This document shows, one piece after another, positions 1 through 64,000 of a DNA stretch of 64,000 nucleotides (its first letter is position 1; every line of letters begins with the position of its first letter). Source of the stretch: Ulota crispa (lineage: Eukaryota > Streptophyta > Bryopsida > Orthotrichales > Orthotrichaceae); assembly GCA_963920765.1 (NCBI GenBank), contig OY987249.1, positions 19,254,483 to 19,318,482 of the forward strand, read 5' to 3'. Both the position numbers and the translations under genes were made by a program. The notes under the pieces were generated by a model that saw nothing but the letters and a program-made list of their open reading frames with translations, ran no database searches and was not told the DNA's origin.

Positions 1-1813
1 GATCATAAACACATTGTCCATCATGAAAGGCAAAAAATCACCTCATCAAATGCATTCACATTTTTAGGTAACTCAAATTGTGATAAGATGCAGAAACACG
101 GTGTTAGACCCCAAGCTGCCCTTCTTACAATTTTTGTGAAGGCACCATGCACTATTGACTCCTGTAACTTTACGAAATAATATTATAATTGTTGAACATT
201 GAGATGAGATGAAAAGTGTAAAGTACTATAGCCGAGCTGGTCACGGTGACCAGCCCGGCATTTAAGGGGTAAACAGAATTTACAGATCTTCAGTAAATCA
301 AGCCAGAAGAACCATACGGTTTGCTATGCTAATATCAATTACATATAAATTAGGCTTTCCACGTCTTAGATTTGTAGGCAGTGATATGAATTGGACACGT
401 CTGAGAAGCTACCTGCTCCTCACCTTACTGAAATTCAAATGAGAAATTGTGCCCCATGAGCCTCCACTTCAAAAGTAATTTTACTCTTCTAGTTGATTTT
501 TTAGATGAGTTTGTTGATGAATACATCTAAAAATCCGTTAATATTATTTAGGGCAGTGTAGAATCTTTTGCATTAGAATCTAGAATCTTTGTAGCACTGA
601 AGAACATTCCTAAGCAACCTCTATGTCTAAATTAGAAAACATGCGTGAAGGTTACACGAATACTTCAATGAATATCAACATAGAAAGTCCAATTACATAA
701 ATAGTTTATAAGAAACCTCTACGTCTAAATTAGAAGACATGAAAGTTACAAGAATACTCTAATGGATAGAAACATAGAAGGTCCATAATTACATAAATAG
801 TCTATAGTGAAAATGTCTAAGAACAATGAGGCTAAAGCTGGGTCACATTACTTGTTAGAGGACAGCAACAAAAATACATAAGTCTGGTAAACTCCCTCCA
901 TTGTGGTTTTAGACTAAGTCAAGGTCTCTAAATCCAGCTTTGAGTTCAGACTTTTCAAACTCAGCTTTTAGATGATAGATATTTGAAATTTACCCCTCCC
1001 TTGGTGTGCATATATCAACCCTGTGTGTGCTCATATAAGTTCCCATAAATAAACATGCACAAAATTTTGGTCACCTTAGCTACAAGGCCTACTTTTGATA
1101 TATGATGAGGCCCAAGGTCTAAGAAGAACTGGCAGCTAGAAATGAGAAAAACCGCTTGCAATTTGTAAACATCAAGTGAAAATCAAGTTGATTTTTTTTT
1201 AAAGTATAAAGTAGAGAAAACAACTAAAAAGATCCTTGATAAATGGGTTGGGAAATTGAAGGAAATCACTAAGAGGTCTCAAGTATTTCCCAAACTTTGA
1301 TGAAGCCTATTTTCAATACTTTGCAATTGTCAAACTTGTTATTGAAATATGACCAATTGACAGGCCTAATATTGATATTTTCCCATGAATAAAGTAGATA
1401 GCTCAAATTGCTACCTTCTCACATAAAGCTCCTATAGGTGTATGGGAAACTAATATGAAGTGGTTTTTGAATAGACCTCTTTAAGTCATTAAAAAAAAAG
1501 TGTATTCTATTGCAAGAGCCAATCATATTTCTCAATTTCGTCTCATATCTTTTAAATTGTAGGGGAACAGTTTGTGAGAGACCTAGAGTCACAAATAGGT
1601 ACCTACTATAAAATAATTGAAATTCATCAACAATTCAATGTAATACTTCAAAAAATAAAAAATAAAACATGTTACATTTGACATCTATTTCTCTTTGTCT
1701 AAAAATAAAACAAAAACTCCTATCTTAAAAAGCAAATAAGCTCTTAAGTTAAAAAATGCCATAACTTAGCTGACATCTTGCATCGTGTTATTTTATTGCA
1801 GAACAAAAGGGGC
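1..1813. other. Non-coding AT-rich stretch, nothing recognised
   Basis: Apart from the tandem duplication at 616-807 I see no gene, no terminal inverted repeat and no RNA gene. Reading frames are short and broken on both strands. Confidence 0.5.
616..807. repeat. 97-bp tandem duplication
   Basis: Two imperfect copies of about 97 bp lie head to tail. Both begin with AACCTCTAYGTCTAAATTAG and end near ATTACATAAATAG. The copies differ by several substitutions and small indels, so the duplication is not recent. No coding potential is evident. Confidence 0.7.
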
Positions 1814-1820
1814 AAAAAAA
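1814..1820 (-). terminator. Pol III T-run terminator of the tRNA
   Basis: Seven consecutive A on the plus strand give a T7 run on the minus strand, 16 bp beyond the 3' end of the tRNA-Arg. This is the standard RNA polymerase III stop signal at a usual distance. Confidence 0.75.
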
Positions 1821-1836
1821 GTGAAAGATACAACTT

Positions 1837-1909
1837 CGCGCCAGGTAGGGGTCGAACCTACGACTTTCTGCTTAGGAAACAGACGCTCTATCCACTGAGC
1901 TACAGGCGC
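1837..1909 (-). tRNA. tRNA-Arg (anticodon CCT)
   Basis: This 73-nt gene reads AGG codons in cytosolic translation. On the minus strand it folds into a full cloverleaf. The acceptor stem starts GCGCCTG and is closed by CTGGCGC plus discriminator G, with one T-T mismatch. The D arm is GCTC-AGTGGATA-GAGC. The anticodon loop TTCCTAA gives CCT, and the T arm contains GGTTCGACCCC. The internal promoter boxes A (TAGCTCAGTGG) and B (GGTTCGACCCC) are intact, there is no intron, and CCA is not encoded, as expected for a eukaryotic nuclear tRNA. A T7 terminator follows. From memory it is close to plant nuclear tRNA-Arg(CCT). It looks functional. Confidence 0.95.
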
Positions 1910-2277
1910 ACCTGCGAAGCCACTAGACCAGCGACTCCTTGATGGCTACGAGTTTCAGATAAAGCTATCTAAACTTTTGATAGAACGAAGCCACGTACAC
2001 GTGGGAACATTTGGTGCCGTTTTGGAAGAGAGGGTACGCCGCTGCAATAACTTAGCAGCGCTGAGATCATAACTACAAATCATGGAGCGATCGGGAAAGA
2101 ATCTCGATTTCAATTGATACCTGACAATAGCTGCTATTTGATGGGAAATTTCTGTGCGTGATATCCTAAACGAAATTTTTTATGGTTATCCCTGAAGTTT
2201 GCAATATTTTCATAGATACCCCTGCTTTTTCAGAAATCTCACAAATAACCTTAGATCAAAGTTTTTAGCCATTTATT

Positions 2278-2602
2278 AGGGGCTTCAAACATGAAATCTG
2301 GCCTTTGAACTTCTCACTTCAGAGGATCTCGCTCACCAGTGAATTGTTTTCTTTCCCTCGCACGCGCAAAGTCTAAGACACCCATGATTTTGCGGAAGTT
2401 TCTGCAAAAAAAGTTTCGAAGTTTGAGAAAGCAAGTGAATGAGCCCCATGAAGCCACGAAAGTGAGTTTCTGAAGTTCACTCCTCATGTGCATCACGTTA
2501 GGAGTGAAGTCCGGAGGTGAGTCACATCAAGGTTCACTCGTGAATTCACAAAGGTGAATCGCAACGTGAGTCACTTGAAAAAGTTTAAGTTTGAAGCCCC
2601 CT
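2278..2602 (+). mobile_element. MITE with AGGGGCTTCAAACAT ends, copy 1
   Basis: A 325-bp insertion with TIRs AGGGGCTTCAAACAT and its inverse (AAGTTTGAAGCCCCCT). ATT flanks both sides, compatible with a 3-bp duplication. The interior shares sequence in opposite orientation with the copy at 2791-3120, including CGTTAGGAGTGAA and AATTCAC blocks. It interrupts the left TIR of the host foldback, so it is younger than the host. Confidence 0.7.
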
Positions 2603-2790
2603 ATTTGTTGTGCTCGTACTTTCTTCATGACCAATGATGAAGAAGGAAATGCAATGAAACAAAAAAGAAGCAACATGCGCTCAAAGGAAGAAGGGAATTG
2701 ATATGCACAACAAAACAAATGCCTAAACTTTTTGGTCCAAGGGTATTTGTTGAAATTTTTGAAAACACACGGGTATCTTTGAAAATATTA

Positions 2791-3120
2791 AGGGGCTTCA
2801 AACATCAATTTTTTGAGGTGATTCATGTAGCAATTCACCTTGATAAAGTCACTAATGAACAACAAGGTGAGTCATCTTTGGAATGCAATCATGACGTGAT
2901 GCACGTTAGGAGTGAATTTCAGAAACTCACTTTCGTGCGGATCATCCTCATGGATGTCTCAAAGACTCATACCTTACTTCTGCATAAAACCCTAATCGCA
3001 AACTCATAAATGTCTAGGACTTTGGACATGCGAATGAACAAAAATAATTCACTAATGAGCTAGGACCCTTTGAGGTGAGAAACTTGTAGACCAGATTAGA
3101 TTTTATGTTTGAAGCCCCCT
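2791..3120 (-). mobile_element. MITE with AGGGGCTTCAAACAT ends, copy 2 (inverted)
   Basis: A 330-bp sibling of the 2278-2602 element in opposite orientation, with the same TIRs and ATT flanks. It sits in the right TIR of the host foldback at almost the mirror position. The two MITEs therefore form their own inverted-repeat pair inside the host. Confidence 0.7.
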
Positions 3121-3256
3121 ATTGCAAACTTCAGGGTATCCATGAAATTTTCCCTTCTTTTAAAGCGCCCACACTACACTGCTCATCGCTCTAAGAACAC
3201 CGCCCACTCATACCCCCAGAAATACGAAAAACCTGCAAGAACTCGGGGCAACTCAC

Positions 3257-3440
3257 CCGTCTTGACGACGCATCTCCCGTTCCCATGCACAAGAACTGAA
3301 TGAATACATCCCGAGGACGGCACTCTGAAACACGGGTGATGCAATGCGCCCTACTTGATCACCCTGCATAAGAAAAAACTTTCAGAAACTTACAGAAAGA
3401 ATCCTCACATGGCAATGCGTATCATTGCCAACCACTTACT
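3257..3440 (-). other. Possible minus-strand spliced exons upstream of CENH3
   Basis: On the minus strand, a donor GTAAGT directly after 3440 and an acceptor (TTTTTTCTTATGCAG) before 3363 define a 73-nt intron (3439-3364 approx.). The candidate exon 3363-3257 is open in one frame and ends at a strong donor (CGG|GTGAGT). I could not join the flanking exons in one open frame, so this may be untranslated leader of a gene divergent from CENH3 whose remainder was displaced by the element ending at 3153. It may also be chance. Confidence 0.25.
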
Positions 3441-4305
3441 CATACTTGGGGATCTCATCATTTTTATTCCACCTCGAGTCTGAGACCAATGCAATGATCT
3501 AGCCAGCCCTAGAACTAGAATGAATATCTGCTGCTTGATGAAGTATTGATTCAGAATCGCCTCGAAGCTTGACACCCTTCCTTGAGGATGGGATTTGTGC
3601 AAGCAAACACACTCGGAACACAATCAGAAATCTCGCAAAATATTAGCACATAACCAGCCAGCTTAAAGTCTTAAACCCCAAAACCCAACGTCAACGCAGC
3701 CCATCACTCGACCGATACAAGCATTTACAAACAAATGTAATCTCTCACCATGGCCTAGAAACGATCCACTTAACGTTCCAAAAACAACACGCCGACAGAA
3801 GCTCACCAACAATCGGAAAACTAAAACCCCAGGGCAAGCAATACTCGCAACAAGAGTCCCACTAAGTTACAGCCGCCTAAATCTGCACTTATTTCAAAAG
3901 GCACGCACGCAAGAACACAACTCCGGCAATGCTGAAAAATCTACGATATTCCTAGATGCAGAGCAGCTGGAGCGGGGAGAGAATTACCATTTCCCGCCCT
4001 CGCAGTCGCTTTCTCCGCACAGCACTCACTGCACGTCTTGTGAACTCCGCCGCTCTGTCCAACCGATCCATTGCACTACTATCTCTCTGCTTCCAAGCGA
4101 TGCAAGCGGCGATGGGAGCAGAAGGGGAGAAACAGACGAGAGAATTTGCAAGGGGACTTCGATGGATTCTTGTGGCATTCAAGAATTGCCTGGCGGAGGA
4201 GGTGCAGTAGCGATGTCGCCAGGCGGGGAAGCGAGGTGTCAGCAACACTGGTAGAGCGGAGAAGAACAGGAGAAGAGGAGAAGGTGGAGGTGGAGGGTGT
4301 GAGCC
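3441..4305 (+). promoter_or_regulatory. GC-richer upstream and leader region of CENH3
   Basis: Base composition rises well above the window average from about 3950, with purine-rich GGAGAAGAGGAG runs just before the start codon. No TATA box is obvious at a fixed place. A 222-codon frame on the opposite strand overlaps this stretch and exon 1, but it is low-complexity (Glu/Arg and Pro/Ser runs) and is an antisense shadow. I read this stretch as promoter plus 5' leader, possibly bidirectional with the minus-strand splice signals at 3257-3440. Confidence 0.5.
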
Positions 4306-7143
4306 ATGGCGAGGAGGAAATCTACGCCTCTTCATGGCAACAACCGGGCGTCCACAAGCGCTGCAGGTGGAGCTGCTGCTGCAGCAGCAGCAAGGAGGAG
4401 GGGGAGTAGTAGTCGGAGGCCTCACCGATGGCGACCGGGGACCAAGGCGTTGCAAGAGATCCGGCGCTACCAAAAGACTTGCGACCTGCTCATTCCTCGC
4501 CTTCCTTTCGCTCGCTACGTTAGTCTCCACTCTCGCACCTCCCTTCACCATTCTCTCTCTCTCTCTCTCTCTCTCGCTCTCTTCCTCTTCTTCTTCTTCT
4601 TTTTTATCAAACACCTGCAAGCACCTTTACCTCTGAGTCTTTTGTGTCTTGAGCTAATCCTGCAAGAAATGTTTGAGAGATTCTGCACGGACTGTGTGAG
4701 AGTGGGTGAGTGTGTAATGGGTTTTTGAACTATATTAGGGTTTGGAGTCGTGTGTGAGTTGCAAGCGGCGCATGATGTTGTTAAACCCTTGTTAAACCCT
4801 CGTTAAAACCCTGAAAAACCGAAGGAGATATATGCTTTCTTTCACATTGCGTGTTGCATTGCATTAAGGTACGGAGTGTTTTGATTGTTAGATCTTGTTT
4901 CATTCATGGTTTGGAGCAAATAGAATTTTGGATATTTTTAACTTAAAATCTTGAGCTAATCCTGCAAGAAATGTTTGAGGGATTCTGCACGGACTGTGTG
5001 AGAGATTCTGGAAGGACTACTGTGTGAGAGTGAGTGAGCGTGTAATGGTTTTTTGAACTATATTAGGGTTTGGAGTCGTGAGTGATGTGAGTTGCAAGCG
5101 GGCGCATGATGTTGTTAAACCAAACCCCTGAAAATCCAAAGGAGTTATATGTTTTCTATCACATTGGGTGCTGCATTGCATTAAAGGTACAGAGTGTTTC
5201 TTTTGTTAGATTTTGCTTCGTTCATGGTTTAGAGCAAATATAATTTTGAATATTTTTAACTTCAAACTTTTGATAATTATCATCAAACATATGAAGGACA
5301 CTGTGTGAGTTGCAAGCAGCGTATGATGGTGTTAAACCCTCGTTAACCCCTAAAATATCTAAAGGAGTTATATGCTTTCTTTCACATTGCGTGTTGCATT
5401 GCATTAAGGTACGGAGTGCTCTTTTTGTTAGACTTTGCTTCGTTCATGGTTTAGAGCAAATGATTTTGGTTATTTTTTTACTTAAATTTTGATAGGTCTC
5501 ACCAAACATCTGAAGGACAGAGTTGCGAGATTAGCGAGAGTATCTTTCTTGAATTTGAACTCCATGTACCTCTAAGTAGAATTTGGAGGAAAAATCTAGG
5601 CTATTATTATGAGTCCATGGGCATGATGCAATAGTTGTTGATCCGGAAATGATACAATCGATAGAATTGGTCATTTTGTATCCATGAATAATGGGTCCTT
5701 CAGGAGTTGATATCAGATATTGACTTCATATATTATTAATTAGTGTCGTGTTGAAATGGTGGGCTTTGCTTGTTAGAGAAGGTCTACAAAATGGTGTGAA
5801 TGCTGTTTACTGATGTCAACCATGTGCAGGTCAAAGAAATCACGTCCATGTATGCAAGTGATGTCTCTCGATGGACGGCGGAAGCATTGACCGCCCTCCA
5901 AGAGGTACATTCCATAATTCCTTGCACACAGAAAGCTCTTTGTCTTGACATGCTCGTCAGCAGGTTCAATTTTCCAGAACCTTAATTGTAACTGTCAAAA
6001 ACAATTGCCTCAAACAATGTATGCACTTGTGGTGCAAAAACACTGTATTTGTTTCCTTGTTTATGGTCCAACCAAGGTGGATTTGCTCCGTTCTCGTAGC
6101 TGGCTTTGTCTTCCAAGTACAGTACACTGAATATTGCGTTTAGGTTGCCTTTGACAACTGGGTTGCTTTACCTTGGAAAGTTGCCTCATGACTCATTTCT
6201 TGGCCACTTAGAGAATCATGCAACTCTCTAGACATTAGAATTGCACATGATTTACAATGTGGATGCCACTAATTTGTTTTTCCGCAGCTTCATTGTTACT
6301 GCCAAGCTCTTAAAAATTGTTGATTGCAATAATTGCTGATGAAATGCACCCGTTTTTCCCCCACGGGGGGTTTTTTTTAAATTGCTGATGAAAATTACTG
6401 TAGTATCCGTAAAAATCTCTGTAATGTAAAATGTTAAGAAATTAGTGTGGGCAACCTAAATGCAATATTTAATGTAGTTTTTGTGGTTGGTCCTTGTTTC
6501 AGCTACATGGGCTTTCTTGAGATTCCCTAGTGTGGCGTTGCCAATGCTCTAGTGATGCTTGTTGCTTGGGTTGATCTTTGGGACAATGCTGACCTTTTTC
6601 ATGTAGACTTTGTTTCTCCTCCAGGCTGTTTTTGGTTGAAGTGTTGTATTTTATCTCTACAATCAAGTTATTTTATTTGTGTCAAAAAAACTGCTTCTCT
6701 ATTTAAGCCTGAACCGTCAAGAGAGTATCTTCATAAGAGCGTGTATGTAATAAGAGACTTCTCACTATCTGAAGATTTATAATGTCATTCTGATGCATGC
6801 CTTTGCAGGCAACGGAGGACTACATAGTCCATTTGTTTGAAGACACAAACTTGTGCGCTATCCATGCAAAGCGAGTAACCATAAGTAATATGCGTTATGT
6901 CCTTTGTGGCTTTGAATGCTTCCATTGCACAGCTTCTAGATCCAGAGATTCTTGTGTGATCATGTTGCTTAAAGTAGCAGATTTTAAAGCTCCGAAACAT
7001 TTTTATTTTATACTTTGCCTGACAATTTTGTACCATTCCGCCATATTCAATGGAACTAACTTACTGCTTTTTTGCCATAAGCAGTGCCCAAGGATTTGCA
7101 GTTGGCCAGACGACTGCGCGGTGTCATAGAAAAAGCAGCATGA
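4306..7143 (+). CDS. CENH3: Centromeric histone H3 variant (CENH3), four exons
   Basis: CENH3 replaces H3 in centromeric nucleosomes and marks the site of kinetochore assembly. Exons are 4306-4518, 5830-5904, 6809-6884 and 7085-7143, all with GT-AG junctions; phases are 0, 0 and 1. The protein is 140 residues. The start sits in a good context (GCCATGG). The tail (1-40) starts MARRKS, has an Ala run and lacks the canonical ARTKQTARKS modification sites. The fold follows: RWRPGT at 41-46, the alpha-N helix, then [13 protein letters not shown] near 84-96, then [21 protein letters not shown] at about 105-125. Hallmarks of CENH3 over H3 are the divergent tail, one extra residue in loop 1 and Trp86 where H3 has Phe. 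The C-terminus [13 protein letters not shown] differs from canonical RGERA and from the angiosperm GKGRPW ending. Identity as a CENH3 is firm; expression is not shown. Confidence 0.93.
4552..4600 (+). repeat. CT and TTC microsatellite just inside CENH3 intron 1
   Basis: A (CT)n run followed by CTT repeats starts about 35 bp after the exon 1 donor. It makes a strongly pyrimidine-rich strand. The donor GTTAGT lies just upstream. Confidence 0.85.
4649..5510 (+). repeat. ~300-bp tandem repeat in CENH3 intron 1 with telo-box motifs
   Basis: About 2.7 copies. The marker TTGAGCTAATCCTGCAAGAA occurs at 4649 and 4951 (period 302), and the later part (CACATTGCGTGTTGCATTGC or near variant) recurs three times. 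Copies 1 and 2 contain ATTAGGGTTTGG, whose inverse AAACCCTAA is the plant telo-box, followed by short AAACCC runs. The third copy lacks the first part. Telo-boxes are known near plant genes expressed in dividing cells; any role here is inference. Confidence 0.8.
6125..6474. mobile_element. TA-flanked MITE in CENH3 intron 2
   Basis: The 350-bp element has ~25-bp TIRs (CACTGAATATTGCGTTTAGG and inverse of CATTAAATATTGCATTTAGG, both then GTTGCC) and TA on both sides, as in Tc1/mariner-type (Stowaway-like) MITEs. Siblings lie at 23787-24070 and 51458-51740, and a lone end lies at 31950. It sits well clear of both splice sites. Confidence 0.8.
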
Positions 7144-7642
7144 CACCTTTATTATATTGAGGCAAGCCCATTTTTAACATAGAATCCAGAAGTCTAGGAT
7201 AATACAGCCGTTCTCATTACAGAAAGCGATTAGGTCTACCCATTCTTTTAAGAAAGCCTATTGAAAAATATCCAGGCAAACATCTCTCTCATCAAGTACA
7301 CACAAAAGCTGTCACCAGATGGGCAACATATTGACTCTTCCAGATTTAGACTTTAGAGTACTTTTTTTTGGCTGGGGTATAACATTTGGATGCAGAAAAT
7401 CCTTAGTCTCCACATCTTTGTTCAATCTATTTTGTGGAGTTTTTTTTTTTATTTTTATTTTCCTGAAGCGCTGTTCTTTGTTTGTTGATATTTTCAAAGC
7501 GTGAAATCTGAGGTGAGTCACTCCTTGTACACAGTACAGTACCTCAATGGTATGAAACCATTTTGTACAAGGTCTAGCAGGAGTCTTAACTTAATGGCAG
7601 GGGTAGGCTCATGTGCAAAGTTTTATTTGGTCAATAAGAATT
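7144..7642. other. Intergenic 3' ends of two convergent genes
   Basis: This interval should contain the CENH3 3' untranslated region on the plus strand and the end of the small minus-strand candidate. The minus-strand AATAAA lies at about 7625-7630. No clear AATAAA was found for CENH3. A poly-T run is at 7441-7450. Confidence 0.5.
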
Positions 7643-8317
7643 TCAGAAGCATCTACATGCTCCCACGTCCCACTTGAAAATCTGTAGATGGAATACCATG
7701 ATACTTGCCTTGGCGCTGTCAGCCTTAAGTTTCAGTATATGAGGTACCCATGCTACCATTCTCCCAATTGCAGCTTTTATATTAAAATTCACAAATTCAA
7801 CCCCTACTTTTGTATGACAATCTGCTTGTACTGCAGAAAGTGATAATTAAATTTTTGAACTTACACAAGTGAATCTCTTGTCAGAAGCTATAGAATAAAG
7901 ACCAGAGCCAAGGGCCTGTAATCTGCCACTTTCCCATGATGTTTGATCATGAAACAACAGAATATTATTTTACGAACTTACACAAATCAGTCTTCCCGTA
8001 CGTGGCTGTTTCCAAACCCTGGACCTTTACAATTTGACGCCAACTGACTGGTCAAGCTGAGCAAACCATGCATGAACAACGTGCTTTCCTTTTCGCAAAA
8101 GTGCTCAGTTTTTAACATTATTTTTTGAGGGGTACTTGGTTGCTTGTGGTCTGGCATCTCATCCATCCTTGTCTTATACCAATCCATTACCTGCAAGGGA
8201 CCGTTGTTCTCGCATGCAGGGAACACGTAATTTTGTTTGTTCAAACCTCAAACCAGCTGCTGCTGCAGTTGCACCATCAATACGTAGGCCACTCAATCTC
8301 TCCATCATGTTGGAAAA
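7643..8317 (-). CDS. Unidentified small spliced gene converging on CENH3
   Basis: Four exons can be joined on the minus strand: 8317-8191, 8047-7982, 7830-7709 and 7681-7643. Junctions are TAG acceptor and GT donors, with one GC donor (AAG|GCAAGT) before the last exon. Phases fit throughout. From the first ATG (8308) the product is about 114 residues, starting MMERLSGLRIDGATAAAAG and containing VEFVNFNIKAAIGRMVAWVP in exon 3. An AATAAA signal lies about 15 bp after the TGA. I do not recognise the family. The first exon is preceded by an acceptor-like TTTTTCCATAG, so upstream exons may exist beyond the MITE at 8513-9968. The last exon has a second, longer frame that no splice I found can reach. 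Spacing to the CENH3 stop is 500 bp, tail to tail. Confidence 0.4.
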
Positions 8318-8512
8318 CTATGGAAAAATATAAGGATATATCATGAATCTTTTCAACGGATCTGTGCGTACTACTGGCTCTTTTACAAAGTCTATTTTGT
8401 TACAGTCAGGAACCGCCTTTGTTCTTGTCCATCTTATCAATTTATTTTGGCGGCTGGTTACATTCTCGCTGTGGACCCCAACATTCAAGGTTGAAGAATG
8501 TTATAGTAGGTA

Positions 8513-9968
8513 AGGTAGCCGCCCCCATAAGCGTGAGTTTAAGCACTTTAGCATGGTTAGGGTAGTTGAACAAGTGCAAAAATTATATCGTTAGATTGAA
8601 AATAGAGAACAAAAAATATTAGTTTACTTTGGGAAGTTATCCACATATAGTAGTGCCTCTTTAAGATGAACCTTTATAAGAAAAAATGCTTAGCAAAGAT
8701 GAAGGAAATGACTGTCCTTGGCGGTAGGGGAGTTACAAAAGATGTGTTTGGTTACAATTAATGTTTTTCTTACATGAAATGAATATGCTGCTCGGATACC
8801 TTCATCTTATCAAGGCACCACTGCAGTCATGTGTGCGTGGGTATTTTTCAAAGTGCTAAATCACTAAAATTATAGGAATCATGTGTAAGAGATGCTAAAA
8901 ACAAGGCTTGTTGGTTCTTAACTCCTAGAGGACCAGACCCCCTTTTTTAGAAACATAGCGGTTTTGGGCAGGTACCTGTGATTGGAGCTTTTCACATTTT
9001 AGGCTGAAATTTTAATTGAATGTGGGGACAAGGTTTATCTTTCATATGCACTAAATTTCATGACACTTGGAATTATGAGTACAAAGTTATGGCCTAATAT
9101 GTTGTTTTTACGTTTGTCGGGTAGCCTGGGCATATTTTAAAAATCACTTTTTTCAACAACAAAAAATTTAAATGGGTTTAGGAGATTTATGTGAGTGTAG
9201 GAAGCTTCAAACTATTTTGTCTAAATCAACAAGATGAAAGTTATGAGGATTTTTTGTTTCTAGGCAGTTATGGATTCTCTACTCCAAAATAAACTTTGAG
9301 GTCCTTTATTTTACTCAATTTTCAACATTTTGGAAAAAAAACAAAGCCAAAGGATGAAGGTTGTTTATGACAACATTATGACCATTGGGATTGGCATTTT
9401 TCATTTCCATAAGTAAATTCTAAACGATTTAGTGTTTTGAGTCATTCTCTACTTTTTTTACTTAATAATTCTTTTCCATATGTTATACAACTCCAAATGA
9501 GTTGAAACTTTTTTGACATGTACTTTACTTAGGCGGAGTAAGGAACTTAGAGAAGTACCACCCACATGGCCTTTTTCCCTTAGGAATTTCACCTTCTAAA
9601 GGGTAGCTGCCTGGTTTTTCACAAGACGTTTTTGAATATTCAAACCATTCTAATTTCCAATCCATGTGGTGAAAAACTCTGAAATTTTTTCCACATCTTC
9701 CAAAACAAATCCTCTACAAGATCCTACGGTCACATATGCATAAAAAAAAATGTTTTCAAAATTGGTTGATGCTCTACAAATGGCAATTTTGAAGAGTTTT
9801 TGGTGAAAACTTTGCTTGGTCCTTTAGGGGTTAAATAGTGAGATGGGTACTCAAAACCATCATACCGGTCACCCAGCCATCACTTAGTTCACTCATAAGC
9901 ATTTTCTTTTTTAATTATTATGTCAATGACGCCCATGGGGATGGTGAAGCTGATGGGTGCGGCTACCT
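8513..9968. mobile_element. AGGTAG-type TA-flanked MITE, interrupted by a TTAA element
   Basis: Ends AGGTAGCCGCCCCCATAAGC and its inverse (GCTGATGGGTGCGGCTACCT) are flanked by TA on both sides. The element is 1456 bp long because a 917-bp TTAA element (8918-9834) sits inside; without it the host is about 540 bp. The terminal AGGTAG and the following CCCATAAGC block are shared with elements at 46759-47073, 50726-51039 and 53937-54070. Confidence 0.75.
8918..9834 (+). mobile_element. piggyBac-like TTAA MITE, family 1, copy A
   Basis: Bounded by TTAA at both ends, with left end TTAACTCCTAGAGGACC and right end GGTCCTTTAGGGGTTAA. The motif GATCCTACGG is at 9720-9729, 101 bp inside the right TTAA. 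It is 917 bp and nearly identical over its right two thirds to 19829-20745. It contains no transposase frame. It is nested in an AGGTAG-type MITE. Confidence 0.85.
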
Positions 9969-10823
9969 TACTACTAGATAATTGGTGAAGGCTCATTTGC
10001 ATTGGCTAACGTGACGTGTTTCCATGGATGAAGTTTTTGTTTTCTTCTTCCATGCAAGTTCTCCCCCAACAAATTTATGATGCATTTGTAGAACGTGCGA
10101 GAGGATTGTATTTTCTCACATGATGCATTTCCCCATTTCAAACATCCAATGAGGAGGTTAGGTTTAACCTTCAAACACTAGTAGAAAATAGGTAATCAAC
10201 AAAACTTTATTCAAACTTTCAAAGTCAAGACGCCCAAATCAACATTTATGTGTTGATTGTGAATAAAGTGGAATATTCAACCATGGTTGTTGAAGTGGTG
10301 GAATTGTGAAGCATTCATGTGCTTTTAGTTTATATTCATGCTTCTTCTTTTTTTTCACTTTCAATCCTTTCATGCTTCTTTCTAATGACGAATATTTTGA
10401 AAACACAATTTGAATAATGTTTATGATGGATGAATTTGTTAATTCATGGGCTAGTGCAAATGGGGCATAAAGTTGTGCATAGTGGCTAGTTGCGTATTGG
10501 ACGTAAAGTTTTTGTGTTGGCACTTGCCAAAGATCTAATGTGCATCAAACTTGAATGACTAGGGTTTTGGGATACTCACACATATTATCATGACACTTAA
10601 TCCTAACGTGTCAAACAACTGCATTTGAAAATAATTTTTCATCTTAAGTTTAGTAAGTTTATCCTATATTCCTCTTGCTGATTGATCAATTGAATATTTA
10701 TAAGACACATGTGGTGAGCAAGGTTAAAGAACTTTGAGGGCTCTTTAAAAGAAAATGTAAATTTTTAGCCTGTCAAATATAGCACTTGAGTGTTGGTGCA
10801 AATACTCTATTTGGTTGAAAGAT
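9969..10823. other. Non-coding stretch with a CACTA-like end
   Basis: No gene or paired TIR found. CACTAGTAGAAAATAGG at 10176 resembles the terminal motif of plant CACTA (CMC) transposons, but no partner end with a matching 3-bp duplication was found nearby. Confidence 0.4.
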
Positions 10824-11547
10824 TTAACCCATAAAGAACCATTGTCAGTTTGGTTCACATTTGGGATTTCAGGCATGTACCTATGGCTAAACTACTTTGC
10901 ATGATTTTTTGAAACTTTTATTGAAGGTGAGGAATTCATAGATCTACGTGAGAATGTAATTTTTTCTTCATTCTGACAATTATTGAAGAAGCTAAAAATG
11001 AATTTCTGGAAAAAGCTGTTCCCCCGGCAGCCATTTTTTTTTTTTTTTTTTCATTTTTTTCAAATAAAAATCTAAAATAGGTTCTTTAGACTTATATAGA
11101 TGTGGGGAGATTTGGATCATTCAATTTTGATAGATGAGATGAAAGTCATGAGAAGTTTTAGTTTGCGGGTAGGTGTCCTTTTGAGCAAAAGGACACCTAC
11201 CCGCAAACTAAAACTTCTCATGACTTTCATCTCATCTATCAAAATTGAATGATCCAAATCTCCCCACATCTATATAAGTCTAAAGAACCTATTTTAGATT
11301 TTTATTTGAAAAAAATGAAAAAAAAAAAAAAAAAAATGGCTGCCGGGGGAACAGCTTTTTCCAAAAATTCATTTTTAGCTGCTTCAATAATTGTCGGAAT
11401 GAAGAAAAAATTACATTCTCACGTAGATCTATGAATTCCTCACCTTCAATAAAAGTTTCAAAAAATCATGCAAAGTAATTTAGCCATAGATACATACCTG
11501 AAATCCCAAATGTCCCCCAAACAGGCCCTCGGTCCTTTAGGGGTTAA
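10824..11547. mobile_element. Near-perfect 724-bp foldback TTAA MITE
   Basis: TTAA at both ends. Two arms of about 360 bp (10824-11183 and 11186-11547) are inverse copies of each other with only scattered mismatches, meeting at a 2-nt loop within CCTTTTGAGCAAAAGG. Each arm matches the left half of the element at 35538-36490. The outermost ~50 bp are less well matched than the rest. A transcript would fold into a long double-stranded hairpin. The GATCCTACGG motif half is absent from both arms. Confidence 0.9.
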
Positions 11548-12118
11548 CTTAACTCTCCACATGTGGGTTTGCGGGGATTTTTGATCCAAGGATATAAGCA
11601 ACTTGCAATATTCACTAAGGATTATGGCTTGGTCCAACATAAACCCTCAATTGTAAACTTGTATAAGGTTTCATGACTCAAAATGTATATAATTTGCTAT
11701 ATTCACTGAAGGTTCAATGTATGATCTTGAAAATTACGTCCAACCAAATTTTGCCAATTCAACAAAATGCTAAAAGCAATTCGTTATGAACTCATTCAAT
11801 ACATTGACTTATCCTATTTGTAATGGGACAAAACTATGTGAACTCACCTCAAAATTAGAAGAGGTTACATGTCGTATAAAGAAACCTTATACTTGTTTGG
11901 TAAAACTAAAAGACTGGCGGCATTACAAACTATCAAACTCTAACTTGGCACTCTCTAGATTGTAGTGTCGTTACCAATCTCTCAAGAATTTATTTTCTCT
12001 CGCATAAATTAGCACAGAACTGTACATGAACAGTACAGGTTGCAGCTTATGTTTATTTGAGCATGTTACAAATAGCCATTATTTTGTAATTTAGTAACAC
12101 AAGTACTAGTAAGTACTT
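11548..12118. other. Non-coding stretch, nothing recognised
   Basis: Short gap between two TTAA elements. No gene, TIR or RNA feature seen. Confidence 0.5.
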
Positions 12119-13383
12119 TCAACCCCTAAAGCCCTAGGGCCTTTATTTTGTCAAAAGACACTCAAAACTGCCATTCCTAATGCAAAGAATAAATAAGTTT
12201 GAAAATTAGTCTTTTTTCATATCTAGTCATAGGATCTTGTACTAGACTAGTATAAGAATGTGGGAAAAACAAATTCAAAACTTTAATCATCCAAATTGTA
12301 AAATATTTGCATTTGAAGTGTAAAAAACAAAACATTTTTGCACCTTGCATGAAGAGATTATTTGACTTTGAACTTTTTTAACTTAAATTTTTTGCACCAC
12401 AAAGTTTTGAGGTTTATTTTATATAGTGGAAAGTTGAGTTGTGAATCTTTGGAAATAAACCAAAACCAAAAATACTTAATTTTCATTCTTAAAAAAATCA
12501 TTAGGTGGAAGAAGGTATGAGATTGAACAAAAAACTTAAATCGTTAATAACCATGCAATAGAATTGAAATGCAACAATCCCAATGGTGAGATTGTTCTAG
12601 AAAGAAAACTTCACCCTCTCCAACAAAAAGTTTTGAAAAAATGTTAAACTTGCATTCAAAAATGAAGTTTATAAGTTATTTTATGAAAAAGATGCTTGAA
12701 TTGCCCAAAAAACAAGATTGTCCTTAACTTTCTCATAACTAGTCCTTATGAAATGAATCAAATCTTCAGATGTACAAAAAACTATAACCTATGAGAAGAA
12801 GAATTTTTTTTTAAAGTTCAAGTTTTTGTAAATTTTTTGTTGCTGACTAATCTCCATAAATTTGTGCTTATCAAGGCATAACTTTTACTTTTGGGCATAG
12901 ATTGGAATGAAAATCATATTCCCCAAAAGCTTATGTGATTTTCTATCTTCAAAAAAAAGTTTCAAAAAATCAAGACAAAAATTGAGGCTATAGGCAGGGT
13001 TGTCCCCATCACGTCACATCACAACATCCGGGTGTCTGTCCAAACGTCAAGATTCACCCCCAACGTCCATCAGGATGTGTCCATTGACAGAATTGTTAAC
13101 AACGGAAGAGAACAGCCTCTAGACGGACGTTGTGTTGTTTGCATTGGACAGTTTCGGTAAACAAAATACCTCAATGGACGGCCCAAGTCGACAGACTTCA
13201 TCCACGGCTTAGACGGACCGTCAGCATTGTGGACAGATAATGACGCGTCAAGACCCGTCATGACGGACGCATCATGACATCCAGTCGTGAAAAGCTCACG
13301 TCATGTTTTTGACAACCTTGAGTGTAGGTACCTGCCTGAGATCTCATTTATCCCGAGGGGACACTCAAGAATTTAGGGGTTAA
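12119..13383 (-). mobile_element. piggyBac-like TTAA MITE, family 3, copy A, with hAT-like insertion
   Basis: Left end TCAACCCCTAAAGCCC (decayed TTAA), right end TTTAGGGGTTAA. The motif in inverse form (TCATAGGATC, 12227-12236) lies 105 bp from the left TTAA, so the motif half is on the left. The left third matches 42049-42977 and 58175-59081. Its length is inflated by the insertion at 12995-13320. Confidence 0.8.
12995..13320. mobile_element. hAT-like MITE nested in a TTAA element
   Basis: TIRs CAGGGTTGTC and inverse CAAGGTTGTC. Flanking octamers GCTATAGG and AGTGTAGG match at 5 of 8 positions, and comparison with the sibling host at 58175-59081 shows the host sequence resuming right after. 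The interior is GC-richer than its host and rich in GACGGAC and ACGTC words. An 8-bp duplication with CAGGG ends is typical of hAT elements. Confidence 0.7.
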
Positions 13384-13766
13384 ATCAGCAAAAGAGTGCG
13401 GTAATTATTAGCAAATTAAAGCCTACAATTTGGGTGAATTTTTTTATGGCCTAGTTGTAATGCGAAACTGATGACCTTTTCTTTTAAAGGACTGCTGATG
13501 AGTATGTTCCTATCGCAACACCGGAAGCAACTACTTACCAAGAATTAGGATTTCCATGTTATTTTTATTGAGGAAAATTATAAAAAAACACCCCCACATT
13601 TTCTCCAATATTTTGAAAACGCCTCTATTTATTTGGAAAATTTCCCGTGGAGAAAAAACAAGTGCGTCCCTAGATTGCCCGCCTCTATTATTTTTTGAAA
13701 CATTGGAGATATCCCAAATATTGTACAGAGTGCTAAGCTTGTGTTGTGGTGGTTCAAGTTTAACCC

Positions 13767-14553
13767 TTAATCCCTAAGCGCCCAGGGAGCAGGATTCTGT
13801 CTCTCGAGATTAAGGAAATAGGGCTCCTGCGCTTGGATTTAGGGGTACTGTATTGAGGATTGTACAAGTGTGTACGGGTCAGGGTTTACAATTAGGCTGA
13901 GTGGGTTCACATGCCTAGGGGGTTTACAATTCTACGAATCTAGTGCATGATTAGGGGTTGGTCTCGGTTTTCAGCACTTTCTGCGACAGGGGCAACCGGG
14001 AATCACCATTCTGTGACCGGCATGCTACTTTCAATTGAAAATACTCATTCGAGAGAAAACGCGAGGGAGGGAAGGTGGTCCTCCACACAGGACGGTACGG
14101 GCTGATTGTTCCGGTAGCACCTCACGCAGAGCCGATTGCCAAGCAACTGATTGCTCCAAGACAAGCTCAATCACTACCATTTTTTGCACGGGTCCAGTAC
14201 CCAAATGATATCAAAATTTGTGAGACTGAACACTACTTCATTGCTGGATACCATGTCAAAAAATTTAGGCCTAATTTTGCCCCTCTCCACCGTATGTCCA
14301 CTCGGAAATCCGGGAGCAGCGTGAAGTTCATCAAACCACAACTAGTCAACTATATGTTGACCACTATAATCTATTGCGGGAAATGGTGGAATCTTCTTTT
14401 GATTGAACGCCCTGCTGCAGCACCAAGTCCTTTTCCAAATTCAGCAGTCAAGTGGTCTAGATCATAAAATTGTGGAAACACATAGACTTTTACGCCCAAC
14501 ACTTCATCACACTCCTTCCGAGTTGAAAAAACCGCGGGCGCTCACGGGGTTAA
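13767..14553. mobile_element. piggyBac-like TTAA MITE with GCGCCC ends
   Basis: Left TTAATCCCTAAGCGCCC, right GGGCGCTCACGGGGTTAA. Its right TTAA (14550-14553) is also the left TTAA of the next element. A 130-codon frame (14075-14467) lies inside; I recognise no domain in it. Confidence 0.7.
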
Positions 14554-15298
14554 GCATCCAAAGAGCCCAATATGGCCAAAGGGGGTGCTTGGAGGTGTGA
14601 GAGTAGACAAAAGAGACATTGTAAGGTCAACTTTGGTCTGCCACTCAAGTGCAAATGGAGTTACAAGTTAAATTAAAAAAATTGATTGGCTTGTTATTTC
14701 TTAAAGCGCCTACTTTGCTCTAGATTCTACAAAGAATGTGTAGAACATTTTGTTTCTTCAACAATCTAAAGAAGAATATCATTGGGCAAAGTAAGTGCGC
14801 AATCCAAGGGAGCAGATGGGATGGGTGCTCCCATGTACTGTATTGTACAAGAGAAAAGTTTGGTGATGGGTCAATTTTTTTTCTTGATTTGGGCACGATA
14901 TTTGTAGCTTTGAGGTAATGAGCTAGTACGATTCAATTACTTTGAGCGGCCATATGATTTGGAGTTTTCTTCTATTTGTAGTGTTTTTTTCCCCATCAAG
15001 TATAGCTTGGCATGTTTTATTTATATATATATAGGGAAAAATCACATCAAAGTCCAAAATCTATGTTGTAAACTATTGCCCAAATTAGCAAATATGAGAA
15101 TATCAATAATGAGAATTTTATACAATTACCTAGATTTGAAATTGGATTGGTTTTAAACATTTGATTTATAGTTGGGTACAAAATGACTGCTTCAAACTTT
15201 AAGATTACTTGTTCAACTTTCTAAAAATTCCAGGGATATGTTGAAGGTTCCATATTGGAGTTATACTAAATTTTCTTAGCAAGAGGCTTAGGGGTCAA
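14550..15298. mobile_element. piggyBac-like TTAA MITE, GCATCC family, copy A
   Basis: The ends TTAAGCATCCAAAG and GGCTTAGGGGTCAA, and much of the interior, are the inverse of the element at 49349-50121. The left end has lost the CCCCT that should follow TTAA, probably when the neighbouring element inserted or was deleted at this site. Confidence 0.7.
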
Positions 15299-15914
15299 AT
15301 TGTGGACGCACCATGCACAATTCTTGATAAACTACAAGAGAAAATTTCTATGTTGTTTCTAGAATTAGAAAACCCTTAAACAACAAAGAAAATGACATTG
15401 CACCACCAACCTATTGTTTTTGAGTTTGGCAATTCAAAACTAGCTTGCAAGTTTGCCTATAGTGTATGGCACTTTATCTTGACTTCACAAGCTTAATCAC
15501 AATGTATGAGTCAAATAACAAAAACTAACTTTTTGGAAATATTTGTTTAAAAGAAAGATGTGCGTATGGCTATCTCCTACATATCTATGCAATCAAATCT
15601 CAAAAATTCATCACTAATGCTTTTTCATCAACTTTCTTGTAAAACCATGATTTTGACAGAAGATGATTTCCCAAAAATAGGATTTTTGCTTTTAGTAACC
15701 AAAATTTGGTACGGTTGATTGGGGTTGTATGAGAATCATATACCAACAACATGAGATCATAATATTATTTGTATTTTTTGTTGTACAAATTTGTTGGGAA
15801 TGCCAAAACAAGCATTACGTTACTATACTACCTGGTACTGTACATTTCCCATCTTTCATGAACTAATGACAAATTCATCATATCATATTGACAAGCATGT
15901 AGAAAGCCTTTTGA
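15299..15914. other. Non-coding stretch, nothing recognised
   Basis: No coding frame, RNA gene or paired inverted repeat seen. Confidence 0.5.
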
Positions 15915-16342
15915 TAAAAATTTGAGCCCTTCAAGAGCCCCCTATCGTTTAACAAACCAAGCTATCTTTTGGCTAGAGTGAGTACAACAAAAATCACTCA
16001 TATCTGTTGCTATCTTGTATGAAGGACCTTAGCCGCATGCACAATCCAAAACAATACAAAAAGCATTGCACTCATAAAATATGAGATTTTACTCACTAGT
16101 CATTATCCAAGTACTTCACTCACCTATTCAAATAGAGTAAAATATAATTTATAACCCTATTGTGCATTTGTACCCATAGTTTTTGTCCAATTGGGATAAC
16201 ATAATAAATTTTATTTCATGATTGCATTGAATTCAAAAGGTGAAGAAATAGGGGATTAGTGATTTGTTTGTTGTTGTAAGTACATATCTTAAGACCTTTT
16301 AAAGAATTTGGAGGGGGCTCTTGGAGGGCTCAAATTTTTCCT
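15915..16342. mobile_element. Unclassified TIR element
   Basis: AAAAATTTGAGCCCTTCAAG at the left is matched by the inverse CTTGGAGGGCTCAAATTTTT at the right, each then continuing into GAGCCCCC. The TIR is about 27 bp with one or two mismatches. I see no clear target duplication, so the superfamily is unknown. Confidence 0.6.
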
Positions 16343-17593
16343 AATGTATACATTTATAAAAGATCATGTTCAAGAAGGGGTCTCAACACTCAATAGATTT
16401 CTTAGCAAAATTGGTTTTTTTTCTTCACCCGTTTCTTGCAAGCAAAAAATTGTTATATCTCATTACGATATTGACGCTTATTTCTTATTATTTTTTCTTG
16501 TTCTCTCATGCAAAAAAGCCCATGCTTGCACTTTTCTACACACTGTTAATTAGATGCACAAAAATCTGGTTTTCCCTTTGGAAAAATTCTCAACATTTTT
16601 ATTTCTTTCCTTTTCGCCAAGGTTTGAAACCCCGTAATTGTAAGCAAAATGACCTAACAAATGTGCAATTATAGAGTGAGACGTTAGAGAGCAACAAAAA
16701 TAGCCTGTATTGTTGTTTGTTATTGACTTTGGGAACGTACCATGTGAGTCACTCAACCTCTCAAAACTTAGGGTTTGTGGCTCCATGCAAGTGGCACACT
16801 TGTCATTCAATATTGGCCTAATTCTTGTAGAGGCAAGTTGCATGTAACTACAGGACCTTTTGGCATTACTTCATATGCCATTTGCCAAAGCCGGATTCAA
16901 TTGGCCGCATTGCACCTGCCTGGATGTATGGGGCCGGGGCTCTGTCTACTACTTTATAGGTTTATATGAGTTTTGTCTTTTTGAGTGGATAGCACTCAAG
17001 AGACCAGAACACAATAGTCTATTTTGAAAACCATCAGCCATTGGTGGACAGATGTTTGTAAAAACACTGAAAGGGTTACATGTGTCGCTATTTCATTGGC
17101 TCTAAAAAGTGAGACGGGTCGTAGTCAGTAGTATCTACCTTCCCCATAAGCTTACTTATATTCGTGTGACATCAATTTGGCGCACATACGATATGGAATA
17201 TACTGTAGTAGTTATTCGAGGAGTGGGGGGGTGTGTGTGTGGAAATTTTTTATTTATTTTGTCTTCAGTTGGTTATTTTTTTAAATAAATCCCCCGGCCG
17301 GGTGGTTGCCGTTTTTCAGAGGATAGTGGGGTTAGGAAAAATGGGCTTCAGGTTTTGACATTTCAAAAATTGTCGGAGTTTAGAAATTCACCATCATGAG
17401 ATTGAATTGGGAGTTTGGAAATCACACTTGAATTCGGATTTAGGGAAATTGCTGTAGCTTCAGAATCACGGAAGGAGATAAAAGTTGACCAACTCCAAAA
17501 CAAGGTCATTTTTTATTTTTACCTTTGTTTGTAAAGAAGTAAAAGTTTTTCACCCTAATCCAAAAACATGAATATGTTGTATATACAGCCTTT
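16343..17593. other. Non-coding stretch, nothing recognised
   Basis: Short overlapping frames only. A GTGTG run lies near 17230 and a CCCCCGGCCGGG word near 17290. No paired repeat ends found. Confidence 0.45.
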
Positions 17594-17717
17594 GCCCCAT
17601 TCATCCAAGTAGGGGCTACAAGGGGGTTAATTTACCTTGGTTGTCTCATGCCCCATTCATCCAAGTAGGGGCTACAAGGGGGTCAATTCACCTGGACTGT
17701 CTCATGCCCCATTCTCA
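17594..17717. repeat. 56-bp tandem repeat
   Basis: GCCCCATTCATCCAAGTAGG begins at 17594 and 17650, and a third partial copy starts at 17706, giving a 56-bp period and about 2.2 copies. The first two copies differ at few positions. Confidence 0.85.
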
Positions 17718-18151
17718 TTAGCACGTTCACGGAGTGCTTGGTTAGCCACAAACACTATTCCAAATTGGTCACACACAAAAGTTCATTCTCATTGATAAGA
17801 AATGTCCAAATAGTAAACTTGAATTAAAAACATTCATAAATAAAAGCATAAGAAGGTTTCCAAACCCCACCACTTGAAGCCCTCACACAACGTTTTTTTC
17901 GATCTGACAGATTTTACCCAGTGAGGTCTCTTCCCTCCAGAAGGGCAGCGCATGGGTCTCTCTGTCAGTTAGAAAAAACACTGCCCTCACATGAGTATTC
18001 CCATATCCTAAAGATGAGTATTCCCATATTCTAAAGAATAATTGGAATACCTTGTTGATTACTTGGAATTTGAGAATGTGTTATGTGAGAGGATGTATTT
18101 GCTTGACAAAGTCTCCCACACATTCCATGAATTTATGTAGAGAACTATTGT

Positions 18152-18805
18152 TTAACCCCTCATTGCCCGAGGAGCCCAAATTGGGCCCCTATGAATTTTA
18201 TTCAAAGATGCCTGACCTTTTTTCAAGACTTTTTTTAGTGATTATTGTTATTTTTAAATTCTTATTGAAGTCTAGTTTCAGCATTAGGAGTCTGATTTTG
18301 AAAATGAATCAAAGTGATTTGTCTATTCAAGATTTTGTGCAAGGGTGTCCATTGTAAATCTTCACTTTTTAGTGTTGAAGGCTCCTAGAAATGAGCCTCA
18401 AGTACACTAGAACTTGGAGAAAAAATCACATTAAAATTTCAACTAAAAAAATTGTAGAATAAATTTTGAGAAGCCATAAATTGATTGGGGTTATACATGT
18501 TATACTCTACATACTCATATTTTTTTGGTACCATCAGTTTTAGGTTTGAGATGCAAAAAAAGGATTGAAAGATTTCAAATCACTTTTGCACTTTTAACAC
18601 CCTCATGATCAAACATTATAATCTTTCAAACCATAAGTGATATTGTTGTGATTTCTTTTCCTATGTGGTCTATAACATATCTACTTTGGATTTGTATGGT
18701 TGCGCTTTAGAGAAAATTGATAGAATTGATCACAATGCCTACATTTTACTCACTTTCAAGCAAATTTTGAGACACTCAAAAATACCATGGACGGTGAGGG
18801 GTTAA
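18152..18805. mobile_element. piggyBac-like TTAA MITE, family 8, copy A
   Basis: Left TTAACCCCTCATTGCCC, right GGACGGTGAGGGGTTAA. It is 654 bp and the inverse orientation of 34151-34805 (655 bp). Shared blocks include AAGGGTGTCC and GAGCCTCAAGTACACTAG. Nothing is coded. Confidence 0.8.
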
Positions 18806-19828
18806 ACTCATGTTGGAGAAGAAGACAAAAACTCCATCAAGGAGATGATTCCAAATTGCCAATGGCGATGGACCTTCACTTAGGTCAGTAGGTGCAGTTA
18901 AAAGGTTGTGATGATTTTATGAAATATTGAGCAAGTAAAGGAGGTCGTGAGACCAAAGGATAAACACAGTCTTGGGACGGCCCGTGTTTTCCCCTTAAGG
19001 GGTTATTCAAAAACTTGAGGATAAACAATTAATCATAATTATATTTATTCTATAAGTACCTTACAATCTCGCTTACAATAAAGGAATGTACAAATTTGAA
19101 GCATTCACATTGTTGGAGATGTTCATTTCAAACTCTTTGCACCCTCATTTTGAACATGTATTAGAGAATAGAATTGTGCACAAAACTATTAAATCAAGAA
19201 AAAGCATGTTCACAATGATTTGACAATGATTATGAATTTTAATATTTGTCATTGTTTGGGTGTTATTTAATCATTGTGGACATGGTTTTGCTCCTATTGA
19301 ATGCCTCAAACTTGCTAACATTGAGAGAATATCACACAATTACATAGTAGCTCAAAGCATGAGAATATCCACACAAAGTTTCCAAAAAATTGTCCGCAAT
19401 AACATACAACCTTCCATCCATTAGTGGGTTCTTTTCTAGCTTTGGCCAAATCTAGGGAATTTTTGTTTTTACAGGTTTTCTTTTGGTTGAACACTACCTA
19501 CTTTACAGTACATACACGTTAAGAAAAATGGGCGATACTCATTCATGCGTTCACCTTTGTTCATAAACCAGCTACTACCTGTAGCATTCATCAAAATTTT
19601 GACGTACCTATTGTCGGTTTGTTTGTTTTCAAGAGATGCCATATTTTCATCCATTTTTCACCCAACCTTTTAGAGCTAGTGTAAAAATAAGGGAAGATTG
19701 TGGCGAAAATTAGCCTAGAAAAAAAGTTCCATGACCTAATCCATGGATTCCAAAAGGGTCCCATTCCCATTGGACTCCTTGATGAAAAAACCTCATAATT
19801 TGTGGGGAATAGCTATTTAGTTTAAACC
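18806..19828. other. Non-coding stretch, nothing recognised
   Basis: Only short frames. No inverted or tandem repeat stands out. Confidence 0.45.
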
Positions 19829-20745
19829 TTAACCCTTAAAGGATCAGACCCCCTTTTTTAGAAACATAGCAGTTTTGGGCAAGTACTTGTGATTGGAGCT
19901 TTTCACATTTTAAGCTGAAATTTTAATTGAATGTGGGGACAATGCTTATCTTTCATATGCACTAAATTTCATGACATTTAGAATTATGAGTAAAAAGTTA
20001 TGGCCTAATATGTTGTTTTTACGTTCGTCACGCAGCGTGGGCAAATTTGAAACATCACTTTTTTCAAAAACTTTAAAAAAAAATTGGATTAGGAGATTTA
20101 TGTGAATGTAGGAAGCTTTGAATCATTCTGTTTGGATCCTTGAGATGAAAATTTTGAGAGTTTTTTGTTTGCGGGCAGTTATGGATTCTCTACTCCAAAA
20201 TAAACTTTGAGGTCCTTTATTTTACTCAATTTTCAACATTTTGGAAAAAAAACAAAGCCAAAGGATGAAGGTTGTTTATGACAACATTATGACCATTGGG
20301 ATTGGCATTTTTCATTTCCATAAGTAAATTCTAAACGATTTAGTGTTTTGAGTCATTCTCTACTTTTTTTACTTAATAATTCTTTTCCATATGTTATACA
20401 ACTCCAAATGAGTTGAAACTTTTTTGACATGTACTTTACTTAGGCGGAATAAGGAACTTAGAGAAGTACCACCCACATGGCCTTTTTTCCTTAGGAATTT
20501 CACCTTCTGAAGGGTAGCTGCCTGGTTTTTCACAAGACGTTTTTGAATATTCAAACCATTCTAATTTCCAATCCATGTGGTGAAAAACTTTGAAAAAATT
20601 TCCACATCTTCCAAAACCGTTCTTCTACAAGATCCTACGGTCACATATGCATAAAAAAAAATGTTTTCAAAATTGGTTGATGCTCTACAAATGGCAATTT
20701 TGAAGAGTTTGTGGTGAAAACTTTGCTTGGTCCTTTAGGGGTTAA
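19829..20745 (+). mobile_element. piggyBac-like TTAA MITE, family 1, copy B
   Basis: Left TTAACCCTTAAAGGATC, right GGTCCTTTAGGGGTTAA. The motif GATCCTACGG is at 20631-20640, 101 bp inside the right TTAA. It has the same length (917 bp) as 8918-9834 and only sparse differences from it, concentrated in the centre. Confidence 0.87.
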
Positions 20746-20812
20746 ACACTGGGGTGACCTTGGATACATGGCCCCATGTATTCCAAGGGACGCAAAATAT
20801 CCGCCTCAACGT

Positions 20813-20904
20813 TTAATCCCTAAGCGTCTAGGAGGTCACTGTGAAAACACACGTTCAGTGTATTTCGCGCGGACAAGAAATGTCCCTGGATAATTAGGGG
20901 TTAA
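20813..20904. mobile_element. 92-bp micro TTAA element
   Basis: TTAATCCCTAAGCGTC at the left and AATTAGGGGTTAA at the right enclose only 92 bp. It keeps the terminal signals of the group and little else. A similar 91-bp element is at 23345-23435. Confidence 0.55.
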
Positions 20905-20939
20905 GGGTCAAGTGTTGGGAATGGCTACAAATTTTTTAA

Positions 20940-21353
20940 AGGGATTGGTATGTCTACCACACCCTTTCAACTATTCTACCACACCCCGGGGTTACATTTT
21001 AGATTTCTACCATCAAATAGTTGAATTTGAGAATTTGGAATTTAGATTTAGACTTTGAGACCTTGATTTTGTTTGGAACCATAAAAAAAAGGTTGTAATT
21101 GAACAACACCCATTGAAAAAGCTTAGCTTGGGGAAAAAGTATCAATTTTACTTTAACTTATAAAAAAGGATAAACTTTTTCGTTGAGTGTTGTTCAATTA
21201 AAACCTTTCTACAATTCTACTGGAAATCATCATCTCTAAGTCTAAACCTGAATTCCGAATTCTCAAATTTAGTTTTTTGATGGTAGAAATCTAAAATTTA
21301 CCCAGGGAGGGTGGTAGAATAGCTCGAAAGGTGTGGTAGACATGTCAATCCCC
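20940..21353. mobile_element. Mutator-like long-TIR MITE
   Basis: TIRs of at least 80 bp begin GGGATTGGTATGTCTACCAC and GGGATTGACATGTCTACCAC (inverse). Flanks ATTTTTTAA and ATTTTTTAT form a 9-bp duplication with one mismatch. Long TIRs and a 9-bp duplication fit Mutator-like elements. Confidence 0.75.
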
Positions 21354-21932
21354 ATTTTTTATATCTGATCAAGTGCCTGAAAAGTTTGTTGGCTACAGCT
21401 ACACCTCCTGAAGATGCTGACTGAATATTAAGCCTAGGTCGTAGACTCACAATCATTCTCGGATGCCCTCCCATGGACGAGATGCCGCCACGTCACCGCC
21501 ATCGAGGTTGGGATACCCAATGGCGTCCCACTCTCCGTGTTGGCCAATGCCCCCAATTCGCTACTGTTACTGCACAGTACTGGTCAGGCTCTATTTCTGC
21601 CTCCTCCAATACCCGATTACCACGCACTCCTAAATCCATGGCCATTTGGAGAAATTTATGGATGGAAACCATCCAAGCTGGCATTTCCATTTAACTATTA
21701 TAAGTATATATCACTTGGCGAATATTGGCATGTGTTGAGATGATTTAGATATTTCATCCAAAAGTAGCCACCCTTTTATTTTTAGTAATAAAGTAGTAGT
21801 GTCATAAATTAGCTTTTTTGAGTTATCCAGTTTGGCCGTCGCTGCCTTTTAGAATCCTTTCCTCTATTTCTATTCATCCATTCTGCCCTTCGTTCATACC
21901 CTTTCCAATTGCTAGCCAGCCCATTCGCTTCA
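21354..21932. other. Non-coding stretch with a GC-richer patch
   Basis: 21460-21640 is less AT-rich and holds overlapping 65-73 codon frames on both strands. I recognise no domain and see no splice signals that would link them. It could be a captured gene fragment. Confidence 0.3.
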
Positions 21933-22246
21933 GAGCATCTCCACCGGTGACTCCAACACTCTGAAATTGGATGAAATATGCTGAGGTCCCTCTCAAAACC
22001 CTCTCTTAATGCTGGGTTGTATTGTGTCTAGCAAGAGGCCTTCAAGCTACTATTCATGCACTATTCACTTTGAGTTTAGTGAGCTTTATTCTCTATTTTC
22101 CTTAATAAGTGGTCAACTGCATATTTATGGGGCATGTTGGAGTGCAAGGCCACCTTTTCAAAAAGCATGGGTGGAGATCAAGGGGCTTGAAGCCTTGCCA
22201 AAACAGATGGAAAATTTTGAAAGAGCCCAGACCGGTGAAGATGCTC
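21933..22246. mobile_element. PIF/Harbinger-like MITE with GAGCATCTCCA ends
   Basis: TIRs GAGCATCTCCACCGGT and inverse (ACCGGTGAAGATGCTC) are flanked by TCA on both sides. A 3-bp duplication with such ends is common for PIF/Harbinger MITEs. Related elements lie at 53064-53366 and 53387-54283, and a truncated one near 35342. Confidence 0.75.
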
Positions 22247-22327
22247 TCAAGGACCCTAAACTTTAAAAAAGCTTTAGAAGCTTCAGAAGATAAATTCCAT
22301 AAAGTAACCTTCTGCATACTTGAGTGC

Positions 22328-23224
22328 TTAACCCCTAAGCGCCCATGTTGTTGTCACCAAAATCAAGGTTTTTGGAGACCTGCAACTTTGATGCATTGTA
22401 TCTCAGTCAGTCGGATGATTCACAAGAAGTAATCATTGAAAATAGTAGAACACCTACTTAGAAGATGGCTTGCAAATTTTGGGAACAACTGACCGTGGGA
22501 GATAGGAGAGTATAACATTTGATCAAACAACATGTGATGGCAAAATCTCATTTTTTGGTAGGTAGCTGCTATTTGATGATTTTTACAAAATTCTATAAGC
22601 CACTAATTCATCTCAATTTTTGTGAGTAGCAAGATTACATGTGAATGCACTCACCTGTAAATTATTGAAGATTGCACTTCATTTTATGTCAAGTTTTAGG
22701 GCTTCAAATCTCTATTGCACGGAAAACGATGACCGGCACAATTAGTGACAGTTGCCATAACAAGGGTCTAGAACATGCTTGAACCCTTGCCAACAACTTT
22801 CGCGCTACCACAAAGCACACACAAGGAAGCTTGCAAAGGATAATGACTGGTTGCACCTTGTGAAACTTTGTTTGCTACCACGCCATGTATGGTGTTTCAC
22901 CCAATCAAATTTCTTGCATTACTTGTACAACATTTGACTTTCCTCGCCATTACTCCATTGGCATGGACAACTTGAATGCCGTCATAATTTTAGTTTATAG
23001 CAAGATCAAAAAATTAGATCCGGTTCCTTAAATAAACTCTTGAAATCCCCAAAGATGTCTTTGGGGAAAATTGTGTTGAAGTCAACATAAACTACTTGAT
23101 GTTTTCATGCTTCTAACTCAATTTTTTGCGTTAGAAGCATGAAAACATCATGTAGTTTATGTTGACTTCAACACAATTTTCTACTAGTGGATAGTGTATT
23201 GTCTTTGGGGCACTTAGGGGTTAA
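22328..23224. mobile_element. piggyBac-like TTAA MITE with GCGCCC ends, copy B
   Basis: Left TTAACCCCTAAGCGCCC, right GGGCACTTAGGGGTTAA. The interior matches 30167-31243 in inverse orientation (for example CACCAAAATCAAGG and ACTTCATTTTATGTCAAG). Near its right end it carries a hairpin insertion at 23066-23189 that the sibling lacks. Confidence 0.8.
23066..23189. repeat. 52-bp-arm hairpin ending in a CACTA motif
   Basis: Arms 23066-23117 and 23130-23181 are inverse copies with one mismatch, around a 12-nt loop. Read on the minus strand, the right end is CACTAGTAGAAAATTGTG, the terminal signature of plant CACTA elements; the left arm lacks the CACTAGT part. It may be a truncated CACTA foldback, or a hairpin that could feed small-RNA production. 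Confidence 0.8.
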
Positions 23225-23344
23225 GGGTTTAGGGTACTTTTAAGGTCCCAGAAAATTTAAGAAAAAAATAAGTAGAGTTAGCCTTTCAACAAGCTATCAT
23301 GGAAAGTTATTTTTGTTGAAAATTTTGTTGTAGATTATTTTGTA

Positions 23345-23435
23345 TTAACCCTTAAGGGCTAGGGTCACCGTGCCTACACAGGCCCTTGTGTATGAACAGG
23401 GACAAAAAACATCTCTTTGGTCCTTTAGGGGTTAA
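23345..23435. mobile_element. 91-bp micro TTAA element
   Basis: Left TTAACCCTTAAGGGC, right TTTGGTCCTTTAGGGGTTAA, 91 bp in all. It preserves a complete terminal signal on the right. It is comparable to 20813-20904 in size but not in interior. Confidence 0.6.
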
Positions 23436-23786
23436 AGGGCAAAGTTGCAACTCAAAGGGTCCTTATTAGCAACTCTAGACTACCATATTTGCTCCTTGGA
23501 TGTGTTCCTATACATGCACTTGCTTGTCCCAATCTCAACCTTCTCAAACTAGCTTCTAAGCTGACATGTGGCAAGATTTGTTTGTGTAAGTGGAATTCAT
23601 TGCTCCCCTTTGGATTCAAGAGTGTTGAGAACACCCCAATTGTAGAGTGTGGCATTGGAGACTACTTAGGTGTGGGAAAGGTTACCTGACTCCTTGTCAA
23701 ATATATGCAATCAGCCCTCTTCTTCCCCTATTTATTTAATTTATATTTCAAATAGTGCTGGAAAATGGGTTAAACAAAGTAACATA

Positions 23787-24070
23787 CACTAAATATTGCA
23801 TTGAGATTGCCCCACACTAATTTCTCAACATGTTACACTATACAAATACTTACTAATACTACAATAACTTTCATTAATAATTAATGCAATAAACAATCTT
23901 GAAAGGCCTAGCAACATCAATAAAGCTGTAAAAATATATACTAGTGTTGTCCAAGTTGTAAATCATGTGAAATTTTAGTATTCAAAGAGTTGAATGCGGT
24001 TTCAAATGGTCAAAAGATGAGTCATGAGATAACTTTCCAAGGTAAGGCAATTCAAAAACAATATTTTGTG
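23787..24070. mobile_element. TA-flanked MITE, CAYTRAATATTGC family
   Basis: Left CACTAAATATTGCATTGAG and right TTCAAAAACAATATTTTGTG are imperfect inverses flanked by TA. It shares TTTCTCAACA, TTACACTATA and GTAAGGCAATT blocks with 51458-51740. Confidence 0.7.
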
Positions 24071-24169
24071 TAGAAAAGCCACACATTTATTTACCTATGC
24101 ATTCTTTAGATAGAAATTGTTGATTTATCAGTGCATTATGCTATTTTCGTTTCAAATTCTCCAAGTTTA

Positions 24170-24404
24170 TTAACCCTTAAACGCTGGGCTAGTCCTAACA
24201 CCATGTTTCTAAATCTTATTACACTTTGAGTTACCTAAAACATGAATGCATCTCATAAAGTATTTTTTTGCCTTCTTTGATGAACCATGTGTTTATAATC
24301 ACTTTTGAAAAAAAATCAGAAGAAAAACAACTTTTTTCTGGGACAAATAATCTTTTTTCACCGTTGGAGGACATTTTTTGTCCTCCTCGACGTTTAACGG
24401 TTAA
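24170..24404. mobile_element. 235-bp TTAA MITE with AAACG ends
   Basis: Left TTAACCCTTAAACGCTGG, right CGACGTTTAACGGTTAA. The ends are inverse over about 16 bp. The interior is unlike the larger families. Confidence 0.65.
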
Positions 24405-24906
24405 GTAACCAAAAAAAAAACATTCGGCAAGACTACTTTTATTTTTTGTTTCCTTTATCGTTTAATTCAACTTTATCGGTGCAACTTGGCACTATTACCC
24501 CCTAAGAAAAGGGCTTTGCTTGCATTGAGAATAAACAATGCCTCACCAATGTACTTTGCTACTTTTAAAAATTAAACCACCTAAGGTTGGTTCAAGGACG
24601 TGGTTCCTAGTTCAAGTTTAAGGCCTCCGTTTGCAAACAATAATAGCTAGATCACAACTAATTGTGCTTGTGCAAGCTTTCACTTCTATTGCTGAATCAA
24701 TCCATTGAATTCAAAATCCTTTTACTGTGCTACAGCTTTTTTTGTTGTAGAAATTTGCTGAAGTAGAATAAAATTTGTTTGATTAAAGTCATCAACATTT
24801 GTTATTAGTATGTCGACCAAAGCTATCAAAGTTGTTAACCTAAAGGTGAGCAACGATCTCTACATCCAACATATACATCATGTCAGTGTTTTATAATTTC
24901 AAATTG
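24405..24906. other. Non-coding stretch, nothing recognised
   Basis: No frame, RNA gene or repeat ends found. Confidence 0.45.
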
Positions 24907-25824
24907 TTAACCCCTAAAGGCCCAAGGAGCCCACTTTGGGCTTTATGAGAACTCGGGCAGGCTCTCCTGACTTCATCATTTGGAAACTTTTCATGAAACT
25001 TTTAGGATGGATGCTATTCATCATAATCTACATGTGAAGCTTTATTTCATGTCGTTTTGATAAGTAATGCAAAAGTTGTAAGGTTTTTTCAATTTCAATG
25101 TCAAACCAGGCAGCAAAATTTTTTTTATTTTATTTTTATTTTTTTATTTATAAAATTTTATAGATTGATACCTACTCAAAAAAATTGAATTGCTCAATTC
25201 CAAATAATGAGGTAAGAGTTAAAAGGAGTTTTATTTGCGGGCAATGAAGGTAGGAAGATGGTAGAAAATACATATAAAGTTATCTTTTACTCTCAATTTT
25301 GAAAATTTTCAAATGAAAATGAAAAATGAAGACACTAATTTTCCATTAAAGCATTCTCAGCATTGGGATTAACAATTTTCAAATTCTTCCAAAACTTATT
25401 AGCATATTAGTTATATCTTTCATTCATCAATACCTTTCACTTTACAATTTTTGAAAAAATGAATCCAAATTTTTTTTGGTTAAACTTTTTTATACATGCT
25501 TTCAACCCATTTTCCAATATATTGCTAAAATTGCACAAGAAATACAACATACATGTTTATCTCTAAAAAGTTTGAAAAACAAAACTTCACCTTTGGAAGG
25601 ATTAGAAAAGCCTACATTTTGAAGTTTGGGCACATTGATCTTGCAATTGGTGGGGATATTCATTCTGAAATTTGGGGAGAATGTAGTTGTGCAAGTCAAC
25701 TAAAGGATCCTACGGTTGGATTTGTTAAAATGGTAAGTTTTAATGAAGATTTTGACCTTGCTGTGGGGACTAGTATTTTCAAGTAGTTTTGGGCCTCTAA
25801 ACAAGAAAGAATTTTAGGGATTAA
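24907..25824 (+). mobile_element. piggyBac-like TTAA MITE, family 7, copy A
   Basis: Left TTAACCCCTAAAGGCCC, right TTTTAGGGATTAA. The motif GATCCTACGG is at 25706-25715, 105 bp inside the right TTAA. It is 918 bp, the same length as 33231-34148 and 45799-46716, and nearly identical to the first of these. A 77-codon frame (25553-25786) is not preserved in the sister copy. Confidence 0.9.
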
Positions 25825-25983
25825 GATACAACCAAATGTTAGCTTGAAACAAAATACACTTTCTTCAAAGATTCTCGAGTCACAATGTGTTGGAAGTAGT
25901 ATGTCAACGTTGTTAAGAATCTACAAACATAGATTTCAAGCTTCAATGATTGTGCATGCTCAAACTTAGTGTAGTGTACATTT

Positions 25984-26232
25984 TTAAACCTTAAGCGTCC
26001 CTTGGGCATACTAGACATATTGCTTTATAATTGGCATTTGCTACCAAGAAGAATTTTTAGTTTCATAACATTCAGTAGTAGTCATCCTCACTGCCCTTCC
26101 TCCAACTCAAGAGTGTGGAATATTCCACACCCATCAGTAGCTAAGAAGACACTTGGCTGAATTTGTCAGAGAATTTATGAAAGAGAGGCTCAATTTAGTG
26201 CACATACGTCAATGTGGAGGCCAGCCATGTTA

Positions 26233-26308
<76 letters not shown>

Positions 26309-26534
26309 CATGATGAAGTTTGTGGATGATACCTGAAGAGAGGGAAAGGCAGCCTCTCTTTAGGCTATTGAATGTTATGTGGGATCTCAAAAAGTTCACT
26401 AGAACAATATTGATCTATATTCCAATCTTGTTGTTGATCTGAAATGTAATAAAGTTGTGGATCCATTCCAAATACATAAAAATACCTTGTATAATATTTG
26501 CTGCAAAAGATCTTATAGATATTTAAAGGTTTAA
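25984..26534. mobile_element. 551-bp TTAA element containing a TA microsatellite
   Basis: Left TTAAACCTTAAGCGTCCC, right TTTAAAGGTTTAA. Its interior shares GGCATTTGCTACCAA and TTGATCTATATTC blocks with 31240-31480, which looks like an internally deleted relative. A (TA)n run at 26239-26305 lies inside. Confidence 0.6.
26239..26305. repeat. (TA)n microsatellite
   Basis: An uninterrupted TA dinucleotide run of about 67 bp. Confidence 0.95.
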
Positions 26535-26864
26535 GTTACCAATGCTAAGAAATTGAATGGAGCATACCTAGGGACTAGCGTTCCCTAAATTGGCTAAATT
26601 TAGCAAGATTGCTAACAAATTTTCCATGCTGCTAGAATAAATGTAAACTTTCCAATGTTAAATTTGAAAATTTAGCTTTTTAGCAGTGTTTTTAGCCACT
26701 TGTGCTAAATGTGAAAATCATATTTGGGATCACTGCTAGGGACAAAACAAAAATGCACGCTTTTTTTTGGAAATTGCCTTAATAGAAGGTAAAATTCTTA
26801 TTGAAACAATTAAGTTCTACCAAGATGCAATGATGGATCTTAATTTTTCAAAAACATTAATGTA

Positions 26865-26971
26865 CTAGATAACCGGCCGGTTAGGATCGATTTTGCAATA
26901 CGGTGAGGCCGCGGGCAAGCCAGCTGACTAAACCGTAATGCAGAATTGGCCCTAAACGGCCAATTATCTAG
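26865..26971. mobile_element. 107-bp short TIR element
   Basis: Left CTAGATAACCGGCCGGTTAG and right CTAAACGGCCAATTATCTAG are inverse at 17 of 20 positions. It is GC-richer than its surroundings. No target duplication is seen, so the class is unknown. Confidence 0.5.
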
Positions 26972-27173
26972 CGTTAAAGGTCAAGGAGGCCAATTTGGCA
27001 TGCAAACTTCTTACGAAATATGGAGGAGAAAAATACGAGTTATCATACGGTGTATAAATATGGAACCAAATCTGCATGAACTGCGGATTCTGCCAGAGTG
27101 GCCGATTCTGCCCCAGGAATCGGCTAAAAAATGAGCCGAATCGACCTCCCCGACCTTTAATGTCATCTTCAAT

Positions 27174-27258
27174 GACCCTCGAGGTTACTAATTTTACAAA
27201 TTTTACAGACCCTCGAGGTTACTAATTTTACAAATTTTACAGACCCTCGAGGTTAATA
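27174..27258. repeat. 34-bp tandem repeat
   Basis: GACCCTCGAGGTTACTAATT starts at 27174, 27208 and 27242, a 34-bp period with about 2.4 copies. The first two are identical as read, so this is recent. It lies just downstream of a GGCCGATTCTGCC-rich patch. Confidence 0.9.
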
Positions 27259-27623
27259 GCTTCAAATTATTTGATGTGAAATGGACACTTTGGTTCATGT
27301 AGGCACTAAGGAAAGTTAACGAATCCTCCAAACTACGCTGTTGTAGACAATTCTTTTGCAAATTTGAATTTCAAATCTTCACATGATTGGACATGATAAA
27401 TTTCACATTGTTTTTTCATGAACTCAAGAACAAACACACCTGTAGACAACTATTTTTTTGCTATAAATCAATTTTGTTGATCAAATAAAATACAAGGTTA
27501 AATGAACCGACGATTTGGAGTTTTATGAAACTTGTAATATATCCATATTCAACACTACAACTACAAACCCACATCTATATTTACATATCCATGAAGAAAT
27601 GCTAAAACGTCAACTCCATGTTG

Positions 27624-28565
27624 TTAACCCCTAAAGGACCAAGGCTGTTTTTTGAGAAAAAATCTCAGAAACTGCCAATTTTTAGTGCACTGCCCAAGAT
27701 TGAACATAAAAGCTTGTTTTTCTGAATTCCAACCATTTAGAGGGTGTGTTAAACTAATAAACCAATGTGTGATAAAATTTTAGCCCATTTGACCGCGTAC
27801 ATTGAAAGATTATGTCATTTGAAGTGTAAAACTTTTTTTCATTCCTACAAAACAAAGTCAGCAAACTTTAAGCTCTCTTGGAGTAAATTTTTGCTCTCCA
27901 CATGTTTGAGCTTTTTTACCATTCATAAATATATGATGCTAGGTTCACTTTCCAAAATTTGCAAAAGCATGTATAGAGTCTAGCTTATAAAACACCTTGC
28001 AATGGAAGATATTAAATGAATTGGCAATACACTAGTCAATTTTTCATGATTTCTTGTGCAATGAGGAAGTCTTTTATCCAAAATTTGAGCATTGAGAAGT
28101 TAGAGACAAACATCTCAAATGTGAGGAAAACGTTTCAAGAGTTTTGGATTTATAGATTTCAAGATAATAGGGCCTAAAGTTAGAAGAAAATATTTTTTCT
28201 CGAAACAACCCGAACATAGTTAACAAAGTTTAACTCCTCTTAGAATGGGATTTGAGAGCTTTTTTTTCTTTTTTTTTGACAATGTAAATTATATTTTATT
28301 ACTTGCATACTTGCCAAATTTCAAAAGTTGATGAGAGTTTTAGCATAAGATTCTCCAAAGATGCCCAAGCTGCCAAAATTCTTTTAGGTAGCATAAAATT
28401 TTGAATTGCCCGTCCAATTGGGAAAAAATGACATTTCCACTTGTAAGACACATATCCACACCTTGTGTAACAACTTTGAGAATATCCAATAAAAAATGAC
28501 TTTGTATGACCCTACTTGAGTTCTCAAGTGTCCTTTGAACAGATAATTGGTCATTTAGGGGTTAA
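27624..28565. mobile_element. piggyBac-like TTAA MITE, family 9, copy A
   Basis: Left TTAACCCCTAAAGGACCAAG, right GGTCATTTAGGGGTTAA, 942 bp. It shares its interior with 32264-33222 and the truncated copy at 63430-64000. It lacks GATCCTACGG, but CCAACCATTTAGAGG sits at the same ~105-bp offset from the left end. Confidence 0.85.
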
Positions 28566-28759
28566 ATGCAGCAACTCAAAGTGGACATGTGGATCAACTC
28601 TTACTCTCCCTTGCTGCTTTTTATTATTGTTCACTTTTAACTTTTGTATTTTTTAGTTAAAAGGGTGAACATCAATATGCATGCTACACTCGCAATATTC
28701 AAGTAAACCACTTATTCACCTCAACATGTTGCATTAACAACATGGGATATTGCTCTAGC

Positions 28760-28799
<40 letters not shown>

Positions 28800-30166
28800 G
28801 CTAACCCCACATCCTTATGAACATGTGATTTGAGAATTTGTTGCTTTCTTTATATTCAAGTGGTTCAACATTCATCTAATCACTGAGTTACCACCTCCTT
28901 GGAAGAAAGAAGAGAAAATACATATTCTTGTTAAATTTTTATTGCACCATTGCTATCTTTTGATGTATTTTTGCTTTAAGTAACTAAAATGTCCTATATT
29001 TTCAATTTCAAATTCAAGCACCTCCAATTCTTTTTAACCTTGGAACGCCACCAAAGCCATTTTGTGGTGTTTGAACAAATGTCTAGTGATGTAGATGATA
29101 GGATGAAACAATTTTTCATCCACTTTTTGGTAAAGCATTTGCACATTTGCCTTGCGCAGCATTGGGAATTGATAACACAGCCATTAAATTATTTATTGTT
29201 AACTAACCCTTAAACATTGTTCTAGCTATTTTGTGGCTTTTGGATGAATAAAAATTGCTCTAGATAGTGAAAAACATTATTTTCATCCAAGATTCCTTTG
29301 GGATATGAATAATACAATTTAGAGCATGTAGACAAATAGCTTTTGCATGCACAATGTTCACAAAAGGGTTGCACCTGCCAATTAAGTGATAAAAATGCAC
29401 CACCATGTGGTGTATTTTAAAATTTGAGGGCTTAACTACTAAAACTCAATGTGAGTTATGAAAATGATGTGTTTTTAGTTTGAGTATAATTAGCAAAAGA
29501 AAGTTTACCATATCTAGTTTCTCCTTGTACTTTAAGGTTTTGAAAAAAATTAAGTTTTGAAAATTTTATCACTACCACAAGTTGAATATTGATTACCATG
29601 GAATGGTTACTTTTTCTAATTTTACCAACTTGGGAAGAAAAATTCCATCACAATAATCTTCATTGTGATTCATATCCGTGATAACAAAAATTGGCATAAT
29701 TGCATACATTTTATAATTAATATGAATTTCTTTAGCATTTTCTTCAAAAATTTACAATAATTTCAATCTTTCACCAAAATCTATGAATATTTTCTATACA
29801 TGTAGTATGCACATACCTTCTTTTACGAAAATGATAATATTGAATTCTAATGTTGTTTACATTGCCAAAATAACTCCTAGAAGATGGTTGCAATTCCATA
29901 AAAAGTCCATGGTTATAGGCCCATCCTTTAAGGATTACTACAACCTAAGAATGACCTCAAGAATGATATAGGTGAAAGAAATCTTTTGATCCAAATATAA
30001 AAAAATTGACACAAAATTCTCACATTTCATGCTCAAAGAGCACCTTGGATGTAGCAATAATGATTTTGGGTGTGGCTTTAACAATTCCCTATATATATTT
30101 AATAATAAAACCTTTAAATTGCACCATCTTGAAAACACTACTCCAATCATTCAAGGGGTTGCAATG
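28566..30166. other. Non-coding stretch with two TTAAC-like single ends
   Basis: TTAACCTTGGAACGCC near 29034 and AACCCTTAAACATTG near 29206 resemble left ends of the TTAA group and share a short following block (TTTTGTGG), but I could not find their right ends. Nothing else is recognised apart from the palindromic TA run. Confidence 0.35.
28756..28803. repeat. (TA)n inside a perfect palindrome
   Basis: TAGCAATTA, a TA run, then TAATTGCTA, so the whole 48-bp block reads the same on both strands. Confidence 0.9.
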
Positions 30167-31243
30167 TTAACCCCTGAGCGCCCTAGAGGACCAAAAGTGT
30201 CCTCTCATGATTTCAAAGGCTTGTTTGAGGTTCTAGATCTACTTTTATGATCTTTCTATAAACTACAATTATGAAAGTATTCAAGTTGTTCATGCCAATG
30301 GACTAGTGGCAAGGCGAACCAAATGTTGTACAAGTGCCTCAAGAGATTTGATTTGGTGTAACACCATACAAAGCATGGTGGCAAACAATGTTTTACAAGC
30401 TGCAATTGATCAATACCTCTTGCAAGCTTCCTTGTGTGTGCTTTGTGGTAGCGGGAAATTTGTTGGCAAGGTTCAAGCATGTTCTAAAACCTTATTGTGG
30501 CAACCCTCACTAATTATTTCAATCATCGTTTTTTGTGCTATAGCAATTTGAAGTCCTAAAACTTGACATAAAATGAAGTGCCATTAGGAGGGATTTGGAC
30601 CCCCAAAGAGGCCCCTTCCTCCAAATCCATGGGAGCTTTGGGAACACCTTCCACATGGGCAGTGTGTTGCAAGCTAGGCAGGCACTACGTCGACCACGTC
30701 AGCCTGTATTATTTTATTATTTTATTATTTTTCAAAGAAAAAAAACCAACAAAATTCTAATTTTTTTAAAGAGTTCTTTTTTATTTTTTGATTTTTTGAT
30801 TTTTTTAAATTAATTTATGTGACAACCAGCAGGGGCTGGTTCCCAACATTGGGAACAAAAAAACTCACAGACCCTTTGGAGGTCCAAATCCCTTGTAATA
30901 ATCCTTCAATGATTTGCAAATGTGTTCATTCACATCAAGTCTTGCAGCTCACAATAATCGAGATGAATCCGGGACTAATAGAATTTTGTAAAAATCATCA
31001 AATAGCAACTACCTACCAAAAATGAGATTTTGCCATCACATGTTGTTTGATCAAATGTTACACTCCCATCTCCCATGGTCAATTGTTCCCAAAATTTACA
31101 AGTCGTTTTCTAAGCAGGTGTTCCACTATTTTCAATGGTCACTTTTTGTGGATCATCCAATTGACTAAGGTACAATGCATAAAAGTTGTAGGTCTCCCAA
31201 AACCTTGATTTTGGTGAAAACGACTTGGGCGCTTAGAGGTTAA
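30167..31243. mobile_element. piggyBac-like TTAA MITE with GCGCCC ends, copy C
   Basis: Left TTAACCCCTGAGCGCCC, right GGGCGCTTAGAGGTTAA. It is the inverse of 22328-23224. A 305-bp TIR insertion at 30589-30893 accounts for its greater length. Its right TTAA is shared with the next element. Confidence 0.82.
30589..30893. mobile_element. Unclassified TIR insertion nested in a TTAA element
   Basis: Left AGGGATTTGGACCCCCAAAG and right CTTTGGAGGTCCAAATCCCT are inverse over about 20 bp. Comparison with the sibling host at 22328-23224 shows the insertion is extra sequence. No target duplication was recognised. Confidence 0.65.
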
Positions 31244-31480
31244 CCCTTAAAGGACTGAGCTACTATAATACATACTATGTACGCTGTCGTATAACTGGCA
31301 TTTGCTACCAACAAAAAATTTTAAATTATGATTTTGACTACCTCACTAGAACATCATTGATCTATATTCTAACTTCTTTGTTGATCTCAAATGTAATAAA
31401 GGTGCGGATGCACTCCAAATACAAGAAAATACCTCGTATTGTACTAGTCGCAAAGGGCGTCTTGGTCCTTTAGTGGTTAA
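31240..31480. mobile_element. 241-bp TTAA MITE abutting its neighbour
   Basis: Left TTAACCCTTAAAGGACTG, right GGTCCTTTAGTGGTTAA. The first TTAA is also the last TTAA of 30167-31243. The interior is a shorter relative of 25984-26534. Confidence 0.75.
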
Positions 31481-32263
31481 GCCAGTGTTTTTGTTTGGTG
31501 CAAAATGTCGCCAGAAAGCAAACAAAAATATGGACGCTTGAAATTAATGCCAAAGGTAGGGTTTTCAGTGAATATGTTTTGCCAAATTCTCTACATATCA
31601 TTAAAAGATCTGGACATATTGCCAGGTAGCGCCATCACCAATCACCATTCACCAGTGACTAAGCACAACAAATGTATAATTTTCTTCGTATGTGGTAATT
31701 GTACTAGCATGACAATCAATTATAGTACCAAATCATAGAAGCCTCTCAGTTGGGTCCTTAGTCCACACACAGATTTAAGTTTATATGGTACTCTGATTCC
31801 AAAGTACCATGATTTTACTGAGGAATAAAAAAATACTACTGTGATGGATAAATACTACATGTCCAATATGTACTAGTTACACTACATAAACTAAAGATGG
31901 CGTGGTACAATCAGTCGATTTCATTGGTCAATTGTGCCCAACTAAGCTACATTGAATATTGCATGTAGGTCACTGTTTTTGTTTGGGGCTACAAATCTCT
32001 AGAAAATAAATTTTTTTAGGAGCTTGAAATTAGCACTAGAGCCAGTGAAAACAATGAGTGTACTTTGCCAAAATCCACCAATGAAAGGGACTGCTTTTGC
32101 CCTCTATTTCCCACATATCACGCCACAATCATTTGCTTTAAATGTTTTTTGGCACTAAAAATTTGAGGATCGCATGTGGACTTCATCCAAAAATAAACAA
32201 AAGAAGCCAACTTTACACTAAAAAAGGCAATCCCCAAATTAGCACCAAACACAAAATTCCAAT
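31481..32263. other. Non-coding stretch with a lone MITE end
   Basis: TA then CATTGAATATTGCATGTAGG at 31950 matches the left end of the family at 6125-6474, without a recognisable right end. Nothing else found. Confidence 0.4.
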
Positions 32264-33222
32264 CTAACCTCTAAAGGACCAAGGGTGTTTTTTGAGAAAA
32301 AATCTTAGAAACAGTCAACTTTTAGTGCATTGCCCAAAATTGAAAATAAAGTTCTTTTTTTTCAATTTCAACCATACGAAAGTGTGTCAAATAGATAAAT
32401 TAATGTGTGCAAAAATTTCAGCCCATTTGAGTGCACGGATTGTAAGATTATAACGTTTGAAGTGAGAAAAATAGCTTTTCTTCTTTCTTGCAAAACAAGG
32501 TCAGCATACTTTGAGCCTTCCTAGAGTAAAGTTTTTGCTCTACACAAATTTGAGCACTTAGACCATTCACAATTATACTATGTTAGGTTCACTCATAAAA
32601 AAATTCAGATGCAAAAATAGAATCTAGCTTATTCTAAATCACCTTGCAATGCAAGGAGGTTTAGTGAATTGGCAATATATTAGGTCATTCTTTCATGATT
32701 TCTTGTGCAATGAGGAAGTCTTTTATTTGAAATCTGAACAGTGAAAAGTTAGAGACAATCATTTGGAATATGTGAAAAAGAATTTTAAGAGTTTAGGATT
32801 TATAGGTTGAAAGATAATAGAGCTGAAGTTAGAGGATTCTTTTTCTTGAAACTACCTGAACATAGTTAACAAAGCTTGACTCCCTTCTAAAAATAATGTG
32901 AGGGTTCATCTTTCTTTTTTCTTTGACAATTGTACATCATGTTTTTTTAGTTACATACTTGCCAAATTTCAAAAGCTGATGAGAGTTTTAGCATAAGATT
33001 CTCCAAAGATGCTGAAGCTGCCCAAGTTGCACAAATTCTTTTGGATAACATAACTTTTGAATCGGGCATCTGATTGGGGAAAAAATTACATCTCCACTTA
33101 CAAGATACATATTTGCACCTTGTATATTAATTTTGAGAACATCCAATAAAAAATGACTTCATATGACCCTACACGAGTTCTCAACTGGCTGTTGAACAAC
33201 CGCTTGGTCTTTTAGGAGCTAA
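32264..33222. mobile_element. piggyBac-like TTAA MITE, family 9, copy B
   Basis: Both terminal TTAA have decayed to CTAA (left CTAACCTCTAAAGGACC, right GGTCTTTTAGGAGCTAA). The interior matches 27624-28565 throughout with many substitutions, so this is an old copy. The next element begins 8 bp later. Confidence 0.8.
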
Positions 33223-33230
33223 ACACTAGG

Positions 33231-34148
33231 TTAACCCATAAAGGCCCAAGGAGCCCACTTTGGGCTTTATGAGAACTCGGGCAGGCTCTCCTGACTTCAT
33301 CATTTGGAAACTTTTCATGAAACTTTTAGGATGGATGCTATTCATCATAATCTACATGTGAAGCTTTATTTCATGTTGTTCTGATAAGTAATGCAAAAGT
33401 TGTAAGGTTTTTTCAATTTCAATGTCAAACCGGGCAGCAAAATTTTTTTTATTTTATTTTTATTTTTTTATTTATAAAATTTTATAGATTGATACCTACT
33501 CAAAAAAATTGAATTGCTCAATTCCAAATAATGAGGTAAGAGTTAAAAGGAGTTTTATTTGCGGGCAATGAAGGTAGGAAGATGGTAGAAAATACATATA
33601 AAGTTATCTTTTACTCTCAATTTTGAAAATTTTCAAATGAAAATGAAAAATGAAGACACTAATTTTCCATTAAAGCATTCTCAGCATTGGGATTAACAAT
33701 TTTCAAATTCTTCCAAAACTTATTAGCATATTAGTTATATCTTTTATTCATCAATACCTTTCACTTTACAATTTTTGAAAAAATGAATCCAAATTTTTTT
33801 TGGTTAAACTTTTTTATACATGCTTTCAACCCATTTTCCAATATATTGCTAAAATTGCACAAGAAATACAACATACGTGTTTATCTCTAAAAAGTTTGAA
33901 AAACAAAACTTCACCTTTTGGAAGGATTAGAAAAGCCTACATTTTGAAGTTTGGGCACATTGATCTTGCAGTTGGTGGGGATATTCATTTTGAAATTTTG
34001 GGACAATATAGTTGTGCAAGTCAACTAAAGGATCCTACGGTTGGATGTGTGAAAAAGTAAGTTTCAATGAATATTTTGACCCTAGTTTGGGGACTAGTAT
34101 TTTGAAGCAGTTTTGGGCCTCTAAACACAAAAGAATTTTAGGGGTCAA
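33231..34148 (+). mobile_element. piggyBac-like TTAA MITE, family 7, copy B
   Basis: Left TTAACCCATAAAGGCCC, right TTTTAGGGGTCAA. The motif GATCCTACGG is at 34031-34040, 104 bp from the right end. It is 918 bp and nearly identical to 24907-25824, so these two spread recently compared with the other families. Confidence 0.88.
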
Positions 34149-34150
34149 GC

Positions 34151-34805
34151 TTAACCCCTAAATGCCCAAGGCCTTGCTGAACTTCTTGGCATTTTCAGGA
34201 AAGTGAACAATCAACCAACCTTTTCACAAATCTCATCAAGTTTTTTTGAATTGTAACCGTACAAATTTAAAGTTGATGAGTTGGAGATTACATGGAAAAT
34301 GAAAAAGAAAGCACAACAATATCACTTATAGTTTGAAAGATTATAACGTTTGAACGTGAGGGTGTTAAAACTGCAAAAGTGACTTGAAGTTTTCTAATCC
34401 TCATTTCACATGTCAAATCTAAAATGTTGGTCATTAAAAAATATGAGGTTCAAGGTCATTACATGTTTAACCTCAACCAATTTACAACTTTCAAAATTTA
34501 CTCCTATATTTTTTCTGAATGGATTTCTAATGCGGATTTTTCTCCAAGCTCTAGTGTATTTGAGGCTCATTTTCAAAATCTTTCAACACTAGAAATCTCA
34601 AGATTGCAACGGACACCCTTGTACAAAATCTTGAATAGAAAAATCATGAACATTCATTTTCAAAATCAAATATTTGATACTGAAAGTAGACTTCAAAACA
34701 AACTTGTGTTCAAAAAAAACCAAAAATAGTGATTTGATAAAATTTTATTTGTGTTCCAAGTTTTGCAAACATCCAAATTGGGTGCGTTGGGCATTTAGGG
34801 GTTAA
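34151..34805. mobile_element. piggyBac-like TTAA MITE, family 8, copy B
   Basis: Left TTAACCCCTAAATGCCC, right GGGCATTTAGGGGTTAA, a perfect inverse over 17 bp. It starts 2 bp after the end of 33231-34148. It is the inverse-orientation sibling of 18152-18805. Confidence 0.85.
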
Positions 34806-35537
34806 TTGAGGACCCCAGAAGGTCGACAGTTGACACATTATTTGTTGAAAAACATTCCCTGCTGTGTCAGAAAATCATTGAAAGATAACCTACAGTGGTA
34901 GCAATTGAAGAATCTTGGTTTCGAAAAAAAAATCACAAATTCATGTATAAAAACAAAAAAAGCAAGTCCCAAACCAATGTAAAATGTCAACAAACAAATC
35001 AATATAAGTAATTGCTCCAATGGATGTTTCAAGTGGATCCAAGGTGGGGCCATGCAAGCTTTTTAAATTAGAACTTGGACTTCGGTTCACTATTATTCAA
35101 AAACATGTGTAAAACGAATCTTATCTCAATGCAATGATAACCCCCTACTTACTATTCTAACGTTCCCCTTCTTGGGTAAAGTGCACCCTCTAGCGTTATA
35201 TTTTACTTTTACCCAAAAGATCTTAGACTCCAATAATAATGTAATATATTAAATTTTGCCTTGGTCCTAAGACCTCCTTGTTGCAAAACACTGTAGCTAC
35301 TGTAGCTACATTTATCCTAAAGAGGTGGGGAAAGTTGGTTCAGAGCATCTCTATTGTTGGACTTCAAATGTGCCCCATAAATAATCATTTGATATTTCTC
35401 AATGGGTACTATAGGATAAAATTCATTGAATTTAGGATGAATAGTGTTTTGAAAGGCCATTGCTTGACAGACTAGGACATAGTGTTGTGATGGATTTTTG
35501 AGGGGCTTGGAGCACTTATAATCCATGCTTTAACCCT
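34806..35537. other. Non-coding stretch with a truncated GAGCATCTCCA-type MITE
   Basis: CAGAGCATCTCTATTGTTGG near 35340 and following sequence match the start of 53064-53366, but the right end is missing. No gene found. Confidence 0.4.
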
Positions 35538-36490
35538 TTAACCCCTAAAGGATCGTTGTTCCTTTGGGGGACAAATGGGATTGTGGGCATGTACCTATGG
35601 CTAAACTAATTTGCATGATTTTTTGAAACTTTTATTGAAGGTGAGGAATTCAAAGATCTACATGGAAATGTCATTATTTCTTCATTCTGACAATTATTGA
35701 AGAAGTTATGCATGAATAGCTGAAAAACATGGGACTATCGGGTAGCAAAAAAAAATTTGATTTTTTTAAAATTTTTTCTTTGAAATTAGTTCTTTAGATT
35801 TTTATGTATTTGGGAAGCTTTGAATCATTCAATTTTGATAAATGAGATGAAAGTTATGAGAAGTTTTAGTTTGCGGGTAGGTATGGGACTCCCAAACCTC
35901 CATTCCTTTTCCCCCTTGTAAAACTTTTTGCTTTACTTTTTTGAGCTCTTTGAGTATTTGTTTTTTTACTCTTTTTTTTCCAAGTTGTAGTAGACTAAGA
36001 TTCCTTGGTTTTTACCTTTTGGATCACAATAATTCAGATTTCTAAATTTTACATAAATCCTCCAATTTTGCTTAGTGTATAAGTAAAATTCTAGACCTTC
36101 CAGCATTGCAGGATTTTACAAAGTGTGACCTACATGTCCAATTCATCTAAAAATTCTCCCACACATACCTAACTTGGTTTTGGACATGATAAAAAAATCC
36201 TCAACTTTGCGTAGAGTAACTTTTTTGGGTTATCAATGATCAAAAACTTTTGAAAATTTTGGGCAGTAAAGAAAAAAACTTTTTTCTTCACTTTGGATGT
36301 AAATATCTCACTCCTCAACATTTAGAGTGAGCTGATTTTTTCCCAAGAAGTACCTCCCATAATCTAGGCCAAGATCCTACGGTTGGATTTTCCAAAAAAA
36401 AGTTTTTTTTTTCTCTTCTACTCACTCTCCTAAAAGTGGCAGTTTTACACTGAAATTCACAAAAAAAGGCTGCTGTCCTTTAGGGGTTAA
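35538..36490 (+). mobile_element. piggyBac-like TTAA MITE, family 2, copy A
   Basis: Left TTAACCCCTAAAGGATC, right GTCCTTTAGGGGTTAA. The left half (to about 35882) matches each arm of the foldback at 10824-11547. The right half carries GATCCTACGG at 36373-36382, 104 bp from the end. It is the inverse of 40832-41778. Confidence 0.85.
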
Positions 36491-37186
36491 AGACCACACA
36501 CATTTTCTCAAAATTCACTAGGAATAGGGGTGGTGAATTTAGATGTGCATTTCAATGAAATATGGATCTTATTTTTACAATCCAACCATATGAAAGGGAA
36601 GAACATTATTTTTGGGGTAAAATATCAAGAATTCAACCAAATCTGTTGTTGAAGGTAAAACATTATAATGACTGAGTGAGGTCTATGTGGAAAATCTCTA
36701 GTTTTTCATACTTGTATGGTTTTGGATGTTACCATTTCATGTGAACTTTGCTTGAGAAGAGCCTTATATTTCTAGAAAGCAAGATTTCCCACCTTTCCAA
36801 CAAGACTATTTTCACACAAAATGGATAAAAATGGCAATCACAAGGTGTAGCTAAGTGAACAAAAGAGGTCAAAAACCCCACTTTAATTGGTACTCAGAAA
36901 TGGTTCTACAAGGAATTTGATAATTGCTATGGAAAATCCGATAGGCGAAAACAATCAAGAATTGACCTTAAATGTAGGGCAACAAATTTTAAAGATTCAA
37001 TGATAGCACCATTTCAATAGATCTTAAAATACAACAATTATACTACTACCGTATAGAGGAACTATACAAGCATATTTATTTAGTAATTTGAAAATTTTTA
37101 GGACTCCACAATTGAGTTATGGCATTCTTCTTGGATGTTGGATGTATAGTGTTGTTGCTTTAATCCATCTTTGACCAAATAGTTTA
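36491..37186. other. Non-coding stretch, nothing recognised
   Basis: No frame or repeat ends recognised. Confidence 0.45.
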
Positions 37187-37615
37187 TGGGAAATTACAAA
37201 TAGGGGCATGAAAATGTAAATATTACAGATAGGGGAGCAATTTCAAAATAATTACAAATAGGGGCACAGTTTCAAAAAAATGTAAATTTTTGTAATTTTT
37301 TTGGTTTTGGACGATTGATTTAGACACATCACATTGAATGTTAGCTAATTTCTAAAAAACTTAAAGGACTCTCCAAATCAAGCCTAAATAAAGAAATTTT
37401 AGTAAAGTAAATGGCAATTTTTGGAAACTTTTAATTTTTTTGGAAGTTAGCTAACATTTAATGTAATGTATCTAAATCAACCAATGTCCAAACCTAAATT
37501 TTCTTACAAAAAATCACATATTCTTTAAAAATTGTGTCCCTATTTGTAATTATTTTGAAATTGCGCCCCTATATGTAATATTTTACGTTTTCATGCCCCT
37601 ATTTGTAATTTCCCC
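37187..37615. mobile_element. Mutator-like long-TIR MITE
   Basis: TIRs of about 80 bp begin GGGAAATTACAAATAGGGGC at both ends (inverse on the right). Flanking 9-mers AATAGTTTA and AATAATCTA match at 7 of 9. Each arm contains three spaced copies of AYAKATAGGG-like words, an internal short repeat. Confidence 0.75.
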
Positions 37616-39140
37616 AATAATCTATGTATACATATTTGAGGCCACAATGTATAAACATCATTATTTATCAATTCACATTTCTGATTACAGTGTTGTTATT
37701 TGGGTTGGATACAAAATTCTTGTGATCACAAGCATTCTTGAAGACCAATTATTGAGTGATTTCACTCTAAAGGCCAAAAACCACTCTCATGAACCAAAAT
37801 ATGGTTAGGTGGTCTCTAAAGTTGTGTTAGATAGTTGCAAGACAACACTGAAGATGCTCTTACCAAAATCACATTTATACAATTTATACAGATTAGTCAT
37901 CTTGATATAATATAGTAGTGCATTCGTATTAACATTTTTTTACGTAGATAATCGTTAGTTTTAAGGTTTTTATTTCTTTTGACACAAATGAAAGAGTATT
38001 CATTGCCAGAATATTATAAAAGCCTCCAATTGAAAATTGATCTAGAGAGAGGATGGAAAACCCAACTTACTTGAGGTGGCATTCATTTTTCTATGGTACT
38101 ACTCTTAGGTTCTAAGGAATGGCAAACTTCCACATGCTTTGGTATTGTTTTGGTACAATCCGAGACATAAAAGATTTTATGAATTAAATTTTCATGTCGG
38201 CTTATAAAATTTCACTAATTTTTCCATATGGATAGGAAGAAAACAAATGAAAGAATAGGATTGCCTTGTTATCAAGGAAACCTGCACATGTTGGTGTTTA
38301 CAGCATGTTGTCAATAATTCTTTACTAGAGTTCCTCAAATGAAGATTTAATCCAAAATTCATTGCAAAACATACCATTGGAAAGGTCTTGACAATAAATT
38401 CTCAATGGTATAAGCTTAACACAAATGCCCCAGTTGGAACCAAATGTAAGTTTTTATATCATTTATGACAAGTAAAAGAACAACTGTGAGTTTCTATTGC
38501 AAATCAATTTCTATTTTGGAATTGACAAACCATCTCGTAAAAAAGAACTCCATAAAACACGGGCTTCTTCTTTTGAACACATGAACCAAATTTGCTCATT
38601 CATTTTTTGTTGATTACTTACATGAAAAGATTGATTCTCTTTTATTTGTATCAAAAGTTTAGGTAAAGAGTCCTCAAGATCTTGATATCATTTATGATCA
38701 AACATGAACTCAATTGTATTTTCTTAAAGTCTATTAGCAAAAGACAACATTTGGGTACACATTTTTTGGTGTGCTGCATGGTAAGCAATTGATTGAAACA
38801 AATGCATGCTTGGAACATAGCTATTATCCTAATTAAAAATCAAAAGAGTTACAAAAATATATCAAACACACAACTCATGTATGTGGAAGAAGGTATGATA
38901 AAGGTTGTGTAGAAGTTTTGGTTTACTTGCTAAAATTTGACATTTCTTATTTTCAATATGTTCTTCATGAGCATGCATTGAATACTTCTTGAATTCATCT
39001 TGTTATCTAATATAGTTAATTACATAATTGGTTGTTTTTTTTATCTAGCAATTTCAAATTTTAACCAACTTTTTTGTAATTTTAATTGGATGGACAATAC
39101 ACTAAATGTCATTTCTCCTTGCACAATAGACTGTATTCTA
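37616..39140. other. Non-coding stretch, nothing recognised
   Basis: Only short frames. I looked for retroelement remnants and could not identify a domain. Confidence 0.4.
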
Positions 39141-39155
39141 TACATACATACACAT

Positions 39156-39216
<61 letters not shown>
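39141..39216. repeat. (CATA)n/(CA)n/(TA)n compound microsatellite
   Basis: TACATACA units, then CA units, then a long TA run. Confidence 0.9.
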
Positions 39217-39220
<4 letters not shown>

Positions 39221-39570
39221 GTCCGATTTTCTGTATTAACTTTAAAACAATAAATTCATGATCTGAAGATTTTAAACGTACAAAAACGTACAAAAGTCTA
39301 TAGATTTTGATTTCAATGTCGTTTTCTATTTGGTAAATAGTGATTTCGGTGCACTATTTTGTAAGAGATGCACATTAACCTTATTTTAACAAAAGTATTA
39401 TATAAAAATCAAACATAAAATAATAATAATAATGTTTGAGTAGGACAAACAACTTTAAGTCAAAACTAATCAATTCTTTGTTTGCAATACATATATTTTT
39501 TTTTAAATTTGAAAATTTAGTTGTACATAGGTTTTATAATGGCATCTATATCTGTAACTAGAGTGGCCAT

Positions 39571-40407
39571 GTGCAGTTGGCTCAATTTTCACCCCTCCAT
39601 GCTCCCCATATCATCTTCTCATGCTATATGTGGTTGAACTTGTACTTTATTGCAATTGAACTTGTACTCTACTTTATTTTTAAGTGGACATTCAAATTAT
39701 ACTTTAGTTAAACTTTTACTTTACCCTATGTATAAACAAAACTTGTCTTTGGCCAATTAATAATTTTCTTAATCTTTAATCCATAAAAAACTTTGAAATT
39801 CAATAACTTTCCCAATGTAGGCCCAAATGTCACCAAACCAAGTCCATGCACCCCTCCTTAGCGAGAGCTTTCCAATGATACCAAGCACGCAATGGGGGGA
39901 AACACAATTCAGGAGATCTCAATGTGACAAACATCCAAACATCCATCCAAATAGCTTGATTTAAGGTATAGATTAAATACTAGTGTAACCTTGTGTTGTC
40001 GGCCCAACTTTCACTTCCTCATGCCCCCCATGCCATTTCCTCATGCTACACGTGGTTAAACTTTATATTTTACATCAATGAAACTTGTATTTTACTTTAT
40101 TTTTAAGTGGACATCCAAATTGTACTTTAGTTAAACTTGTACTCCACCTTATTTTTACATAAAATTTACTTTGGCCAATCAATAATTTTCTAAATTTTTC
40201 ATTCATAAAAAACTTTGAATCAATAACTTTCCCACCGAATGCCCAAATGCCACCAAACCAAGCCCGTGCACCCCCCTTGCCAAGAGCTTTTCAAAGGTAC
40301 CAAGCACGCAATGGGAGGACACACGGTCCAGGAGATCTCAATGTGACAAACAAATATCCAAAGATCAAAACAAACATCCAAACAAACAACATAATTTAAG
40401 GTATAGG
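39571..40407. repeat. ~430-bp tandem duplication
   Basis: Two direct copies (39571-39980 and 39993-40407). Shared blocks include TTTAAGTGGACATYCAAATT, CCAAGCACGCAATGGG and GGAGATCTCAATGTGACAAA. Both copies end in AAGGTATAG. Divergence is moderate, with small indels. Nothing is coded. Confidence 0.85.
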
Positions 40408-40831
40408 TGATGGTGGTTATGTTTGTGGTGGTCTCTCATGTGGATGAAGATTGATTGGATGAAAATTTGTTTCTATTGAATCTTGTTTGGGAATTGGGAT
40501 CAAGGATCAAGTATTGCAATCAAGGATTGAGATCTCGGATTGGGATAAGGGGCTGATTGCGGAATCAGAATTGGGGATGGGGGAGGGGATGGCCATGTGG
40601 GTGGAGGATAGCGTGGAGATGAGTGATGTATTGGAAGGTACAAAGTAGAATTGTGTAGAGTCAAATTTTTTTGTGAGAGATTTTGGAATCCTTGATCACA
40701 TATCACCCTAGAGATAAAACGAGTAGGGAAGACTTGTGTTCCTATGAAAATATGGATTTATCCAACTATATGGATACAATTTTAAATACAAAATACTTAT
40801 TCACACAATAACTGCAAAGTGTTTTTTGAAG

Positions 40832-41778
40832 TTAACCCCTAAAGGACTGAGCCTTTTCTTCAAGTTAAAGTCATTGATAATTGCCACTTCCAGGGGAATG
40901 AGTAGAAAAGTAGGAAAATTTCTGTTTTTAAAAATCTAACTGTAGGATCTTGCTCTAGACTGCCAGAGGAACTTGTGGGAAAAAATAAAGTCAAATCAGA
41001 TGGAGAGGAGTGAGATATTTACATTTAAAATGTAAAAAAAAAAAAAAACAAGTTTTGTTTCCGTGCTGCCCAAAATTTCAGAAGTCTTTAACCACTCTTA
41101 TATCAAAAAAAAAACTCTACGCAAAGTTGAGGTTTATTTTTCCCATGTAGAAGATCAAGTTAGGTATGTGTGGGAGAATTTTCAAATCAATTGGAACTAT
41201 ACAACACATGGGGGAAAATAGTAAGTAAAAAGAAGTAAAGAATGAGTCAAATCACTAAATTGTTAAGAATTTAATTATTAAAATGAAAGAATGAAAATCC
41301 CAACGGTTTTAATGTTGTGATAAACAATCTACTTCATTTGGTTCAGTTTTTTTCCCAAAATAATGAAAATTGAGTAAAATAAAGGACTTCAAAGTTTATT
41401 TTAGAGTAGAGAATCCCTAGCTACCCGCAAACAAAAACTCCTCATAACTTTCATTTGATTGATTGAAATTGAATGATTCAAGGCTACTCACATATAAACA
41501 AATTTAAAGAACCAATTTCAAAAAACAAAATTCAAAAGATGTGATTTAAAAAAAAAAATGGGCTGCCCAGATAGGCAGTCCTCCCCAAATTTTCATAAAA
41601 TCATGCATAATTTCTTCGTCAAATGTTGAAATGAAGAAAAAATTAGATGTCCACATAGATCTTTGAATTCTCCACCTACAATAAAAGTTTCAAAGAATTG
41701 CACAAAATAGTTTAACCATAGATACATGCCTGAAACCCATTTGTCCCCCAAATGGACAAACAGTCCTTTAGGGGATAG
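40832..41778 (-). mobile_element. piggyBac-like TTAA MITE, family 2, copy B
   Basis: Left TTAACCCCTAAAGGACTG; right CAGTCCTTTAGGGGATAG with a decayed TTAA. The motif in inverse form (CTGTAGGATC, 40940-40949) lies 105 bp from the left TTAA. It is the opposite orientation to 35538-36490, which it matches in both halves. Confidence 0.83.
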
Positions 41779-42048
41779 TTTATCCCTCAATGCATTATTG
41801 GTTTATGGATTAAAATCTCATATTCTTTAAAAATTTATTGGATTAAAGAATTAGAAATTTCTGCACCGATTACAATTAATTCCTCCAATAGCCCGAGGGG
41901 ACCTAATGAAGCCTAGAGCTTAAACTGAAGTATCTTAAATTTTATTTATTGGGCACATATGTTTGTAGTACATTTGAAGAATAATGAATCTCTACATACC
42001 TTTAAAAAATGGAGAAGAGCTTGAGAACAACATAATATCCTATTTAAT

Positions 42049-42977
42049 TTAACCCCTAAAGGACCATGGCCTTTATTTTGTCAAAAGACACTCAAAACTG
42101 TCACTTCTATGGCAAAGAGTAAAAAAGTTTGAAGATTGGTCTTTTGCATATCTAACCATAGGATCTTGTACTAGACTTGTATAAGAATGTGTTTTTCAAA
42201 ACTCAAGAACTTTGACCGTATAGATTGCAAGATATTTGCGTTTGAAGTGTAAAAAATAAGCTTTTTTGCACCTTGCACAACTAGATTATTTGACTTTGAA
42301 CTTTTTTAACTTAAAATTTTTGCACCATGGAGTTTTGAGGTTTATTTTTTTATAGTGGGGAATTGAGTTGAGAATCTTTGGAAAAAAACCAAAACAAAAA
42401 ATGCTTAATTTTCATTCTAAAAAAAACATTAAATAGAAGAACGTTTGAGATTGAACAAAATCTTACATTGTTAATAACCTTACAATGGAATTGAATCACA
42501 ATAATCCCAATGATGAGATTGTTCTAGCAAGCAATCTTCACCCTTTCCAATATTTTTTTTTTGCAAAAATGTTATATTTGCATTCAAAAATGAAGTTTAT
42601 AAATTATTTTCTCAGAGCAAAACCACACCTACCCGCAAACGAAAACTTCTCATAACTTTCATCTCATTTATAAAAATTGAATGATTCAAAGCTCCCCACA
42701 TTTATATAAGACTAAAGAACCTATTTCATATTTTTATTTGAAAAAAATGAAAATTTTAAAGAAGTTTTTGGCTGCCCGAGGAGCAACATTTTCCAATTTT
42801 TCATGCATAACTTCTTCAATAAATGTCGGAATGAAGAAAAAATTACATTCCCATGTAGGTTTTTGAATTCCTCACTTTCAATAATAATTTCAAAAAATCA
42901 CACAAAGTAATTTAGCCAGAGTTACATGCATGAAATCCCATTTATCCCCAAGGGGACTTTGGTCCTTCAGGAGTTAA
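42049..42977 (-). mobile_element. Chimeric TTAA MITE: family 3 left half, family 2 right half
   Basis: The left half (TTAACCCCTAAAGGACCATG, then CCTTTATTTTGTC) follows 12119-13383 and 58175-59081, including inverse motif CCATAGGATC at 42157-42166, 105 bp from the left TTAA. From about 42610 the sequence switches to the foldback arm seen at 11186-11547, ending GGTCCTTCAGGAGTTAA. Confidence 0.85.
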
Positions 42978-44660
42978 TATCTACCCAGATTAAAGTTTTT
43001 TTGTTTCTGTTTTTGTTTTTTTCGTTATTTTGGTTATATTGTTCTAAAGAATTTTGGTACAAGGACGTTGGCTATGGAACACAGCGATATTGTGGAGAGT
43101 CCTTTGCAGTGAAAATCCAGCTGAAAACAGCAGTCAGTATTTGATATGATTTTTAATGGGCCATGCGGGGTACGGGTCCTTTCATGCTTATTGCAAGCTA
43201 ATAATTGCATTTGTTCAATTTCATGATGACCCGAGTCGGCACCCGAGCATCCCTCTATTCTTACCTTCTTATTGGGTATTTTATTCACCTTTGCCAAAAC
43301 AAAACAAAAAAGACTACAAAACAAAAAAGAATCCAAAAATACAAAAAGTAGAAAAATAAAATTCACAAGATAAGGGGAACGATAAAAAAACAATAAGTAT
43401 TTGTTTCTATTTTCCACATGGCATTTATTTTTATTGCAAGCAATGAAGAATTGAAATGTTGCCAAATTTAATGAAGAAATGAATGATTAGGTGGACTAGG
43501 GGGCTTCAATGGCCTTTGCAAAACACAACTCAAAAATAATTAAGATTTTTTTTAAAAGGCATTACAATAGTCCATGTTAGCAAGGTGAGTGATTTTATAA
43601 CGGACTTGTACTTTTTTGTAGTTTGTTTGTATTCCTTGTGTACAATCCAAATTAACATCAAAACACGTGATTAGGCATAAATTCTTTGAAGCCAAACTTC
43701 AAACATTGTTGTTTTGATTAGGTTGAATTGGTTATAACTTGTATTTCTTCATCTTTTATATTATTTTGTAAAAGTGCTCTATGTGGTTCAACATTCATGC
43801 AACTGTTTGGATGTGATTGCAAAGTCTTTGATATTTGCTTATTAAAACTTGCAAACGCACTAGCAATGGAATATAATTTGTTTACTTACACTTGCACATT
43901 TGATTAACTAAGATATGTGTGATTACCTTTGATTGCAAATGAGTTTTCAAAAAAATTGTTAGAACCAAAGAGTATTGGATATTCATTAATTTTGACCCTA
44001 GAACTTCATAACAATTAAAAGCCAAATTTGAACAAAATAATGAAACTTGTTTCATGTTTGAACTTTATAATGATTTGCTGATCCTGTAAAATCAAGGATC
44101 ATGAACCTTTGAGGTTTATTTCCAATTGGTTAGATATATGATAATGTTGTTGCTTGGTAAGTTTATAATTCTTTGTTTCATGATGAAAAAGAATGTCTCT
44201 AGTATTGTACAAATTTCTTTTGTTTTAAAAAATTAAGAAATTTTAGAGATGAAATTTAAGTGAAGTGCAAGTGAAGGCACACACTAAGAATATAATGTTT
44301 TACCCTAGAATGTACTCCAATCAAATGTTTTAGTTGTGAGTACTACACAACCATTTTATAAAAGCTACCTTAGAGAGGACTTCCATGACAAGCCATTTAC
44401 TTGATAAAGTATATTTCCCTACTGCCAAACAAAAGCTTAGTTGATCAATTCCATGTTGGTAAGGAAAAAACAAGTGGGAGATTCCAAAATGAAGAATTAT
44501 ATTCTCAAAACAAGCCAATTGACAAAATATGTTTGTTGGTTTTTTTAAATGGAGCACCAATAAACCTTGCATGCTAGTGAGTCATTTTGTAAATTTGCCT
44601 AAATCAAATTTGCATGGACGAGTGACCTTGACAAACATGTTAGTATTCAACTATTCCTAA
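42978..44660. other. Non-coding stretch, nothing recognised
   Basis: A 143-codon minus-strand frame (43465-43034) is low in information, Phe-rich and without recognisable domain; I do not call it a gene. No repeat ends found. Confidence 0.4.
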
Positions 44661-45436
44661 GGGCGTCCTCAGTCAAGGCACATGTACAAGCTCCAAAACA
44701 ACAAAGAGAAGGATTTGTTAGATTTTCTATTTCCAAAACAACCTCTTTAAGGAGTTTGCAACCCCAATGCATAATTGATTTTGGAGCTACCAAGGATGTG
44801 GGAGCGTGTGGTTGGGGAGGTTGATTGCAAGAGTAATGGAAGATTTGCAAATAGAATTGTCAAAAAATTGGTTGCACTTGCCAACTAAACTAAAAGCTAT
44901 TATCTCTTTGAGCTCTCTAAGTGTCCTCCAAATATCAACCAAAACCAGTCTTGTGACAGAACCTTGAACTCCATGTTTGCATAAGCATTTATATTGAAGA
45001 CGGTTTTCTCTTGATACACTCAGACCCACCTCCATTGTAAGAACCACCCATTCCCACCCAAGGATCCAAATCCAACCATTCTAGGGTGTACTATTTCCAA
45101 CACCTATTTTCAAGCCTTGGAATGCGTATTTTTTCCCTTTCCAAGATTAAGACGAATGAGGTCATGATATGTGTCCCAAAAGAAAGTAAGGAGTAGTGAT
45201 CAAGTAGTGTTTTGGTTATGATTGGGATTAGGAGAGTCTAGTGATTGTATATGGGTTTAGAACACTTTATGCACTTCAAAATTTGTATATAGTTTAGTTT
45301 TACGTGAAAAATTCCAAAAAAATTGTGTTGCAATATTTTGTATGAAGCCATCAAAGAAAAATTTGTGCCCCATTGTTGCTCTAATTGTGCTGCCGTGTAG
45401 GAGCTTAAATGATTGTGAATGGGTGGTTTTACCTTA

Positions 45437-46748
45437 AGGTAGGAGGCTCAAAAAGTGAGCCTTTAAGGGTTGATCTGCTTTTTCATGGTCTTCCCTAGAC
45501 AGGAAGGTTTTTGTGTAATTTCTAAACAAAGAGAAATGGATGCTAAATGTAACTCAATTTCTTTCATGTTTTTTGAGGCATTATTGAATTGTTGATGAAT
45601 TTTCAATTGGTTTTGTAGTAGGTAACTATTTATGATTCTAGATCTCCCATAAATTGCCCTCTTGTAATGTATAAAGAGACTAGGTGAATTCAAGACTTGT
45701 GATTGGCTTTTGCAATAAAAGACAACTTTTTTTTTTGATTAAGGAGGGTCCATTCAAAAAACACCTCATATCCATTCTTGGGCTACTTGTGGGACTCCTT
45801 AACCCCTAAAATTGTTTTGTGTTTAAAGGCCCAAAATTGCTTCAAAATACTAGTCCCCAAAGCAAGGTCAAAATCTTCATTGAAACTTACTTTTCAACAA
45901 ATCCAACTGTAGGATCCTTTGGTTGACTTGCACAACTATATTGTCCCAAAATTTCAAAATGAATATCCCCACCAATTGCAAGAATAATGTGCCTAAACTT
46001 CAAATTGTAGGTTTTTTCTAGTCCTTCTAGAAGGTGAAGTTTTGTTTTTCAAACTTTTTAGAGATAAACACGTATGTTGTATTTCTTGTGCAATTTTAGC
46101 AATATATTGGAAAATGGGTTGAAAGCATGTATAAAAAAGTTTAACCAAAAAAAATTTGGATTCATTTTTTCAAAAATTGTAAAGTGAAAGGTATTGATGA
46201 ATGAAAGATATAACTAATATGCCAATAAGTTTTGGAAGAATTTGAAAATTGTTAATCCCAATGCTGAGAATGCTTTAATGGACAATCAGTGTTTTCATTT
46301 TTCATTTTCATTTGAAAATTTTCAAAATTGAGAGTAAAAGATAACTTTATATGTATTTTCTACCATCTTCCTACCTTCATTGCCCGCAAATAAAACTCCT
46401 TTTAACTCTTACCTCATTATTTGGAATTGAGCAATTCAATTTTTTTGAGTAGGTATCAATCTATAAAATTTTATAAATAAAAAAATAAATAATAAATAAA
46501 AAAATTTTGCTGCCCAGTTTGACATTGAAATTGAAAAAACCTTACAACTTTTGCATTACTTATCAGAACGACATGAAATAAAGCTTCACATGTAGATTAT
46601 GATGAATAGCATCCATCCTAAAAGTTTCATGAAAAGTTTCCAAATGATGAAGTCAATAGAGCTTGCTTGAGTTCTCATAAAGCCCAAAGTGGGCTCCTTG
46701 GTCCTTTAGGGATTAACTGATAGGAGGGTCTTTTTGAGCCTCCTACCT
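45437..46748. mobile_element. AGGTAGGAGGCTCA MITE interrupted by a TTAA element
   Basis: Left AGGTAGGAGGCTCAAAAAG, right TTTTTGAGCCTCCTACCT, TA on both sides. Without the nested 918-bp element the host is about 390 bp. It is the same end family as 54583-54908. Confidence 0.8.
45799..46716 (-). mobile_element. piggyBac-like TTAA MITE, family 7, copy C
   Basis: Left TTAACCCCTAAAATTG, right GGTCCTTTAGGGATTAA. The inverse motif CTGTAGGATC at 45907-45916 is 105 bp from the left TTAA. It is inverse to 24907-25824 and 33231-34148 and of identical length (918 bp). Confidence 0.88.
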
Positions 46749-46758
46749 TATAATCTTA

Positions 46759-47073
46759 AGGTAAGAGCACCCATAATCATCAAACAAAGGGTTTTGAACA
46801 TGATGACTATTAATAAATAACTAGCAAATAATAAGATCCTATTAGGAAGAGAAAAAAAATGAGTTTGCACTTTTCAAATGTATTATTTAGATACTATGAG
46901 AATGAGTTGTGAATTTTTAAAGAGCAAACTGCCATTGTACCCATAGCCACTATAAAAATTTCATATTTGCATGTTGTACATCCTTATATTTACATCTATT
47001 CACTTCCACAAATATTCTAAAATTTCAAAAGTGACAATTATGGGGACATTGACGCTTATGGGTGTTCCTACCT
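46759..47073. mobile_element. AGGTA-type TA-flanked MITE with CACCCATAA ends
   Basis: Left AGGTAAGAGCACCCATAATC, right GCTTATGGGTGTTCCTACCT, TA on both sides, 315 bp. It is opposite in orientation to its sibling at 50726-51039 (314 bp). It lies 10 bp from the end of the previous MITE. Confidence 0.8.
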
Positions 47074-47104
47074 TACCCTCTTTCTGGCAGAACTAAGGAC
47101 GCCC

Positions 47105-47650
47105 TAAAACTTTCACTTTAAAAAATGATTGTGGGTATCTTCAAAAATAGAAGCATAATTTCAGATTGGAGCATACTGTACTTGGCTGCATCATGACGGC
47201 ACTGATATTTAAGTCTAAAACAGCCTCAAAAATTGTTCAAAATAATTCCTAACATGCTTCAAAAATAATTTCAAAGTAGCTTGAGTACTTTTGGAAATAG
47301 TCAAAAGATAAACTTACGCTGGTTTTGAATACATGACACGTATCCATACTTTATAATAGCTAGGTGGAGAATTTGTTGCCAAAAGCATCATTTGACTCCA
47401 TTCCCGCTTTGAACCAATCTTGTATATGTGGAAAGCAACAACCCTGTGTGTACGCTTCTTCCGTGTTTGCAAAATAAGAGTATATGGAACATTTTAGGAA
47501 AATTTTAGGAATGTTTATACTGTAGTAGAGCATGGGCCAAATAGGTCCAGACGTTACTCAAATCTTTTCTCATGTAGTCAATTCCTTACCAAATTTAAAA
47601 CTAAGTGCAAATTCTGATAGTGAAGGAAAGAAGGTAAACGATATGAAATT
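47105..47650. other. Non-coding stretch, nothing recognised
   Basis: No frame or repeat ends recognised. Confidence 0.45.
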
Positions 47651-47990
47651 AAGGGAAATTTTTATGGGTAACTTTGTATAGATACCTGGTCTTTTCAGAA
47701 ATTGCACAAACACTCTTGATTATACTGTAATTTTCATTCATTTGTTTTGTTGTGCATGTCACTTCTTTCTCCCTTGTGTGCATGTCACTTCTTTCTCCCT
47801 TGTGTGCATGTTGTTATTTTTTGTTCTACTACAGTCCTTGCTTTATCATTGGTCCTGAAGAAAGTAGCCTGCATAACCAAACCAAAACCTGAAAATTATG
47901 GTCCAAGAGAATTTGTGCAATTTCTGAAAAAGCAGAGGTATCTATACAAGCATTGCAAACTTTAGGGGTATCCATAAAAAAATTCCCTTA
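47651..47990. mobile_element. Mutator-like foldback MITE
   Basis: Ends AAGGGAAATTTTTATGGGTA and inverse GGGGTATCCATAAAAAAATT(CCC). Inner inverted blocks (ATAGATACC against GGTATCTATA, AGAAATTGCACAAA against TTTGTGCAATTTCT-like) extend the TIRs. Flanks TATGAAATT and CATGAAAGT match at 7 of 9. The centre has a 26-bp direct repeat at 47761-47812. Confidence 0.7.
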
Positions 47991-48093
47991 CATGAAAGTT
48001 TGTCAAGCAAGTAGTAGTTAGACAAAAATGTCTATTATTTGTTTTTATCGGTTTGACTATTATCAAACCATAATTTGAAGGCTCCTCAAGTGA

Positions 48094-48611
48094 AGGCCGC
48101 TTTACACTAGGAGTTGAGCACATGAAAACTTGGGGCCATTTTGGCCAAATTTTGGCCCAAATGGCCATAGCCCCAAGTGTCCATTCTAATATGAATATAG
48201 TGGGGGCTAACTCTCTTGTGTGTAAAGGCTTTGAGGCCAAAAAGCTAAGGCCAATAGAGTAAAATTTGAAAACTTGGAGAAAAAAAAGATTAAAAAAAAG
48301 AAACAAATGATGACTGTTGATATTTTTACTTCATCATATGGTGTTGAGTATCTCAAATGAATGTTTTTAATTGAAAATTTTATATTTTAATAAAATTTGA
48401 CAATGGTCCCAAGGCCAAAAATTGGCTTCACAGTTTTGAGAGACTTAATTTCTAGAGTTGAGACCAAGTCAAATCTTATCTTTTAAATATTAAAACATGT
48501 TCTTGACTTAAAGGTTTTGAGGCTGTATTCAAAATATGAACCAATGAGAATCCAGAATTGGGCGTGTGAGAGGCTGGAAACCAGCCTGCACTCCTACGGT
48601 AAAGCGGCCCT
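48094..48611. mobile_element. Unclassified TIR element with GGCCGCTTTAC ends
   Basis: Left AGGCCGCTTTACACTAGGAG and right CTCCTACGGTAAAGCGGCCC are inverse at all but a few of 20 positions. No convincing target duplication. Confidence 0.55.
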
Positions 48612-49348
48612 GAGTGTAGGCACTACAAGTCCACTACCAATATACTACTAGTATTTATTTACAAGACTTTGTCTAGAGTTGAGGCAAGTTCAAGTTTTAA
48701 TGCGCCGTTCAAGGCATCCCATACCAAAAACAAACCAGTGTTCCAAAACAATGTTTTGGAGAGAATAGGCGAATGCGTTTACTTCTTCATGTAGAAGTAA
48801 ATTTCTTGAATTCTTTCACTCAACTTTCTAATTTGTTTCAAATTGGTATTGGTTAGTCTTCACAAACTATTCTCCAACCTACTATCCCTGAATGGTGGAG
48901 AAGTTATTCTTAGTAAACCAATGCATGAAGCCTTGAGCAAAACAGGTGTCCCTCAATTTTTCAAAAACACATTTCACTTCTTCATGTGTTGCAAATTGGC
49001 TCTTTTGGCCTGTGTGACCTTAGCATCAAACACAATAATTGTCAATAAACATTGATAAGCATGACATACTTGGTGTGAAACTGCAATTGGCAAGATTCAA
49101 ACTTTCAAAGGCTTAGTGGAACATTAGTTTACCCCTCAAGTATTGATTTGTTATATCTCCTTTTCTCTCTCACATTATGTACCCAGTTTTATACTTGCTG
49201 ATGAGTTAATTGTGTCTTACAATTTGTTGCTAAGAATGGATGTTATTTGTCCTCAACTTTAGAGTCCTTACATTCAAGGTAGCCATATTAAAAAGTGTGA
49301 ACTCCAGTGAAAGTGACTGCATGTAGTATATCCTATTATCACTAGTCC
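48612..49348. other. Non-coding stretch, nothing recognised
   Basis: No frame or repeat ends recognised. Confidence 0.45.
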
Positions 49349-50121
49349 TTAACCACTAAGCGTTTCCCCAGAAAGTTTTGCATAACTCCAATATGAAACC
49401 TTCAGCTTATTCTTTGAGTTTTTGGAAAGTTTAAGAAGTTTTCACATAATCTGAACTGGTCATTTTGTACCCAACTATAAAGCAAATGTTTAGAACCAAT
49501 GTGATTTCAAATCCAAGTAAATCTGCAAAATTCACACCATTGAAAATCTCATATTTGTCAATTTGGGCAATACTTAACAATATGGATTTTGGACTTTGAT
49601 GTAATTTTTTCCCAAAAAAAAGATTTACCTAATGGATGATCCCATGAGATTGTGTTTAGTTGTACTTGATGGAAAAGAAAACTCCTCAAATAGAAAAAAC
49701 TCCAAAAGATATGGTCACTCAAAGTAACTAGATTCCAGTAACTCCTCACCTTAGAGCTACAAAAACCTTGCCTAAATCAAGAAAAAAAAAGTGACACCTC
49801 ACCAAACTTCTAACTTGTACAATACAAGACATGGGAGCATCCATCCCATATGCTTTTTAAGCCGTTCCCTTTGATTGCTCAAAGATATTCTTCTCCTAAT
49901 TGTTGAAAAAATATAATATTCTCTATATTTCTTGTAGAATCTAGAGCAAAGAAAGCGTTTCAAGGAATGACAAGTCTATTGGAAAATCTTTTTGAACTAA
50001 CAACTCCATTTGCACTTGAGTGGCAGACCAAAATTTGAGCTCAAATGCCTCTTTTGTCTACTTTCACGCCTCCAAGCACCACCTTTGGCCATATTGGGAT
50101 CTTTGGATGCTTAGGGGTTAA
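49349..50121. mobile_element. piggyBac-like TTAA MITE, GCATCC family, copy B
   Basis: Left TTAACCACTAAGCG, right GGATGCTTAGGGGTTAA, 773 bp. It is the inverse of 14550-15298, with shared blocks such as CTCTAGATTCTAC (inverse) and GCCATATTGGG. Confidence 0.78.
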
Positions 50122-50725
50122 TTCAAAAACTTGTTAGAAAAGTTGCAATACATCAAATGCCATGGCTATGGTACCATTTAAAAGATGATTGAGTTAAGGT
50201 TTTGTGTTGAGTTTCAAAATCTTAAATGAGTGAAATGTGTGTTAGTTATTAGGGTTTTAAGGAGGTAAAGTCAAGGTTAAGCTCAAATTTGAAATTGTCA
50301 TATTATCATTTCCTTGGAGACTTTGGTTGTCATATATGATCATATTTTGTCATTTTCATTGTTGGCCTTCTTCTTCCTTTCTTTGTCCTTTGTGGTCTTC
50401 CATAAGTGTTAGCTATGTGACAAATTTAAGTTGTTTTTGGTATTTTGCAATTGGAATTACTGTAGCTAAGGCGTTGGGGTAATGAATTGTATGTCTAATT
50501 GAGGTTTTCAGAGCTAAGACACTCTAACTTTAGCAAATTTTGGTCAAACAAAAAAATATGCCATTAAGTAAAAGAACTTTGAGAACTTTCTTGCAATACC
50601 AATAAACTCAAATTAGAAGCAAATACCTAAAAGATATGGATTTTTGAAGAAAGAGAAGTGGTAATAGGGGCAAAGTAATAATAGGGTAAACTACTTGTAA
50701 TGGTGTTGATTTTTGCACTTGTATA
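50122..50725. other. Non-coding stretch, nothing recognised
   Basis: No frame or repeat ends recognised. Confidence 0.45.
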
Positions 50726-51039
50726 AGGTAGGAACACCCATAAGCGTCAGTGTCCCCATAACCGTCACCTCTAAAATCTTGAAAAATCTGTAGAAGTAAA
50801 TAGATGTAATTACAAGGATGTACAACATGTGAACATGAAACCTTAGTGTTAGTTATGGGTGCAATGGCAATTTGCTTTTTAAAAATTCACAACTTATTCT
50901 CATTGTATTCAAATAAAACATTCAAAAGTGCAAACTCATTATTTTTTTGTTGCTAACAAGATCTTATAATTTGCTAGATGTTTATTAATAGTCATCATAT
51001 TCAAAACCCTTAAACTAATGCTTATGGGTGTTCCTACCT
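50726..51039. mobile_element. AGGTA-type TA-flanked MITE with CACCCATAA ends, copy B
   Basis: Left AGGTAGGAACACCCATAAGC, right GCTTATGGGTGTTCCTACCT, a near-perfect 20-bp inverse, TA on both sides, 314 bp. Sibling at 46759-47073. Confidence 0.83.
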
Positions 51040-51457
51040 TAAATTCATTTTTTCTCTATTGACATTAACTTACTTTGGTGGTAGATAAAGCAAAATTTTG
51101 CCATCTTTGACAATTTGGGTTAACACAGCCGCATCCCTCAAAACATTTACTACTACAATTAGAACAACTTATTGTTTCTCAAAAAAAAAGTATTAATAGT
51201 TGCTTAGCTCCATCCATGTTCAATCTACTTCACTTCATTCATGGCAAAAAAAAATTGTCTTCCCGTTGTAATTAAGCTTACTTATCTCTCCTTTGCAACA
51301 GCTTGTCTTTCCTTTGTGAAGTATTGAAGCAACCCCAACCTAGGTATTGGTGTGCTGAATCATGAGCAGCAATTATAAAGTTGTCCCAACTCTATTCTTA
51401 GAGCCTCCCACATCATGGCGCCTTTTGCTGTCATTTGCCTAAATCTGGCACTTTGTA

Positions 51458-51740
51458 CACTGAATATGCGTTTAGGTTGCCCAGCACTAATTTCTCAACA
51501 TTTTACACTATATAAATATTTACTACTACTTGAGATAATTACTGCAAATAATTTTAAGGACTTAACAAATATAACACAGTTGTAAAAAAATTAACTAACA
51601 ACAATCATGTCATAAATTATGTGAAATCATAGTATCTAAAGAGTTACAAGCGCTTCCAAGTGACCAAGCAATGAGTCATGAAGTAACTTTCCAATGTAAG
51701 GCAATTAATTGTTAAGGCAACCTAAATGCAATATTTAGTG
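51458..51740. mobile_element. TA-flanked MITE, CAYTRAATATTGC family
   Basis: Left CACTGAATATGCGTTTAGG, right CCTAAATGCAATATTTAGTG. Siblings are in CENH3 intron 2 and at 23787-24070. Confidence 0.75.
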
Positions 51741-53063
51741 CATCACTCTCCCAAATTTGGACAATGCATGCTATGCCTTGTATTCTTAAATCATGGCTTT
51801 AATAACTTAGGCTTCCTAAGTTATAGCAAGGACAATAATTTCTCAAGGGGCAAGTATTCTACAAGCTCCATACGCCACCCATCTATGATCCATTTGACAT
51901 AAGGTGGAAGCACTCATAGCCAACAATGCCTCATACCCAACTAATAGGGTGCACTATTTCCAATCTTAGCAAAAAATAGGTGCTTTGAAACCTGTTCTTT
52001 TGTCCATTTTAAGGTTGGGAAAACTTAAGTCATGCCACATTTCCCAAAGTAAAATAGGAAGTAATGAGCATAAAGTAGTTTGACTATTATCAGAATTGCA
52101 TAAATGAGTCTAGAGGTCGGCAATGGGTACAAAGCATTTTTTAACTTCCAAATTTTATAGTAATTTCAATTTTGCAAATAAAATTATGAAATGTTGGCAA
52201 TCCCAATGATTCTTATCTTCCTACTAGGGGAAAATATTTGTTGCCTAAAACTCTTTGTACTTTGTTACAAAATTGCTTAAGTTATCAGGTGTAGATGTTT
52301 CCACCTTATTTACTCTTGCTTGAAAAGTGTATAGAAACGTAAAAAAAACTAAATTTTAAGTTGTTTGTTGCAATACTACAAAGAAATGGTTGGACAAAGG
52401 TAGGAGGAGGCTCAAATTCCGCTCGGATTTTAATTGCCTTCACAATCAAGGAACATATTATATGTTCCTTTGAATATCTATCCCTATCATTAATGAGTTG
52501 GATAAGCTTAAATAGACTGTTTATGGACCTCCTACCTTACGTGGAGGAGACTGTTATCAAAGGCGTAACAATTGATATGTTCCAATTGGTTTCTTAAGCC
52601 AGTTGTAATTAGGTTTATTTTAATCCTCTCATCTAGTGTCCAAGGAAATTTTGAGCTTCAGTGATAAAAATCTTACATAGCACCAAATACTGCCTATATA
52701 CTTATACTATTATCATACATTTTCTAAAAAGTCAATTAATTTTTATTCAATTGATTCAAAATTAAACCATTTTTTTTTATATTTCTTTCAACTAACTTTC
52801 TATCGATTTATTCTGCCTCCTTGCTCATTGTTCTCATATACGGTATGGATGTTGCAAGAAAGTAAGCATAAGCATAATAGAAGGTTCAAGAATGGAGAAA
52901 TACAACTTGTTATTACTTAGATTAGTCCAAACATATGAAACGACTTTGGTGAAAAATGTAGGTGAAGTAGGTACAATTCATTGGTATCTAGATGATAAGT
53001 ACCAACTATTTTCGTACATGAAAAACTCAAACCCTTTAAAAACTAAGGCCTTTTTGCCATTTA
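51741..53063. other. Non-coding stretch with a possible short AGGTAGG MITE
   Basis: 52398-52537 begins AGGTAGGAGGAGGCTC and ends GGACCTCCTACCT, which resembles the AGGTAGG family, but the TA flank is present only on the right and the TIR is short. It contains the palindrome AAGGAACATATTATATGTTCCTT. Otherwise nothing recognised. Confidence 0.4.
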
Positions 53064-53366
53064 GAACATCTCCATTGTTGCCTTCCAAGGGTCGGACACA
53101 CTTCAAACATAGATGATAAGTGTTCCGGGTCCCACAAAAATACTCTCATGGCACTCCATCCTAATTTGTCAAGCAATGGTCCTTCAAAATACTATTCATC
53201 CTAAGTTTAGTGAGCTCTATCCTCTACTTGCATTGGTGAATGGTCAAATAACTATTTTTGAACACATTTCAAAAACAAGGGTAGAAAACAAGAATTTTAA
53301 GGGCTTTTCCAAAATGAATGTAGTCTCTTGACTCATCAAATTTGGCAAGTAGGGTTGGAGATGCTA
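53064..53366. mobile_element. PIF/Harbinger-like MITE, 303 bp
   Basis: Ends GAACATCTCCATTGTTG and inverse GGGTTGGAGATGCTA, flanked by TTA on both sides. The interior (ACTATTCATCCTAAGTTTAG, TGAATGGTCAAATAA) resembles 21933-22246. Confidence 0.72.
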
Positions 53367-53386
53367 TTACAAGTGAAGAAAAGTTA

Positions 53387-54283
53387 GAGCATCTCCACTA
53401 GTCCAATTAGTAGGAGACAAGCCAAACAAGTTTCATGAGGCTCATTGTGGCACCTTAAGAAAGACAAAAGCTACCAATCTCCACCAACTACAATGAAACC
53501 TCCCCGCACAATGCAAATTCCATATTTGCATAATAAATTGTACTTCTTAAACTACATACTCCCTATGTGCATAAAGTGTGTTGCAATAACCACTGATGGG
53601 GTTATTTCTGTCACATTGGGACCACTTACAAAATACAACGCAGTTTTATTGGTTTTTTTTTTTTTATCAATTAGTTTTAATAGAAAGCACTCATCTATAA
53701 TTGATTTTTTAGATGAGCCACCTACCATTTGTACTTCATGCACATGTTGAAATAAATGACTTATGGTACTTGAACCTCTTTGTGTGCATATTACTAAAAT
53801 ACACCCCCCACAATTCCCATGCAATAAGAGACAATCATTTCCAAAAATTCTCAGATGTAATGTCTCAAAGTCTTGCTTGTGGCCTGCCACCTATGCAACA
53901 TGTGGAATCTGCAACACGCCAAAGCTTTAGCACCTAAGGTAGACGCACCCATTAGCAAGCATTTAAGATTTCCAACCCTGTACTTACAATATTCATTTCA
54001 ATTCTGAAATGAATATCCTAAGTACATAGGGTCAGAATTCAGGCCCGCTCGCTAATGGGTGCGTCTACCTTAGCATCCACAACCTTACTCTAATCCAACA
54101 TCGCCGCACAAGCAAAAACAATTAAGCTTGCTAGAAAACCTTGGAGTCTCCGTAGCAAAGCGTCCCCGGGTGCCTCTTTGACATGTCCTCTTGGATTGTT
54201 CGCCGTGCTGCGGATGGAGATCCGAAACTGGACCTGGAGCCTCTTGATGTTTGCCCGTTCTGGTCAAAGCGGTGGAGATGCTC
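53387..54283. mobile_element. PIF/Harbinger-like element, 897 bp, with nested hairpin MITE
   Basis: Ends GAGCATCTCCACTAGTCC and inverse GCGGTGGAGATGCTC, flanked by TTA on both sides. It lies 20 bp from the previous element of the same end type. A 134-bp AGGTAG MITE at 53937-54070 is inserted in it. The right part is GC-richer; frames there have no recognisable domain. Confidence 0.68.
53937..54070. mobile_element. 134-bp hairpin AGGTAG MITE
   Basis: Left AGGTAGACGCACCCATTAGC, right GCTAATGGGTGCGTCTACCT: perfect 20-bp inverse, TA on both sides. The centre is also palindromic (GATATTCATTTC-like arms around AATTC), so the whole element folds as one hairpin. Confidence 0.87.
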
Positions 54284-54582
54284 TTAGGGACTGGACACAC
54301 CTACATGGAAGGAACAGATTCTGCCCCCAAAAGCAACGGATGCCACTGGGAACAACCGGGAACAGAACCATGCAACATTTGATCCTCCATTGATTGCTGT
54401 GGGTACTTTAAAAGTACTAGAATTAAATGGGCACCACAAAGGCAGATTTGGAGCACCAGGAATTCTTTATTGGTTTCTCATTGGTGGACCAATATGCATC
54501 CTCGAAAGCACTCAGGTAAAGCAAATTTAAATAAAAAATCTAAATCATCAATGTTTGCAACGTTCATCTACAAAATCAGCTA

Positions 54583-54908
54583 AGGTAGGAGGCTCATGAA
54601 TGGACCATCTAAGGGCTGAAACTGCATTTTGGGGAGGTGAAACTTCTTGAACTATTTTTCAGTAAATTTTCCTTGAAAGACAAGAAGAATTGACATTTAA
54701 CTCAAGTTGTTTCATATTTTTTGAAACTTTGTGAAATTTGTTATAAAATTTTGAAGTGCAAAGGTCATAGGGCTCTATAATGGTTCACCTTCTCAAATGT
54801 ACACTGCTCGTACATTTTTGAAACCTATGAAAAACAACATGTACACATGAGATACATTTGAGAAGGTGGACCAATTTTGAGCTTGAGCAAAATATGAGCC
54901 TCCTACCT
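54583..54908. mobile_element. AGGTAGGAGGCTCA MITE, copy B
   Basis: Left AGGTAGGAGGCTCATGAATG, right ATATGAGCCTCCTACCT, TA on both sides, 326 bp. It has a second internal inverted block (GGTTCACCTTCTCAAATGTA against ACATTTGAGAAGGTGGACC). Confidence 0.82.
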
Positions 54909-55343
54909 TAACATCAGAAGTTTCCATGCAGATCTTAGCTTAGCACACCTGGTGTGGAAAGGGACTTGGCCACTTCTTTCATATACCTCACCCAAATTTT
55001 TCTAAGGGAAATTTCAAAAAGTAACCTTATATTTTGCCGTGTTTTGAAAAATTCCTTGTGATTTTTGAAATTGCTAAATTATACTTGTAGGGGTTTTATA
55101 AAGCACCTATATTGCAATGACACACTGAGTCGCATTTACTCTCAAGGCAATACTTCCTTGCCCAATTCAACAAACACTTTGTCCATTAAAAGTAAATCTT
55201 TTCATTGTGACAATGAACATGTAATATATACAAACATACAAATATGCAAATGTGTTAAGCCATTAGCTTTGTTCTTTAGGTCTAAAACGCTTGTTTGGAG
55301 GTGAACCTAGGGGAGATATTTTGGTGTTCGTTTATATCATGCA

Positions 55344-55650
55344 AGGCAGGAGGCTCATGAACCGACCATCTAAGGCTGAAATTGAATTTCGGGGAGGTGA
55401 AACTTCTTGAAATATTTTTCAGTAAATTTTCCTTGCAAATTGGCATTTAATGGAAATTGTTTCATATTTTTTGGAGTTTTATGAAATTAGTTGTGAAGAA
55501 TTGAAGTTGAAATGGTATAGGGCTCTAAAATCGCCCACCTCCTCGAATGTAAATTGTTTGTACATTGCTGAAACCAATAAAAAATAACTGGTAGAATAGA
55601 TTTGAGAAGGTGAGCAGTTTTAGAGCATGGGCGCTTTATGAGCCTTGTAT
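55344..55650. mobile_element. Degenerate AGGTAGGAGGCTCA MITE, copy C
   Basis: Left AGGCAGGAGGCTCATGAAC; right TTTATGAGCCTTGTA, decayed. The interior follows 54583-54908 throughout (GGGGAGGTGAAACTTCTTGA in both). It is older than copy B. Confidence 0.7.
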
Positions 55651-55785
55651 ATTATAGGTGATCAAATGGTGGTTGTGAGATGGTTGTAGATTGTTTATTG
55701 ATCACAATGTATTTACGCCAAGGTATTCTGAAATCCCTGTGGGGGTATTTTTGCCATCTCAAGAATTACAAGGGAATCAAAAATA

Positions 55786-56631
55786 GGAAATTTTTTATAA
55801 TTACACTTGAGTTCGTCATATTTGCATAAATACACCTAGTTTTTAGGAATTGCACAAATACCCTTGAACCATCATTTTCAAGCTTTTGTTCTCTGGTGCG
55901 TGCCACTTTTTTCACCCTTGTACACATGCTACTCCTTTTCCATTTTATTGCACTCCTTGCTTTAACATCTAACTATATAAAAGAATTGAATTTACAACGT
56001 GGCGATCCTTTTATCGGGATTCGTTTACCATATGGGTAAATAAACCTGTGCAGATGCATACTTGCTTGATAAAAAAACTAATAACCTGCATATGTAACAA
56101 TCTACGTTAGAAAAACTTCTGTGAGGAAAAAATGTATGGGTAAATAATAAAAAATGTAACAAAATTGCATGGGTAAACAACAAAAATATATATGTGAATA
56201 ATTATGGGTGAAAATTTTGTGTAGGTAAAAAATACATAAACAAGTTTTGTGTGAGAAAACAATGACATTCCTTTTATTGCATGGGTAAAAAATTCTATGG
56301 GTATAGAGCAAAAAATGATTTAATGCCTAAGAATGTTTTGCAAACAAAAACAAATATTTTATTGCATTGGTAAAGTTTGAAATTGGAGTGCATGAATGAA
56401 AAGTAAGAGTTATTTTCTTGCAAGGGAAATGTTTTGAGTAATTGGGCCTAAATTATTTTTGCATCCCATTAGACCTACGAGTGCCTATACTAGTTGGTCA
56501 TAAAATAAATTAGCGTGCATAATAAAACAAATGCTTGAAAATTATGATCCAAGGATATCTGTGCAATTTCTGCAAAATCAAGGGTATCTATACAAATATG
56601 ACAAACTTAAAGGGTATCCATAAATTTTTCC
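55786..56631. mobile_element. Long-TIR foldback, relative of 47651-47990
   Basis: Left GGAAATTTTTTATAATTACA and right GGGTATCCATAAATTTTTCC, with inner inverted blocks around GAATTGCACAAATACCCTTG and AAGGGTATCTATACAAATATG. The middle contains many ATGGGTAAA-like words (56030-56400), a degenerate short repeat. Confidence 0.55.
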
Positions 56632-56677
56632 ATAAAAATTTCGCCAAAATATAGGGGTTATTTTCAAAATTTCCCTT

Positions 56678-57139
56678 ATCTAATAATAAGGTGACCAATG
56701 TCAGCATGGATAAACTAACTATTTTTTTTCTTTTTCTTTCTTTTTTGGTGAAGGGTCAGTGTCCTATTTATTTTTCCTAGGGGCCAGAGACTCAGAGCCA
56801 GGGCAGTGCGTGCCCTTAGACGACGTCCTTCTCTGGACAGACTCTCCGGCCAGCCCCCCCACCACCAGACATGTAAGGCTTGTTCCATGATTCCCCCAAC
56901 TTATGCATAATTGAGAAATCCGTTATGTCCATCTCTAGCTTTTATGTTGTGTTCTTCCTTTGGCATCTTATGGGTGGGGGAATGCTAATGTAAGAATACC
57001 CAATCTCGATCATGAACCTAATGTTGGTTATATGTATACAAGGAGTACATTTACAATCTCAAAAGAAGGTAAGTCATAAACAATTAATCTTCTATGATAC
57101 AAAAGATAAGTTATCTATGGCGTACCTAAACTTGAGATC
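56678..57139. other. Non-coding stretch, nothing recognised
   Basis: A pyrimidine-rich patch near 56720 and a GC-richer patch at 56780-56870. No gene found. Confidence 0.45.
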
Positions 57140-58044
57140 TTAATTTTTTGAGAATCAAACCTTTTTTTTAGCAGCATAGCAATTTTGGGCAAGTACTTGT
57201 GATTGGAGATTTTCATATTTCAGGTTAAAATTTTAACAAAATGTGGGAACAAGGTTTATCTTTCATATGCATTGAATTTCGTGACATTTGGAAGTATGAA
57301 TAAGAATACATGACCTAATATGTTGTTTATTCCTTTGGCAAGCAGCCCAGGCAAATTTCAAAAAATCACCTTTTCAAAAACTAAAATTCAAAATTGGTTG
57401 AGAGGATTTATGTGAATTTGTAAAGCTTTGAATCATTCCGTTTTGATCAATGAGATGAAAGTAATGAGGAGTTTGTTTGCAAGCAATCATGGATTCTCTA
57501 CTCTAAAATAAACTTTGAAGTCCTTTATTTTGCTTGATTTTTGTTATTTTGGAAAAAATACATAGAACCAAAAGATGTAAATTATTTATTACAACATTAC
57601 AAAATTTGGGATTGGGATTTTTCATTTCCATAATTAAGTATTTTGAATCATTCTCTAATTCTTCTTACTTACTATTTTTTCCCCATATGTTGTATAATTC
57701 CAAGTGATTTGAAACTTTTTTGACATGTACCCTATTTAGGTGGAATAAGGAATTTAGAGAAGCACCACCTTCATGACCTTTTTTCCTTAGGAATTTCACC
57801 TTCTGAGGGGTAGTTGCCTGAGTTTTGACAAGATGTTTTTGAATATTCAAACCATTCTATCTTCCAATCCATGCAGCATATTTTTTTTTTATTCTTTTTC
57901 TAAATCTTCTAAAATTATCCTACTACAAGATCCTACTATTACATATGCATAGAAATATTTTTGTTTTCAAATTTGATTGATGCTCTAAAAGTGACAATTT
58001 TGGAGAGTTTTTGGTGGAATGCTGCTTGGTTCTTTAGGGGTTAA
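57140..58044 (+). mobile_element. piggyBac-like TTAA MITE, family 1, copy C (old)
   Basis: The left end is decayed (TTAATTTTTTGAGAATC); right GGTTCTTTAGGGGTTAA. Motif variant GATCCTACTA at 57929-57938, 102 bp inside the right TTAA. It aligns throughout with 8918-9834 and 19829-20745, at lower similarity. Confidence 0.8.
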
Positions 58045-58174
58045 ATGAACACTATGTGTACATAGTAACAGCATTAGGTTCAATGATTGGGAATGAGTAT
58101 ACCTACCTAATGTCCCACGTCCATCTTTGCAAGGTTTAACTCAATGTGATATCCCAACTTTGTTAGATTATTCA

Positions 58175-59081
58175 GTAACCCCTAAAGGACCGTGGCCTTT
58201 ATTTTGTCAAAAGACACTAAAAATAGCCATTTCTATGACAAAGAGTAAAAAGGTTTGAAAATTGATCTTTTGCATATCTAACCATAGGATCTTGTAATAG
58301 ATTAGTATAAGGATGTGTAAAAAAAATCAAAAACTTTGACAGCACAAATGGCAAGTTTAAAGTGTAAAAAAAAAACTTTTTAATTTGCAACTTGCATGAC
58401 TAGATTAGTTGACTTCAAATTTTTGCACCAAAGAGTTTGGAGGTTTAAAACTTTATGGTAGAGAATTGAGTTGAGAATCTTTGGAAAAAAAAAAAAAAAA
58501 AAAAAAAAAAAACTAATTTTCATTCTTAAAAAAAAATTAGGTAGAGGAAGGTATGAGATTGAACTAAAACTTAACTTGGTAATAACCCTGCAATTGAATT
58601 AAAATGCAATAATCCCAATGATAAGATTGTTCTAATAAGCAAACTTCACCCTATCCAACAATTTTTTTTGGAAAAATGTTAAACTTGCATTCAAAAATGA
58701 AGTTTATAAATTATTTTTTTAGGAAGATGCTTAAATTGCCCAAAATACAAGATTGTCCATAACTTTCTCATAACTAGTCTGAATGGAATGTATCAAAGCT
58801 TCACATGTAGACACAAATATAATCTATTAGAAAAAAGAACCTAAAAATAAAAATTCAGGTTTTAGAGAAAAAATTGTTGCCCAGTCTCCCCAAATTTGTG
58901 CTTATCTAGGCATAACTTTTGCTCCCAGGCATAGATTGGAACAAAAGTGATATTCCCCAAAAGCTAATATATTTTCAATTTTTGAAAAAAAAATCAAAAA
59001 ATTAGGACAAAAATTGAGGCCGTAGGTACTTGCCCAAAATCCCATTTGTCCCCCAAAGGGCCATGGTCCTTTAGGGGTGGG
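58175..59081 (-). mobile_element. piggyBac-like TTAA MITE, family 3, copy B
   Basis: Left GTAACCCCTAAAGGACC, right GGTCCTTTAGGGGTGGG; both TTAA are decayed. The inverse motif CCATAGGATC is at 58282-58291, 103 bp from the left end. It provides the uninterrupted reference for 12119-13383. A poly-A run lies at about 58485-58512. Confidence 0.8.
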
Positions 59082-59972
59082 CAAAAAGGAGTACTCAAGC
59101 AAATCATGAATAGACTTTGTAAAAACATTGGTAGGACTTGGGGTTGAAATTTGGGTCTAACAAAATGGTTGCCCCAAACCTTGAGTGAAGTTCCATATTC
59201 TTTGGTGTCAAAACCTCCAAAAGGTGTTGTCATCTAAGCAAAATGCAATGAACGGGGATGTGGGATTTGTGACAAAGTGCAAAGTGCCAAATCCCAACTT
59301 TTGACTTCACACCAATCATATTCTCAAATTTTAATGTGATGCAAGATATAGTGTGAACCACCCCTTAATACAAGGCACCTTAAAAGTGGAAATCTATTAA
59401 TAGATGCCTTTTTACCAGTTTTAAGTCTAGTCATTTCTCACTTTTAAGGATCACTTGTTGAGAGGCATCAATAGGAGGGAAGTCAATGAAGCCAGGGAAG
59501 GATATGATTGATATGTCATTCCTGACTTATGGCTGAGGTTCTTTGCTGTGTTACATACCATTCTCCATTCTACTACTATTTTCCATTCTACTACCGTTTT
59601 CCATTCTTCTGTTGTCCAATATTTTGAAGATCATTTTCACAAACCATTCTCTAGTATACCATTCTCCAATTTTTTGTAGATTGTTTTTAGTTGAAGATGA
59701 CATCTGCCAAACAATCTTGTGCTGGATTTTTGCCTAGCCATGCTCTCCATGTTGGTCATCAATACAAATAGCTTTGTGATTGGGTAGGAGGTGTTGCCAC
59801 ATTGTTTCCAAATACTGTATCTATGGAGTCTGACTTCTCCATCCTTAGATGGGAGAAAAACTAATACAATGAGTCCATTACCAATTTGTCCTTGGAAGGT
59901 GTTTTGCAGTCAAAAAAATTTGTGGTTTTGACTCAAATAGGCTGGTAGACACCAAAAAAATGGATAAAATGA
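59082..59972. other. Non-coding stretch with a short CCATTCTACTAC repeat
   Basis: Around 59560-59620 a unit like TTTTCCATTCTACTAC is repeated about three times imperfectly. Nothing else recognised. Confidence 0.4.
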
Positions 59973-60259
59973 TTAACCCCTAAAGGCTCAAACAATGTTT
60001 TTTGGCAACATAGCAATTTTGGGCAGTACACTACAAATAGATTTTTTTCTTTCTTTCTTTGAAGTGTTTGCACATGATGTGTCCAAGGAGTAGCATTAAG
60101 GCCCAACAAATTTCATAACTTTCGACTTCATGGTTCAAAAGTTATTGCATGATATGTAGTTTTCTTTGATCGGGGGCAACATGGGCAGCTCAAAAACCTT
60201 CTTTAAAAATTACATTTTTTGAATTTTGTTTTTTGAAATTGGTTCTTTAGAGATAAATA

Positions 60260-60349
<90 letters not shown>

Positions 60350-60993
60350 TTGGGAAGCTTTGAATCATTCAATAAGATGAAAGTTATGAGGAGATCATGT
60401 TTGTAGGCAGTTATGGATTCCCTACTCTAAAAAAAACTTTTAAGTCCTATGTTTTACTCAATTTTTAATATTTTGGAAAAAGAAACAAAGCCAAAGTATG
60501 TAGATTGTTTATTACAACATTTCAACCATTGGGATTGGAATTTTTTGTTTTTCATAATTAAATTCTTAACAATTTAGTGTTTTGTATCATTCTCTACTTC
60601 TTTTTACTTACTATTTTTTTCCTATGTGCTATACATTTCCAAATGATTTGAAAATTTTCAAGTGTGTACCTGACTTGCCTTGAAGAATGAATACAAAAAA
60701 TTACAACCATTTTGAAACTTTTTTCATACAAATATGACCTTGTGAAGTGTAACTGCCCGGATTTTTGCAGGGACAAAAAACAACTTTTTGTCAATTCAAA
60801 CTCAATCACCTAACAATTCACATGGCAAAAATTTCTGAATTTTTTTCCACATCTTTGGATACTAGTGTACTACAAGATCTTACGATTAGATGTGTCCAAA
60901 AATAACTCTTATCTAAAATTTGATACTTGCACTACAAATGACAGTTTTGGGACAGTTTTGATGAAAACATAGTCAAAAGCCTTTAGTGGCTAA
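59973..60993 (+). mobile_element. piggyBac-like TTAA MITE, family 1, divergent copy with TA run
   Basis: Left TTAACCCCTAAAGGCTC, right GCCTTTAGTGGCTAA. Motif variant GATCTTACGA at 60876-60885, 104 bp from the right end. A TA microsatellite at 60267-60347 has expanded inside it. Confidence 0.78.
60267..60347. repeat. (TA)n microsatellite
   Basis: About 80 bp of TA repeats within the TTAA element at 59973-60993. Confidence 0.95.
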
Positions 60994-63042
60994 AAGTGGA
61001 TATAAGCACTTTTAACTGTAGGTACCACTTTTAAGCTAGTTTTGGATAAAGGTGAATTTACCGCACATGCGTGGCATCCAAAATGTTTTGGTTCCAAGAA
61101 GGTCAAAAAGTACTAAACAAGTTGGATTAAGCATTTTGTTTGACCTAATTTTGAAACCAAGTATCACATATAATATTCAGGGCTTTCTTTAGTGTTCCTT
61201 TTTTACCTTAAGTAACTCAACAATAGTAGGATCTTGCATTGACGTAGGTCTTGCACATACAAGACGTGGGACTTAGTGTGACTGATTGCCCTTTACAAGT
61301 CAAAGGCAATTCATATGACGTGTCAAGTTCCAAGTTTTAATAAATTCTCAAACTTTGGTTGGGTGAAAGGTTGAAATTTTTGAAACCTACAATCGCACAC
61401 TTTGACCCAACTTCCAAATCCATGGTTGGTTTGAGACTGCTTATCTGACAACATTTTTTTGAAAGTTTTGTTATAAGAAGGTCGACCTTTGCTTCAAAAA
61501 CCCAATCTAGCAAATAATTAGCCAACTTGAGAGTCAAAGTCCGGACATTTTTTCTTCAATAAATTCAACCGCTGTTAAAAATGCTTCTTTGAGTTGCTTT
61601 AGTATTTAACAAATTTGGAGTTAAATTGGGACACAAGGAGCTATCACAATGTAAATTGTATATGAATGTATCGGGTTACTCCATGGAGTACACTCTATCT
61701 CTCTAGATTAATCAAAACCCGAGGAGCTCAAATTCTAATCAACTTGAATATGAGAGCCAAATAATGAAGGATAAAAAGTTATCTTGAAAAATGCAAGGGA
61801 GAAAAAGCAAATATTATTGCACTAGATTTGAAGAAACTTTGCATATCATAATGTGTGTTCAATTTCGGACCTCGTCAAGGCTATTAAAGCCTTTCTTCAA
61901 ATCCTTTGTTGTACCCATGAAAAAACACTAAATCCTATTGAACATGAATTATAAAACTCTAACCGAATGAATAAAAAAACTACTCTGCTTCATACATTCC
62001 CTCCTTTTTTCTTTTCTTTTTGCTCCCTCTTTTTGCTCCTTTTTTTTCTCCTTTTTCCTCCCTTTTTGGTCCTTTTTATCATTTGCACTTAGTGACTGAC
62101 AGAGAGTAAGCTAAAGACAACGTTGAATTTCTGTGATCATTCAACTAACTTACTAGGACGAAAAATATTTCTCCCTTTCGTTTGCAGAAAAGCTGCCAAA
62201 TCTGAAATTCTTATTATCAAACTTTTCAAACCACAAAATTAATGGTTATTTTCTTCGTGTATTTGGTTTTTTTGAAAAGCACCAAAACAAGGTACTGTAT
62301 CTCAAAGAGGTTTTGTTGTTTTTAGATTGCTCCTCTTGCTACCAATGAAGTCCTTGCTTACTTTCAAAATAAAAAGCCACACAAATCAACAGCAATAGTA
62401 GTATGAATAATAACAATGATTGAAAATGATGATGATACTAATAAGACAATTTTGGTTTTTCAATTTATCACCCAATGTTGGAGATGGGTTTGATATCTTA
62501 AAATACTAACCTAATAATTCATAGTTTGCTTGTTTACGACCCTACTATCAATTCCATAGGCCAACAAACAATAATTTTTAAATTTGAAACCATAAAAGAC
62601 TAGACTCATAAGCTGAATTTGAATATCAAGGACTTTTGACATTTTTTTGATGGTTGTTTCTCTAGTAAATTTAAGGAAGATATTTAATTAAGGAGTTTTT
62701 GAATATTGATTAAGTTTCAGTTTTTTTTTTCTTTTTGACATAAATCTAGCAATTACGTTAATTATAGACTATTTTTAGCATTCTGAATCCACACAAAATA
62801 CATTACATTGCATTGCATGGTTTAACGTAGCAACAAATTAATTATGGTTTTTTGCCATTATTAATAGAGTCAAGTTGATCTCAATAAGCCAAATAAATGA
62901 ATTTTAAAGTAGCGGTGAGCCCGTTGCAAACGAAGTCCTTTAGAATCAAAAACTAATCCTTTGGCGGTTGCTTTTTAAAACCTTTAGTGTGGTCTCCTCT
63001 TAAATGTTGAAGAAGAAAAAACAGTAGTCACTATATAAATAA
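60994..63042. other. Non-coding stretch, nothing recognised
   Basis: A pyrimidine-rich block (TTTTTTCTCC-like words) lies near 62005-62075. No gene, RNA gene or paired repeat found in these 2 kb. Confidence 0.45.
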
Positions 63043-63424
63043 GGGACCGACTAGGTGGACACCCTCCAATTGCTACGCGGACACCCCATAGTCAAATTTA
63101 TTAAATTTGAGATTATTATAATAAAATCAATGCAATACTTCAGCATACGTTTACAAGCACTACAAACATACAACAAATTTGTCTCATTTGTGACACGGGT
63201 AGGAATCAAACTAGTTACTCTCTTCAGTTACTAGTTTGACTCTTGACTATGTCACAAATGAGGCAAAAAAGTTGTACGCTTGCAGCGCTTGTAATTGTAA
63301 ATGTATGCTGAAGTATTGCTTTGATTTTATTTCATATTTCAATGTAAAAATAATTTCAAATTTAATAAATTTGGCTATGCGGGTGTCCGCGTAGCAATTG
63401 GGGGGTGTCCACCTAGTCGGTCCC
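63043..63424. mobile_element. Foldback MITE with GGGACCGACTAGG ends
   Basis: Ends GGGACCGACTAGGTGGACAC and its exact inverse GTGTCCACCTAGTCGGTCCC. The arms continue inward for well over 100 bp (AATTGCTACGCGGACACCC, AATACTTCAGCATAC). Flanks ATAAATAA and ATAAATTA match at 7 of 8. An 8-bp duplication suggests hAT, and the long arms would also suit a Mutator-like element. Confidence 0.85.
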
Positions 63425-63429
63425 ATAAA

Positions 63430-64000
63430 TTAACCCCTAAAGGACCAAGGGTGCTTTTTGAGAAAAAATCTCAGAAACTGCCATATTTTATGGCATTGCC
63501 CAAAATCAAAAATAAAAACCTTTTTTCTCAATTTCCATAGTACAAAAGTTTGTAAAACCAATGTGTGCTAAAGAATTCAGCCTATTTGACTGCACAAATT
63601 GTAAGATTATAACATTTGAAGTGAGGAAAACAACTTCTTTTCATTCTTGCAAAACAAGGCCAACAGACTTTGAGCCTTCCTAGAGTAAAATTTTTACTCT
63701 ACAAAAATTTGAGCTTTTTGACTGTTCACAAGTATATGATGTTAGGTTCACTCATGACAATTTTCAGATGCAAATATAGAGTCTAGCTTATTCTAAATCA
63801 CCCTCCAATGCAAGGAGGTTTAGTGAATTGGCAATACATTAGACATTCTTTCATGATTTCTTGTGCAATGAGGGAGTCTTTTGTTTGAAATTTGAAAGGT
63901 GGAAAGTTGTAGACAAACACTTGGAGTATGTGAAAAAAAGTTTCAAGAGTTTGAGGTTTATAGATTGAAAGATAATAGGGCTTGACGTTATAGGAAAACA
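63430..64000. mobile_element. piggyBac-like TTAA MITE, family 9, copy C, cut by window end
   Basis: Left TTAACCCCTAAAGGACCAAG. The interior follows 27624-28565 and 32264-33222. The right end lies beyond the window. It starts 5 bp after the foldback MITE at 63043-63424, within that element's flanking duplication. Confidence 0.8.

Follow-up and report, generated by a model that had tools for sequence, protein, structure and literature searches.

A right-end, orientation-specific candidate transposase-binding site in piggyBac transposons of the moss Ulota crispa

The piggyBac transposons of Ulota crispa carry at their right end, that is, at the 3' end of the transposase, a short word in a single orientation that is probably a transposase-binding site, as judged from sequence comparison. 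Its core, TAACCGTA read inward, mostly starts 104–107 bp from the outer T of the TTAA, while the left end follows a different plan, in most cases with a palindrome close to the tip. The position, the orientation, the near one-endedness and the retention of the word, both across clades with unrelated spacers and in gene-less copies, are observed. On our best reading, what is new here is a distal right-end variant of otherwise known piggyBac end signals.

Twelve related gene-less elements

We analysed a stretch of 64,000 nucleotides (the window; contig OY987249.1), for which an earlier note had reported the word at a fixed distance from the nearer TTAA in twelve different elements. The word is present at all twelve sites: GATCCTACGG is exact at five (9720, 20631, 25706, 34031 and 36373), has one mismatch at four (40940, 42156, 45907 and 58282) and two at three (12227, 57929 and 60876); the start previously given as 42157 is corrected to 42156. 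The spacing is indeed fixed, with 101–105 bp from motif to element end in 12 of 12 cases (eight read directly, four counted by hand from the element ends). The ‘nearer TTAA’ stands if it is understood as the nearest element end, but not literally, as closer same-side TTAAs accompany 25706, 40940 and 45907. The end tetramer on the motif side is TTAA in eight elements and has decayed by one substitution in the other four (TCAA for 34031, CTAA for 60876, TTGA for 12227 and TTAC for 58282). At up to two mismatches the window contains 24 matches to the motif versus 13.5 expected, a count reached in none of 100 shuffles.

All twelve copies are gene-less piggyBac-type elements of ~0.9 kb with TTAA and CCCCTAAAGG tips (Table 1). 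They fit the MITE class as gene-less piggyBac derivatives without transposase coding; the sole window ORF of at least 150 aa (ATG/GTG/TTG start) lies outside the elements, at 3952–4620. While there are twelve copies, they are less different than had been claimed: by our own grouping they fall into only about four subfamilies, 47–63% identical between and 65–97% within, and are alignable along their length (exceptions to full-length alignment are 12119, with its outer end undefined, and 57139, with its outer end degraded). In the twelve-copy alignment, conservation over 12 columns is highest at the tip (0.944), followed by the motif (0.917) and a mid-element block (0.91), with a mean of 0.691. 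Common ancestry explains most of the fixed spacing within the twelve alone, and we rejected these copies as stand-alone proof of function because they are homologous along their whole length. Within the 3' 260 bp of the twelve copies, no CpG other than that of the motif was seen to keep approximately the same offset across three subfamilies (six copies of the twelve); the observed-to-expected CpG ratio of the copies is 0.22, as compared to 0.38 in the window.

Table 1. Gene-less elements of the window, with their motif or site and end scores.
Position	Strand	Feature	Motif or site	Evidence
8918..9834	+	917-bp element of piggyBac type without gene, subfamily A		TIR pair, alignment; score 10.9, right end only
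9720..9729	+	exact word near right end of 8918..9834	GATCCTACGG, 101 bp from TTAA	
12119..13041	-	degraded element, subfamily D; outer end (13041) undefined	GATCCTATGA, 12227-12236	score 5.1, below threshold
18152..18805	+	element, other tip (CCCCTCATTG)	hand-placed ~18695-18701 (minus strand), offset 105 from right end	score 6.9, right end only
19829..20745	+	element, subfamily A	exact, 20631-20640	alignment, end score
22328..23224	-	element, tip CCCCTAAGCG	hand-placed ~22431-22437, offset 104 from left end	score 5.9, left end only
24907..25824	+	element, subfamily B	exact, 25706-25715	alignment, end score
27624..28565	-	element, CCCCTAAAGG/CCCCTAAATG tips	hand-placed ~27731-27737, offset 108 from left end	score 7.0, left end only
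30167..31243	+	element, GAGCG/AAGCG tips, hand-paired	hand-placed ~31134-31140 (minus strand), offset 104 from right end	score 7.1, right end only
32264..33222	-	element, decayed tips, hand-paired	hand-placed ~32370-32376, offset 107 from left end	score 9.2, left end only
33231..34148	+	element, subfamily B; end tetramer TCAA	exact, 34031-34040	alignment, end score
34151..34805	-	element, tip CCCCTAAATG	hand-placed ~34255-34261, offset 105 from left end	score 12.2, left end only
35538..36490	+	element, subfamily C	exact, 36373-36382	alignment, end score
40832..41778	-	element, subfamily C	GATCCTACAG, 40940-40949	alignment, end score
42049..42977	-	element, subfamily D	GATCCTATGG, 42156-42165	alignment, end score
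45799..46716	-	element, subfamily B	GATCCTACAG, 45907-45916	alignment, end score
57139..58044	+	element, subfamily A, degraded left end	GATCCTACTA, 57929-57938	score 5.1, below threshold
58175..59081	-	element, subfamily D; end tetramers decayed at both ends	GATCCTATGG, 58282-58291	alignment, end score
59973..60993	+	element, subfamily A, with TA tract; end tetramer CTAA	GATCTTACGA, 60876-60885	alignment, end score
10824..11547	.	counter-example: fold-back element	motif at neither end	248-bp arms 89% complementary; scores -1.9 and -1.9
49349..50121	.	counter-example: element, AAGCG-type tips	motif at neither end	scores -1.6 and -6.1

The word in transposase-bearing elements and genome-wide

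The elements belong to the piggyBac superfamily: they have the TTAA and a short CC[C/T] TIR, and DDE_Tnp_1_7 transposases occur in elements with the same type of end. The genome yields 120 matches to PF13843 (piggyBac DDE; best 1.3e-73), some being fragments of one locus, and one transposase ORF matches the solved T. ni piggyBac (3.6e-20) and piggyBat (1.4e-16). Paired TTAA-CCC ends ~5–6 kb apart flank nine transposase loci, and the 3' end of L029 is 72–80% identical to window elements over pieces of 58–122 bp. By eye, most of 19 loci have a Cys-rich CxxC..CxxC..CxxxC..H segment, whole or degraded, downstream of the DDE region; Pfam returned only weak B-box matches for it (best E 0.0042, not passing the cut-off).

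Our key statistics cover 27 3' ends, L035 among them, and 12 5' ends. No usable 3' end was obtained from L015, L019 and L032 among the 20 10-kb loci, or from L034, L036, L038, L039, L040 and L042 among the 20 1.6-kb loci, and the 3' ends of L016, L043, L044 and L051 and the 5' ends of L013 and L029 were excluded as neighbouring gene-less elements. Motif placement, seeded with AACCGTA and confined to offsets 86–115, put the core at 104–107 in 24 of the 27 3' ends. When this seeded model was refitted with each clade left out, the best match in the first 250 bp fell at 100–110 in 19 of 27 3' ends; the all-27 matrix placed it there in 0 of 12 5' ends. An unseeded word search in the 24 non-duplicate 3' ends ranked TAACCG at ~100–107 top (13 ends versus 0.86 expected), with a score of 23.1 versus at most 13.7 in ten shuffled sets. 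The core has clade variants such as AATCGTA, GACCGCTGAAA and CATCGTTGAAT. No match in L035 was acceptable, and those in L013, L027 and L037 were only weak once their clade was left out.

Exact GATCCTACGG occurs 1645 times genome-wide versus 175 for the reversed word; when the exact tip CCTTTAGGGGTTAA is also required, 76–96 bp away, the count is 502 versus 0. One subfamily alone has 3158 candidate copies in the genome at first look. TTAACCCY followed by AACCGTA at a spacing of N84–110 is found 3085 times, as compared to 35 and 47 at the shifted spacings N54–80 and N114–140 and 23 in the opposite orientation. Among the first 100 places listed, all on one contig (C1), the offset is 103–108 in 81, with a mode of 106. 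The variant ACCGCTGAAA has 26 copies versus 0 reversed, with a hand-counted span of 114–117 bp in 24 of the 26, at least three of which had themselves suggested the variant. TTAACCCCTAAAGG, a short TIR beginning CC[C/T], is present in 15,411 exact copies versus 1 for the reversed control.

At a score threshold of 5.5, chosen after the data had been seen, 21 automatically paired gene-less elements carry the motif at one end in 17 cases, at both in 1 and at neither in 3, the background being 5 of 1122 windows. This is the fairer count, with four of the pairs also standing in the earlier list and several being related. All 33 gene-less elements, 12 of them added by hand (eight from that list, two near an already seen motif, two from the TIR list), include five in which neither end reaches the threshold and one with the motif at both. 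An earlier matrix at a threshold of 6.0 gave 17 with one end, 0 with both and 9 with neither among 26 automatic pairs, five of which lay outside 600–1100 bp.

The near-tip palindromes of the 5' ends have a mean dyad score of 6.54 (14 ends) versus 3.70 shuffled, and of 6.75 for the 12 ends retained; L026, L028 and L030 have their best dyad at a place other than directly inside the left TIR. The dyad score of the 3' ends is somewhat raised too, at 4.56 versus 3.63 shuffled. We considered and rejected the 3' motif as a T. ni-type palindrome with suspected ATCY...RGAT arms: in the 29 ends searched, complementarity about the best axis reaches only 0.39. The left-end palindrome is not repeated at the right end, the motif there being neither that palindrome nor clearly dyadic. 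Taken together, the fixed spacing, location mostly at one end, single orientation, occurrence in many families and gene-less retention strongly support the asymmetric one-ended subterminal signal that the earlier note had proposed.

Retention across clades and alternative explanations

If the site is bound by the transposase, perhaps by its inner non-catalytic dimer while the catalytic dimer grips the tips, a left end would thereby be paired with a right end and LE–LE and RE–RE pairing would be avoided, the constant site-to-tip distance reflecting the geometry of the transposase complex. Elements without the site would be poorly mobilised, and amplified families would therefore retain it, with decay of the site following insertion. 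A more tentative possibility is that one right-end word is read by, or with, transposases of many diverged piggyBac clades: tips and left palindrome would diversify by clade and the right-end label would stay at a constant distance, such that one transposase could mobilise the gene-less copies of other families.

It is less likely that a single host DNA-binding or DNA-bending protein is required at the right end; such a requirement would hold the core almost unchanged, with tips and left palindrome diversifying alongside the transposase. The core is common to clades with mostly <45% transposase identity (111 of 136 pairs, for the 17 ends with a compared transposase), and tips and left palindromes do differ between clades. 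TAACCG also fits a plant MYB-type consensus, YAACNG. However, AATCGTA variants violate this consensus, and the more alike two transposases are, the more alike their motifs tend to be (r 0.32, 1 of 2000 permutations, as compared to r 0.22 for the spacer), which argues against a host factor. Plain descent, too, would give this permutation result.

A promoter, terminator or small-RNA start within the 3' end, which would suit the fixed position and orientation and was in part the earlier note's own alternative, is improbable: the site lies at the transposase 3' end, reads inward (antisense), and is retained in gene-less elements, which should be able to spread without being expressed. Of the earlier interpretation, the asymmetric subterminal signal is strongly supported, with transposase binding or strand choice as its proposed role; a promoter of the transposase gene is unlikely given the location of the site and its retention in elements without the gene.

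Pair identity of the 3' ends, profiled over 344 of 351 pairs (seven with similar spacers were omitted), is near the shuffled level at offsets 20–90 (maximum z 3.1) and peaks at offset 105 (z 10.7), where z values express the spread along the shuffled profile and are not probabilities, as pairs share sequences. Across transposase clades the ends thus lack the uniform similarity over the 105 bp that the earlier note had named as speaking against its proposal. Passive inheritance, with one ancestral end for all elements and a word simply not yet lost, accords with the alignable window copies and their few subfamilies, but is scarcely probable given this contrast between spacer and motif at near-constant spacing, and given that three of the four CpG-poor subfamilies have kept the CpG of the motif. 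The word appears, then, not to be merely inherited, though shared ancestry accounts for part.

Relation to known piggyBac ends

Transposase binding at the right end can be set against known systems. T. ni piggyBac (LE35/RE63) has a palindrome at bp 17–33 inside the left tip and the same 19-bp palindrome at both ends (PMC7351741, PMC11707139). The moss elements share its TTAA target, asymmetric ends, palindrome just inside the left tip and a right-end internal repeat farther in (PMC7351741, PMC11707139). In contrast, the moss right site lies ~100 bp from the tip, while the T. ni copy is within 63 bp (RE63; PMC7351741), and it is neither clearly palindromic nor similar to the left palindromes (PMC7351741, PMC11707139). 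The lack of a convincing palindrome also sets it apart from the sites of the Cys-rich domain in T. ni piggyBac and in piggyBat.

In the accounts of piggyBat (Myotis lucifugus), the left end bears an array of GCGGGA at 11–16, 55–60 and 99–104 plus palindromes; it is at this end that the distal sites lie, and activity increases when the innermost is removed; the transposase is a tetramer with an inner non-catalytic dimer (PMC11707139, PMC13405395). As here, the left and right ends are differently constructed, and subterminal sites of one end reach ~120 bp; unlike in piggyBat, the distal moss site is at the transposase-3' end, differs in sequence and is common to many clades (PMC11707139, PMC13405395).

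In titles and abstract openings of the literature, neither such a motif nor moss piggyBac amplification was found among the matches listed. The asymmetry of piggyBac ends is required in cells and has been termed enigmatic (PMC7351741). The more than 100 transposase matches and thousands of word-bearing ends in this moss amount to a natural mutagenesis of ends, which singles out one distal right-end site together with the orientation and the spacing that it tolerates, all directly testable with mini-transposons. The word may also help explain the wide spread of gene-less families.

The CMITEs of the coral Acropora are ~100 bp long, of which a 75-bp interior is conserved, and they hardly resemble the autonomous element; their authors propose a role of the interior in transposition and cross-mobilisation (PMC2872659). 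Like the moss elements, they are TTAA MITEs with an interior more conserved among families than the TIRs; unlike them, the moss elements have a short fixed-offset word common to many autonomous clades (PMC2872659).

In initial sets of 31, 29 (L016 and L035 omitted) and 26 3' ends, the transposase-bearing elements have, beyond the word, further conserved blocks near offsets 147, 158–167 and 180–190.

Gene-less piggyBac-type elements in the window

The window (C8:19254483-19318482, in a genome of 275 Mb whose size and intron-containing genes suggest a eukaryote) contains many TTAA-flanked elements with inverted tips of the CCCCTAAAGG type, and TTAA followed by a CCCCTAAAGG tip occurs in 15,411 copies genome-wide, versus one for the reversed pattern. 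The window has a single ORF reaching 150 aa, and it falls outside the elements, which are thus gene-less. The piggyBac transposase family has 120 matches in the genome (some are fragments of a single locus), and one transposase ORF aligns with the solved T. ni piggyBac and piggyBat.

The earlier note had claimed a motif at a fixed 102-106 bp from one end of twelve different elements. Each of the twelve sites was confirmed, at a distance of 101-105 bp from the end of its element (four counted by hand). The end tetramer reads TTAA in 8/12 and has decayed in 4/12. The elements proved to be twelve copies of about four subfamilies, 47-63% identical between and 65-97% within subfamilies; since these are alignable along their length, the twelve copies taken by themselves leave common descent as a reasonable objection. 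Ranked by conservation along their alignment, the motif comes second, behind the tip and slightly ahead of a block in mid-element that reads CATTGGGATT in most copies (conservation 0.917 for the motif vs 0.91 for the block, four subfamilies). These elements are CpG-poor, and the motif CpG is the only one seen to recur at roughly the same offset in three of the subfamilies. It reads CG in 6/12 copies and TG or CA in 5/12, as would be expected of decay after insertion; part of the change could be older, because all three subfamily-D copies have CA.

Automatic pairing gave 21 elements of 600-1100 bp, four of which belong to the twelve. In these the site is called (score above 5.5) at exactly one end in 17, at both in one and at neither in three; for all 33 gene-less elements, 12 of them hand-added, the numbers are 27, one and five. 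The background rate is 5/1122 windows. Carriers include tips that differ from CCCCTAAAGG, namely CCCCTCATTG, CCCCTGAGCG, CCCCTCAACG and CCCTTTAGAG. The five elements without a site include two of the twelve copies, whose motif has decayed (score 5.1), and a fold-back element, in which motif scoring found the one-ended motif at neither end.

Features in the window and at one locus with a piggyBac transposase match (L023)
Feature	Position	Strand	Remarks
tRNA gene	1837-1909	-	Rfam RF00005, 66.4 bits
Candidate CENH3-like histone H3 gene	exons ~4291-7145	+	judged by eye
Fold-back element	10824-11547		248-bp arms 89% complementary; inner 150 bp 100% complementary, 2 bp between
Adjacent elements end to end	34148/34151 and 31240/31243		abutting or with common TTAA, as if one had inserted at the other's target site
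Mid-element block	~36030		in element 35538-36490; equivalent positions in other copies
Gene-less element, tip CCCTTTAGAG	L023:8575-9489		motif-type sites at both ends, scores 6.6 and 11.4

The motif across the genome and transposase clades

TTAACCCY followed by AACCGTA at a gap of 84-110 occurs 3085 times, including a few double counts where TTAACCC is repeated, versus 92 for the reversed-pattern control. The corresponding numbers are 35 vs 90 at gaps of 54-80, 47 vs 73 at 114-140, and 23 vs 79 for oppositely oriented AACCGTA at 84-110. In the first 100 places listed, all on contig C1, tips are of many kinds and the core, AACCGTA, lies at offset 103-108 in 81 (mode 106). For the variant ACCGCTGAAA, which comes from a different group of clades, there are 26 occurrences (at least three being the loci from which it was derived) vs 0 reversed, and 24/26 span 114-117 bp.

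We sampled 27 3' ends and 12 5' ends of transposase-bearing elements, having dropped four mis-assigned ends. Transposase domains, compared for 17 of the 3' ends, are below 45% identity in 111/136 pairs (133 are listed, three closer pairs being excluded). A word search without motif input ranked TAACCG at offset ~100-107 first in 24 non-duplicate 3' ends, with 13 ends carrying it vs 0.86 expected and a score of 23.1 vs at most 13.7 in ten shuffled sets. A model seeded with AACCGTA and restricted to offsets 86-115 placed the motif at 104-107 in 24/27 3' ends; when it was refitted without each end's own clade and applied to the outer 250 bp, 19/27 3' ends scored highest at 100-110. With the matrix from all 27 3' ends, 0/12 5' ends did so. 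The other eight 3' ends include four transposase loci (L028, L029, L047 and L050) with the best match at 158-165, a second motif-like site (CACCGTA or AACCGTT) ~51-60 bp inward of the first.

The earlier note had named uniform similarity over the 105 bp as the outcome that would speak against it; across transposase clades we find otherwise. In 344 of 351 3'-end pairs (seven with similar spacers were left out), similarity stays near the shuffled level at offsets 20-90 (maximum z 3.1) and peaks at 105 (z 10.7); a second, lower maximum lies around 182 (z 7.0). On these comparisons, the spacer between tip and motif is lost in sequence and kept in length across clades. In autonomous 3' ends, conservation is also seen in blocks around offset 147 and offsets 180-190.

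A putative right-end transposase site

Our best reading is that the motif is a putative right-end-specific transposase site, which would serve an asymmetric synaptic complex containing an inner dimer. According to PMC7351741, PMC11707139 and the preprint PMC13405395, a complex of this kind has been reported for piggyBat, and one has been proposed for the T. ni transposon. Near one-endedness, fixed orientation and distance, and retention in gene-less copies all argue for this reading, as does the CpG kept at one offset in CpG-poor elements. Motif similarity also rises with transposase identity (r 0.32, 1/2000 permutations; r 0.22 for the spacer), although descent alone could yield the same. Against a transposase site count the failure to find a clear dyad in the motif and its position, farther from the tip than in T. 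ni piggyBac. The main rival is that a host factor reads the site.

That piggyBac ends are asymmetric, and that subterminal sites can be distal, is already known. In the paper passages and listings searched we found no account of a distal right-end word common to many diverged clades and to gene-less elements derived from them.

Palindromes at the left end

In most autonomous 5' ends a palindrome lies at offsets ~19-40, its sequence differing among clades; the mean dyad score is 6.54 over 14 ends and 6.75 over the 12 that were retained, vs 3.70 shuffled. Dyad excess in the same region is weaker at gene-less 5' ends (5.00 vs 3.72 shuffled), autonomous 3' ends (4.56 vs 3.63) and gene-less 3' ends (4.86 vs 3.84). 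Most of these transposases have a Cys-rich segment as judged by eye, with weak Pfam matches. The autonomous 5' arrangement is similar to that of the T. ni left end, where, according to PMC7351741, a palindrome at bp 17-33 is bound by a Cys-rich-domain dimer.
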